From Isoetes taiwanensis (taxonomy: Eukaryota; Streptophyta; Lycopodiopsida; Isoetales; Isoetaceae), in NCBI GenBank assembly GCA_021234155.1, contig JAJEKV010000057.1, positions 4,929,821-4,993,820 of the forward strand: 64,000 nucleotides of DNA. Direction: 5' to 3'. Every line of letters begins with the position of its first letter. Positions within the stretch are counted from its first letter, which is position 1. A program made the translations under genes and the position numbers. A model generated the notes under the pieces. It made no database searches. It was given only the letters and a program-made list of their open reading frames with translations, and was not told where the DNA came from. Shown piece by piece: positions 1-64,000 of the stretch.

Positions 1-749
1 CCTTTGTCGAATCTGCACAAACATAAAAAAAAAGTGAGAAATGAGTTTTTTCTTCTTGTGCCTCGTCTACTCTGCCATTGCTGAGCTCTTTGCCGGAATC
101 ATCTCCACCGTAATCGCTTTCTGCTCTGCCAGACTACTGTATTGAAGCAGCTACGAAATCATTTGACGCCATAGCCAAACCTTACACCTGCATCGCCACT
201 GTTTACTCCGCCATACCTCATCTATTTTTGCCTCTTCCGATCCACCGCCTGCCTTCCTGATGCATTCCAATCGCATGCCCTAACCCTAAGAGTTTTATCT
301 TCCTCTTTTTTCTATGTTACCATTGCAGAAACATTATTTTAGAGCCAATTATTTTTGGGACACCCCACGGTTTTGTGCAACACTTCGACCATTGCCCCCA
401 CCCTTTGTTTGCTATTGCGGATATTCATGGTTTTGTTGGGCACCCCATGGTTCTTGTTGGTCACCCCATGGTTCTTGTTGGGACACCCTAAGATTTTGCC
501 AATGTATGACATGCACTAATGATGCTATTTTATAGAACTTTATTATATTATTTTGCCAAGGAGGGTTACTTCCGCGTGGACCAGAGCCACAGTAGCCAGT
601 GCGGATGTTGGGAGTAGCTTTCTTGGACTTGTTGAGTATGGTTATCCACACGTGGTCCAGAGCCAAAGTAGCCAGTGCGGGCGTGTGGATGTGCCCAGCT
701 CATTTCTCATTTTTGTGTACTTCATAATGTATCTTTAAGTGCTATATTA
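1..749. other. Spacer with short direct repeats
   Basis: No gene recognised. A short motif (CCCATGGTTCTTGTTGG) recurs at about 440-480. A 31-base stretch around CCAGAGCCA(C/A)AGTAGCC occurs at 575-605 and again at 651-681, a 76-base period. Reading frames here are short and unlike any family I know. Confidence 0.5.
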
Positions 750-1312
750 TGTGTTGGGCCGAGGGGACCGGCCCACTTCTTTTTGGGGCATAATGTTGAA
801 CCACAAGTGGTTCAACATGTTTTTGTAGACCATTTGAGCATAGTTGGGGCATATAATAATGGCTAGGTCTTAAGGGCTTGGATTAAGTGGTGGAAGTGGA
901 TGGTTAAGATGAAGTGGCAAAATTGATGGTTGTGATGAAGAGGTGGAAAACAATGGTGGGGATTAACAATGTAAAGCATAAATAATTTGAGGAGATACTC
1001 TCTCCTCCTCTTCCTTCACGTTCACAAAGGGAGCATGGTGGCAATGCTCATATGAGGAGGGTGGCAGCCTCCTCATGCTTATGTTGAAGGCCCTTGCAAG
1101 GGTAAGTTCTTTATATATTATCTTCTTATTGAATATGGTTTTGAAGTTTTGATATAAATCTGGGTTTTGAAGTTTGATACAAATCCGGCTTCTTGGGGAA
1201 ATTGTCATTCAGTGATTCGGTGATTTCTGAAAGATTCTGTGGTGAAATTGTCATTCAGTGATTTTTGAAAGATTCTGTGGGTGTTGGCCTGGATGGGGAG
1301 CCAGGTTCAACA
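750..1312 (+). repeat. LTR-like repeat, left copy
   Basis: It begins TGTGTTGGGCCGAGG and ends ...GGTTCAACA, so it has the TG...CA ends of an LTR, and it is repeated at 2494-2992. This copy is about 64 bases longer because of a small internal duplication near 1135-1190 (repeats of GTTTTGAAGTTT). A perfect palindrome with 10-base arms (GTTGAACCAC / GTGGTTCAAC, 2-base gap) lies at 795-816. No 5-base target duplication is visible outside the pair, and no clear tRNA primer site follows at 1313. Confidence 0.75.
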
Positions 1313-2483
1313 TTATGGCACTCTCGGTTTGACGGCGGGATCTCTAGAAAGTTACAACTAGCTTGCATGGGGGTTGTACTAAAAAATGAAAAGATGGAAG
1401 TGCTTGCAAAGAAAGGGGATCTCCTCCACGGCTGTACGTCCAATGCAGCAGAGTATAGAGCGTTATTGGCTGGTCTAACAATTGCGGAGGAATATGGCAT
1501 CACACATCTTCATATTAGAGGCGATTCACAACTTGTCTGCAATCAAGTCCTTGGAGATTACAGAATTAGAAATGAACATCTATTGCCGTTGTGTAGTGAA
1601 GTACATGCTAAATTAGTAGCTTTTGCTTATTGGAAAATAAGTCATGTGCCACGCAAACATAATTCAGAGGCTGATGCATTATGCAAGGCTGCCTTATTTG
1701 ATCACCTTTGTCAGGGAGCAATTAAAGAGGAAGATATAGACGAAGAAGATTTAGCGAAATTGCATCCAATACTCGTTGTTGACGTTGCAAGTGAAGAGCA
1801 CATTTTTGAGATCACTATTGTGAAGAATGGTCAAGAAAGGAAATTAGCTTTGGGGGCCTTAGCTAATGCACAGGAAAAAGACGACCTTGCTCAATTATTC
1901 CAAGAATATTCAGATATATTTGCTTATGACTATTCAGAAATGGAAGGTGCGTCTAAGGATATATATTAATTTGAAATTAAATTAAAGCCGGAGGCTAAGC
2001 CAATACTGCAGAAATTACGAAGGATAAATCCAGCTTTGCTAATGCTGGTGCAAGAGGAAATTCAGAAAATGTTGAAAGCAGGCTTGATTTATGAAATACA
2101 GAACCCAACTTGGGTATCATACATAGTGCCGGTACAAAAAAAAAATGGAAAACTGAGGAAGATATACTTCATACAGTAGCAGGTAAGGAAGTATATTCAT
2201 TTATGGATGGCTTCTCAGGATTCAATCAAGTTTATATTAGAGAAGAAGATCAACCAAAAACTTCCTTTATAATCCATGGGGAACGTACGCAATGAGAAGG
2301 ATGCCTTTCGGCCTTATGAACGCCCCTGCGGCTTTTCAAAGAATTATGTGCAGGGTTTTTAAAGACATTCCATTAGATTTACTCAGGATTTTTTTAGATG
2401 ACCTGTGCTTGGCGACTTCTAAACAAGAACATATTTTTCAGATCCGACAGATCTGTGAGCTTTGTAAGAAATTCGAGGTATGA
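1265..2483 (+). pseudogene. Ty3/gypsy-like pol remnant: RNase H followed by truncated reverse transcriptase
   Basis: Fragmentary polyprotein of a Ty3/gypsy-type retroelement. The first frame (1265-1969) holds an RNase H domain of the plant RVT_3 type, with FDGG near the start, an EYRALL block, GDSQLV and a final HNSEADALCKAA block. The same frame then runs into the region that normally precedes reverse transcriptase (DIFAYDYSEMEG). After a stop at 1967-1969, RT blocks continue in other frames: KAGLIYEIQNPTWVS, YSFMDGFSGFNQ, RMPFGLMNAPAAFQR and the catalytic FLDD at about 2393. The RT core lacks some residues between the KKNGK and TVAGKE blocks, and everything after FLDD is missing, including integrase. 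Frame changes near 2110 and 2292 show it is dead. The RNase H before RT is unusual, since the standard order is RT then RNase H. Confidence 0.82.
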
Positions 2484-2493
2484 CAACCTCTGA

Positions 2494-2992
2494 TGTGTTG
2501 GGCCGAGGGGACCGGCCCACTTCTTTTTGGGGCATAATGTTGAACCACAAGTGGTTCAACGTGTTTTTGTAGACCATTTGAGCATATTTGGGGCATATAA
2601 TAATGGTTAGGTCTTAAGGGCTTGGATTAAGTGGTGGAAGTGGATGGTTAAGATGAAGTGGCAAAATTGATGGTTGTGATGAAGAGGTGGAAAACAATGG
2701 TGGGGATTAACAATGTAAAGCATAAATAACTTGAGGAGATACTCTCTCCTCCTCTTCCTTCACGTTTACAAAGAGAGCATAGTGGCAATGCTCATATGAG
2801 GAGGGTGGCAGCCTCCTCATGCTTATGTTGAAGGCCCTTGCAAGGGGAGTTTCTATGTATTATTTCTTATCGAATATTAGCTTTCCTTTTGAAATTCTGG
2901 TGCAAATCTGGATTCTGGACTTGTTGTTATTCAGTGATTTCAATTGAAGGTTTTTTGTGGGTGTTGGCCTGGCTGGGGAACCAGGTTCAACA
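2494..2992 (+). repeat. LTR-like repeat, right copy
   Basis: A close copy of 750-1312, with the same TGTGTTGGG start, the same palindrome (2539-2560) and the same GGTTCAACA end. No polypurine tract precedes it. With only 1.18 kb between the repeats, the element is a deletion or recombination derivative. Confidence 0.75.
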
Positions 2993-4831
2993 GTTGTACC
3001 TTTAGCAATTTTGAAGAAACAACCTTATTTATATCTCTTTTTTTTTTCAATAATCATTGATAACAGCGAACGTTTTGCAACCAACTTGTCTTTGCTATTA
3101 GCAGACTTCGCGTCTTGAAGCCCATCTTTCAAGTTTTGGATCATTGATTTCATAACAATAACTTCAGATGGATTCCAATCACTGATTCAAAAAAAGAAAA
3201 AAGTTTGTCATCTTGCAGCAAATGATTATTAAAAACTACTCTTGGCAGTTTGGCCAAATAACATGCATGAGCTTTGAAGAACTAACGATTTGTAATGAAT
3301 GTTTAGTACATTATTGTATTAAATTTGGGTGCCCCACTAAGCTATCAGTCTTAAGCGTTTATTGTCTTATTGTTATTTATCTCTTAATCTTCCTAGAACT
3401 TCTCCAAAGTAAACCCAATAGTCGGATGGAAGCAAACACAATGATGGCACGACCTGAAACAAGGAGATTGGTTATATTTCCAGCAAGAACAGAAATAAAA
3501 AGGCCCACAGATCGTCTTAACCTCGTGAAACTTCGTCAAAGTAATCCTAGCAGCTGGACGACGCCACCGAAAGGAAACACAGCGATGTCGCCACTGGAAA
3601 CATGGATGGGCTATGACGCCAACAAGAACAGAAGGAAAAAAAAAGACCCCAGAATGGAACCCTAGGATGAACTTCACAAATGTCTTGTTCATCTTCCATA
3701 ACTACAATCACATATATGGCATTCTCATCGCTTATGAGCGCATTGTTTATCTCAATTCCAATCCAACGTGCTCTTGTGGAAATAGATTAAATTATTCGAC
3801 ATTTCTTCATTGACAACTTACTGTTTCTAACATTATCTTAACCTTTTTTAGCACTTGACATCTCAAAGTTGCTCTGTACCAAGCATGGCTTTCACTGTGT
3901 GTATTATTATCACATACCCAACTGGACTTAAAACACTTGGTGCTACTCCTAAACAAGGGGATTCACGTAGTTTTGGTTGTACGAACAAGGTGAGTGACTT
4001 GAAATGGTTTGTGTTTTACTTGAACCGCACAAATACTCGTACTTAGGGGGATGATGGGTGTGACTTTAGTGCAATATATAGCTGATATAGGGGTCCTTTT
4101 CCAACCCCTTGCACCATGCAGATAGGTGCATCCCTAGGGCTTCTAAGCAAGTGCATTTTGGGATTTCGGCACTAGGCGAAGTTATTTCAATAATGGTAGC
4201 TGCAAGAATCGAGCTCTTATGGCGATGCCACTCAAAAACACACCCGATTCCATACATGTGGGTTGAGCCACGTGGACGAGAAAGATGTGTGCCCAGACCT
4301 TGCAATACCCCACCCAAAGCAAACACATGTAAGCTAGTGAGAAATAGGGTTAGATCATACCGTACCTTACAAGTTAGAAACTATTTCAAGAGAAATCTTG
4401 TGTACTGAGTCTGGGGATCTTTCTTAAAGACAAAAATAACTATTGACTGGTTGGCAACTTGCTCGCTTGCACTGTCACTTAGCATATGGAAATCCCATGA
4501 TTGACCCATAAGTGGCTTGACCTAGGCGATGAATAAGTTCAAGACCTTAGAACAAGGAGCATGCTACAAAAATTTATTTAGGCTAGGAATTTACCTACTA
4601 TAGAGTATCTTTCTATGATATCCAATGAATGATACATAGAACATAAATCATACATCAAAAGCTTTAGGCACAACATTCAAACCACCTCCACAATGACTTC
4701 TAGCTAATAAAGCATCAAATAGGGATGATTCTCATACCTTTTAGAATCCATAGCCACTAGAAATTGTGGCATGTAACAAGAACAAGTCTGGAACAAATGT
4801 GAGCCTTGAAGGAGGGTTGGAGCAAGACTTG
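2993..4831. other. Spacer, nothing recognised
   Basis: AT-rich sequence with several short open frames on both strands (3213-3665 and 4109-4408 are the longest). None shows a recognisable domain, splice signals or codon pattern that I would defend. Confidence 0.4.
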
Positions 4832-4839
4832 AACTGAAT
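4832..4839. repeat. Left target-site duplication of the giant hAT
   Basis: AACTGAAT lies directly before the terminal CAGGG of the element. The identical 8-mer follows the other end at 24237-24244. Eight bases is the standard hAT duplication length. Confidence 0.93.
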
Positions 4840-4852
4840 CAGGGATAGGTTC
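4840..4852 (+). repeat. hAT left terminal inverted repeat
   Basis: CAGGGATAGGTTC, inverted exactly at 24224-24236. Beyond 13 bases the two ends stay only loosely alike, sharing short blocks such as AATACATAT, AAATACGT and a GGCG-A-rich block. Confidence 0.92.
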
Positions 4853-4949
4853 TGTACGTACGAAATTATTTTTCCAGACATATAAAGTCCAAGAATACAT
4901 ATTTTTAGGTTAAATACGTATTTTTCGTATTTTTAACCGCTGGCGAAAA

Positions 4950-5240
4950 AAAATTGGCGTAAGTTTAAACCTTGAGGTTAAAACTGCGAAAATACCAGTT
5001 TAAAGCTTAAGTTTTGCTTACCGAAAACAAAAAAAGGTTTGGCGTAAAAGCGAAAACCCGAGGTTAACCGAAGGTTTAAACTTTACGCCGAAACTTTTTT
5101 AGTTCAAGGTAAAGCGGTTTTGAAGGTTTAAACTTTACGAAAGGGTTTTGCATAAAGCAAAGCGATGGTTTTGCTTATGCGAAATTTTTTTTATATATAT
5201 AGAGGCGCTGTTTCAATTTTTTTGCGCAGAACAAGGTAAT
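4950..5240. repeat. Left subterminal repeat block
   Basis: Dense diverged short motifs such as GGCGTAAA, AAGCGAAAA and GCTTATGCGAAA, ending in a GGCGCTGTTTCAA block. The right subterminal region (23840-24120) has the same motif family in cleaner form. In characterised hATs such as Ac, subterminal repeats are transposase binding sites. The same role here is inference. Confidence 0.7.
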
Positions 5241-6209
5241 CCTTCTGCACCCTACTCCACAACCTGTGCCCCTTTGCTTTTTTTTTTTTTTTTTTTTTTA
5301 TCTTTTTCTTAGTTTGTAGGCAAACTTAGTTAGTTTTTTCTTGTTGTTTCTTTTATTGTAGGTCTAGGGTTCCTCCATAGTGAGGCCCTCGCCTGTTGCC
5401 CCCCTCCATCGAGGGGCGTGACGATGGTGAGCGTCTTGTTCTATGGAAGAATCCAGACTGATTTTCGTAGATAGTTGAAATTATAAAAATATTAAAAAAA
5501 AATAAAAATAAAACAAAAACAAAAGAAAAAAAATAAGAATTAAACATTTTGTTGCCTACCCTTTTTATCGACAACAGTAGTAGTTAGGGAGTTGATCAAG
5601 AGAGATTAGGTTTTAGAGTTTCAGCAGTGATCCTTGACTAAGGCAGTGATCCTCGCCTGGTGTGCCACATTGAATTGTGCCATGCCGAGTGTGGGTGTCA
5701 TTGCTGATGTCGAGGATTGCCAGGGTTAACCTTTCATGGAGGTGTATAGCCCTCTCCTGGTGCCGCTTGTTGGCTTCGGTCATCAGGAGGATATTTTAAT
5801 GAGATATACCCTATTTTCTGACGGTGTTGTTGATGAAAGTCCAACACTAATATAGGGATTGGCGTATATTTCATTAAATATTCGTGAGTTTGCCAGGTGG
5901 TCAAATGCAATATGTTCAGTTGAGTGCAAACCTCTATGAGAGAGTTTCCTCATGGAGTCAGTAGTTGGGTCAGATCATAAGTTAAACTTGTTGAAGCGAA
6001 TGAGAAAAATGCATTTCCTATAATCGTGAACCGTGAAACTCAGTAGATTAACCATAGGGTGCCTATAACCGTTAACTTGAAACTTAGTAGGGTTTAGGGT
6101 ATAACCGTCAAACTTGAAACTCAGTAGTTTACTAGAATCTTGATGAACTATTTCACTGCTTATTGACACTCACTAAAGTGGGGGTTTTTTTTCCCCAGAC
6201 TTTTAGGTA
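5241..6209. other. Spacer inside hAT, leader of the kinase gene
   Basis: Contains a T-run (5279-5300) and three diverged repeats around GAAACT(C/T)AGTAG at about 6030-6140, interspersed with ATAACCGT. No coding domain seen. It may contain the promoter or leader of the kinase gene, but I cannot point to a start site. Confidence 0.35.
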
Positions 6210-6260
6210 TTGTTGTTGCTTTGGCATATTGCTAGCTACATAGTTTCTTCTAAAGTTGCT

Positions 6261-7980
6261 ATGAATCCACAAGAGTTAGAAGGACTTAGACTAGAAGCAG
6301 ATCCTCACATGAGCCCCAAAGAAGGACCTAGGCTAGAAACAGAGCCTCACATGAACCCAGAGGCTCTCTACTCAAATGAAGAGGAAAAGATCAAGACCCC
6401 AACAGCCATGGTCTTCCTTAAGACCTGCTTTGATGAATTAGCTCTGTGAGCGAATATGGGCCGCCACACCATCTGAGCTAGAGTTGATTACTACAACAGA
6501 CGAAGGATGGCTAGACTTCCACTCAACTCTCATGAAAGATGCTGAGAGAGCTTTTGGGCCTCGAATGATAGAGCTAGAACATGGAAATATTGATTCTGAA
6601 AGGTATGCTTGGATAGATGGGAATGTATCCCGTACAACTGGAAATATGATTCATGCGGTGGCAAATTTAACTAGTCCGCGCTTGAGAGAGTCTCTAAAAG
6701 ATAAGGTTGTGGAATGGAATACAGCTTGGACGAATCGAAAGCTTATAAAGGAAACCCATCAACCCTTCCACCTAGTTAAGAAAGTGTTGGCACAGACTAT
6801 TAGAGCCAAGCGTCCTGGTGAGACTGGTAAAGGGTTGGAAAAAAGAAAAAGGGCAGATGCCAAGACTATATGGTTTGCAATGGTGCATTCCTCTCATATA
6901 ATCAACAGGACTAGAATTGGTTCAGGAACATATAGAACGGTGTACAAATGCAATATCTTGAGTTCTAGTTTTCTTAAAGACGAACCCTATTGTGTTAAAT
7001 TTCAGAATGATGATGTGCGGTTAGGTACGGTGAGGCCTGATGTGATAGTAAAGGCCATGATGAAAAACATGAGGGAGTCGCAAATGTAGGTTAGACATGG
7101 CTCTATCATACGCTGCATTGGTCGTACAACTGGGTTCGAAAGAACAGGGTTGATATTTCCTTACTGGAATGGGGATTCTTGTGCATCTCTTTTTGTGCAT
7201 CATGGAGATAATGAGTTTGCGAGGCATGCATTTAAAAGATTAGGGTATAAGCCTAGTGTCGAGGTCGACGTCCATAAGCTTGAGCAACGAAGGAAGCAAG
7301 AGTTATATGTTGCTCAAAGAGTGGGTGATCTAACTATGTCGTTTTTAAGCGGCTTGCTTAAGCTTCATAAAGAGCACCATTTACACATGGACTTGCACCC
7401 AGGCAATGTCTTGCTTCATTTTGACTTTGGGAAAGAGAGAGGATGCACGGACCCCCAGGCTATTTATATTGGTATATGTGATTGGGGAGAAGAACGGCTA
7501 ATAGGTGAGCCTGTGGAAGTGAAGCGGTGGGCATACAAAGGCATGGATGGTGCTGCCAAAAAGGCGATTGAGAATGAAAGACTTGCCTATCCATACATTC
7601 ATGATGATTTGTATTGGGGTCCAAAAAGAGATGGAACTAAGATGGTGCCTGCAAGGGTAGATTTCGACCTCTTAGGGGCAGCCTACTTTATCTATTACCT
7701 TGCTAATTTTGCACACAAGCATTCTTTCTTGAAGGCTATGGGTACCACTGAACAAAGCCAGAGGTTTCGAAACATGTGCGATTATTTGAAGCACTGTGTC
7801 GAATCCCCAATACGAGACAAGGCACGCAAGTTTGATCTGAATCAGCTACTGAACACCATGCGGAGCACTTGGAATTGCTCTCAAACACATTGCACAAGAC
7901 ACCAAATGGAATCAGATTGGATTCCTCAAGTTGGGTTAGGTGCAGACGATGCTGACCAAGCTGGACCAAGTCACGCTTAG
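6261..7980 (+). pseudogene. Divergent protein kinase (hAT cargo gene 1), one frameshift and one stop
   Basis: Encodes a kinase-fold protein of roughly 570 residues if read through two lesions. The N-terminal part (6261-6449) has two repeats of the form EG-RLE-PHM-P. A one-base shift near 6440-6447 moves the frame into an otherwise open reading frame to 7980, broken only by TAG at 7087-7089. Kinase landmarks are the glycine loop GSGTYRTVYK (about 6919-6948), VKF with the ATP lysine (about 6994-7002), the catalytic loop HMDLHPGN (about 7384-7407) and the metal-binding CDWG in place of DFG (about 7477-7488). The key K, D, N and D are all present. It is not a typical plant receptor kinase, and the HxDLHxGN loop resembles that of atypical kinases. 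I do not recognise the family. The next gene lies 232 bases downstream on the same strand. Confidence 0.72.
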
Positions 7981-8212
7981 CGTGCCATTTATGAGCTCTC
8001 TTGTATGCAACCAAAAAAATTTATTGATTGAACAATTGCTTTAGACACATTTAATAAAACGTCTTTGGCATTTTTATGTATTTATTTTTGTTGCACTTGA
8101 TCTTTTTTATAATTTATAAGTCATATTGAGTTGTTTTTTATTTTGCGCAGTTAACATAAAGTGTATCCGCAAGAAAACGAACAAACAACTTACCTAGTCA
8201 CAAACAAAAAGA

Positions 8213-9668
8213 ATGTCTCAACAACCGAGTTCGTCTCATCAGCAAGATACTATTTCTTGTCAGACGAGAGAAGGGGCTGATGAAACTGGGCAAGGAGCCA
8301 ACTTCTCCTTCCCGTCCTCTTTGAGAACTCCAGATGACTTTGTATTCCCTTCTCTACCTACATTGTCGGAGGTTAGGGCACAACAGCTACAGAGAGCAGA
8401 GAAACATACTAGAATAAATGAAGCGCGTGCAAAAGAGCTGGTGAGGTTGAGGGCAATGGCAGAAGTGGCCAAGAAAGAAGGTGTCACAATTACAGAAGTG
8501 CATGGAGTTGCATGTGACATAAGCCCAGGTTGTTGCCCGCATGGAGCGGATTATGAGGATATCAAGGCCAATAGAGACGCCAAATTGTTTGACGCCGACT
8601 GACCAAGCAGGAGAGCAGGTAAGTATAAGGCATACGACTGCAAGATCCCTAAAGTCCGAGCTAAAGCTTTGGAGAGGTGGGTCCAAGTGAAAGGAAAGAT
8701 GATAAAAAACCATGAATTCAGCAAGACGTTTGCCAAGCAAGTGTACTATGAGATTGTGAAAGGGAAGCATGTAAATTATGCTAGCAGAAAATGGAAACAA
8801 GGAAGCGGTAGTGGTAGCAGCAAGAGAGTAAAGCTCGTGAACGATTCTGAAAGCGCTCTTGGTGATGAACCCGTGACTATAACTTATTTGCTTCAAGATG
8901 CCATAAAACTTTTAGATGTGGCGGGGGTTGCCGCAGCAGGTGCAGTGACAGAAGAGGTGGATCTGAAGGCTCAGCTAGAGAATGAAAGAAGTCGAAATCT
9001 TACTCTGTCAGAGGAAAACTTGCGCTTAAAAGACCATGCAAATGCTCACGACAAGATGGCTGTGGAATTACTAGACACGAAGAATCAACTTGCAGCTTTG
9101 GGTAGGGAAAACACGGAGAGTAGACAATGAGCATATGCGCAGTTTGACCAGAGCCTTAGATTCTGATCCCCTTAGAGTCTCGAAGGAGCAGGGTATTGCA
9201 TACCTCCCTCCCGAATACCTATATGAGAGCCAGTGGGAGGATGTAAAGAATGGGGACTTCAGATATTGTCAAGGTTGTGGGGACAATCTGACCCAAGTTG
9301 GTTGGTATGCCTTGGGATGTGGACATCATCTGCATTTGAGGTGTTTGTTAGATTGGATGATGGGCAGTAGGTTCTGTCCAGCAGAGGATGGATATATTAT
9401 ACTAGAGTGCCAGTATGTCGTGCTCAACATGCAATCACGGAAGCCCCTCTTGCCACCTCTGATTGCTCGCAGGAGGGATGGAATGGCTCACGCGTTCCAT
9501 ACCCAACGTGAGATGGACCTTTCGAGGGGGGTGGAAGAACCGCGTGAAGGTGAGGAGGTACTAGACATTAACCAGTACCTGCCTCCCGTTCCTGGGCCAG
9601 CAGGTGATTGGGTGAACCCTGGTGCAAACGTGGTGGTGGAGGATCAGGACGATTACTTAAACCCATGA
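8213..9668 (+). pseudogene. Coiled-coil protein with C-terminal RING-like domain (hAT cargo gene 2)
   Basis: One ancestral frame runs from ATG 8213 through TGA 8600-8602 (the same frame stays open to 9130), then shifts one base at about 9100-9125 and ends at 9668. The N-terminus is polar (Ser/Gln-rich). The centre has a basic KRVKLV patch and a long heptad-like coiled coil (LKAQLENERSRNLTLSEENL onwards). The C-terminus has a zinc-binding pattern C-x2-C (9268-9279), CxHxxHxxC (about 9318-9344) and CP (about 9374), matching a RING-H2 finger. The usual last Cys of CPxC is replaced (CPAE), so one ligand is missing or supplied by a later Cys. If functional it could be a ubiquitin ligase. A GGTAAGTATAAGG donor-like site at 8620 could instead mean that the TGA region is spliced. 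Family not recognised. Confidence 0.65.
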
Positions 9669-9871
9669 GCTTCAAATACACTACTATCTACATTATTTTT
9701 TTGATATTTTTTCCTAAGATCTCGGATGCACATGAATGAACCAACGTTCGTTGACGAGGATTTGTTTGTCTTAATAGAATTTTGGGGGTTGCGTTGCTGC
9801 ATTGAGTTGTTTGTGTAATAGTTAAGTATGTGAGTGAGTCAAAACATCTGCACACGCAACATATTTGACAT
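9669..9871. other. Linker between RING gene and hairpin cluster
   Basis: AT-rich, probably the 3' untranslated part of the RING-like gene. A weak inverted repeat pairs TTGCGTTGCTGCA near 9793 with TGCACACGCAA near 9850. I do not count it as a supported hairpin. Confidence 0.35.
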
Positions 9872-9964
9872 CTGGGCCTCATGTCAGGCCTTCTTTTCTT
9901 TGAACATCATAGTGGATAAAATCATGGTGATCACTGAAAAGAAGGGCCTGATGTAGAGGGACAG
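9872..9964 (+). ncRNA. Hairpin H1 of the hairpin cluster
   Basis: Arms 9872-9912 and 9922-9964 fold back with a roughly 9-base loop. The core pairs ATGTCAGGCC-TTCTTTTC with GAAAAGAAGGGCCTGATGT. Mismatches are few and mostly G.U-compatible. Length (about 93 nt) and stem (about 40 bp) fit a plant miRNA precursor. No match to a known miRNA comes to mind. Confidence 0.6.
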
Positions 9965-10007
9965 ATGCCAATTAGGATTAGTGGACTAACTGTCATCTCT
10001 TTCACCC

Positions 10008-10134
10008 TGGCTTAGTCTCTTTTGTTTGTCCTGTTTGATGTATCTAAATTGCCCCCTAGGATGAGGTCGCTCACTCATTTTAGGTGGCAGTTTAGATATA
10101 TTCAAATAGGAGAATCGAAACGGGAGTAAGCTTA
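10008..10134 (+). ncRNA. Hairpin H2 of the hairpin cluster
   Basis: Arms about 10008-10066 and 10072-10134. The best-paired part sets TATCTAAATTGCCCCCTAGG against TTTAGGTGGCAGTTTAGATA. In the inner 37 bp I count five G.U-compatible differences, no A.C differences, one other mismatch and one bulge. The very small loop gives an almost continuous stem of 55-60 bp. Confidence 0.65.
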
Positions 10135-10220
10135 CCCTCTTGAATGGTTGTCAACTCACCAGGCTTGATATTCTTCGTGGCAAACAATATAGATTTCTCG
10201 AAATTCTTGTTACCTCCTTT

Positions 10221-10347
10221 AGAAAGAGTGAGCTTTGCTCTCGCTCTCTTTTGGGGCCTCTCTGTGTCAATGTAGCTTAGTTACTTTGCTAGGTTATATT
10301 ACACAAAGAGGCTCCAATTGGGAGGTTGAGCAGAAGTCGTTCGTTCT
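10221..10347 (+). ncRNA. Hairpin H3 of the hairpin cluster
   Basis: Arms 10221-10280 and 10289-10347, about 59 bp with an 8-base loop. The inner 30 bp pair GGGGCCTCTCTGTGT with ACACAAAGAGGCTCC. Its inner stem is paralogous to that of H5: both 5' arms share a GCCTCT...CAATGTAGCTTAGTT block, and the 3' arms share CTA(A/G)GTT...CAAAGA. Confidence 0.65.
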
Positions 10348-10364
10348 AGAGGTAAAAGTTCTCG

Positions 10365-10569
10365 TATGCAAGTTGCTATGACGTCAGAGGTGCGAGCGTA
10401 CCCTAATTTCAAGCCAAAGTGGTGCCCGGGCTTTGTCCATCTATATAGCGGCTGTTAGGCACCAAATCATGGAATATCCTAACTCCTGCTATTGATGGAG
10501 AACCTCGAGCAGCACTGTGACTTGAAATTAGAGGACGCGTCCCCTTCGGCGTCGTGGTGGATTGACAAG
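10365..10569 (+). ncRNA. Hairpin H4 of the hairpin cluster
   Basis: Arms about 10365-10459 and 10478-10569, nearly 95 bp with an 18-base loop. Well-paired blocks include CTAATTTCAAG / CTTGAAATTAG, TCCAT / ATGGA and CTGTTAGG / CCTAACTC. It is more diverged than H2 or H5 but aligns along its full length. Confidence 0.6.
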
Positions 10570-10671
10570 GACGGAGGTAACAAGGCTTTTGAGTACTCTA
10601 TTTTTATTGTGGCCACGGATGATATCAGCTAGTGGTTGCTTGCGATTATGTGGGTTCATTAGAGATTAGTG

Positions 10672-10817
10672 ATTGATGAGTGAAAGCATCGAGACTTCCC
10701 AATTTTTCTTTCCCCGCCTCTTTGGGCAATGTAGCTTAGTTTACATTCTAAGTTCCATTGTCCAAAGAAGCGTGAAAGCAAGATTTGGGAAGTCTCGATG
10801 CTTTCACTCTGATATTC
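10672..10817 (+). ncRNA. Hairpin H5 of the hairpin cluster
   Basis: Contains a perfect 25-bp stem: 10678-10702 (GAGTGAAAGCATCGAGAC...) pairs exactly with 10785-10809. The stem continues imperfectly inwards to a terminal loop near 10740, for about 65 bp in all. A perfect 21-25 bp segment near the base of a 146-nt fold-back is the geometry of a plant miRNA or young hairpin precursor. The inner half is paralogous to H3. Confidence 0.72.
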
Positions 10818-11094
10818 CTTGAGGCAGCTGATGGTTCTTGCCATGCTATAGGCCACTATGTATGAACAATACAGTCGATCATGGCCTTGTGATCCTTCCT
10901 TGACCACCGCATCTTCTAGACTGATCCATTCGTGATTGTTTCAACCCTTCACATGCAAAGATTTCTTTGGAGCAAGATTCTGTAGCACGCGAAGGGAGAA
11001 ACCATAACAGAAGTCAATAAGGTGCGGTGGTTTCAAAGGGAGGTTCTCAAGGAACTCAGGTCGAATGTCGAACCCGAATATCACTTGTTCCATT
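10818..11094. other. Linker between H5 and H6 with gene-fragment copy
   Basis: A weak fold-back (10820-10905, ATAGGCC against GGCCTTG) may be a further hairpin. From 10971 the sequence is a copy of the stretch at 11408-11508 (both start AGCAAGATTCTGT(A/G)GC). Read on the minus strand it encodes ...FLENLPLKPP... and ...SLRVLQNLA, so it looks like a piece of a protein gene. The second copy preserves DFRCCLPLRMPQNLA in another frame. Confidence 0.4.
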
Positions 11095-11330
11095 GTCCCG
11101 TCCACTAGATAGGTAAGGCGTAACTCCGATATGCCAAATGTGTGTTTGAATGCCATCGGGATCGTGTATCTGTACCTCCATTCCTTTGGGTGGCACCTGC
11201 CATATAAACCCATTAGGTATGTAGAGCATGTGCCACCCAAAGGAATGGAGTACAGATATAGGGTCCTGATGGCATTCAAATACCAGTTTGGCGTACCGGA
11301 GATACGCCTTACCTATCCAGTGGATGGGAC
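11095..11330 (+). ncRNA. Hairpin H6: long fold-back made of a duplicated coding fragment
   Basis: Arms 11095-11196 and 11230-11330, about 101 bp with a 33-base loop. The loop end pairs CTCCATTCCTTTGGGTGGCAC with its complement (one bulge). Both arms encode related peptides in opposite orientation: plus strand ...PPKGMEYRY..., MAFKYQFG and RLTYPVDGTM; minus strand CHPKEWRYRY, MAFKHTFG and RLTYLVDGTM. So the fold-back is an inverted duplication of a coding fragment. Arm differences are about seven G.U-compatible against two A.C-type. Confidence 0.7.
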
Positions 11331-11407
11331 GATGTGGATCATGTGCCTTATGAACCCTCTTTAGGATCACATTCGTCCCAACTTGGCATGCGTAGATTAC
11401 TTCTCAT

Positions 11408-11508
11408 TAGCAAGATTCTGTGGCATGCGAAGAGGCAAACAGCAACGGAAGTCGAGACAAATCTGATCCGAGGAGGGTTCTCAAGACACTTCGGTTAACT
11501 CGGCAATG
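11408..11508 (-). repeat. Second copy of the gene fragment flanking H6
   Basis: Direct imperfect repeat of 10971-11067, starting AGCAAGATTCTGTGGCATGC and sharing AGGTTCTCAAG/AGGGTTCTCAAG. It lies between H6 and the end of the hAT transposase remnant. Confidence 0.6.
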
Positions 11509-12740
11509 AAAAGCTTATAGTCCGAGCTGTTAGGATAATACATTTTTGCAATTTCTTCAATGAACCCATCACTTCTTTATCTATATGCTGGTCCATATCG
11601 TGGTTGTGTGGGTCTAAGGCATGTGCGGCGCCATAAAGATCATTGTATGACTTCTTCCATCGTTCATTGAAGCCTCTGAGCAGTGTTGCGTGCTTAACAT
11701 TGCCAAATGGTGCATTGGGGCCATCACGTTCTAGAAAGGATTGAATGGAGTGCCAACACCTCCAGACCTTTCCAGTGCTTGCCTTCGAAGAATCAAGGGT
11801 TTTGATGGCATGACAAACAGGTTGCATGCATCTGACAACATTCTTTACGCCTTTCCAAAATGTCTCCCGCCCAAGCATTTCTCGAAGGGCAGCAGCTTGC
11901 TGCCGGTGTTTTGATGCATTTTTGCCCTTCTGCCTCCTCTCCCATTCAAAGAACTCTGTATGGTTGAAGGTCGAGATAATTGGGTCGCGACACCTAAGCA
12001 CTTTTTCAAGACAAATGTAATTGGAACCAAACCGAGTCTGGCCAGGATTCATGAGTGCTAGGGCCTTCTGACGCAATGACTTGTAGCTTCTTTGTGATGA
12101 ATTTCACAAGACGACGGGCCTTTTGAATGGGATCTTTGAACCAAGTGTGCTGTGAAAACCAGTCCTTGAGCAATAAGTTTAGGCAATGGCATTGGCAACT
12201 GGTCGCATGCAATCCTGGAAATTTAGACTCCAACAATTCACCCGCTAACTTACAATTAGACGCGTTGTCCATTATGACCTGAAATATTCTCTTCGGTCCA
12301 AAACTCTCTATCACAGCCTTTATTTTTTGAAAAATCCAATCTCCTGTCACCTGATCAGTTTTAGTTTCCACGATCTTCAAAAATACTTCGCCCCCTGGAT
12401 AGACGATCATGAAGTTTATAAGGTGGTCCTTGTTTACATTGCTCCAACCATCAGTCACTAGTGAAGCCGGCCTGGCTTCAGTAACACGACACAATTTCAT
12501 CTCCACACTCTCGAACATTTTCCCGTGTATTTCATCCACCATTTTCTTATTGGCATGCTTGTATGATGGCAGCCTGAAAGCCGACCCCGCTTTGCAACTT
12601 CTTGGAAGGTTTCTTTCATTGCTTTGTGTTCTAAGACATGTGGAGACAATCCGGCATATAAAAATGCCTCTACAACCTTCAATTGCATGAATAGCAGAGT
12701 ATGTAAAGAACAAGGTTTTAGTAATTGGAACATGGCATGA
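11495..12740 (-). pseudogene. hAT transposase remnant (DUF659 region and following part)
   Basis: On the minus strand, 12560-12080 encodes a DUF659-type segment found in plant hAT transposases: LVTDGWSN (near 12448), VIMDNASNCK (near 12265) and CQCHCLNLLLKDW (near 12180). The upstream FLYAGLSPHV block is in a different frame, so there is a shift near 12600. Another shift near 12076 moves into the frame ending at 11495, with GQTRFGSNYICLEKVL, the FEWERRQKGK region and LHPLDPHNHD-like residues. The C-terminal dimerisation domain is missing. It lies inside the giant hAT and may be its own former transposase, though its orientation is opposite to the BED ORF at 14045. Confidence 0.82.
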
Positions 12741-12940
12741 AATTGGCAGACAGAGTGAGGATATGAAAAGCAGAGTACGTAAAGAACAATAGTAATTGGA
12801 ACATGGATTCTTTGAGGATATGAAAAGCAGAGTACCTAAAAAACACAAGGTTTTAGTAATTGGAACATGGATTTTGTGGTGATATGAAAAGCAGAGTATG
12901 TAAAGAACAAGGTTTTAGTAATTGGAAATGGATTTTGGAA
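12680..12940. repeat. Tandem repeat, about four units of 55-65 bases
   Basis: Units contain AAAGCAGAGTA(T/C)GTAAAGAACA, TTTTAGTAATTGGAA and CATGGATT. Copies lie near 12696, 12765, 12825 and 12888. They overlap the beginning of the transposase remnant and probably replaced its upstream exon. Confidence 0.7.
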
Positions 12941-13079
12941 TCAGCTTTGCATACTTGAAAATACATGCATTGGAATTTATCTGTTCATTTTAGCAAATTC
13001 AATAGACAAACAGGTTCTTTCCATTGCCTTTGAAGAATGACAACGTATAAATTTCAAAACATACCCTCATTTATTCATC

Positions 13080-13740
13080 AAAAGTAAAAAAGCACCAACA
13101 GTTTTTCAAACACAACAAATAGTAATTTAACAGGAACTACGTCACTTATTGTAAAAACCACGCTTTGAGAAAAACAATACGGCATTTAGTTATAAAAAAT
13201 GTGTTGTTTATTGTAAAAACCACACTTAAAAATATTTATATCTATAAAACAACATGTGATTTTATGTAAAACAATACACGAAAACGACCGTTTTTTTTTT
13301 TTGAAAAACCACAATTGTTTTTCTTAAAACCACATATTATTTTTTGAGGAAATGACACTTGGAAACAACATAGCTAAAGAAAAAACCCAGAAAACTACGT
13401 GTAGTTTCTAGCTGCTTTTTGCAAAACAACATTCAAAAATCACATGTGGACATATTAAGAATCACATGTCTATTTTTCAGGAAAGCAACACTTGAAAACT
13501 ACAACTACTTTAAAAAACAACATGTAGAAATATATGGCAATTTCTACGTGTAGAGAATTTTGACAAAATTCTATGCATAGACTTTTGGCAACAAAAACTA
13601 CATGTATAAAATTTTCGCTAAAAACGACACGTCATTTCTAGCAAATCTGGACAAAAAACAACACGTAGTTTTTTGGTGTTGTTTTTTTGCAAAAAAAACA
13701 CTGAAAAACAACATGTGGACCCAGTTTTGGGGTGGTAGTG
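13080..13740 (+). repeat. A-rich AACCACA-type array, internal copy
   Basis: Degenerate short repeats of AAAACCACA, ACAACATGTGG and ACACGTAG type, ending in GTGGACCCAGTTTTGGGGTG. The array at 22690-23705 ends in almost the same sequence (GTGGACCCAAAATTGGGGTG), so the two are copies of one module in the same orientation. Confidence 0.65.
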
Positions 13741-13944
13741 ATACTCCTTGGGAAACGGTCAGCCTTTGAGGTGTGGGTTTTGCGTTCGGGGCCTGACGCC
13801 AGAATATGTGAAGTGAGATTACTCCTTCACAGAGTTTTCCGACCTTGGGTTCCTACCCTGTTCCTTAGAGACCTATAGGTTCCTATCCTTCCCTCCTTAC
13901 GCTCGAACAAGACGTCGATGTAACGTATGCGTAGTGAGCTTGCT

Positions 13945-13960
13945 CCTTCGCATATATAGA
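13945..13960 (+). promoter_or_regulatory. Possible TATA box of the BED-finger ORF
   Basis: GCATATATAGACG lies about 90 bases before ATG 14045, a plausible TATA position. A motif GTGAG(A/C)TT(A/G)CTCCTTC occurs twice just upstream, at 13813 and 13936. Confidence 0.35.
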
Positions 13961-14044
13961 CGTCGACCTTTAGTTCAGACGATTAAGGAGTCTTTACCCT
14001 TTAGAATAGCAGAGCAGAGACAGTGCTTTTAGATAGCAGCAGGG

Positions 14045-14821
14045 ATGGCAGCTGGTCATGCATCTACATCAGGCGGCACTGGTGGCTATGCATCTACGTC
14101 CCGCGCCGCCGGTTGTCATGCATCATCATCTAGGGGTGCGCGATCGTCGCGCGGTCATGGCAGGGCCACGGGGGTTGCAGCAGCACGTGGAAGAATTGTA
14201 TGTCGAAATACTGGTGGTCGAAGGAGAGGTCCTGAGTGGGGATTTGTGAAGGAATTTGGTCAGAATGAGTGGCAATGTGTGTTTTGTGGGTACACATCAA
14301 TAAATGGATCTGCGACAAGAATACGAGCTCATCTTTTATGGGACTCTAAAATTGGGGTACAAACTTGTATGGCATCTGCTGACATACGACAAGATGCAAT
14401 TGAAGTGTTGGGTCGAAAAAAGAACATCAGCAGAAAAACACAGCCAAGGGATAGTCAAGGACCTTCACCGTGCCAAGCAGAAGAGATCAATTACACCACC
14501 CCTCCTGCAGCGCCAATGTACCAACCAGAGGGTGGAGTAGGGTCGATAGGAGGGTTAAGTACGGGCGAAAAAAGAATGGTAGAGACAATTGAAATAGTGG
14601 AAAGACAGACTAAGCAACAGAGGGTTGACCAGTGCTTCAGGCATGGGGCCGTTGGTTATCTGGCTGTGGTGCCGTTGCAGCGAATTCCTCAGAGCTTAGT
14701 TCTACCTCCATTAGATTGGCCAGCAACAAAGCAAGGAAAATTGGCAAGAAATAAGGCAAGTGGTATCAGAAGAGCAGGACCGATCCAATCTGGCCGAAAA
14801 TTTAAGCTGCAGGTGATATAA
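14045..14821 (+). CDS. BED-type zinc finger ORF, N-terminal part of a hAT transposase
   Basis: 258 residues from ATG 14045. Residues 1-50 are Ala/Ser/Gly/Arg-rich with a repeated (H/Y)AS(T/S)S motif. Residues about 60-105 form a BED-type finger: WGFVKEF then WQCVFCGY, RIRAHLL and a closing Cys, the form found at the N-terminus of plant hAT transposases. No catalytic region follows on this strand. The frame ends in a tandemly duplicated 45-base segment (14769-14813 and 14820-14864). So it is either a truncated transposase or a stand-alone DNA-binding protein. The catalytic remains lie 1.3 kb away on the opposite strand. Confidence 0.68.
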   Translation: MAAGHASTSGGTGGYASTSRAAGCHASSSRGARSSRGHGRATGVAAARGRIVCRNTGGRRRGPEWGFVKEFGQNEWQCVFCGYTSINGSATRIRAHLLWDSKIGVQTCMASADIRQDAIEVLGRKKNISRKTQPRDSQGPSPCQAEEINYTTPPAAPMYQPEGGVGSIGGLSTGEKRMVETIEIVERQTKQQRVDQCFRHGAVGYLAVVPLQRIPQSLVLPPLDWPATKQGKLARNKASGIRRAGPIQSGRKFKLQVI

Positions 14822-17816
14822 GAAGAGCAGGACCGATCCAATCTGGCCGAAAATTTAAGCTGCATGTATTCAATCAGTGGCTACTATGTCTGCTACTGCT
14901 TGCTCCAGAGAGCTGGCCAAATGGGCGCCAGTGCAAGATTGGCCAATCCCAAGATCTGTAAGACTACAATATGAGCGCAGCGCCAAAGAACAAGGCGGCA
15001 AGCGACAAAGCAAGGAAAATCGGCAAGAAACAAGGCAGGCGGCAAGAAAGAAGGCGCCAAAATCGATCTGCGCATAAACACAAAATTTAACCTAAACCAG
15101 TAGGATGTTAGGACCAGGATCACGATCATGGCCATTCATCTCTGCCTCATCTCTGCCGTTGAAATGATGCACTAGGATGCATCCATTTTCTTTAATTGTT
15201 CTCAAACTGTCTCTGTTACCTTAAGTTATTATTCTAAATCTTATTAAACAAAGCTTGTTAAAAAAGTTTTGTGCTTTTTTCACCCACAAATACACTTTCT
15301 GAATTGGCAACCTATAACAAACAATGAGTCAGATGAAAAGACGCAATTGCCTTCTTAGATTTATAGATCTTATATCACATAAAATTTATTTGCTTATTAG
15401 TTGGGTATACCATGGTTGTTAGGAAGGGGCAAGGCAGAAGGAGAGGGGACTGGTTAAACAAGGGGGAGGGGAGGATGGGGCAGCATGGAGCAGTAATGTA
15501 AAGAAAGAAGGCAAGCCCATGTGACCTTTGCATGAACTCCATTTCTTTTCACGTGACTAGCAGTAAAATTATTCATTCGTTATTTTCATTTCCTTGTTGG
15601 CTTTTTTTGCATCTTTTATTTCTGACCATTGATCTCTGGAATATTCCGTGTTCTATGCCACATCAAAGGCCATTACATTTTTCATCAACAGTTTGCTTGC
15701 CACTTCCAATGGTCCAAACAGAACACATGATTAGAAGAAGAAGAAAAAAAAAAGCGAAGGCAGCCTGTGCCGAACCAGACTGCCGGCCTGCCTCCAAGCC
15801 CGCCTTCTGCTGGCATCCATTGCCCCTCAGACAGAACACATGGCAGCGCAGATGGTAACACTCATACCAAACCACCATGAACTGCCGGAATCAATCCCCT
15901 TGCAAACCCTGCTCTACCTGTATGTAAAAGCCAAGGCCATAAGATTCGGCTCACTATGTGTGTGAGCCTACTCTGACATTCTGATGTCCCCTTCAATCCT
16001 TGCTCCAAATGGCCAGATTTTCTCCCCCATTTCCTTCAAATCTATGAATTCCCTCTACACAAGGAAGCAGGCTATGATTTGGCCGCGATGATCTAGGCAG
16101 GCCATGGATTTGTTTTATCCCCCTCTTCCTTTTCTGACCTGGAATCGGATGGCTGATTTGATTATTGTTAAAAAAAAGATTCAAAACATACGTAAGATCA
16201 ATCACACCGCTCTTTTACAAAGCAGGCTCCACTGGGATCCATGGCCGCGCCTGCTCAAAAAAGAAAGCAGCATGCTTTCTTATCCTTCTATTCTCAAGCG
16301 ATGCATAGAAACAACAAGAAAAACACATGCTTTAGCCAATTTTGGAATGCTACCTTCATCTCGGCCAACAAGCAGCTCAAATCAGCTAAAAATATGCTTT
16401 GCATACGATTTTCCATACAATACCCAAGCGAAATCTAGGTTAAACCATGCGTGAGATACAGTCCACAAATACCAAACGAAATAATTGGAAGCTTTGGTCA
16501 AACTTCATAACCACAACATTTTTCAAACCTAGCCATGGGTGGCTTTTTTTGGGGATGTATTCATGCCCTAACACGCAAAGTTTAAGCAAGTGCATATCAT
16601 GGAATGATTTTACCATACGCGAGCTTTAGTATTTCGACTAAGAATGTGCACTTAAGGTTTTATTTTAATAGTTTGATTATTATATCGTGCCTTGGGGCAA
16701 ATATAGATTGAAAGCTAATTTTAATTTTTCACCAATATGTATGTCTGATCTTTTTTGTCTAGAAACCAACTACAGAAAAAGAACAATTTTCTTCTTACTG
16801 AGAGGTGTCTCAGAAGCCTCAATGAAGTCTTCATAGTTCCTTATCTAACCCTTTTAGTAGATATAATAGAGCCACTTGAGTTTTTTTGGTTATCTTGGAC
16901 TAAAAAAATAGTAGCTTTAATAACATCATCGATGTAGCTAGCATAGGTCGTTAACAAAGGGTAGTTTAAATGATAAGATTGATGTTAGTAGCATAGGTCA
17001 TCGGCATTTCAAAACTTGCTTCTTGGAATTGAGCATGGAATCATTATGCTTTTGAATCGAGCATGGGAGTCTGAATAATCAACAATAAAATTGGATGCAC
17101 AACAAACCCTACAAGGAACCCGTCATGTACATCAATATATACACCCAAGGTCAAACTATCTAAGGCCCTATATTAGCAACATCCACAAACCCTTGGGGAC
17201 ATTCTGCCCCTATTCAATTTATTCTACGTTGGACAAGGTGATCGCGTATTTTCTGACCTAACATATGTTGTTACAAAATTACATCAATATAAACTATCAC
17301 AATATGATAACATCTCAATCTCACACATTCGTCGTATAACAAATTGGGACTTATAAAGACAAAATACCATAGATCTTCTGACACATACCATTTACATTCA
17401 AAGCATTAAAACACACACCCCAACTCTTTGATTCACATGTTCTAAACTGGCACTAAGCTGACTTTTGCACATGTTCTCACACGCCCCAACTCTTTGCTTT
17501 CACAGTTTTGAACAAACACTAAGCCAGATTTGCACAAATTCACTCCTGTAATTGCCCGTAAAGAGAAATATTCGCGGGGACTTAGTCACCGCGATAAATT
17601 TCTTGTATATGGTAATTCCTGAGCAACATTGGCAAATAGAAGGAGCCAAGTGACTTCCACAATAGAAAATAAGCAGTTGATTCTAACCAATGGTTAAAAG
17701 ATGTAACTTATGAGGTCTTGCGAGAAGTTATCAGGCTATCTATTGGGCAAGAACATAAATATGTGTAAGGGTAATATAAAAAACTAGACTTTTTAAAAAC
17801 CTAGATTAACTCATAG
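14822..17816. other. Spacer inside hAT
   Basis: Begins with the repeat tail of the BED ORF (AAGCAAGGAAAAT(T/C)GGCAAGAAA twice, near 14732 and 15010). The stretch 15594-15671 is identical to 44046-44123. No credible gene is seen in the remainder. Confidence 0.4.
15594..15671 (+). repeat. 78-bp sequence identical to 44046-44123
   Basis: Starts TTGTTGGCTTTTTTTGCATC and ends CATCAAAGGCC. It is identical over 78 bases to the second copy, and the flanks differ completely on both sides. Confidence 0.85.
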
Positions 17817-17853
17817 ATTCTAGAATGGGGCTCGCATGAAACCAACAAACCGC
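17817..17853 (+). repeat. Short repeat, second copy at 18528-18565
   Basis: TCTAGAATGGGGCTCGCATG and the following bases to AACAAACCGC recur at 18531-18565. It may mark the edges of a nested insertion. Confidence 0.7.
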
Positions 17854-17995
17854 TAGACTAGGCTTCTCATTCATCTCAGCAGATTTTCTACAATGGTGGA
17901 TAGTGGGTAGCCGCACACATGCGAACTACCCATGAAAAATAAAGGGAATATCCAATTATATAATTTGGACCCCATAAAATACAATGCTAATAGAT

Positions 17996-18108
17996 GTTTG
18001 GCTGGTGTACCTGCCAAAAGCTTATCACCGGGATTAAAAAACCCCGCCCTTTCGGGTTTTCGAGGAAAAACCCTAGTGATAAGCCTTTGGCAAGGGGCTT
18101 GGACAAAC
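17996..18108. repeat. 113-bp fold-back (MITE- or hairpin-like)
   Basis: GTTTGGCTGG...CTGCCAAAAGCTTATCAC pairs with GTGATAAGCCTTTGGCA...GGACAAAC. The arms are about 38 bases, with further pairing of AACCCCG/CGGGGTT type near the tip. No clear target duplication, so MITE status is open. Confidence 0.6.
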
Positions 18109-18342
18109 GTAAGGCAGAGAAATCGCTCCCAAAACCCACGAATGGAGAAGTCGAAAGAGATGCCGCTCGCCAACCTGTACCTGTACATCACCAACACAAA
18201 AAAACGTGACAAAACAAGCCTCCCAGAGTGGAGGAGCTGATCACGCGTGCCACGCGACAATAAAACAAAAACCTCTTCAAATAGAGGGGCTGGTCACGCG
18301 TGCCAGGCGACAAATACAATAAACAAAGAAGGGGGGGAGGGT

Positions 18343-18907
18343 GGGTTCAAAGAAAAGAGAATAAGGTACTGCTAAGAGAGAAGAGGAAGCGCCGATGAGA
18401 CGTTGATGCAGAACCGCGCCTAAAATAGCGAACTCCCAACCAGAAAGGGCATGCGTCGCATGCATGCATGCAAGACATGCATGCTCACCCCATTCTAGAA
18501 TGGCGATCCGATGTCTCGGATCGATGGGATTCTAGAATGGGGCTCGCATGAAACCAACAAACCGCCCAAATACCAAAGGACTTCCTTAATAAACTGGGAT
18601 CGAGGACGAAGGTCACAGGATGAAGGCTAAAGAAGAGCCAAGGCCGAGAAAGGACATGCCACAGCATGAAAGAAATGCCAAATTGGCCAAACCAAGCAGG
18701 GAGAAGCCCCTCCCCTGCCTGGGTTCAAAGAAAAGAGAATAAGGTACTGCTGAGAGAGAAGAGGAAGCGCCGATGAGACGTTGATGCAGAACCACGCCTA
18801 AAATAGCGAACTCCCAACCAGAAAGGGCATGCGCCGCATGCATGCATGCAAGACATGCATGCTCGCCCCATTCTAGAATGGCGATCCGATGTCTCGGATC
18901 GATGGGA
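18343..18907 (+). repeat. Pair of 187-bp direct repeats
   Basis: 18343-18529 and 18721-18907 are nearly identical, both starting GGGTTCAAAGAAAAGAG and ending TCGGATCGATGGGA, with only a handful of substitutions. Each contains a GCATGCATGCATGCAAGACA run. The 191 bases between them begin with the 18531 copy of the 17817 repeat. Confidence 0.85.
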
Positions 18908-21900
18908 GTATCATAAGTTTACCTATTCAGTTCACAATTTCTATGGATCACTATCGCAATGACAAGGTGTGTTTGTGATATATTTTGCAACTGCATTCAA
19001 GGATCGAGGTTCAATCAACATATAATATAATGAATACATATAATATAATGAATATATGACCAAATATGACAATAAGTAGATCAGACTAGAATCTTACATA
19101 CATTAAACTCATATTATTCTCATGTGGTAACATATGAATACCTTGCTTAATCTTGATCTTACTTATAATACTTTTTCATCCCCCAAAAAATAAAGGGGTG
19201 CACCTCTCTATGGAATATCGTTTTGAGAAGGGACTTAAGTAGTAGTCTATCAAGTGTTCAACTCTTATTGAGTTCACATCTGAAATAACACGTCGAGTTC
19301 TTCATTTAACAATTTGGCACATAAAAAAGTGGGCATGATTGTAGAGGGGTTTACTTTTTGGGAACATCTATCAAAAAATGTTTTCTAGTTTTTTAGCTTT
19401 GAGTTTAGCTTCTAGATGATCAACATGTTGCTCTAGCTTTTGCATTTTGGATTTTGCTCATATGATGTGTGCTTGATGTAGTGCCTTGCATGGAAGAGAT
19501 GTGAAATAATCAAATTTGAAATAAACCTAAGCCACATATTAACAAAGATGAACAAGAAGGCAAAAGACACTATATCTTTGAGGAGAACGAAGGTAATGCA
19601 TATAAATAGAACACTAAACTTTATAAGAATGTAATTTTGTGACAATGGCTTGCGATTTGGCAATCCTTGAAGTCTAGCCTTCATATTGCAAATGTATGTG
19701 TAGTTGAAACTGAGGAATTATAATTGAACCTGAGACCCAACTGATGAGAACGTGATGAATTGGGGAAGGTGCCAGCTCTTCTATCAGACTCAATCACCTT
19801 GGCATGTTGGAGCCTAGATGGCATGTTGGTGCCTGCGTGGCATATTTGAGCCACCTTGGTGTTTGAGACAGAACTGGCCTTAGCTTGAGGATTTACATGG
19901 TTTTTATAAGCCATAATGAAAATTTACACTGGACTGTTGAACATGGACGTGGCGAAATTGGGTATTACAGTTGTCAAACTAGATAGGACAAAAGCATGTT
20001 CTTCACTGACTAGGGATTTAGGGATTCTTATCTGTATATGTGAACCATTTTGTTTCCACAATCCCGGGATACATGGACCGTAGCTTTTGTTGAATCGGCC
20101 ATATGCTTTCTCAATCATCTCCAGCAGACACATTCCACGCATCTTTTGATGAAATTAATGGACTGTCCTGCATTATGTTCCATCCAACGCATTATTCTCC
20201 AAATCACCAGGATCTATTTCACTGGAATTTCCTGCATTGTAGCCTAGAACTTCACTTACTAAATAAAAATAATCTTTTCTTTTAGTAACCGCTTTGCAAA
20301 TTCCTTCACATTCGCACATAAGAATAGGATATGGCTATGTAATCCTGATGCACCTACATTTAATTCTGCGTGCCAGCCTTTATCTAATAAGCAAGACCCT
20401 CCAGTAAGTATTTCCATAATTTATTTTGGTGTCAAACTCTGTAATGCCTTCACTGCACTTGTCTCGATTGGATGTTGAAGGTGGAAGGTGTTGTACAGGA
20501 CTATCCTGTATAGTAATAAGGTCCCTTTCAGTGCAACCTAGTCTAATACATTGGACAAATAAATCAACTCCAGTTTGCCCTTGTTAACAACCTGCATCCA
20601 TAACACAGATAATAGGTCTTCTCACTTTTAAGAACTTTCAAATGGCATAAACATACTTTGACACAACTCTCCAACTGATTGTTTGCCACTTCCAACTTCA
20701 TTGCGTTGCCCTTTATTTTAATATTTTCTTTGTTCTCACGCCCGAGACATGTATGAAAAGACTTCAAATGTGATGCAATTTTCTGATGAGATGCTTTCTT
20801 ATTTGGTATGTATCTTTCCACATCACGTGCATGGCTTTCTAATCTGATATTGCTGACATATGCTATGGTATTTAAATTGACATATGCTGTGGTATTTGAA
20901 TCGACATATGCTGGACCACTGCAATTATCTTTATTATTGTTTCCAGGTTTGCTTGATAATTGCCTAGCTATTGGCCATGAAATTCTTTTTCATGCAGCTA
21001 TTAATCACTCATTTTTTCCTGGCCTTGGAATGCCTGCACCTTTTGCTGCCGACAACAAACATGGCTGATTGTCCTAACATAAAGAGAGCATGGTTGTGCC
21101 TAGATTCATGAGGCAATATAGCATACTAGATAATAGTATATCTGAATCAAATCATAACATAGTCCAGTAATGACTAGAGGTAAGACGTGTCTTGAGATAA
21201 AAACTGACTTGACGTAGTCTAAGAACTTCATTCCGGCCAACAAATCCTAAATGCTTTGAAGACATCTAAAAAGATAAAAGCATCTAGCTTCTTTTCCATT
21301 GAAATCAATTCCAATGTTCTACCAAGACTTTTTTTGTTGAAGGACGTCAGACTTTATTCAATCAAAGAGTCAAATACAAGTATAAATGCAGAGACAGGAA
21401 TAAAATCTCAGCGGATAAGCGGAGACCCACCGAGTGAAGCAACCTGCCTAAGCATAAGAGTGCACATCCAAAAACTCCTCAAAAATCAATCGCCTCTTGC
21501 GAGGGGCAAGTGAAGAACAATGATACGACTTTACAATGTAACCTTGAGCTTCTTGGAGAACACGATTATCTGCCACATCCAGACCTTTGAAGATTACCAA
21601 TCTTCGTCTTTTCAAATAGGAATTGGACAGATAATTTCTACAGTTTTTGATTATTGAAACTAATCAACCTTAATGATACCTTAGCCCTGCATTGCCTGCA
21701 GGGCCGCAAATGTTATGCACTTTTCTAACAGTTCCTCATACATGATCTTATTCTTCAAGACTCCTGCATGGCCCTCCTCATTAGACTATGGTTCACAAAT
21801 GCAAATTCTTAAAGGAATCAAATAATATTAGTCTTACAATCTCCTTGAAAACCTTTCCCTTGAAAACCTTTCGAGGCAGGGGTTTTTTAATCCTAGTAGT

Positions 21901-22689
21901 AATGATTGTACTAGCCCATTGTATGGGTCCCATGACCTATTGGTCTCCGTGGACGTTAAAAAAACTATTCTATTCTATTCTATTCCTTGGGATAGCTCAT
22001 ATGCTCCCCAGTAATTGTCTCATAAAGGAATATATATCTGCCAGTTTAACCACTAAATGAAAGAACATGGTAAACTAACAGGATATTAATCAGGGCTGAG
22101 AATATAAACCTCCAAGCAAGTTCACAGACAAGGTCAGCTGGTGCAGGAGGTAGCACTTGCAAGCTAACCTATCAGCCGTGATAACAAAGATATACCTTCA
22201 CGACCCTTCTTTTTCGCCGGAAGCAGATCTTTCGGACATTCTTCCAAATCTCTGAAGGCCTCGAATTATGGAGCTACAGCAGCCACCATCGCCAGAACAC
22301 CACACCGGTTACCCGGTTTCCATGTGACTGCCCAGCAACAGAAATGACCGACAGTTTACATGCAATAATGGGTTTGGAGCAGTCATTGGCATATTCCGGG
22401 CATATACTGGTATATACTTGGAATATGCGACAAACCCATATGAACGAGGGTTTTCCTCTTAGGGGCAACCCGAAAAAAGAAATGAAGGTATTATAGAGAG
22501 TATACAATTACAACATTCGGACACCGTAATAAAACATAATTGACAAGATAATAACATAATTGCAAAGGCATAATAACAAAACTAATTGTATATCATATTC
22601 AATAAAATTAAATAAAAGCTTTCACGTGTGCAAGAAGTGCTGGTTTTTTTAAGACATATACGTATACGTGTGCAAGAAGTGCGTGATGA
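18908..22689. other. Spacer inside hAT
   Basis: No gene recognised. CATATGCT(A/G)TGGTATTT(A/G)AA repeats near 20855-20914. A small hairpin at 22389-22428 pairs GCATATTCCGGGCATATAC with GTATATACTTGGAATATGC. Short open frames here have no recognisable content. Confidence 0.4.
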
Positions 22690-23705
22690 TATAGTCGTGC
22701 TTGCAAAATCAGCTATAATTATAAACTACACCACTTCAGAAAATCACTCCTTAAAAAACAGCCATTTAAAAACTACACCTACTTATAAATCACACCTCAA
22801 AAAACCATATTTCCTTAAAAAACTACACCTGCTTATAAACTGCACCTCAAAAAACAGCACCTCAACTTAAAAAATCACACCACTTCAGAAAACCATACTT
22901 CCTTAAAAAATGCTACTTAAAAACTACACCTGCTTATAATCCACACCTCAAAAAACCATACTTTCTTAAAAAACCAGCTACTTAGAAACTACACCTGACC
23001 TCAAAACCATACTTCCTTAAGAAATAGCTAGTTAAAAACTACACCTAGTTATAAACCACACCACTTCAGAAAACCACATTCTTTAAAAAACAACCACTTA
23101 AAAACTATATCTACTTATAAACCACACCTCGAAAAATCATACTTACTTTAAAAGTTAGCTACTTAAAAACTACACCTAGTTATATAAACCATACCTCAAG
23201 AAAACCATACTTCCTTAAAAAATAGCTTCTTAAAAACTACACCTAGTTATAAACTACACCACTTCAGAAAACGATCACTAAAAAATAGCCACTTAAAAAC
23301 TACACCCACTTATAAACCACACTTCAAAAAACCACACTTCTTTAAAAAACAGCTATTTAAAAACTACATCCACTTATAAACCACACCTCAAAAAACAACA
23401 CCTCATTTAAAAAATCACACCACTTCAGAAAACCATACTTTCTTAAAAAACAACCCTCGAAAAACTATACTTGCATAAAAAACAACTACTTAAAAACTAC
23501 ACCTAGTTATAAACCACACCTAAAAAAACAACACCTTCTTAAAAACAACACCCCCTCAAAAAAATAAACGACACCTCCTTTAAAAAAAATCACACCTCAA
23601 AAAAAGACCACACCTTAAAAAAAAAAAATTTATAGCTCCTTAAGGTCTTTGTTTTACTGTTGTTTTTAAGTGTGGACCCAAAATTGGGGTGGTTATGTAT
23701 GTTGA
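22690..23705 (+). repeat. Tandem array of AAAACTACACC / AAACCACACC units
   Basis: About a dozen diverged units of 75-85 bases built from AAAAACTACACCTACTTATA, AACCACACCTCAAAAAACC and ATACTTCCTTAAAAAA. It ends in GTGGACCCAAAATTGGGGTG, as does the internal copy ending at 13740. Strongly C- and A-biased on this strand. Confidence 0.8.
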
Positions 23706-23845
23706 CTCGACCTGGTAGTCAATGTTCGAGGTGAATTCTAGGGCTAAAAACGTTTTTCTTATATATAATAATTCACCTGCTCAAAATAGACCAAACAGTG
23801 GCGCAAATTTTTTTTTTCCCTTAACAAAATGCCCTAAAATGCTTT

Positions 23846-24120
23846 GCAAAATTTTGCGTAAGCGAAAACAACTGTTTCGCTTACGCGAAGATCTTTTCGC
23901 GTAAGCGAAACCTTCGTTTTCGCTTATGCGAAGTTTAAAAAGTTTCGCATAAGCGAAAAGAAAATTTTGCTTACGCGAAACTATTTTCGTGTAAGCGAAA
24001 CTGTTGTTTTCGCTTATGCGAAAGTTTTTCTGCTTCGCGTAAGCAAAAACAACGGTTTCGCTTACGCAAAACAATCTTCGCATAAGCGAAACTGTTGTTT
24101 TCGCTTTTGCGAAATTTTTT
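23846..24120. repeat. Right subterminal block of GCGTAAGCGAAA palindromes
   Basis: About fourteen near-palindromic units of the form TTTCGC(T/G)TA(A/T)GCGAAA, in both orientations, directly inside the right end of the hAT. These are clean versions of the motifs at 4950-5200 and are likely transposase-binding repeats. Confidence 0.8.
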
Positions 24121-24223
24121 CGACGCCGGAAATGTTTTTGGACGTATTTTTGAGGTATCATACGTCAAATTTGTGCCGTATCTTTCGAAGAATATGTATT
24201 ATGTATAAAACATATACAGTATT

Positions 24224-24244
24224 GAACCTATCCCTGAACTGAAT
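24224..24244 (-). repeat. hAT right terminal inverted repeat and target duplication
   Basis: GAACCTATCCCTG (24224-24236) is the exact reverse complement of the left end. AACTGAAT (24237-24244) repeats the left flank 4832-4839. Confidence 0.93.
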
Positions 24245-27200
24245 TATATTATCTGTTGAGTCCAAAAGACCTATGGACCCAATACAATAGAACAATACGT
24301 CTATTAAAGTACATCTTCGTTATATATATGAACTTGACACATGTCCATTGTAATCCAAAATATCCCCGAAGGCACAAAATATGCATGTTGGTTTTTTGCT
24401 TCAAAATCTGTGCGCCAACGTCTAGGACACCTTTGAAGACATCTCAGACGGCCTTCATGCAAGAATTTCTTGCATCCATGTCTTTTCCATGCCCTTGTCT
24501 TTTTTATTGTTCAATCAGTGCTTCTTATGGCTGCAAAGATTGACAGAGTCGGTATTGATGATGTATGGAAGCTCTAGGAGCATTTGTAGTTTAATCTTGT
24601 TAGCATTCTTGTTTGTTCTGATGCATTAGTTTTTGTAAGGACTGTGTATATTACTAATTTGCCAAGGCTTGTGTACCTTGTCAAGTTTTCTTGTTATAAG
24701 TCTATTGATCAAAGAAAATGCCCGAAATGAATGTTTATAGAGAAATCTAAGGCTTTTGGAGCTTTTAATGAGGCGAGTTTGGAATTCCAAAGAAAGATTA
24801 CGAGAGATCAGGTCTTGGGAATGAAATATATCTTCTAGAGGTAGTTAAACTCGGGCACCACTGGATGATTTATTTGCAAAGAAGGGGAATAAAACCGAAG
24901 GATGTGGGGGTTTTGGTTGTGAATTGCAGCCCATTTAATCTAATCCTTTCGCTTTCTGTTATGATTGCGAACCATTATAAGATGAGAGGTGACATTTGCA
25001 ATTTCAATTTGGGCGAAAGGGTGGAATGCAACTAAATGGAATTGCAAATAATTCAACTGGATGCAACTAAAAATAGAATTGCAAGTAAGTTAAAAACTTA
25101 TTAACATTTTTGAAAAACAAAGACATAGGATAGCATAATGAGGGATACGTGATGACAAAAGCCAATTCAATGCTAAATCATAGACTTTATTTACAACACA
25201 TTGATGTTATGGAATACGTAATCGATGGAAGGGAGGGCATTCCCCCCGTAGGGCCTTGAGGCGGCGCCACCAACTGAGGTGGTGCACGAGCGGTAGAGCC
25301 GCGAGTGCCGTCGAGGCTGGTGGCGTTGCCGAGAGAACCTGCGAGGGCGGAATGGCCCCCTGCTGTCGATTACGGGACGTAATAAACATGGAAGCTAAAA
25401 TTTCCACCCAAACTGCTGCGTGATAGAATAATCAGAAAAAATAGATCACAAACAAGGCTTAGTCACCTAAAGAAGTGCATTTTTTAGAATGTAAATAGAA
25501 TCAGAGCTTCCTTTAAGAAGACAACCAGAATTAGAGCTTTCTTTATGACAAACGGACTGAAAAATAAAGAGAGAGCAAGCTTTTCTATATGGACCAAGCT
25601 TTACAGTTCAGACGACAACAAACAACAAGCATTGTTGAGAATCTTGTTGCCGCACTACCTGCGCTGCGCTTGTCTGTTGCATTGTGCTAAGAAGGGACTC
25701 TCCATTTTCTAGTACCTGAATCAGCGACCATTAGCTACTATTTGAAGACCCGGCTTGTACAGAGGAATCGCAAAACAAACCACAGCTCACATGATTCATG
25801 TAAACAACAACAAGATTGAGCGCAACGTCTCTGAGGAATAGGCGCACTTGCATGTCGCATGCGCGAATATGGTCGCTCGCACGTCGGATGGGGGCCGATT
25901 TCTGGGCGCACAAGAAATCTGGGCGCTCAAACGGAAAACCTGGGCGCAGATTTCTGGGAAAGAACGGCACATAAGAACAGGGGTAGCGACGCCGCTCCTC
26001 AATATGTGCACAAAATTATGCGTTATAGTTTTGACGTAATTTTAGCCTCCTGTTTATTATGTCAAGTTGGCCCACACATGGCTTTATATTTTGTACCTTG
26101 TGCTTTTGGTTTTCAAGGACCTTCCTCGCAATATTGTAGGCTAGACTAGCTTGTATATTTAAACGATACCTTCTTTTGATCTCGAGAAGGGGCCCCTCCC
26201 TGGGGGATGATGGATGTATATTGCTTTGTTTAAATTGTTTCCTTGGCCTTTTCAAGGATGACATTCATTCTTTACCAGTTTCATAACCTGAAAACAAACA
26301 TTGGATTGATTATGAATGGTGATAATGATTTAATATTAGTTTCCAGCAATCTCGTGCTAAGAACAAATGAAAAGCAATTCGAAACTATACTTGCATCTAA
26401 TGGTGCATATGATGCATGAAACATTTAAGGACACAATATAGAAGCGTAAATGTAGGGTACATGGTATTTCAATAGCAATGACAAAAGTATCTCCATCAGT
26501 TATTATGAACAATTGGGCACAATAGGTTTTCGTGTGCATAATCTTTAAGAGAAGAAGTTATTTTACATGAATGTATGGTCCCTATTGAGCATCGGTGGCA
26601 AATAAATGTCATATTATAGATCACACAATCTAAGTTGGTAGAAAAAGAAAACCATCCTATATTGCATATCGCCATAGTATCTAACTCAAGCACCAAAAAC
26701 ATTAATGTGATGCTATAGATGTACTCATCAGCAAGAACGAAGTCTAAAAGTTAAATCTGATGTTATAGATTCATGTTTCAAAAGACGACAACAAAATATC
26801 TTTGAAGTAGCTCCAACTCTTAGTTGCCATGTTTTGTTGAAGCTGCTTATGTGTGGAGCACCAAAGTACTAGGTCATTCCTGGATGCTTCAGCTTCAGAC
26901 AGAAGCAATTTTCATGGTGTGTGGTAGTGTGTACATGGGCGGAGATAGTAGTGGATTGGATGAAGCCTTTGTTTGACCTAGCATAGCAAAATGCTACAAC
27001 TACAACTACTATAGCAAAATGCTACAAGTAGTATTGCAAAATGCTACAATTAGACTACTATAGCAAAATGCTACAACTAGTATAGCAAAATGGAGATTCT
27101 ACTGGAGAGCAGTAAGGCAGTTCTAGGGCATGCATGAAACACAGTAAGGCAGTTCTAGGGCATGCATGAAACACCATGTTGTGTTTGAGGGATTTGTTCA

Positions 27201-28067
27201 GATATTGGTGAAGAGATCAAGTTGAAGACAATGGATCAAGTGGCCATCTAAAACAAAAATTGTGTTGGCCAAATGGAAGGTTGTCATATGGCCACCAAGG
27301 GTTATAATAAACCATGAGTAGGTAGGAGCTAACCAACCCCGTTAACACCAAAAACCCCCAAAAAAGAATGCTCTCTATAAACCTCCAAAAAGAGTCTGTT
27401 AGGCAAGCGCGGTAATACTAAAGACTAAATGCCCGCTGCTCTGTCAGGCAAATGCAGAACAATCTTATAATGCCTGCAAATCAGCCGATCTGTTCCTTAC
27501 TCTAATGCCCAAAACGCTGGCACAACCTACAATTCAATTCTGCCATGCTTTTTTAGATTCTGCCTCAAGCTAAAACTTGGGTTCTTGGATGATTTCCATG
27601 CCTTGCCTCTCAAGTTTGTCCCTTAGATCCCTTGGCTGATCCATGTGATCTTTTTTCTGGTTTAAGAAAGAGCACCGCATATAATGACGGATTTGTAATC
27701 GTTTTCTTTGTGAATTCTTTTTTGTACCGAGGCGAGTATCATATTGGCTGCATTCTGTCTTCCGTATGCACGCCTATTTCATGATCGGGCCTTTTTGAGT
27801 GATTTCCCCTGTTCATTCAGATTCTTCTTTGCCATAATCTTTGTACATCGTACTCAAATTATTGTATAATGCTGTAGATTTTTTATTTCTTGGGATAGTG
27901 AATTGGGCTATTGTATTTTTTTTTGGATTGTGGTCACGTATTCATTTGGTGAATTCGACACAGTCTGCAAGAAATTATCCTAGAATGGTATGTTTGGAGA
28001 TGATGATTCGTTTGAAATTTTTTCAAAAAATTGGTCAGCCGGGTAAATAACTAAGGAATCACGATTG
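24245..28067. other. Spacer upstream of the NPF gene
   Basis: No gene recognised. A GC-rich island at about 25215-25385 has no coding match. Tandem repeats of AGCAAAATGCTACAA lie at about 26985-27090. A 33-base segment (CAGTAAGGCAGTTCTAGGGC...) is repeated directly at about 27108 and 27141. The last several hundred bases should contain the NPF promoter, but I cannot pick a TATA box with confidence. Confidence 0.45.
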
Positions 28068-30198
28068 ATGATGCAGGAAAGTAAGAAACTGGCAGTTGGG
28101 CACTCCAAATCCGACGAAGACGAGAAATGGAGCATCGGATTTGCGGCAGTAGACCTCCATGGCCGACCTCTCCCGGACAAATCCAAAAGGGGTGGATGGA
28201 AGGCTTCAATGTTTATATTTGGTAAATGACGGAAGCGAATGAAGATCTGATGAATATTATTTAGGAGCAAGGCTGTTTGTTCTTCTAACATTGTCACTAT
28301 TTTCTGCAGGAAATGAAATTGCAGAAAGAATGGCATTCTTTGGCATCGCAGTGAATTTCATCACGTATTTGGTCTACAAATACCACGAAACATTTCCAGA
28401 TGCTGCAACTGTGATCACCAACGTGTTGGGAACATCTTGTCTAACACCATTGCTGGGCGCATTCATTGCAGATGCATATATAGGAAGATACTGGACGATA
28501 GCAATTTTTTCAATGATCTACTTCTTGGTAAAATGACAAACATATCAATTATATTTTGCATTTAAGCGCTGAAACATCAATTCAGCATATTGCATTTCAA
28601 CAAATAACATGAATCTACATGGCAGGGGCTTGTAATTATCACAGTTTCAGCAATAGTGCCACAACTGAGACCTCTGGATCAAGGATGCTCAGAACTGAAG
28701 CTCTATTTAGGTCTGTGCCAAAAAGCTACAAGCACCCAGCTGACATTTTTATACATTGGGCTGTATGTTGTGGCAATAGGGTCAGGAGGAATTAGACCAT
28801 GCGTGTCTGCATTTGGAGCAGATCAGTTTGATGTTGAAGACCCTGCAGAGAGTAAAAACCTGGGTGCTTTTTTCAATCTATTCTACTTCATGATCACAAT
28901 AGGAATTGCAGTGTCCTTAACAGCAGTAGTGTATATTCAAGACTATGTTGGCTGGGACTGGGGCATTGGAGTGCTGGCCATTTCCATGGCTGTTGCAATT
29001 GCAATATTTGTGGCAGGAACAAGAATGTACAGACATAGGCTTCCTAGTGGAAGCCCTTTAACTAGATTGTCTCAAGTTGTTGTGGCTGCAATTAGAAAAA
29101 AAGATCTGACAATGCCTGCTGATCCTGCAACCCTTTATGAAGTTCAGGACAAAGGATCAGCGATCTTGGGAAGCAGGAAGTTGAAGCACACAGATCATTA
29201 CAGGTTAATTTTGAGTTTGAACTCTACGTTTTCCTTTTTTTCTTTTTTCCTTCCTTTATCTTCCTTCATGGTATAATATAACTGACATTTCTGACCTCTT
29301 TTTGGCCAGATTTTTAGACAGAGCTGCAATCAGACTGGATGATGAGGATGAGAATACTAGTGCCTGGAGACTCTGCACAGTGACTCAAGTAGAAGAGCTG
29401 AAGCTGCTTCTCAGATTCATGCCAATCTGGTGCACTGGCATCCTCCTAAACACAGTCTTTTTTCAGCTCTTGAACTTTTCTGTGCAGCAAGGGCTTATAA
29501 TGGATAGAAGATTGGGAAATGTCCTCACCATACCAGCTGCATCAGTTCCTGTCTTTGCTGCAATTTTTATATTAGTGATCTTGCCACTTTATGACAGGGT
29601 ATTTGTTCCGGCAGCACGATCAATCACCAAGAACCCTAGGGGCATAACCTTCTTGCAGAGGGTTGGCATAGGTATGGTTCTGTCAATGATAGCAGTGATA
29701 ATTGCAGCTCTAGTTGAGCGAAAAAGGCGCGCCTTGGCTTATGAGAACAACATTGCAAACAATCCAATTGCAATAGTTCCCATGAGTGCATTCTGGCTTG
29801 TGATACAGTATTCTTTGGCTGGTCTAGCAGAAGTTTTTGCATCAATAGGGCTGCTTGAATTTTTCTATGACCAGGCACCTGATAGCATGAGGAGCATAGG
29901 TGCATCTTTTTTTTCCACTGCAACTGCAGCAGGCAGTTATTTTGCTTCTTTACTTGTTACAATTGTGAAGAGGAGTACAAAGAGCAGCTCACATGGCCCT
30001 TGGCTTGCCAACAACATTAACATTGGCCATGTAGATTACTATTACTGGCTTTTGGCAGGCCTGAGTGCTTTCAACTTGGTCATTTTTCTTGTGGTTTCTC
30101 ATAGGTATGAATACAAGGAAGAGGACAAGACAGAAAAACAAATTAGCAAACAAGATGACGATCCTAATGCGACTTTTGAGCTCGTAAAACTTGTTTAG
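28068..30198 (+). CDS. NRT1/PTR (NPF) family transporter, four exons
   Basis: Proton-coupled major-facilitator transporter of the plant NPF family, which moves nitrate, peptides, hormones or specialised metabolites across plasma or vacuolar membranes. Exons 28068-28221, 28310-28527, 28626-29203 and 29310-30198, all with GT-AG introns, join to 1839 bases (612 residues), within the family norm. Exon 1 gives the polar N-terminus ending in GGWKASMFIF. The junction with exon 2 forms FGNEIAERMAF, which contains the ExxER proton-coupling motif of TM1. Exon 3 carries the PTR signature (GADQFD and FNLFYFMITIG). Exon 4 holds the C-terminal half, with about six hydrophobic segments and a charged tail (YKEEDKTEK). 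There are two adjacent ATGs (28068 and 28071). No lesion seen, so this is the one clearly intact gene here. Subfamily and substrate cannot be set from sequence alone. Confidence 0.93.
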
Positions 30199-31479
30199 CC
30201 AATTTCATACCCTTTCTGCATGTTTTTTTTCATGGAGCTGGAGCATTCAAACGTGCAGGCTTTACAGAATAATATTGTGCCATTACAGAGGTCAAGGGTA
30301 GCAGCAAAGACAATGGAAAAAAGCCTGCTAAACAAATCTTCAGGGTGCAGAAAAAGATAAAGGAAATGATTAGTTCCATATAGGACATTTTGGGTTGCAT
30401 TGCTTGTGGGTGAATGAACCATTAAAAATTGTATATTTCAACTGCTTTGGATAGCAGAGAAGTCAGATTTGTTGAATTCCTAAACTTTTTATATAGATTT
30501 CTACATCTAAAGTGTGTGCACACGTGGGTAGCAAGGTCATTGTATAACAGAGGCGCAAGGGATGGAAGTTAAATACGAATTTAATGATGATGATCATGTT
30601 GTCATCAGGTTAATTTTGTAATTGATGCAGGTGCAAATGCTGAAAGCCTGACTAAAAATGATTGATTGTGAATACTAAAATTGTTAATGCATGTCAGCAA
30701 CAAAACCAACTGTTAAATTATACGCATAAATTGTCTGTTTCAACAGATAGTAGCTTCAACTTGTAACAGAGACAGCTGAAGACCCTTGTGCTCTGTTTTT
30801 TCCACAGCTGGGACCACCGTAACCATGCTTATCTTTTCCATTAACGTGGTGTTGGCGTTTTGGAGTTGTTTATGATTTCCAGCAAGATGGAGTTGTCATA
30901 ACATGTTATAACATGTGTACCTTGACACCCTTCTCCTGGCTTGAAGGCGTCATATTCACAAAAATTGTGCTAATCATAGTGCAGTGAAATTCTTCCCTGT
31001 ACTCCAGACGCTACCCTGTAATTTAGAGAAATATTTTTTTTGTACTTTCTAGATGATTCTCCTTAGGGGCGCGCTATGTCTTTGTCTTCGAGGAATGGAT
31101 GAGGACTTTTATTATGTTGTATTGGAACTAGGTTGAGGTGTACGTGCATAGTAACCTCTTGGGTCGAGGAGGTTATGTATTTGAATGCGAACCACGTAAA
31201 TATTGGCCACCGTCGTGATTGAACCACTAAGTCATGCTAAGTCCCCGTAAAATGCCGTGTATTTTTTGTGGTTCAAACATGTCACCGGATAAACCGTGGA
31301 TATACCCACAGATATGTTGTGAATATCCAACGATTCAATCACGACCGTGGCCAAGATATACAGTGCTCGATTTGAATGCTCCAATCACAACTAAAACTCT
31401 TTAAAAATAGAAAGTAATCTATTACTTTCAATTTTCTTATAGTACCTGTCCACATAAAAAATGATGCCCACCATAAAAA
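30199..31479. other. Spacer downstream of NPF
   Basis: Contains the likely 3' untranslated region of the NPF gene. No gene, array or mobile element recognised. Confidence 0.4.
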
Positions 31480-33130
31480 GACCATGAAAATCCCCCTTTT
31501 CTTGGAATGGAAATGATTTTAATAAACGAGGTATTTTGGCCACAATCCCCCACTTTGTGATTTTGTAGGTTAATATCTCTTATTTTTTATTTTTTTTATA
31601 TACCCCATTGCCATATGGAATGTTCGTACTCTATTTCTCACAACTAATGTCCTTTCTAGCAACAATCCCCCGTTTTTTATTTTGTTGATTAATATCCTCC
31701 TACTTGAGAATTTCTTCATTTGTACCCCCATTTCCATTCCTACCTCAATTCTTGCAACCAATGTTGATACTTTTCTAGCAAATGTCTCCCTTTGGGATTT
31801 TGTAGTTTAATATACTCTTGTTTGAATATTTCTTCATTTGTACCCCATTTTCATTTGCAATGTTCCTTTTATACCCCTTTCTGGCAATAATCCCCCTTTT
31901 GTGATTCTATGAATTAATATCCAATTGTTGATTTTCTTTTTTCTTAATTGTACCCTCTTTCTATATACAATGTGTTCATACGCGTTTCTGCAACCCTGAA
32001 AATCCCCCTTTTCTTGGAATTGAAATGATTTTAATAAACGGGATATTTTGTCCACGATCCCCTCTTTGTGATTTTGTAGATCAATGTTTCTTAATGGAAT
32101 GTTCATACTCTATTTCTCACAACTAATGTTCATACCCCTTTGTAGCAACAACATGGAAATGGAGTCGCGATTTTCATCGGAGGCTTCATTACATGCTCCC
32201 CGGACAATAAAAGATCTGCTGTTGGAAACCATACCTCTGCCCTTGAAGCGTGAGAAAGCAAAAAAAAGGGGTTGCATTACTAAGTAGCTTGTTTTCTAAA
32301 CTTGCAAGCGCTTAGGCTATCAGATCTGCTTCTGGCAGACCTATGCAAGCATGCATGGCATCCAAAAACCAGTCAGAGACCTTGGGAAGCCGAAACAGAT
32401 TGCCATCCGGATGCAAAAACAAGGGTAAGCAAGGGCAAAAACAGGGGATCGCAGTGGCAAAAACATGGCAAAAACAACGGCTTCCTCAATATCCATCATC
32501 ACCAGATATCGCCATAGTTCAAATCAAATGGGGCCATAAGTAATTCAACCTACACAAAAATTGCCAGATAGTGCCATAGCTCGATCTCCACAAACACTGC
32601 TCTCCTTTTCCATGTTGTGGGGGAATGTTCATTGGTCGCACATTCCGGTGTGGCCGGTGACCCGTTCCCAGCTCCACCAGTCACGAGGCTCCACCAGTCT
32701 ACCGGAATGTGCTCCCAATGAGCATGCCCCTATACAATCCCGTGTTTGTGATTTTGTAGATTAATATCCTCTTGCTTGAGAATTCATCTATATCCCCATT
32801 TCCATTCCTACCCCATTTCTTGCAACCAATGTTGATACCCTTTTCTAGCAACAGTCTTCCTTTCTATTCTATTCTATTCTTTGGGATTTTGTAGTTTAAT
32901 ATCCTCTTACTTGAATATTTCCTCATTTGGACCCCATTTCCATTTTCAATGTTCATATCCCTTTTCTCGCAACCAACGTTCATACCCCTTTCTGGCGATA
33001 ATCCCCCCTTTGTGATTTTGTGAATTAATATCCAATTGTTATTTTTTTTTTCTAATGTATGCTCTTTCCATATACGATGTGTTCATACCCGTTTCTGCAA
33101 CAAATCCCCCCTTTGTATTCTGTGTTTCTA
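31480..33130. repeat. Degenerate tandem array of about 100-base units, interrupted
   Basis: Units share CCCCCTTTTGTGATTTTGTAG-type, TTAATATCCTC, TTCTTCATTTGTACCCC and TTCATACCCCTTTCTAGCAA blocks. Copies run from 31480 to 32130 and from 32730 to 33130. The intervening 32140-32725 is unrelated and includes an inverted repeat (TTCATTGGTCGCACATTCCG near 32629 against CGGAATGTGCTCCCAATGA near 32703). Confidence 0.7.
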
Positions 33131-35968
33131 TGAACTTAGAAAGTTGCACCTAAGAGGTAGTTTTTCTCCAATTTCTGATATCCTACTCTGAAATGGCTCA
33201 ACATTTTGCTTTAACACGGTTTCCAACAATCTATTAACCTAACATACTTGGATATTGACATGCTTTTGGGACCCAACATTCTATTGTGCAACCTAACATA
33301 CTTGGATAGTGACATGCTTTTGGGGCATGCACTTGGAAATGGATGGAGTGTTTTTTTTTTACAAGAAATTTATCGCGGCAGCTGCAAAAGAAGTTTTGTG
33401 TTAAGTCGAATAGATCTCAATTCTGGACATCCTTGAGATGCGACAATAGAGATGTATGTTGATTGCAGTTCACATACTGTGAGGCAAGTCAAGTCATGCC
33501 TGTTCGACCCCATATTCTTTGCAAGGACGGTCTAGAGTGCCCAACATAGAATATTCCCCATAAACTACTGCAATCTGATGGCCTTGAAAAATTTTAGAAC
33601 ACGCCAAATGATAATACACTCCACAAATAATGGAATATTACAAACTGCCTTGAGACAAATAGAAAGTAGATTTCAAAGTTAGTTACAGTTTGTGTACATT
33701 CTCATATACAACTATCGTCCCGAGATTTTGTTTGTACATGACCACTTATACCGACAAATTAAAGGTCTCTACTTTTTCCAATCATTCAGATTATTTGTAC
33801 ATAGAGGATTATGATTCTGATAATTTTGTTGATCCATCTTAGTTTTTTTATGGTGCTTTAGTGGGCAAGGTGTTGTATTAGAAAAGAGAGGAGGGTTTTG
33901 TGCGACTTGGTGCTACTTTGTGAATGCATCAAATTACACACCAGTTATGACTTTACTGTTGGCCAATAGAATAACCTACAGCTTGTGACCTGAAAGGCTA
34001 TAATAATGATGCATAAAGGAATCGTGGTTCTTTGGAAACCTCGCTATCTCCTTGTGTTATCTATTTTTATTTGGAAAAGTAGATAACACCTTGTGAAGGG
34101 ATTGTTCGTAATAGAATCTCCCAAGGCATATCCTTTCATCCAGTCAAAATATAAGCATCCAAATACATGCTTCTTGTTGTGCTTGCGAATTATTTAGCTG
34201 CTTTGACACGCAAAGGTGCACTTTGATCTTTTAAAAGATAAGCAATTGCAGCACCGCTCCAAGGGTATGTAAATCTGCAATAGAGCAACGACCTCACTAG
34301 TGAAGACATGCACTAGTGAAAAGATTGGACCAAGCTATTGTACTATTTAGAGGCAAGGTAACAATGCAAAGATGGAGCATTGCAGGTTAAACTGCAATAT
34401 CAAGGCAACACTGCAAAACAAATGAACATAGAGATTACGCAACTCCTTTAATGCAATTAACCAGCTAAGAATCCATTATCTTTTGTAACTATAGCCAGAT
34501 TTGTTCCAACAACTAACACCATGCAAAACCAAAGGCTCTTTTTTCATAGATAAGAATCGATCCTTACAGCACGAGTCCGCCGCCGAGCCTGGCGGCACCG
34601 CCGGGGCCTTTACAGGCCGTAAAATTTTTAAAACAAATTTTATATAATACGTAGAGCTCATACAATAGGTCCATTGAATCATATAAAAGAAAATATATAA
34701 AAATACAAAAAAAAAAAAAAAATCCTTGTTATTATGCATGAACTTGCACTTTGATTGCTATTTAATGGCAAATAGTAATGGGTGCCCGGCATTGCCGGGC
34801 ATAAATACAGTTCCATTGTAAAAATTAAATTTAATTCCTTGCATTTGTAGATGATATTGCCTCTTGTTGCATTTGGATAATTACTTATTTCTTCTTCTAA
34901 GTGTCCTCTGGGTTCCTATTTTATAAATATAAGGGTAGATACTAAAATGATATTGTCCAATAGATGCATTAACTTTGGGGCATTGAAGACCTTGACTATG
35001 CAGTCAAATTATTAAATTTGAATACCCATGTCTTGTTATATTGTACATGCACCATGATGGCTATTCCATGTCTTGTTAAAATGTACATGCACCATGATGG
35101 TCATGTTAGATGTGGTTGTTCATATAAACCCATGGGTGGAAATTGTACACCAATGTATTGGACCCGAGAGTATGCTTTCATGCCTAGTTAAGATGAAATG
35201 TCTAGATGAAGACTTTTGCCTTGTAACGTCGTGTATTGACCAAGATTCTTTCATTATTACTTTTATGTGGTACTTGTAGAAGGGAATACCCTAAATTTAG
35301 AGCTGGATTGAAAAGGAAGTTTTGCTTGTCTTTCATAGATTTTAGGGCAGTTGTTGTTAGGGTTGTTGCATCACGTCCAAAGTTACATGAATCATGCAAC
35401 ACCCTAAGAACACATCATCATTGAAGAGCACATGCTATAGTTATAATAAGTTTGAATTAAGAGTGTTATTTTAGGCATGATTAGGCTTTTGTTGCTATAC
35501 AAACAAAATGGATAAGGTTGTCTAGTTAATATGGGGATATTATGTGATCAGTTTATCTATGAACCTAAAGCATGATGAACTAAAGGAAGCATGGATGGAA
35601 CCGATGAATGTAGTTGTGATAAATGTCTAAGATTAACAGGTGATCAATGAGGTAGCGCAAATGGAGAGATTTAGGGTATACGACGTCGTAATCTCTTATT
35701 TTTTCATAAATTCTCTAAAGAATGTTATCTGGTATTATATCTTTATGCAAGTAATATTATAGCGTCACGTTCAAGTTTTATTCCCTACCATTGATCTGGC
35801 GGATATTCTCGGTATTGTGCCAGATCAAGGACCATTGAGAAACATGCATGCCAACATCAATGGTGCGTAACAAAGCGAAAAAAAGGGGGAAAAAAAAAAC
35901 AAAGCAATGGTGGGCATACTCTCGCAACGGAATGGTCAGCATTGCGGCCCTATAATTTCGACACGCAT
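33131..35968. other. Spacer with minor duplications
   Basis: A segment around CCTAACATACTTGGATA and GACATGCTTTTGGG is duplicated in tandem at about 33232-33326. A GTACATGCACCATGATGG segment is repeated at 35042 and 35081. TGCCCGGCATTGCCGGGCA near 34782 is a small palindrome. No gene seen. Confidence 0.4.
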
Positions 35969-35969
35969 A

Positions 35970-36043
35970 AAAAAAAAAGAAACCAAGCAACCCTGGGCTG
36001 GAGGATTCGAACCTCCAGGCCTCAACGGCCTCACCAGAGCCCA
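35970..36043 (-). ncRNA. tRNA-like Pol III unit lacking a D arm
   Basis: Read on the minus strand from 36043: an A-box-like start (GGGCTCTGGTGAGG), a 5-bp hairpin (AGGCC-loop-GGCCT, 36017-36031), a perfect B box GGTTCGAATCC (36003-36013) inside a 7-bp T-arm (CTGGAGG/CCTCCAG) and a closing stem TGGGCT/AGCCCA, followed by a ten-base T run (Pol III terminator) at 35978-35969. A canonical tRNA needs a separate D arm and more length. It could be a shrunken tRNA gene, a SINE head or a new small RNA. Confidence 0.55.
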
Positions 36044-39000
36044 TTTTTATGATTATCATCCGTTTAACACATTCTCCCATGGCCCCATCGAGAATCAAAC
36101 CTTAAACCCATCAAGTATTTGCCACAAACTCCTCGGATTGTAGCGCAGGAAAATGACAGGCTACAGCAGACGCCGAAGACCAATCATCTAGAGCGCCAGA
36201 ACTCCATAGCTAACAGCCCCAGAACGGCAAGAAAAAACCCTGTTCTGTTAAAACGTAAAAGAAATCGACTATTTTTTGTTGCCCTGAGGTTCTTATGTGC
36301 CATATTGGGTCTCAAAACGGATCGATTCACTTGGTCATCTGTCCTATGCCTCTAGTGCTCATCTACCCTGTTGTTCTCAGACAACATGGCAAATCTTCGA
36401 ACAGGGGCAGCTATGGAGTGCCGGAATGACTCCGCTACCGTTAAAGCCAGTGTATTCATATCTACATTTATTTGTGCAACCTCTGGGAAGGCATGTGACA
36501 TCTCCATGCATGACTACATTCACTAAATGCACTAATTGTCCAATTAAAATTTAATTGCTTCACAATTAGCATGTTGTGCAACGACATCAAAATTGCAACA
36601 CAACAAAACATGGCAGAAATACATGTGCTTTCAGTTAAAATCTAAGCACAGAGCATAACTTTCATAATGGTGACCATGAAAGAAGGTCTCATTGTGTATT
36701 AAATTGTATCAACAAATGTCTTAGTTCTTTGACAATTTGCAATTTTGTCTTGAATTTGAGTTGCATGATAATATTCCTTTTTATATATTATTCTTCAAAT
36801 CATGCCTGATGAATGAGCAGAGTAAGAAGCAGCAGAAACTTGTAGATCCAGGCGGCTTTTGAGAGACAAAAACAAACTGCAACTGCTGGAGACCGCCTTG
36901 AAGAAGCTGGAGACATAAATCATCCACTTTCACAATTTGGGGGTAATGTGACAATACTATGTTTGAATATCAAGTTAATGTCAAAAGCAAATAGAAAACG
37001 GAGGCATATACCATACCCTGATTCGCGGACTCACATTTTTACTGCCAAAGTAGCTATGTTTGGGTAATATGTCCTACCAGAAGGTGGAAACTGACAATTG
37101 AGTAATAAGTAATTTCACCATTTTATTAGTCAGAATCTGACGGAATTTCGTGCAAAAAGTTAGATTCAAAGCTCATTAAGCATTGCAAAGAGAGCGAAGG
37201 ATATTCGCAACAACAGTTATTAGGCAGAAGATATTGTGATTAAAGGTCAGTGATTATCCACTATTATATACCTTAAATATTGTTCTCCTGTTGCTGAAAT
37301 GTTATTCTCCTCTGTAATTTGTCACGAAGAGCTCATGAGAATAAAATCTAAGGAGATTCAGCAAACTAGAACCATGGCTGCATAATTCAAATATATGGAA
37401 TGGTAATGTTGTATAGCTTCTGTAGTTTAACCTAAATACATAAAGAACAAAAAACACCTAGATATCTCATTTTTCTCGCTTTTTCATGGAGAAAGCCTTC
37501 AGAACATGCAGGCTTTTGTTACAATTAAATGCAATCAGAACATGGAGGCTCCTGTTAGAATTAAATGCAATCAGAACATGGAGGTTCTTGTTAGAATTAA
37601 TGCAATCAGATCCTGTGTCCGATATAGGAACTTGCAGATGCATAAATATGCATAGTTATTGTCCCGGATTCAACACCAAAGCTAATCATTCAGTAGAGCT
37701 TCTAATATGAGTCCATGATGCAAATTAGATTGCAAATAACACAACATCATGAGTTTTGTATGCAAAATAACACAACATGGCCATGAAGCATGCCATTCAA
37801 GGAAGAACTCATAGCATCCTAGAATTCTTAGGCTTGGTTGCCTTACTGTTTAAAACCATCAACTGAAGGGAAAAATGGTAGCCTTGAGCATGCTGGCATA
37901 TTTGGAGAAGTCCAGAAAATTATCGCAGCATGCATCCAGCCACAATCCTCCGTGTTCAAGCAATCTTGTTCCTGTGAAATGTTACTAAAAATTTTCCGTT
38001 TCGAAATTAATGGACAACTGTAGTAATTTTCACTTAATAACAATGATAAGTACCTTTAACATGTCTGGTATTTGCAGCATGGCGTGTCAAAAATAGTCAA
38101 GTGGTGGTCTAAAACTTTCAAAAGACAATGGAGCTCAAAATGAACGCCAGCTATATGTTTTGGATGGGTCATGATGTAAGCAAGCTTTGGATGGTATCCT
38201 CCATAACTATGGTATAATCCATAACATCATGCAGGGTCTTCAACTAATGGCAGGCAGCTAAATCTATAGAAGCCAAGTATACATTAGGATAAACATCAAT
38301 TTAGAATACGATAAATGAATAGCATGCGCCTTTCAGAAAGAAATTCAATGATGCCCGCAAAAGGACGAAGTTCCAAACACTGAAATAACACTGGGGTTAG
38401 ATAGCTCCAAATAATATTTAAGGTTGAAAAACTAGTCACAATAATTGGTTTGTAAAATGCAGCATTGTATTGGCCCCATTTGAAATTCATATAAGGAGCC
38501 TCTTCCTTAAGATATGTAAAAAGCAGAACTATGGCAAGCAAAATGCATACATCACCCTTCTGCTACTAACTTGCTTTTGGGCTCTGGGATTCCTAGCAGA
38601 GGAAGTAAAGAAGATTGCCAATAAAAAGAGCACAGTAGCCATACTTCTCCATGCTCTGAAAATAAGTCACAGTCTCAAACCGATATTCCCTGCATTTCTA
38701 TAGCATTTGGTGGTGTCTAATTTAAAAGAGACAATGCAAAACAAACTTGCAACAAAGGCATTTATCATTTGAACAAAAGTTTGCTTTTAAACAACTGCAC
38801 ATTCAAATGGATAGGCGGAGCAAATTCGAGCTGAATTATATAATGTTGTACTACAATCCTCATCCTTCTAATTTAGGAGAATTTTTAACTCCACAAAATT
38901 AGGGCAATTATTTACCTAAGAGTAGCAGGATTTAGAATCCATATAATAGAGCCTTTGCAAATGCAGTCAAGGAGCTCGTGTCCCTATAACATGCAAAGTA

Positions 39001-39105
39001 TCAAAGGCAGTTGAAAGGGCAACTACGGTAACCACAATAAAACACTTGTTAAAGACTCATACAGATACATTACAACCATGGTATGCATGTTCATCTATTG
39101 TTGTT
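36044..39105. other. Spacer with a three-copy repeat
   Basis: A 37-base unit (CAGAACATG(C/G)AGG, then TTGTTA(C/G)AATTAA) occurs three times at about 37500-37610. No gene recognised in the rest. Confidence 0.4.
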
Positions 39106-39915
39106 TTCTAAACGAGATGCACCCTGGACTACTTCAGTCGTCGGATTTGTCGATCCTACGACCCAGAACATACGTTGGCACCTGTTAGCACCTCTCATTT
39201 CGCTTATAGTCATTTATGATTGGAGGCACCTTTGATTTTGAAATATAAATACGATTTCGCGTAAGGTTTTGAGCGAATATCGAACCTCTGTATGACTTTG
39301 CCTAAGATTTTAGAATATGAAATACGGGGGCTCAAATCTCTACCAAAATAACTCAATGTCCTAATATGACTACTTTAACCAATATACCCAGTGAGCTAAT
39401 GTGATTATTTTATATCTTGAATCTATGTTTCTTTTTTTATAACAACCTATTCAATTGTTTTAGGGAATTGTTATTTTTTACATCCATATCAAATCCCCCT
39501 GGAACCCCCTATTATTTTGCTACATATTCTAGACGAGATGCACCCTGGACTACCACAGTCGTCGGATTTGTCGATCCTACGACCCAGAACATATGTTGGC
39601 GCCTGTTAGCACCTATGATTTTGAAATATAGATACGATTTCGCCTACGGTTTTGAGCGAATATCGGCTTTGCCTAAGATTTTAGAATATGAAATAGGGGG
39701 CTCGAACCTCTACCAAAATAACTCAATGTCCTAATATGACTACTTTAACCAATATACCCAGTGAGCTCATGTGATTATTTTTTATCTTGAATCTATGTTT
39801 TTTTTTATGACAACCCATTCAATTGTTTTAGGGATATATTGTCTATGGTTTCAGGAATTGTTATTTTTTACATCCATATCAAATCCCCCTGAAACCCCCT
39901 GTTATTTTGCTACAA
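39106..39915 (+). repeat. Tandem duplication of about 0.4 kb
   Basis: Copy 1 (39106-39527) and copy 2 (39528-39915) both run from GACGAGATGCACCCTGGACT to CCCCCTATTATTTTGCTACA or close variants. Copy 2 lacks about 55 bases near GCACCTCTCATTTCGC and has a short extra GGGATATATTGTCTATGG segment. Neither copy encodes anything recognisable. Confidence 0.85.
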
Positions 39916-41496
39916 TATTAGACATTTGAAAAAAGGAAGTATACATGTGTCATCCATTTCTATCAACAAACTTTGGTCCAAACCACACCAAGGAAGCCTA
40001 TTTCTTTGCTTGTAGTCTGTTTGAAATCTAACAAGAGCTATTAAAGCAATCCTTGCTCCAAATGTTTTGTTTTGCATATGTGTTACAAAAAGAAGATAGT
40101 GGAGCATTTGCATCCCCTTCATTATCAAGAACAGAATTAAAATCCTTGTTCCTTATCATAACGAAGTTATAAGATATGGATAAACAAAATAAAACCTTAG
40201 CATCAGATAAAAGCCATGTGAAATAAGTCCTTACAGAGTGCCCTCAAAATTGTGGCAATGGGAAAAACGACTTGTCATGGATCATCAACAATTCATTAAC
40301 AAAGAGATGAAGAACTAAAGAAACACAACATTAGAAATAGGAAACAAACTTCCATATGTTGAGGGTTGGAGAGTCCATATTCTCTACATAACAGCTTGTT
40401 GTTTTTGCCTTGATCAATCAAATTCCTGACCCTTTTTCTCAGAAGATAGTAGCATGTAGAGATGCCCATAACTTGAAAACAAATTATCAGCCCATCTTAC
40501 CTATTAAAATTATTTTAAAGAGTTTCAAAGGCACTCACCTGTGTGATCTAGGTTGTAGATCTCGCAGAAGAGCAGGAGACGAACACTCCACCAACACCAA
40601 CATGGTTCTTGCCATGCAGATAGAGACACAATTCTGAGGCTACTGCATCCAGGCCGACCAGATCCAACTGCAATAAATTTATGCAGGTCACCAAAACTCT
40701 GTTTCCATGCAGCTCAAGGATATGGCTTATCACCATCTAAACAAAATGGCTTCATCATCTTCTGGATCTTCAATGATGCAAATCAATTTCAAATGACGAC
40801 ATAAAATATTAAGAGCAGCATTAGACGAAAACCCTCAACTGACAACCCAAAACCCTATATCTAGTCTTCAAATCCAACCCTGCAAGGTATAATCTCAAGA
40901 CTGTAGATCGTAAGTCTAGAGCAAATCGTTTTGGAGGCAAATGCATGGCTGCATGCGGAGCTGTACTCCCCTCTCGATCGGATAAGGTGGAGCAAAGCCA
41001 AAAGACGGAAGAAGAATTCGGACAGAAGAAGAATTCGGCATAGATAAAAACCTAGAATTAAAAAATCTTACGAAAAGCCACAAACTGATTTTTGGAATAC
41101 CTATAAATTTTTCCGGCAGCTAAAAGCTTGTAGATCTTAGAAAACTAACCTGGGAAAAAAATCCAAAAAGTTTTCGGAATGCTGGGAAAAGCAAATTTAA
41201 AAAATAGATATATGCCTTCAAAGTGCTTTATTTGTTTCTATTATCAGCAATTGAATATCTTTCAATTTTATTTAGCACTTGCGAGACATTTAGGTTCTGC
41301 ATGTCTTGATTACATAATATAATATAACAGCGCTGGTTCTGATAAATTAGTTTCTTTTTGACCTATTTACAACTAGAGACGCATGGGAGAGAACTTCAAA
41401 TCCGAACACTTTGTAACTCCGAAAAACTAATCACAAATTTCAAATGTACAAAATAAGCCAGAAAGCTATACAAATTAGCAAGATATAATCCTAAGA
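39916..41496. other. Spacer, nothing recognised
   Basis: AT-rich DNA without a supported gene. The missing C-terminal exon of the GALS-like pseudogene should lie here on the minus strand, but I cannot find its motifs. Confidence 0.4.
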
Positions 41497-41639
41497 TTAT
41501 TCCCATTGGCTGCGAATAAAGGCATTTGTAAAAGAGTTAGAATTGGAACAAAAGAATGTAGCATTATAACATAATCCACGATGTTCATGACATATTATGC
41601 CATGAACATCTTGGAAATATATAGAATCTGCGACATTAC

Positions 41640-42316
41640 CTTGATGATGCAGTTTGTTTTCATCTTCTTTCAAGCATATGTTGCTAGCCATAGGAGCCTG
41701 CTCAAACATAACTTGAGTATAATTCTCATACTCAGCAAGGACATTCTCCAGTGTCAAAGAAAAATACTCATCAACATCAAAGAAAAATGTCCAGTTTGCC
41801 ATGAACTTGTATTTCATGCAGTCATTAACAATCAAAAGCTGGTTGTAATAATAACCATCATATTTCTCTTGTTCTCTAAAGTTCTGTACTGTAACTCTCC
41901 CAACCTTAACCCAAGGATCTAAAACTTTTTGAACATCTGGATGAATGACTCCTGCATCATGGAACACAAAATGTGTTCTGGGACCAAAGAATTTAGCATG
42001 GTAAGCTATCCATTCTCTCATTCTTTGAGGGCTCATATCACCATACAATGAGGATCCACAATAAAGATAGTCATAAGGATATGGAGGCTGGAAATCTTCA
42101 GCCTTATAATCTCCAGCCTTTTCTTCAAGGGCAAGAAAAGTAGCAGGCATTTCAATACCTACTCTATTACCCTGTGTAGCATGAAGAATAAGTTTCCCCC
42201 CAAGAGCATCAGTGCCTATTTCTTGCTCAAATTTACAGCTTAAGACCTCAACAATATATATTCAGCCAAATCCTCAGTCTGGAAGGTATTTTGTAGCCTC
42301 AATTCTGGTGATGTTG
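41640..42316 (-). pseudogene. GALS-like galactan beta-1,4-galactosyltransferase (GT92) fragment, two nonsense codons
   Basis: Minus strand. Its normal relatives (GALS1-3, GT92/DUF23) are Golgi enzymes that elongate beta-1,4-galactan side chains of pectin. Visible family blocks: LPD-stop-GFG-stop-IYIVEV, GGKLILHA (42190), YDYLYCGSSLYG, MREWIAYHAKFFG, HFVFHDAG, GRVTVQNFREQEKYDGYYYN and NWTFFFDVDEY (catalytic DxD-type site, near 41775). Two TGA codons at 42276-42274 and 42264-42262 stand where relatives have Trp and Arg, each explained by one transition (TGG to TGA, CGA to TGA). A CAAG|GTAATG donor site ends the exon at 41640, and a possible acceptor lies at 42317-42320. The C-terminal third and N-terminal membrane part are not found. 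An open frame from ATG 42150 would give only a truncated domain. Confidence 0.85.
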
Positions 42317-43899
42317 AAGGTTGGATACCTTATATGAGAAAGTATGTAAAATTACAGATGTCTCGCTGATCCCAAAGATTAGAATCCATCTGATAAACCA
42401 ACCGTTCACTGTATAAAGTGACAGCATGTCATGGGATATAGTCATGTTCTTTTAAATTCTTAGAGGTTTCCTTTTCTATAGTTAAAGCTTAAACCCTTTG
42501 AATCCTCTGCCTAAGAATAAGGGGCACTAACCAATGACTCAAAGAATTCAAACATAACCTTGCAACTGGTCTAGAAGCAGAACAAAAGCTATGGCGGTGA
42601 AGACGGACTTCGAAGCTATTAAGATTTATAGAAAATACATGAATGGGAAATTAAAACTGAGGCAGCGACGACCCGTTTCCAACAGCTCAAATCTTTGCAA
42701 TCCGTTTACAAATATCTTTGCTTTTGCTTGCCTGGAGCTGAAATGCTAAAATGATGTTGTTGCTGGAGTACTGACCTGAATGAATAACAGTGGGCTGTCG
42801 GCAGTCCAAGTAATCGTTGCCCTAAAATTGTCAGTTTGGATTAGGCCATCTGTGAATGAAGATGGATTAAATTGCCCCAAATCGTCGATGGAAGCATCTA
42901 TGATAGCTAACCGCTTCAAACCTAAAAAATATTGATACAAAGATGGTGCAGACTAGCCTTCAGGCTCAAATTTGAATAAGAAATAACTCGCAAGAATAAA
43001 AATTGACAAAAATACAAAATCCGATTCTGTTGGGTGTGCACAGCGGCCAAGTTTCAGCCAGAACTTTTCCCACAAATCTGCCATGCCGTTTTGACAAAGG
43101 GCCATCCCGTTTTGATGAAGGGAGATGTGCCCAGACGATTCCAGAAGAGTCGGGTAGCTTAAAGAACCGATGCCGTTGCTGTTGCAGGCGATGGCGATGA
43201 TGATGGCAGCGATCCCAGTCCAGGTGCTTTTTTTTTTCTATTTTTTTTCTTTGGCTTTTTTCTTTCCCTATTTTTTTCTTCCAAAACAACGTGGCGAATT
43301 TAGGAGCAAGCATCAACTCCGAATATGCTTAAAGCATCTTGCCCTTGAGATTTATACATGTTAAGAAAAAACATTGGTTTCCAAAATAAAGTTCTATTAC
43401 GTTTGCAAATGCTTTTTACAAATTTTTGGTTGGGAAAAAAATAAGAATCTTATAAGAGGTTCTTTTTTACCTAACTATTGTATGTAATATCTAGGTCAAT
43501 AAAAATAGATAAAGAAGAGAAACGCTATAGGGAGAATGTCAAAATTGTTTCCGCGCTCATAACGTGAGCTACAGGGGTCAGGTTCAAATGATCTTGGAAT
43601 TGTTGGAAAGCTTATTGACATATAATTTGACATAGATCTATCAAGATAGATACCTGCTTTTTGTACTTTTTGATCCGGATACCTTTATGCAAAGTGCAAA
43701 TTTGATGGTAATATTATCACAAGGCAATGAAAACTACCTTGTGAACTAAGAAACCATACGAAAAAAAAATAATAAAATAAAATAAAAATGAATAATCATC
43801 ATCTAGCATTGAAAAACCAAACTACAAACCCTACCTGATATAATAACCCGCTCCAGTCCGGCTGAAGCCCCTCTGAGCTCAGCTCCAGTTGCACAAATC
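42317..43899. other. Spacer, nothing recognised
   Basis: Spacer with A- and T-rich runs around 43220-43290 and 43760-43790. It could hold upstream exons of the GALS-like pseudogene, but none is recognisable. Confidence 0.35.
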
Positions 43900-44346
43900 T
43901 TGCATCCCCTTCAATACTTGGATCAAGTGATGTTGATGAATGCAGAGCGCAGGGCCATTTTACATCTGAGCTCTGAGGCCCTTGACATCACACGGAGGCT
44001 GGCCGTATTATCTGACCACTTCAATAATGATGTTCATGCATTGATTTGTTGGCTTTTTTTGCATCTTTTATTTCTGACCATTGATCTCTGGAATATTCCG
44101 TGTTCTATGCCACATCAAAGGCCTCGAATCTCGCAATCGCCAGCTTGAGATTCAGAATCAGGAGCTTCATTTCTTAGTAGCCAGCCTCTATGCCCGCATA
44201 CCTCAACACGAACCACTACCGCAGGCGGCATACAACGCAATGCCTCAACCAATGGAGCAGGACCAGGAGCAGGAGGTAGAGGTGGAGTTGGAGCCTGGGT
44301 TTTACCTGAAGAATTTACTACGCCCTAGAATGGAAATGGGAGCTTG
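43900..44346 (+). pseudogene. Coiled-coil protein fragment interrupted by the 78-bp repeat
   Basis: Two coding-like parts surround the 78-bp repeat (44046-44123). The first encodes ...LDQVMLMNAERRAILHLSSE and RRLAVLSDHFNNDVHALI. The second encodes ESRNRQLEIQNQELHFLVAS, a clear heptad pattern, then a Pro/Gln-rich and acidic tail ending at 44345. The parts read well as one protein only if the 78 bases are ignored. The following region has AATCAATACAA, a plausible poly(A) context. No family assigned. Confidence 0.45.
44046..44123 (+). repeat. 78-bp sequence identical to 15594-15671
   Basis: Sits between two coiled-coil coding segments. No target duplication flanks it, and its ends are not inverted repeats. 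Gene conversion, capture of a shared exon or a very short insertion are all possible. Confidence 0.85.
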
Positions 44347-44450
44347 AAACAGTAGACTGGGCTTGAAACAGTCTGGGATTTTGTATGTCTAATTTATCCA
44401 GATTATAATTGTAAAATTTTGCCAATCAATACAACAAATTTTGTCTACTT

Positions 44451-44702
44451 CTATATTTTTACAATATAATACATGTTGCATACCTTTTTTAAGCAGTTTC
44501 TTGGCCATGCAACAAAAGTTCCAACACTTTCACCAACCGTATCCCCACCGGGGTGTCTGCGAGGTTCATCCATAGCGCAACAGTTAATCAATGTAACTCG
44601 GACATATTTGTCCTCGAGCGGAATTCCATGACAGTTTGCAGTCGGATCGATGGAGTCGATCTTGCATAATCCTACTTTCCTTTTCTGATTTGTAGTTAAC
44701 AT
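44451..44702 (-). pseudogene. CACTA-associated (DUF8039-like) protein fragment
   Basis: Minus strand, 83 residues. The blocks CHGIPLEDKYVRV and ESVGTFVAWPRNCL match the pattern of a domain found in proteins of plant En/Spm (CACTA) elements (GIPL--GYVRV ... IGTFVAWP). A donor-like AAAAAGGTATGC follows the last conserved block. No other CACTA parts or ends are visible. Confidence 0.5.
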
Positions 44703-45183
44703 GAGACATTCATCTTCGACACTGCAGACAATTGCCTATTCAGACGCCTACTATTGGAAATTATTGTACAAGCTATAGGAATGAGATGCGTACCAGAATT
44801 CTGTAGCCATTCTTGAGAAGGCGATTCGAGTTCTCGAAATCACAGGCGCTATGGAAACGCAGGCGGTCGGGAAAAATTCGAATTAGAAGAAAGATTAGGT
44901 TAACTATGTTTAGGCGGGATAAAAGTAATCAATGAAAGAACACGGTAGATTGGTTTTTAAAAACTCAATGAAAGAAGTCGACGGACGGGTTCTTTTTTTT
45001 TTTAAGTGAATCTTTGTCACTATTATTTTTTTGTGTCAAGAATATTTCGAAACTGCATATTGAGTTTTCTTGAAATTCAAATTTCTCGTACAGGTAGAAA
45101 AAGCTATTTCTTGGCAGCTCATTTCAAGCAGCTCGAGCGCTTATCCAGGCGACCTTCCAACATTGTTACTAGGTGATCCGGAG
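44703..45183. other. Spacer, nothing recognised
   Basis: Nothing recognised apart from poly-T runs near 44992 and 45023. Confidence 0.3.
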
Positions 45184-48124
45184 ATGTCTTTTAAAACGAG
45201 AGGTGGTCGAGGCAGACGGGGCCGAGGAAGCGGTGGCAGAGGAAACTCAGAATCTGGCTCTTCTCAAGTTTCAGAGGACGTTGATCAGACCCCTATTCAA
45301 GGTATGTAATATGTTTTTTTGCCACAGAATACACACTGTGTAGAGAATATTATGCTTTCATGAGTTTGAGTTATTTCCTTGCAATGTACAAGGTACATTA
45401 CCTTCAGTTAATGCTCTGATTCTTTGTTTTTTTGGAATATAATTTTGGTCTGATTTTTAGAATATAGTTCTTAGTAGTTTTTAACAGAGGGGTACACACC
45501 TATTTAGAATATAATTCTTAGTGGTTTTAAATAGCGAGGTTCACCTTCAGCGTGAACTGGAGGTTTGACAATTAGAGATAGTAGTCTTCAATGAGGTGTG
45601 AAATATGGATGCATAAAGGGTACATAGCTTAAAATGTGGATGCATACTAATTTAGCTCCAAATTCACGCCAAGCATGGTTCACAATAGGAGCTACCAACA
45701 CGCCAAGCGTGAGTTATACTAGTTTAGCTTTAAATTCACACCAAGCACGATCTCTTGTTCTGAAAAGTATTCTAAATAATGTTCATCTTCTTTTGCAGTG
45801 CCAAAGAGGAAGAAAACCCCTAATAATTCGGGGTCTATTCCTGGTAAGAAACCAAGGGTAGACGACCCAGATGCAATACCATATGATCTCACCTTAGATG
45901 ATGAAGGGCCCATTCTTATAGCAACCACTGACCCTGCGTGCCCTGAAGAGGAAATGGACGAGGGTGCCGAGTGATATGTTGACCTCGCCAAGACAAATGG
46001 CAAGCTCGACTTAACGCTCTTCTCGAGGAAAAAGGAAACAAACAAGATGACCAAACAAGGGATCCTAATTTCTTGTGATGAAGAGGATGACACCAACTGC
46101 AAATTGCTCTTGGAGATGACACATAAGCAGAAGAAAGATCTGCTCAGACTTACTCATTGTAGAGCTACTATATACAAAGATACCTTGATGAAGATGTGAA
46201 TGGTGAGACATGTTTTAAGTATGGCTGGCCCACTAATGTAGCAGTTACGCAAATATCAATTTGCCATGAGGTTACAGCTGTGCATAGAGGCATGTTCAAT
46301 AAACCGACACCAAGTCACTATTTGCAGCAAGCTAGAGAATTAGCTGACTTGAAAGCTTCTAGGAGGGTCTAAGTCTAGGGAAGGATGTTCAACCTGCGGT
46401 TGTCGAAGGCATGGAGGCTTCTGTTTTTTAGAATGAACAGGACAGGGTGGCGCAGCTAGAGGCCATGAACAAGGTGAATAAGTACTCTGACAATTATCCA
46501 TGTGGTCTTAAGGAAACTTTTTAGATCCATGTGAAGTCCCTCATCCATTCACCAAGCTCCATTTATGTTAGCAGAAGATATGATCCAGCACATGCCATGG
46601 AGATTGTTCAGAGCATGATTAGTAATCCAGGTCAAATGCCTATGTCAGCGGATGTCTTACCTTGGGATACGATCTCGAACAAGCCTGCTGTGTGGACGAA
46701 CGTCGAGGAGTTATTATTAAATGATTTCGTCATCATCGACCGGCAACATTCCGTTGAGGCACAAAAGGCCCTCGTCAAGCAGGTAGAACAAACATGCCAA
46801 ATAATGTTCTATAATCACTATGCGTATAGGAGGTGTCGACTCCTGGATGCCAATACTTAACCTGCAGATATGGTTGAGATTAGTGCAACTTTAAATGAAA
46901 TGGGGAAGATATTTCTATACAAAAGATAATTAACTACATTAGGATGTTATCATTTTAATATTCAGGCGTGCTTTTAAATCAATTGAATTCATGCCAGGTG
47001 TGCTTTTAAATCAAAACAATTCACGCCAGACATGTTTTTAAATGAATTGAATTCACCCCTGAATTCACCCCTAGCTTGAATTCAATTGATTTAAAAGCAC
47101 ATCTAGCGTGAATTGCTTTCATTTAAAAGCACGCCTGGCATGAATTCAATTGATTTAAAAGCACGCCTGGCGCGAATTCAATTGATTTAAAAGCACGCCT
47201 GGCGTGAGTTCAATTGATTTAAAAGCATGCCCGTCGTGAATTCAATTGATTTAAAAGTATGCCTGGCGTGAATTGCTTTGTTTTAAAAGCACGCATTGCA
47301 TGAATTGCATTAGTAGCTTAATTCATTTCACGCCAGGCGTGCTTTCTATGTTGACCAATTCAGTTCTATTCGAATCGCGCTCGGCGTGTTTCTGTTCTAT
47401 GATAATGATTCAATGTCTATACTATTGTAGTCTATACATGGAGCAACTGTGCCAAGCCCGTCAACAGTGGGTGGAATATGGCTGCCCATTACCCACCAGA
47501 CAGGGCGGGTCAAAGTCTGAGGCGTTCAAGCTGTTGGAGCGGACTCTGTCGCAGACAATTATACAGGAGAAGAAGAAGACTGCAAGAAAATCAAAGAAAA
47601 AAAGTGGTGATGACATTGGAGATCTTTCTGATAGTACATCTAGCAGGTCAGGTCCAACAGACTCGTATAAGATTGTCTTTTGTAAGGAGGCAGTATGGCT
47701 CAAGTGGAATGAATTCTAGGATGCTTGTGCACAAAAGAAGCTGCCAGATACTATGGGTAGGATGCCTCTTGTTGATGTAAGCATCTTTGACTTGAATGTG
47801 ACAGAGATGAGAAAGACTCAGGGGCTAGACGACGCTGAGACCATTTGGATTTTAGACCAGTGCCTGAAGAAGGAAGTCTTATACAAGAAGAGTGCTTTCA
47901 CTAAGGATAGGATGTCCTTCGTTGAGTGTTGTAGCCATGTGAAGGATGTACGTACAATGAAGTTAGCTGTAGAAGCTGAGTTACAAAGGCTATCGGGGGA
48001 TGTGGCATTATCTGAAATTGGATTGCTGGACAAATACAAGGTCAGTAATGATGACATCAAGAAGTTTGTATTCTGGTCAAAGGACTTCCTAAAGAATTGG
48101 AAGGCTAAAAATGCAAAACGTTAA
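45184..48124 (+). pseudogene. Decayed multi-exon gene for an unknown basic/acidic nuclear protein
   Basis: Exon 1 (45184-45301) encodes an RGG-rich stretch (TRGGRGRRGRGSGGRG) and an acidic/Ser segment, ending at donor GGTATGT. After acceptor TTTTGCAG (45798) the frame continues with a basic PKRKK signal and an acidic region, then TGA at 45972-45974 and further open sequence. A frame change near 46185 leads to ETCFKYGWPTNVAVTQIS, and another block (46540-46860) has PAHAMEIVQSMISNPGQMP. The last part (47440-48124) has KKKTARKSKKKSGDD, one stop at 47717-47719 and a Lys-rich end. A palindromic repeat array interrupts it at 46960-47350. I do not know the family. It looks like a lineage-specific, possibly transposon-derived gene. 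Confidence 0.45.
46960..47350. repeat. Array of about eleven 31-base units around CACGCC(A/T)GGCGTG
   Basis: Units contain TTCAATTGATTTAAAAGCAC and CGCCTGGCGTG. The first few run in the opposite orientation to the rest, with the switch at about 47055. Related motifs (CACGCCAAGC(A/G)TG) occur at about 45665-45755. Each unit can form a small hairpin, and the whole array a larger fold-back. Confidence 0.8.
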
Positions 48125-48451
48125 AGAGACTCTACCCCCTAAGGTACTGCCGAGTTGAGAAGAAAAGTGGCCCTTGTGAAGAAGATTAACTGGAGAAGAA
48201 GACATTGTCCAGTATTCAGTCTCCATTGGGTACAAAGATCTCTTGCCAGAACCAATTACTTCCCTTAGAAACATATCACCTGTGTGTTGGATAGCAGGGG
48301 TGGGAGAGGAGATATGGGCATGAACCAGAAGGACTAAAACATCTTCTTTACCAGCTGTATAGGATTGACAACTGAGAGGTCCTTTACTATTGTCATCGTT
48401 TGTCCTTCAGGTGACTCACATCTGCATGCACTATCCACTGCTCATGATCCG

Positions 48452-50158
48452 TGTGACGCCCCCACTGCGATACTGATTGCCCCTCACCGATACAAACAGA
48501 GTTCATCCCCATACCAGCTCCATGCTAATCTGGGGCCCTCTGACGCGGACACCGCGAACCGTGGACGGGGTTCCAAAGTGGGAAGAGTGGAAGGGTCATT
48601 GCACCCCGCCTCCCTCGGGGCCTACCTAGCTGCGAAGCGTAAACATACATGTCGTATAGCACATACATCAACATCATATGACCATCACGAAGGATGGTCC
48701 TCCACATATATCTGATAGACAAAGATCAAAGACATCACATAGGGAATCCTACCCAAGGCTGGACTCAAAGGGATGACCGACGGCTTGGGTCTCCAGAGTT
48801 CATTGCGCATGTAATTCATGGCAATGGATTTGGTCGGGCATAAGAACATGGCCTAGGGTTGTCCACTCCATCCGCCCCTCCTTGCACACTTTGCGAGTAG
48901 GTTGAAAAGTGTTGGGACTCGATCAGAGGCCCACGGATGCATAGCCAAGGGGCTATATCCACGGGTTACATCTCCCGGGCCCGATGGGGGGTGTAGGGAT
49001 TTCTCCCTCCGGATATCTACGATGCCGACTCAAGGTGACTAGAGGGCCCCGCCTCGTGATCGGGACTTGAACTCAATGGAAGGTCATATTCACCACCCAT
49101 TAGTGCCGAGCCCATGCCTTGCCCACACGCAGCTGGCAAGCCATTAGACCTAGTCACAAAGGACCCCGCAGTCTTTACACACCGAGGGGTCGCTCAAGAG
49201 TCGGAGAACATGAACCTCCTTATAAGCCCGGTCGCCCCTTCACCCACAACCTGTGTGGCTCTTGTGCACATGTGCAGCATCTACAAGCAGGTGCTAGAGA
49301 GGCTACTCTAGGAGCATCAACTACAAAGCTTTAGGTCTCTACCCCCTTCCCAATACAAGGAGTTCACAGAGATACATCATCCATATACATCACTTAAGAA
49401 CTAAAGAACAAGATCTAATCTATATCATAGAGTTAGGTTCTTTAGTTAGAATCGCTATCTAGAGTTCTAGAGGGCTGCTATGAGCAATCTAATAGGCTAA
49501 ACCTATTGATTCAATGCCTAAAATAGGGTTTAGACTATCTAATTGGCCAAATACGATCCTTGGGGGCTCCTCGACTGAGCTCGACCATCCTTCCAAACGC
49601 CGAATCTCGAGGAACTAAGGATGCAATTCTCCTGTGCAGAAGTTCTGATGGGATTGGTTTTCGCTGAGGCACCAAAAGCAGGAGTTCTAAAGCCCTAAAA
49701 TCGAAAATTAGGTTAGTTAGGGTTTCCAACCCTATATAGACAAGGGGTGGCTAGGGTTTCCAATTATCCCTTTTGGCATGTGGGATAATTGGGAAAAAAG
49801 GGCCCACTTGCCTTTAAGGGCTAGGTGGCCAAATGTGCCCACATGGAAATGTGTGCACCCAAATGTGCTCACATGGAAATGTGTGCACATTAATGAATGT
49901 GTACATTGGAAAATGTGCACATTAATTGCACCTATGGGTATGGCCCACTTGGCATCAAGTGGCCACATGGAAATGTGTGCCCACATTAATGTGTACATTG
50001 GAAAATGTGCACATTAATACTAATGCACATTCTTAGCAAGTTGCCCCTAGGGGCTACCCACTTGGCTACACGTTGGCGTATCGCCACCGTGGGTGGCGTG
50101 TATCGCGTGACGTGGCAAAGCAATATACGCCCCGAGCGATATCGCGCCGAACGCCACA
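48452..50158 (-). repeat. LTR of the minus-strand element (its 3' LTR)
   Basis: 1707 bases, TG...CA when read on the minus strand (TGTGGCGTTCGG at 50158, GGGCGTCACA at 48452). Directly inside lies a polypurine tract, AAGGTGGGGAGAA, on the minus strand (50159-50171). An identical tract sits 41 bases further in, at 50200-50212. The other LTR is at 57826-59487. Confidence 0.85.
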
Positions 50159-50212
50159 TTCTCCCCACCTTGAAATGATGTTGTCTCAAAAGATCGTGGT
50201 TCTCCCCACCTT
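50159..50212 (-). other. Duplicated polypurine tract
   Basis: Minus-strand AAGGTGGGGAGAA occurs at 50159-50171 and again at 50200-50212. The copy touching the LTR is the standard plus-strand primer position. The second may be a decoy or a remnant of a duplication. Confidence 0.6.
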
Positions 50213-53200
50213 GAATCTTCCTAACCCGCAATCAACCCGATGCATACGATATACTACTATAATACTTTTACACATTTATTACGATTACCTTAAGATAATA
50301 TTTTTAAATCATTATTACGCCATTACATTATCAAATAAGTTGTCAATTCGTAACTTCTATTAAAATAAGGTACTTATTAGTTTCTATTATCACAACATTT
50401 AGTTTATCACAATTTAACACTTTCATATACAATTATTATTTAAGGTACTCTAACACATTCCAACAAAATTTGTGTTGCAGGTCTTCGCACCTTAAAATCC
50501 TGCATTAATTTTACAATATCTATAATTACATACTTACTATCTTAATTATTAGAATTACTCTAAGGTAATGTTTAAGACATTACTATTTCGTTATCCTATT
50601 AACTTATCACATCATAACTTAATCCACGCAAGGTAATTATTAACCTTACTTAATACAACATTTAAGTTTATCAAAGTTTATCAATTTCATACAAAATTTA
50701 CACTTCTAAGGTACCCTTCATCCCTTGCAACACATTATAACAAAATTTGTGTTGCAAGCCTTCGTAGTTCGACCTCCTTGCCCTCCGGAGCGCTCTATTG
50801 GCCTGCAGGTCGACCTACCTATTACTAATTATTACAAAAAAATTTTGGTTATATGGTGACCACCCCACCTATCTACATGGATGCATGGCTAATCTCCCGG
50901 CGTAGGAAGAGGGTGGATCTTCCATTATGGCCGTGGAGACAGCGCCTATATGCCTATATGCCGCTCATGCCTACACCTCTAGTTGCCCAGCGTGGAGGAT
51001 ATCCTTCCCGCGTGGGGGGCGTGAAGGATAGATTCCTCCTATCAAAGCATATATGGGGCTAAAGGTGCCTTTCCTATCAATGCATTCCTCAATGACCTCC
51101 TTTTTCTCGAGGTCGCTCTACTTCGTGGGGACAGTAGACTTTCTAATCTACCTTCCACTCGTCCAAGCGGAAACGCGGTCATGCCTACATTGACATTTAC
51201 ACCACGCCCTAGAGATCACCGTAGTGGTCTCATCATCGGTAACAACGCATGCAATCCATACCAAGCATAGGTTGCATGCGCAGATTAATCTTAACTACAC
51301 ATAGAATTAATCTACACAAATTCCATATGCCCGTTTTTTTTTTTGGCTCCCTTAATGCATGTGATTAACATAATTACCCTAAGGTAATATTTATGAATTA
51401 ACATTATCATATTATCGGATACATTACTTCCGATAGTACCATTATATTTACTCTAATCTTTGCAATATTTAACGACTTTTAGATCGCAATTATTTAAACA
51501 ATAACCCTGATTTAGACCTATTGTATTATAGACAGGGTTTTAATTATCATACACAAGAATTAGATGTGCTTCTTATTCTCTTCCTTGGGTCCTGCATTAC
51601 CCTTGGAAGTATATCCCTAAGATGCACTTAAGTATATCCGAATTCTATTTTCTATTTATATTTATAAGGACCTATAGCTATCCTTGGAAGGAATTGCATC
51701 CTTGCGAAGGATTAATTAACATGCTACTTCACATTATCGTTGTTATTTAACTTATTTCCCTATGATACATATCATTACAACAATTTCTATGCAGTTATTA
51801 GGGTCTATATTTAACTTATCAATAAGACACATTAAAGCTTATAATACATGCGCATACCTTACCTAAGGCTAGAACGCATCCACTCATTGAGCCGGCGTCG
51901 AGTAGTTTGGAGGTGACTTGGTCGTTCATTGCTCCCATAGTTTTGCTCCACTTCGTTGGTGTAGATCACTACTACGCCGGGTCAGACGTTGAAGGCCTCT
52001 GAGCTATCTATCTATCTATCTTACGCTCTATTCGCCGGCCATTGCGGAGTGAACTCTATTCTGAATGGTCGGTCAATTCGGTTGCAAAGTCACGTTCAAT
52101 CATAAAATTGAGCCCTCCCACTTTCTTCGAAAAGAAAATGGTCCTGCACCCCTTCAATGACATTGCACACAACGTCATATCTATTCTCTCCCCTTAAGAG
52201 GTTATACGCTTCTTACTTAGCGCATTAAGTTACTAGCCTTAGCTAACATATATAACCATCTAAGATGGATGCACATATTATGTTATCATTTATTTCAATA
52301 TAGTTATGGGTTATCTACTTAGTTAGAACGATTCTAAACCACAAGGTTTTGTCATGACGACAATTCCTTTTGTCTCAAAAGACTATTTGATTACTATAAT
52401 TCTTATTTTAGATGTACCTTGCATGTACTATTATTTTATTATTCTAGAGATTCCCCCTTTCTTAGTTATTTAAACTCTTGGAATATTCCTACCAATCGAA
52501 TTGATGTCATCGTAACAAGTTGGCCGGACTTGTTAGATTACTTCTTTTCTTTTAGGTTGGATTATTCTTTGGAGATACTAGATTTATACATGGTCCACAA
52601 TTATCCTAGTAATGATTCCTTCTTAGTGAGGAGATCAATCTCACCAAGTGGTTTCAATACATTGGATGTCTGTTAACAATCGTGTATAATTATAGTTACT
52701 CCTAGGCATTTCCTTCCCAATTGGGCAATCCTTTCAACGAGAATATCCGGAATTGCCTTCTAATCCCAATATGGATGTTACCATCCATACATTTAACCTA
52801 CTAGGCCCCATGGCCTTAGATCTTTGAGCTTGCTAGAAGCTCATCCGCTCGTTTACCGCTTGAAGGAGCAAGGTAACGTTCTTCCGAAGTAATTTCGATA
52901 CCGGTCTCCTTGACAGTGGCTCCTCTTTGATGTAGAGGTTGACTTTGTTCGCTAGAAGCCTCTTATTGCTGGTGGCTTGATGGTGTAGTTGATCATTTGA
53001 ATCTTGCATGCCGCTTTTCAAATGCCTGAAAGTGGCACTGTTGAAAGAGATCTTTCATCTTGAACTCTTTGTCTTGGCAGCTAAAGGATGACTCTGTATC
53101 CGATATTGTTTCTTCGACTCCATCGATGTCTCATACGTCGAGTCCTCTTGTCGTTATCGTGTTGCAGAAGAGTGTTGGCGATGTTGATTGCTTCACCCCC

Positions 53201-56200
53201 GAAACTTGCATGACATCTCTTCCTTTGATGCGTTACGCTATGGGAGGAAGGAATAACAAGGGAACTATACATGCAAATATATAGCTCATATAATTACAAT
53301 TACTACTAGAGCTATTAGGTCTCCCTTTGTGCCTCCCTTGAGTTGGACACCTACTCCTTGGCAATGTCATCGGTGTTCCTCGGTGCAATGGTGTTGACGA
53401 TCTATATCCTCCTATTTTGCACGGGTACGCACTCAGGGGTAACTTGTTGATATACTTGGGCCCTCCGATGTTTGTCGGCTATGGCACAACCGCTTTGCAT
53501 CACATTCTAACTAAGGTGTGCTTGTCGTTGATGCCGACATTTCGATGCGCTTCTTGATCACGTTCTCGGGCAATAATTGTTCCCCCTTCATGATACTTGA
53601 AGCTATTTGAAGGCGTCTCTTGAGGTAATGTCTTGGCGATTCCTTTGGCTATACTCCTCACGGGTTGTTCTCTTCTGCCGGTTGTTCTTTGAATCGTTCA
53701 TCCTTGGGTTCACCAAGTTGCATGCAAGGCAGCGTGCAAGTCATCGGCTTTCGCCTCACCTAGTTGGTTCTCCATCGAGCTTCCAAACTTCTTCGTTTGA
53801 TCCCCTCGATCACTGGCGGGCGTTGTCACGTTCCACGGTGCTATGCCGTCTTCTTGTCTTGAGGTACCCTCCGGTGACTTTGATTGTGCTCGTCGGTTTT
53901 GATCCTCCTTTGCCTCACGGGAAGCTTCGTGGAAGAAGTCGGTTGCTAGCACTTCTCCATCTTTCAGTTCGACCTTTGTCCTTCTATGCATTTCGGTCTC
54001 TTTGGCAAGTAAGGCATCATGACTCTCCTCCACGATGGTTCGTTTGTCGGGATGATGGATCCTTATCTCTGCTGGCTTGACCCTTGCATTGAAGAAGTAC
54101 ACTGCGCCTTAGATATACTCTTGTCGTTGAATAGCACGGCTATTATCTTGAACTCTCTTTTTAGCGAAGGTGCTTCAGATTGCTATCCTTGTCGTTAAGG
54201 CGTCGAATGCTTCTACCTTGGGCGTTTGGCGTGCCACATGTCGGAGATATGGTCGGCTTCTTCTCTTCTAATTCTTGGTAGGAGTATCGGCCGAAGCCAG
54301 TCACCTAGTTGTTGAAGGCATGTCTCCTCATCGGCGGTGCCTTTCGTAAGTGCATCTCCATCTAATACACGTGTCATAGCGCATCACCCTATATTGCCAC
54401 AAGGTGGGATTATGGTCGTCGAGATGTTGCCTTCTTAGTTGGCTCGTTGATGTCGGGGTGTTCCTCCTTCCATTGTTGAGGCCACTCATGTCATAAGTTA
54501 GTCAAGTGCTGCCCCTTTGCTACAAGAGGTAGTGTTTATACGGCGATGTCACGGTGCCGTTGATGATCCCCACATGATCGGCGTTGTCTCTTATCCTGAC
54601 ATTGTGCTGGACGAGCGGTCTTCTACTTGAGGGCACTTCCCGAAGTGTTTGGAGTTGAAGGTTTGCTTGGGCTCTGGGCGTTTCTCCCTCGTACTTGCTC
54701 TTCCATTTTGATCTTGGGCTATGGTTGTGCTTCCTTGTTTCCTCCTTTGGTAGTCGAAGTGAAGGAGCTTCCTGATCTAAGCGCTAAATCTTTAAAACAT
54801 GACTCTAAACCCATGTTTCTCCACTATATATGTGGACATCCTAGATATACAATAGACATGTACGCATTTACATTGGGATTTTAATTCATCCACTTTTGCA
54901 AAACAACTACGAAGATCTACCTAATTATTTATACTCCTTTAGGTTTCCCTTCCTCGATGCGTTTGATCCGCCGGTTTTCTTTGCATCTTCTTCGTTACGG
55001 TTGACTCAGGGATTCCTTGAGATCTTTGCTACTATTGTTGAGCTTTATGTACGATCGGGCTGATCACCTCAAGTTGCGAAGAGTGTTCGTCGATGTGATC
55101 CCTTGAAAAAGCTGCTCCTCCTTATTGTGTAAGTTCGTCGCGAGGAGTGCGGTGACCGCTCACGTCCCTACATGCGGTGTGTCGTTGCAAGATTGCTGAT
55201 TTTGCGGTGCCATTGATCGAGCTTGAGTAGGGTCACTGGCTGTTGCGATCGGGCATTCTTGAATATCTTGAAGCTCGAGATCGTGGTCGATGCGGCGGTG
55301 TTGTCATTCCTCCGCATGTTGAATTTAGAGTCGACTCACATTTGCTTGGGCTTTGCTTCATTCGAGGTGGCTCTCATGTGCACGGAAGTGTGGTCATCTC
55401 CCTTGCCCCTACCATGGCTCCTTACGGTGCCTTTTGCGTGATTTGTACACCTCTTTGGCTAGGTCGTCTCCTCCGTCCTTTGGGTCCTCACCATTCGAGT
55501 CTCGCCTCCTTGGGCGGCGTAGTAAAGCCGTCCTTCCTTTGGTTTCTAGGTGTTCACGGGTCCGAATTCTGTGAGCGAGAATATTCTCCTCCTTGATCTT
55601 GCCCCTAGTGCTGATATAGGCCTTCAAGTTGGAGATGTTCCTTCACGATATCGTCTCCTCCCCTCATGGTCTCCTACTTTTTGGAGCGGATGAAAGTTCT
55701 TCTGGCATTTGGTGCAAGGGGCTGGAAGCTTCGTCTTGATTAGCCTTAGGTGCTTTGTTGTTGCTTAGCTTGGTTGCTTCTTTTGGCGGCGTTGCATGAC
55801 ATTAAGCTTGAGTTCTTTGGGCTGCAAAGGTGGTGGTGGTCTTCCCTGCGGTTTCTATCGGCTCTGTGTCACCATGACTTCTCTCCTCGGCGGAAGATTA
55901 TGCCCTCGGCTCTAGCTTCGTGATGCTACTTAGCGGCATCGATGTCTAACGTCTTCCTGCACACGTATTTTTGTTGTCTCGCGTTCTTCCATTTGAAACT
56001 CATGTGCGTCGAGTTGGTGAAGGCGTTGAGATCCTCTTTTCGATGTGAGCTCGTGGGCGTGGTGGCAGGAGGTTGACATCTAGAACATTCTTGGTGCCGT
56101 TGGTTACCAATATTCTTCCCATTTGATGGAGATTGATGATAGGTCGGTGGTGTCTGTTCTACTCGTTTGTCGGTTGAGGTGTTTGTCGTTGTGCTTCCCC

Positions 56201-57046
56201 TCTTGGGTCTGCCTTTTCGGTCTCCTCTCCTTATCTGTTTGTGCATGCATTTTGGGACCTTGATGTCTTCAAGAAGTTAAGCCCTTAGCTCGTCTGTGGC
56301 TCTGGCCGGATCGCCCTTGAAAGCAGCGCTTCGTGTATCCTAGAGTCTAAGAGTCTACTTGAAGGGCTCTCCTACCATAATCTGGGCTCTATAAGCAAGC
56401 AAGATGGCTCGGCAGCATTACTAGAGACATATCTATAATTTACAAGTCTATGGACATTAGGGCGTGTGGTATGGCATGACATAAGGGTTGTTTTGCAAAG
56501 CCCTCATGGTGTTTGAGGTATACTCTAAGGTCCTAGCAAAGTTGGTTTGGGGGTCCAATCTCTACACATGGAATGACTTGGGCAGCTCTAGGCTCTAGCT
56601 CCTTTCTAGGTATCGGCAATAGGGAGTGTCAATGTGGCTGGCTATATAAGTCAAACTCTATTAGAAGGACCTGAGAATTAGGTCAAGGTTTATGCCTTTG
56701 GCTCGGCGAGAGGTGGTGTACCAGCAGTTGGACTTGGGTTGCTATGCTAAGGTCTAGATGACTATAACAAAGGGGTGTTCTGAGCACTTCTACCTAGGAG
56801 TAAGGCATCAGCTTGAGCGAGAGATGAATACTTGCGAGCTACTAATGGGGTATGCTTCTATCTACAAACAAACTACGGTTTGGGGAAAGCAATTCAAGGG
56901 TTTGAGCAATTTTGGTCATTTTGAGATGGGGTTTGACATTTCTATCTAATTTGAGGTCATAAATGGATTCTAGGCTGTCTAACGGTCCTAACCCAACAAA
57001 TTTCAGGCGATTTGGAGCTACGTAGCTCAAGTTATGGAGGTTCAAA
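50213..57046 (-). other. Interior of the LARD-like element
   Basis: The half nearest the left LTR (50.2-52.7 kb) is AT-rich with recurring TAAGGTAAT motifs and no coding capacity. 52.8-56.3 kb is richer in G and C, with fragmentary charged frames on the minus strand. No pol domain is recognised on either strand. Confidence 0.5.
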
Positions 57047-57660
57047 ATTTGGAGGTCTCACGCGTTGCCTTGGACCGATTTTGAGAATGTAGAAATCTGT
57101 CTGGCGACGTGTGAGACATGGGTCCTAATTGGGCTAGGCTTACTCAATTTAAGTGATCTAAGGCTGTAATTCCACTAAACTCATTGAGTTAGGCAGAATT
57201 GACCCCTTACTTGGTCGATTTGGAGCTGTTTTGGGCATTTTTGGGCATGGTCTCACATGTTGCGCCCAGCCCGAAATTCCCTATGGGTGGGAGGTTCAAT
57301 TCCCGCTACTGTGGGAATTCTTTTAAGATGAGGTTTAAATAGATTAGAAAGCTGATCTAGCTAATTCCTAGGCTGAAATTCGAATTACTAAGTTACCGTT
57401 CTAAATTTTTTTGACTTTTTAAGCTGTTTTCAGGTCAATGTCTCACACGTTGCGCCCAGACAGGTTTCTACATTCCTATTTGGCTGACTTTTTAAGCTGT
57501 TTTCAGATCAATGTCTCACACGTTGCGCCCAGACAGGTTTCTACATTTTAGAAATCGGCTCTGGTGCGACGTGTGAGACCATCCTATTTGGCTCACTAAT
57601 TTAAAATCGGCTCTGGCGCGACGTGTGAGACCATCCTATTTGGCTCACTAATTTTTTTCT
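57047..57660. repeat. Direct and inverted GTCTCACACGTTGCGCCC repeats near the primer site
   Basis: At least six copies of GTCTCACACGT(T/C)GCGCC-type sequence in both orientations (near 57056, 57094, 57250, 57442, 57511, 57567 and 57616), several followed by AGACAGGTTTCTACAT. They lie in the leader, just after the primer site in element orientation. A B-box-like GGTTCAATTCC at 57294 is embedded. Confidence 0.75.
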
Positions 57661-57825
57661 TTAACTGCTACTAATTCACTTTAACTGTTGCTAGCTTAGC
57701 ATATACTACAAAAATGAGAAAAAATTTCCCATTTCTCGAGGTTTGAGGATCCTATCAAGTTAGTACTCTTTGGGAGCATGGTGGTGCTTTGCTCTTGGTC
57801 TCCAAGAACATTGCTCGATACCCTT

Positions 57826-59487
57826 TGTGGCGTCCCCACTTCGCATCACGGTGCCCTCGCAGGTATACAAGCAGGAGTTCATCCCCATACCAGCTCCATG
57901 CTATCTGGGGCCCTCCCGTGACTTTGTGGCGTGGCCGGGTTCGATTGGGAAGAGTGGAAGGGTCATTACACCGATCTCCCTCGGGGCCTACCTAGGCTGC
58001 GGAAAGCGTAAACATACATGTCGGTAGCACATACATCAACATCATATGACCATCACGAAGGATGGTCCTCCACATATCTGCATAGACAAAGATCGGCACA
58101 TCACATAGGGAATCCTACCCAAGGCTCGGACTCAAAGGGATGGCCCGGCGGCTTGGGTCTCAGTTCATTTGGGGCGAGAATTCATGGCAATGGATTTGGC
58201 TGGCATAAAGCTTATAGCCTAGGGTTGTCCACTCCATCGCCCCTCACATTGCACACTGCGGTAGGTTGAAAAGTGTTGGGACTGGCGTAGCCGGGATGCA
58301 TAGCCAAAGGGGCTATATCTGGTTACATCTCCCGGTTCGATGGGGCGGTGGGGATTTCTCCCTCGAGAGATCTCACGATCTTGACTCAAAGGTGACTAGG
58401 GGCCCTTTGCCCGTATTGACTTGAACTCAATGGAAGGTCATATTCACCACCTCACGAGTGTCGAGCCCATGCCTTGCCCACCTGCAGCGGTGGCAAGCCA
58501 TTAGACCTAGTCACGGTGACCCCGTGATCTTTACACACGGAGAGTGGTTCAAAGTCGAGAACATGAACCTCCTTATAAGCCCGGTCACGCCCTTCACCCA
58601 CAACCGGGTGTGGCTCTTGTGCCTGGCGCATCTACGGTGTGCTAGAGAGGCTACTCTAGGAGCATCAACTACAAAGCTTTGGGTCTCTACCCCCTTCCCA
58701 ATACAAGGAGTTCTGAGAGATACATCATCCATATACATCTGGAGGAAGAACTAAAGAACAAGATCTAATCTATATCATAGAGTTAGGTTCTTTAGTTAGA
58801 ATCTGCTATCTAGAGTTCTAGAGAGGGCTGCTATGAGCAATCTAATAGGCTAAACCTATTGATTCAATGCCTAAAATAGGGTTTAGACTATCTAATTGGC
58901 CAAATACGATCCTTGAGGGGCTCCTCGACTGAGCTTCGACCATCCTGGCGGGCTTCGAATCTCGAGGAACTAAGGATGCAATTCTCCCGTGATGCGGGAT
59001 GCGGTTTTGGTTTGTTGAGGCTGACCAAAGCGAGTTCTAAAAACCCTAAAATCGAAAATTAGGTTAGTTAGGGTTTCCAACCCTATATAGACAAGGGGGT
59101 GGCTAGGGTTTCCAATTATCCCCTTTTGGCATGTGGGATAATTGGGAAAAGGGCCCACTTGCCTTTAAGGGCTAGGTGGCCAAATGTGCCCACATGGAAA
59201 TGTGTGCACCCAAATGTGCTCACATGGAAATGTGTGCACATTAATGAATATTGTACATTGGAAAATGTGCATTAATTTACACCTATGGGTATGGCCCACT
59301 TGGCATCAAGTGGCCACATGGAAATGTGTGCCCACATTAATGTGTACATTGGAAAATGTGCACATTAATACTATCTCACATTCTTAGCAAGTTGCCCCTA
59401 GGGGCTACCCACTTGGCTGCGTTGGGTACCGCGTCGGTCGGGATGGCGTGTGCGGCGTGGCGATGGCGGTACAATACTCGTCTGGGG
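57826..59487 (-). repeat. LTR of the minus-strand element (its 5' LTR)
   Basis: Copy of 48452-50158, aligned from TGTGGCGTCCCCAC to the region of GCAAGTTGCCCCTAGGGGCT and beyond, failing near 59487. Long blocks are identical to the other LTR, but differences cluster as small insertions and deletions at G/C-rich spots, for instance around 57915, 58015, 58285 and 58610. Confidence 0.85.
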
Positions 59488-60300
59488 CATTATCTTTGTC
59501 TTTGGAAGCGTCACATCTGGAGTGCCTCAAAGTTATTAGGGAGGGATGCCCAATATATGATGTTAAGGATAATGAGCTGCGAACAACACGGAAGATGGGA
59601 CATGTGATCTTCATTATGATATCCATGCTGTCAGACGAGGAATATGATAATGACAATAGCAGTGCATGAGAATATTTTCTTCTAGATGATCCAGACTTAA
59701 CAGCTATATTCTATCATACGGATCAGGATCAGGATTAGGAACATGATGAGTCAGAAGAGGATGAGGATCGGGACCTCTCCTAAGTGGTGAAATCAAATAC
59801 GAGCTACTAACTAAGGAGAAGGGCCCCCTTAAATAAAAATGGATTTCCCCCGTCTATGGCTGCTTACCTCGTCGAGGCATTTGCTCCAATTGATACAACG
59901 TGCTTGGAGCTTCATGTTGGAGGTTATATTGCCCGAGAGGCTCTTATGGGTGTTGGAAGATGTCCTTTGCTTTGTGTGGTGATGAGCGAGGCCAAAGACT
60001 TTCTTGAACCATTCCTCATGCATGTACTTGCCAAATCTCCTAAAGGCCCTTATGGCAGCCTGAAATCCTCGGCAATCAAAAGCCTCGTGGACTTGTCAAT
60101 TCAAAGATGGACGATGGTTACGGTGGGGAACTAGTAATCTGACGATAAGGAAAGTAATGACCAAGTGGCTACTAAAGCGGCTGCTCAAAGTAATGTGATG
60201 AAGGCGAACATAGGGAATATCCTTGCCTCCCGTGCGGGTGATGCAAGCGACAATAAAATAGATCTAATTGACAAGGCAACCGCAGTGAAGGGCCATTGAT
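59488..60300 (+). pseudogene. Unassigned coding-like fragments
   Basis: Just outside the LTR, a frame continues with ASHLECLKVIREGCPIYDVK to an acidic SDEEYDNDNSS end (stop at 59667), then an acidic stretch after further stops. A second frame at 59856-60134 (92 residues, MAAYLVEAFAPIDTTCLEL onward) and an Ala/Asp-rich tail follow. They may belong to one broken gene, perhaps the one disrupted by the LTR element. No family recognised. Confidence 0.25.
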
Positions 60301-60789
60301 AACCTAAAGCGACTCTAGTAATTCCGCGAGGTTTGCCAAATCAATACTAAAATAATGTCGGTTATTGAAACGCGTAAGAGGAACTAATAGAAAATAACAA
60401 TACTAGCGGTCGAGGAAAACCGCGGAGATTAAGGGTGGAAGGGGAGAATGGAATGGCGACGGCGGCGTGGCGAAGAGGATAGGTATGGCCTTGCGGATGA
60501 AATCGGCGCCCCGTGTGATTTAATTTATCTTTGTTTTTTGAATTCGGCGCCAAGCATGCTTTAATTATATTTCATTGTCACCCTAAATCGCAGGCGATTT
60601 GGTTAAAGCCTAACTCAAATCCGCCTAGCTTGTTTGTGTGATCATATCTTTTGACCCGGATACATGTTTGATGTTTGACTTGCCTTACATTTCTAAGAAG
60701 GTTGTGGTATTACGACTTAAGCGGAGTCCTTTGTAAGACTTTTAGAAAAATTAAGTGGCTAGAGATCGGTTTCATCGGAGGACCCGGTA
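60301..60789. other. Spacer, nothing recognised
   Basis: No gene recognised. Confidence 0.3.
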
Positions 60790-61060
60790 GAATCAAACAC
60801 CAAGTGGATCTATCCGCGGACGCGCTTGAAAGGAGATGCTAGATGAGGCATTTAGATTATTTCAAGTTGGTATTTGGTCATCCATGGAACTAAAGAACAT
60901 CAAGGATACTTTGGAGGAACTGGGGGACATGCATAGACATTGGTTGACCTTTTGGGATCAGAACAAATGTGTGAAGTTCACTAATCCCAAGGATCCAACA
61001 GGCAAAACAAGGTTGCAAATTAAACGGGAGTGTTGCAGCACTCCGTTTCAAAATTCCTTT
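60790..61060 (+). pseudogene. FCP1/NIF-type (HAD) phosphatase fragment, frameshifted
   Basis: The frame from 60836 encodes LDEAFRLFQVGIWSS followed by MELKNIKDTLEELGDM and FWDQNKC, matching the FCP1-like phosphatase domain (pattern F-VGIWSS ... FVWDQ-C). The block before it (YPRTRLK, corresponding to the RP-L-EFL element) is in another frame, separated by one extra G near 60832. The catalytic DxDxT part and the rest of the domain are absent, so only a middle exon-sized piece remains. Relatives dephosphorylate proteins such as the RNA polymerase II tail. Confidence 0.62.
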
Positions 61061-64000
61061 AAAAAAACGTCTTTTTTAAAATTGGGCTTTTTAGGAGGGT
61101 TTAAAATTTCGGGGAATGCGACTTTTTTTGGCCTATTTTTTGGGGTCTTTTTTGGACCGCGACTTTGGTTTTAGGTGAAGCGATGGAAATAGCAAAAATC
61201 AGACATGAGTACGTAATTTTATGCAGGTGGATGTAGAAAAAACACAAATTTAGTAAAAAAAATATTAATAATTTCTTTACTGTTTTTGTGTTACATAAAT
61301 AATGGCAATCAGTAATAAATGTCAATCAGTAGCCACAGCATAAGTTTTGTCAAAGATCTAAATTATAGTCTTCTTCATTTTTCTTGCTGGTCTCAGCTTG
61401 GTCAGAATCTATCTTTTCACCTGTTGGTAGTTGATTCCGGTATGGCAGCAAGAGCTACCTCCTTTAGCTCTGCAAAAGTAGCTTCGTCATCCAAGGAGCT
61501 TGTAAATGGAGGCTATATCTCCGAAGATGTCATCTTAGCAAAATCAGAATTAGACTTTGCCCCCAACTATGAATCCTATCTTGGAGAGGCTGTCAAATAT
61601 TGGTAGCCATGTCCATAATGTTCATATATAGTCGTGCGTGCTACATGCTCCCTGATTTTCTGCTCAACGTTTTCTCGGGTTTGGGCACGGTGTCCAGGTG
61701 CCTCGATATCGTGCTCAGGTCTGGGCAAACTACAACAACCTCAAATCTGGCCTGGCAGCAGTTTGAATGTACAAGCCATGCAGTTTGCATATGATCATCT
61801 AGCTGTTGCATGCATAGCACAATGCTGGAAAGGTGTTGCTTCTCATCATTTATCTGCTTACTCATGAGTGCAGGTGCTACTGACTTTATTTTCTCTGTAA
61901 GGCACACCAATCTAGCTTTGATGTCATCTACACTTGCTTGCATGGCTTGCATGAGCTTCTAGGGTGGGGTTGCCTCCTATCGCGCATGCACCCTTTACCG
62001 CCCACCCCCCTCCCTTGTAACATATTTTGCAAACCGTTAAGATAAAAAATCAATGGACAAGATTTGTTTGCACTATAATAGGGCCTAACTACCACTATTT
62101 ATGGGTGCAAGTGCGCGATGCGTGGGTCCGGAATAAAAGTGTTATAATTTCTCTTTCCCATATCTGTTTAGGACATGGACACGTGCATGTGAAAGCTATT
62201 TTGAAGGGTTTTTTGGGGATTTAAAAATCTGCCACGTTTGATTCTTAAATCTCCTTGAAAAGCTTTGAAGAAGAGGATGGAGATCCCCTGCGCAATAGAA
62301 GGAGACCCCTCCCATGAAGGGGGCCATCAGACCCCTAATGTTACGCCTACTCTAACTTTTTGCAGGTATGTCGGAATCTGACGGTTTTGGGTTCATGTGA
62401 AACGCAATTATGTTAGGAATCCAAAAAATCCATTTTTAAACAATTCTGAGTTTGGCCGTGTCTCCATTTTTATGATCTGCTCTTAAGTGCGCGAGATATG
62501 GAGACCATACCCTAAGGATCTAGAAATGGGGGATCTGCATTTCTATGTGAACAACTTGCTGCTCATTTGGTTACCATGAGCATGTCTTGCTATGTGTGTG
62601 GTATCTGCCTTAGCCCTTGTTGGTTTTCTCAGTGAAGGTTTGCTGCTTTTTCCTGTGCGGTCTGTTCTGCATATTGCAATTGCATCTATAGCGGTTGCAG
62701 TGGATGGGCCTTGTACGTCTATGGGAGTTGAGGAAGGGATTGTGGATGCTTTGTGCATTGGGTGGGCCTATAGAGAAGATCTAGTTGATGGACACAGTTA
62801 TGAAGAGGAAGTCAATACAACAATAAAATACTGTGGATGAGTGTACACGATGCCTGGCCTCAGTGATTGCCATTTAGGGGAAGGGGAGGGGAGTTTGGAG
62901 GGCTACAATCTTGTGGGTGGGAGGTTCAATTCTTGCTTTTGCGGGGTTCTTTTTTTAGGGTGGACTTGGGGTGAGCCCAGGACTTAGAGTATATGGGCTA
63001 CCTATCAGTGAATTGTAAGGCTTTTGTTTGGGACTACCATTGTTGTAAGAGTCAAAGGCCAAAGGCACAATCAAAGGCAAGCCTAGAGTTGTCATGGCAA
63101 TGGACCAAAAGTGGTGCATTTGCACTGTTCACTTTAAAATTCATATAAAATCAATGGCTCAAAATTCAATAAAATCCTTCCTAGAAGTTCATATATGGCA
63201 GTCATATTCTATATAAAAAATACTTAAAAATCTATCTACCTCTATTCTTGAAAGTTATGCTTATGTGAATCCAAGGAGGTCATGCCAAGACTGCCTTATA
63301 TTTACATAAGGCAAAACTGTCTTAATGAAACGATTTTTTTGAATTTTTTCAGTATTTTTTTATTTTTCTATGCAAGTTAGAGAATACAATACAAAAAACT
63401 ACACCTCATTCCGAGTTATGAGAAGGAAGATAGAGAGGGTCAAAACTGTTTTCTGTCTTCTGTGGACCAATAATGGTTCCCAGAAGGCTATTCTCGAATC
63501 AAATCTCTAACTTTTTCCAATAAATGAATTTTGGATTGGAATTTGGAATATAAGTAGTAAACAAGTTGTTTCATCCTAGAAAAATGTTTATTGGTCTTGA
63601 TTTCTATGTTTTGGTTTTTTCATACAATTTTTAATACGATCGACTAATAATTTATGTCTATATTGAAGAAGAAAAAGAAGAATGATTCAAGTTCGTCCTT
63701 CAAAAAATTATAATATGAAAGCTTATAACAATAAGAGACAAATGCAAAAAAAAAACACACAAAACGAGCATAGCACTTGTTCTAAAAAAATCAAGAAAGA
63801 TTTCTGTCCGGAGACCATTATTGGTCCACAGTTTGTTTAAAATTCAAGCATTTTAGCATCAACTTCAAATTATTTGCTAAATTACGTCTTTCATGAATTT
63901 TGAAGCATATGCTTTGAGTTGTGACCTTCAAAAGCGGCGGCAGTTGTGGATCTTTCAGGGGATTCAGCAGCCTGCAGCCTCTCTGATTCCTCGACGCAGG
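61061..64000. other. Spacer to the window end
   Basis: No supported gene. A minus-strand frame at 61952-61641 begins with a coiled-coil-like stretch (MQASVDDIKARLVCLTEKIK) but shows nothing else. A B-box-like GGTTCAATTC with a T run 20 bases later (62925-62957) resembles a tRNA-derived SINE head and is similar to 57287-57310. Confidence 0.35.

Follow-up and report, generated by a model that had tools for sequence, protein, structure and literature searches.

A defective member of a high-copy hAT transposon family in Isoetes taiwanensis, probably with kinase and RING-finger genes of its own

The locus and its ends

Within the window (the whole 64,000-nucleotide stretch of Isoetes taiwanensis DNA that was analysed) there is a hAT insertion spanning 19.4 kb. 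It contains genes for a protein kinase, a coiled-coil/RING-finger protein and a transposase, with three hairpin-forming repeats (H0, H1 and H2) placed between the 3' ends of the RING and transposase genes. The features are as follows.

4832..4839, unstranded: left 8-bp target-site duplication AACTGAAT, present just once at the empty site on contig C963
4840..4852, + strand: left terminal inverted repeat CAGGGATAGGTTC
5147..5190, unstranded: left subterminal repeat of the TTCGC..TAAGCGAA family (D4), one related copy
6442..7980, + strand: protein kinase gene, disrupted by an in-frame stop at 7087-7089 and with an altered Gly-loop residue
8198..9668, + strand: coiled-coil/RING-finger gene, disrupted by a stop at 8600-8602 and by a shift of frame between 9075 and 9130
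10003..10136, + strand: hairpin-forming repeat H0
10673..10814, + strand: hairpin-forming repeat H1; MFE -86.9 kcal/mol, z -15.1
11087..11338, + strand: hairpin-forming repeat H2; MFE -190.5 kcal/mol, z -22.9
11490..12686, - strand: DUF659 and a portion of the catalytic region of the hAT transposase, convergent to kinase and RING
12687..13740, unstranded: part of a CACTA-like element, turned by inversion; CACTA terminus at 13740
13741..14637, + strand: inverted N-terminal part of the transposase
14638..23697, unstranded: other part of the CACTA-like element; contains repeats at 22.7-23.6 kb and ends at 23697, followed by TAT
23848..24120, unstranded: right subterminal array of TTCGC..TAAGCGAA palindromes
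24224..24236, - strand: right terminal inverted repeat
24237..24244, unstranded: right 8-bp target-site duplication AACTGAAT

The initial annotation of this DNA had described exact 13-bp inverted termini, an exact 8-bp duplication and subterminal repeats of one family at both ends, and all of these are present, the last as an array on the right versus a single relative on the left. The right array is the probable transposase-binding region. Each strand of the window has a single CAGGGATAGGTTC, at 4840 (+) and 24224 (-), and AACTGAAT is present at 4832 and 24237 only. When exact 13-bp inverted pairs with identical flanking 8-mers were sought at spacings of 0.2-30 kb the hAT ends were the sole pair in the window, and none occurred in 30 first-order Markov random windows. 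The 8-bp target-site duplication and the short terminal inverted repeats are those of the hAT superfamily.

Both ends are common in the genome. The exact 21-bp left end has 915 copies (463 + 452 on the two strands) and the exact 22-bp right end 323 (168 + 155), with no copies of either backwards-read control. Eight copies, including that in the window, were paired via both ends; their target-site duplications agree at 8/8 positions in six, 7/8 in one and 6/8 in one, with the left end of C1018b set one base further in for this scoring.

The joined flanks of the insertion (query 1-212, joint at 160) match C963:19440395-19440606 across the joint with 99% identity. This locus is a paralogous empty site with one AACTGAAT, such as the initial annotation had proposed to look for. 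Over the 378 bp adjoining the insertion the flank shares 98.4% identity with the empty site, and over the farther 2.1 kb 91%. On the right flank of C963 about 250 bp with no counterpart in the window starts some 60 bp past the site; beyond it the two sequences align again, at 91%.

A nested CACTA-like element and the length of the hAT unit

About 10.1 kb of the 19.4 kb belongs to a nested CACTA-like transposon, with ends at 13740 and 23697 and a TAT target-site duplication, that is split by an inversion of 13741-14637. It has the CACTA terminus, inverted ends and 3-bp duplication of its class; the ends match at 22 of 27 bp and differ at five, the other end reading CATAA. The 21-bp CACTA terminus has 203 exact genomic copies (98 + 105; control 0), and the uninserted CACTA site is present in two relatives, C1075 and C1018a. 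Pfam found no transposase, of TnpD type or otherwise, in the seven open reading frames of at least 100 amino acids within 14638-23697, as would be the case for a non-autonomous or a decayed element alike.

The underlying hAT unit is about 10 kb, the nested insertion accounting for about half of the total. The initial annotation had read the locus as a giant, cargo-carrying hAT of 19.4 kb. It was right that this is a single hAT with extra genes inside, and that nested insertions could explain part of the length, but the size of the unit has to be halved. What looks like a giant cargo transposon at a single locus can consist of a multi-gene element of medium size with another nested in it.

It is unlikely, but conceivable, that the composite including the nested CACTA-like element transposed to this position in trans as a single giant unit. 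Because the flank next to the site remains 98.4% identical to the empty site whereas the CACTA ends differ at 5/27 positions, the CACTA may have inserted first, which would suit such a transposition. Against this, the two CACTA ends need not have been identical to begin with, and flank identity falls to 91% over the farther 2.1 kb. Moreover, the inversion junction at 14637 had no second copy among the 40 scored of 528 candidates.

Three genes in a fixed arrangement

All three genes are damaged in the window copy, by stops or frame changes in the kinase and RING genes and by loss of the C-terminus of the transposase. DUF659 is found with an E-value of 7.7e-29 in the open reading frame at 12006-12914 (Pfam). 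About 0.94 kb of the transposase of the relative C1018a, including the SASERNW motif and the C-terminus, is missing from the window copy; the missing region is that in which Dimer_Tnp_hAT (PF05699) is found in C1018a, at 5.2e-9. At the positions that we take to be the catalytic D, D, E motif, the first D is conserved in 11/11 rows, the second in 10/11 (the frame of C1075 differs) and the E in 8/9 of the rows covering it, which exclude those of the window and C1038. The N-terminal part at 13741..14637 contains a Cys-x2-Cys ... His motif of Cys2-His type, which may be BED-like; Pfam reported no BED family for the window or its relatives.

Relatives of the kinase are about 575-590 amino acids long, and those of the RING protein about 450-490. 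The genome contains at least 136 match rows for the kinase and at least 152 for the RING protein, on many contigs and many with stops. The kinase piece in the window scores below the Pfam Pkinase cut-off (2.2e-4), while the relative L001 lies above it (4.2e-8), as do members of both lineages described below. The catalytic residues are conserved (Lys 24/24, HxD Asp 25/26, Asn 26/26, DxG Asp 26/26). With a Gly loop, Lys, HxD...N, DxG and a Pfam match above cut-off, the relatives would by their sequences belong to the protein kinase superfamily. Searches of the PDB with a kinase profile gave nothing at 1e-6, and a single sequence gave 0.0016 at best.

For the RING protein the window piece is below the Pfam cut-offs, L001 is above one of them (zf-C3HC4), and this family scores just above cut-off in relatives from both lineages. 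Seven Cys/His positions are conserved, one in 14/15 sequences and the others in 15/15; the last zinc ligand is atypical, reading CPxxD in 15/15. The best PDB match is an E3 ligase, at E = 0.0035. NCBIfam returned no families.

The order of the genes recurs. In 61 of 136 listed kinase rows a RING match follows the kinase in the same orientation at no more than 20 kb, in 55 of these within 2 kb, and two pairs have the wrong order or strand. Kinase or RING matches stand on the expected side and strand at 26 of the 39 other listed places with transposase fragments; among the matches listed they are inverted at 1/39 and on the wrong side at 0/39. Thirteen of the 39 (the inverted one included) have no expected-strand kinase or RING match within 20 kb. 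At 12 of 39 other listed right ends a kinase or RING match lies upstream, no more than 25 kb away and on the same strand, and in one it is inverted. For H1, kinase or RING is matched upstream and in the same orientation at 30 of 39 other listed places; of the remaining nine, two have a match on the other strand. Since the unlinked transposase and H1 places come from lists of best matches, they reflect the limits of the search as much as biology. The kinase, RING and hairpin segments therefore do occur in other copies, contrary to the outcome that the initial annotation had named as fatal to its reading.

The family comprises two diverged lineages, A and B, with common ends and transposase and with the kinase-RING pair between those ends. 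Other large copies with both genes measure 9.4-17.0 kb in lineage A, in support of the initial annotation, which had proposed a search for copies of 10-25 kb. In C1018b the alignment is unbroken at 90% from the left end through kinase and RING to H0 and H1. None of the copies examined, in a non-systematic look, had all three frames open.

Between the lineages the proportion of differing four-fold sites is 0.60 for the kinase and 0.64 for RING, compared with 0.20 at second codon positions. From this contrast in the sequences, both proteins are shown to have undergone purifying selection, in sets picked for open frames: 27/28 loci for the kinase (L025, with two stops, left out) and 17/22 for RING (C1018a, C1018b, C1025, C1038 and B907, all below 250 amino acids, left out), with C918 and C1035 not entered. 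NG86 dS between lineages is 0.66 for the DUF659 part of the transposase, 0.77 for the catalytic part and 1.45 for the N-terminal part, and about 2.5 for the kinase, a value inflated relative to the four-fold sites. We considered exchange of modules between the lineages and rejected it, as the contrast in dS rests on three lineage-B rows per segment and NG86 inflates large dS.

Current selection on the hairpins as RNA was rejected: single-copy transitions were wobble-making in 64 cases and mismatch-making in 53, against 85 and 86 in the flanks (Fisher p = 0.47). The majority state has 22 G-U versus 6 A-C pairs (p = 0.004). Because the single-copy bias is absent despite this G-U excess, the pairing may carry at most an ancestral signal of selection. 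Covariation is slight (1/47 pairs in H1, 4/43 in H0). The 21-mers of the hairpin arms, allowing up to three mismatches, had no match in the window outside 10000-11500, and Rfam gave no matches.

Origin and possible role of the extra genes

We consider the locus to be a defective member of a high-copy hAT family whose unit of about 10 kb has three genes, encoding a kinase, a coiled-coil/RING protein and a convergent DUF659/Dimer_Tnp_hAT transposase, and put the probability of this at close to 0.9. By cut-and-paste the transposase would move the unit; derivatives of short length and defective copies would be mobile in trans only. Least certain is that the kinase and RING protein aid the element itself. 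They might modify the transposase, or use phosphorylation and ubiquitylation to disable host proteins of silencing or checkpoints, as VANC serves VANDAL. A more specific and tentative proposal, which we think somewhat less probable than its negation, is that kinase, RING and same-direction hairpin RNAs form a kit for host manipulation, selected at the level of the element for escape from silencing or for timing of transposition. The data suggest that some DNA transposons carry signalling tools of their own.

Selection would also be expected if the kinase and RING genes were a host pair kept for the plant and spread by the hAT, since dN/dS is silent on who benefits. We regard this as distinctly unlikely, given the at least 136 and 152 match rows over many contigs, many with stops, and the position of the pair between the same hAT ends in both lineages; nor was a single-copy host form seen among the best candidates scored.

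The initial annotation had compared the element with Pack-type transposons and called its extra genes non-transposon genes. Such a non-autonomous hAT would carry recently captured fragments of host kinase and RING genes neutrally. Both genes are of host-type families and broken in the window copy, and transduplication by grapevine hATs is reported in the excerpt of PMC2528002. Nevertheless this origin is very improbable. The element encodes its own transposase, on the opposite strand, and the kinase-RING order and distance recur. Because the fixed order and orientation are found in two lineages together with purifying selection, across a four-fold difference of 60-64%, the genes are not Pack-type passengers. 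They do lie inside, as annotated, but belong to the element family and have long been kept by it.

Kinases and RING proteins can also occur in large viruses, and the pair could in principle derive from a separate mobile or viral element that became nested in the hAT. The alignment, which continues without a break from the hAT end across both genes, makes that a slender prospect, and two peptide patterns each found no relatives of the kinase in viral and prokaryotic contigs. Finally, that the two ends derive from different elements and match by coincidence merits almost no weight: the family ends are common, yet the identical 8-bp duplication at both sides argues against it, and the empty site with one copy contradicts it.

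A limited search of the literature found no hAT with a selected kinase plus RING, while cargo hATs are known (ToxhAT, hAT-H3, Hatvine-6). In the excerpts available of the sources cited here, retained accessory genes of plant DNA transposons are met in Mutator elements (VANC, ULP1; PMC13317346) and in some CACTAs (ULP1; PMC2528002). If our reading is true, hAT would be another superfamily with signalling or ubiquitin-type tools of its own, kept over 60-64% four-fold divergence, and the kinase and RING would be a concrete pair of proteins for testing how transposons handle host control.

Among comparable elements are the Kaonashi/VANDAL MULEs, DNA transposons with long-retained ULP1 and VANC, the latter having an anti-silencing function; as excerpted, they belong to the Mutator superfamily and encode other proteins, whereas the Isoetes element is a hAT with kinase and RING, known by sequence (PMC13317346). 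ToxhAT, a fungal hAT of 14 kb carrying ToxA, is likewise a large hAT with a non-transposase gene, but this is one effector gene, unlike the two signalling-type genes of the multi-copy, two-lineage Isoetes family (PMC12506042, in part). Another fungal element, hAT-H3, captured and amplified a host-type gene, that of histone H3, whose copies were inactivated by RIP according to the excerpt, in contrast to the purifying selection on the Isoetes kinase and RING (PMC6710886). The Hatvine families of grapevine are plant hATs that share the short inverted ends, 8-bp duplication and hAT transposase, and Hatvine-6 is of variable length with captured sequences; relative to their description in the excerpt, the Isoetes hAT differs in its two selected extra genes, unit of about 10 kb, convergent order and hairpin repeats (PMC2528002).

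Ends, target site and nested insertion

The hAT copy at 4832-24244, target-site duplication (TSD) included, has 13-bp inverted ends and an 8-bp TSD that form the sole such pair in the window; none occurred in 30 Markov windows. Inspection of the window bore out these ends, the TSD and the subterminal repeats described in the initial annotation. That annotation had also suggested looking for an empty site with one TSD copy, and such a site was found on contig C963, where the joined hAT flanks match positions 19440395-19440606 at 99%, spanning the joint, and AACTGAAT is present once. The flanks (window 4462-4839 and 24235-26302; locus L054 on C963) are duplicated on two large scaffolds, with the hAT in one and not in the other.

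Flanks shared with C963
Window 4462-4839, 98.4% over 378 bp
Window 24235-24296, 98.4% over 62 bp
Window 24289-26302, 91.1%, beginning past about 250 bp absent from the window

In other copies of the family, window 14637..13741 (reversed) comes at most about 25 bp after the transposase segment (window 11490-12686), and 23697..24236 comes next. The window copy has 13741-14637 inverted relative to these, and carries two extra blocks.

12687-13740, extra block, 1,054 bp
14638-23697, extra block, 9,060 bp

At their outer ends the blocks carry CACTACCACCCCAAAACTGGGTCCACA and (reverse complement) CATAACCACCCCAATTTTGGGTCCACA, each flanked by TAT, and the uninserted site is visible in the copies C1075 and C1018a. 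We read the two blocks as a single insertion, CACTA-like and about 10.1 kb long, that was subsequently split by an inversion. One breakpoint would lie within the insertion and the other between transposase parts, and about 24 bp would have been lost. Exact copies of the 21-bp CACTA end number 203 in the genome (control 0), and the junction at 14637 occurs in none of the other matches scored. The element had been proposed as a giant hAT of 19.4 kb; its ends and TSD are real, but on our reading the extra blocks are the nested insertion, without which it is 9.28 kb. This agrees with the accompanying suggestion that nested insertions explain part of the length. The window copy also lacks another 0.94 kb, found in C1018a between 6357 and 7302, that encodes the C-terminal part of the transposase. 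A 78-bp stretch of the nested element (window 15594-15671) is 100% identical to window 44046-44123.

Copies of the family

The genome searched (G000) comprises 1,658,258,908 bases in 1110 contigs. The left 401 bp of the hAT gave at least 44 matches (best 40 of 1074 candidates scored) and the right 400 bp at least 117 (best 40 of 1385); the exact end patterns occur 915 times (left) and 323 times (right), with controls at 0. Among the end places listed, 12 same-strand elements of 266-3974 bp were paired by eye by their ends alone (on C59, C152, C165, C173, C222, C311, C322, C325, C357, C387, C423 and C445), and short derivatives therefore seem common. These short forms with the same ends span 0.27-4.0 kb, an example being C59:247273-247538.

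Ten loci were fetched on kinase, RING or end matches, seven from lineage A, with which the window belongs, and three from the diverged lineage B (one extended). Eight copies, window included, could be paired by both ends, and the TSD is perfect in six of the eight, the exceptions being B954 and C1038.

Copies paired by both ends
Window, 19,397 bp, TSD 8/8
C1075, 10,269 bp, TSD 8/8
C918, 16,974 bp, TSD 8/8
C1018a, 9,604 bp, TSD 8/8
C1018b, 10,273 bp, TSD 8/8
C1038, 9,389 bp, TSD 6/8
B954, 6,708 bp, TSD 7/8
B907, 11,228 bp, TSD 8/8

Three loci were left unpaired: C1025, whose left end falls beyond the sequence retrieved; C1035, which over its first 4.4 kb shows no match of at least 80 bp to the window; and B1049, which lacks a correctly oriented right end. 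The 17.0-kb C918 copy (L003+L004) seems to hold a nested insertion of its own at reverse-strand 6789-13272, parts of which resemble window 17817-18904 at 66-74%. In C1018a (L005+L006) an inversion within the element (reverse-strand 2077-4546) takes in the kinase and some of the RING gene; this element has both ends and a TSD of 8/8.

Kinase and RING genes

The kinase and RING genes belong to the hAT element. The kinase search gave at least 136 match rows (best 132 of 1347 candidates scored) and the RING search at least 152 (best 150 of 834), some rows being fragments of a single copy. The linkage counts are lower bounds because they are taken from the matches listed. Using 150 RING rows, a RING match lies downstream within 20 kb, on the same strand, for at least 61 of the 136 kinase rows (no more than 2 kb away for at least 55 of them), and two pairs among the matches listed have the wrong order or strand. 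Among 40 listed left ends, those of the window and at least four others have a kinase 2.2-2.5 kb downstream, in two more the distance is about 15 kb, and in one the kinase is inverted; for the remaining 32, most of them matches of just 100-200 bp, no kinase is listed within 25 kb. Of the 39 other right ends, at least 12 are preceded within 25 kb by a kinase or RING match on the same strand, and one further end has such a match inverted. At no fewer than 26 of 39 transposase-fragment places a kinase or RING match lies on the expected side and strand; one further place has it inverted, and at none of the 39 is a listed match on the wrong side. The conserved cargo that the initial annotation had asked after is thus present in other copies.

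Both genes are broken in the window copy, whose kinase piece by itself falls below the Pfam cut-off. In relatives the kinase has about 575-590 aa and scores above the cut-offs in both lineages; in frames covering the catalytic residues, Lys is kept in 24/24, the HxD Asp in 25/26, Asn in 26/26 and the DxG Asp in 26/26. The second protein has about 450-490 aa in relatives, with a RING near the C-terminus that is barely above the zf-C3HC4 cut-off. In the 15 of 17 frames that cover the ligands, six Cys/His positions are conserved in 15/15 and one in 14/15; Asp appears to take the place of the last ligand (CPxxD, 15/15). The transposase is recognized by DUF659 in the window (7.7e-29) and Dimer_Tnp_hAT in C1018a (5.2e-9).

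Lineage B has its ends and gene order in common with lineage A. Its kinase and RING genes have about 68-69% DNA identity to the window; in L013, L014+L050, L051 and L053 the hairpin repeats (74-90%) and the DUF659/catalytic segment (85-88%) are closer to lineage A. This mixture may perhaps reflect module exchange. We compared open frames, selected for openness (kinase 14 A and 13 B, RING 10 A and 7 B). Over 182 kinase and 70 RING A-B pairs, which are not independent, four-fold distances are 0.60 and 0.64 and second-position distances 0.204 and 0.197, respectively. Within lineages the ratio of second-position to four-fold distance has a median of about 0.3 (95% points 0.5-1.6). NG86 dN/dS for the kinase is 0.27 and 0.20 inside the lineages and 0.09 across them; for RING it is 0.25 and 0.22 inside the lineages, with dS saturated across them. 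The contrast between four-fold and second positions, together with dN/dS, shows that both proteins were under selection while the element diverged.

hAT transposases bind subterminal palindromes and ends, move the unit and leave 8-bp duplications. The transposase of this family probably does likewise, binding the palindromes and ends, mobilizing the unit and making its 8-bp TSDs. Since the kinase and RING genes are kept together with the ends in both lineages, they may serve the element; they could act on its own transposase or on factors of host silencing.

Hairpin repeats, known elements and neighbors

Hairpin-forming repeats lie between the 3′ ends of the RING and transposase genes.

10003-10136 (+), H0
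10673-10814 (+), H1
11087-11338 (+), H2

The predicted RNA fold of H1 reaches -86.9 kcal/mol (z -15.1) and that of H2 -190.5 kcal/mol (z -22.9). Of the 39 other H1 places that were scored, at least 30 are preceded within 20 kb by a kinase or RING match on their own strand, and two have one on the opposite strand; at the 26 with a RING match, H1 starts 0.57-1.77 kb past it. In 26 of 29 hairpin copies it is the kinase/RING strand that folds better; this strand has 160 G-U against 48 A-C pairs, the copies not being independent. A larger set gives 22 G-U against 6 A-C pairs in the majority state (p 0.004), but no bias among single-copy changes (64:53, control 85:86). This is a weak hint that the hairpins acted as RNA, and only in the active ancestor; the transposon may have a hairpin RNA locus at 10003-11338.

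Other hATs that are large or carry genes are already known. Examples are the 14-kb ToxhAT (PMC12506042), a fungal hAT with a histone H3 gene (PMC6710886) and Hatvine-6 (PMC2528002), all of which the present family resembles in being large or gene-bearing. Accessory genes of Mutator elements are reviewed in PMC13317346; the word kinase is absent from its main text. Among the papers listed in a partial literature search, none described a hAT carrying a kinase and RING pair under selection, which would be the new feature here.

Elsewhere in the window, and in keeping with a plant origin, lie a PTR2/POT transporter gene (28608-30198) and a glycosyltransferase family 92 (GT92) gene (41497-42261).
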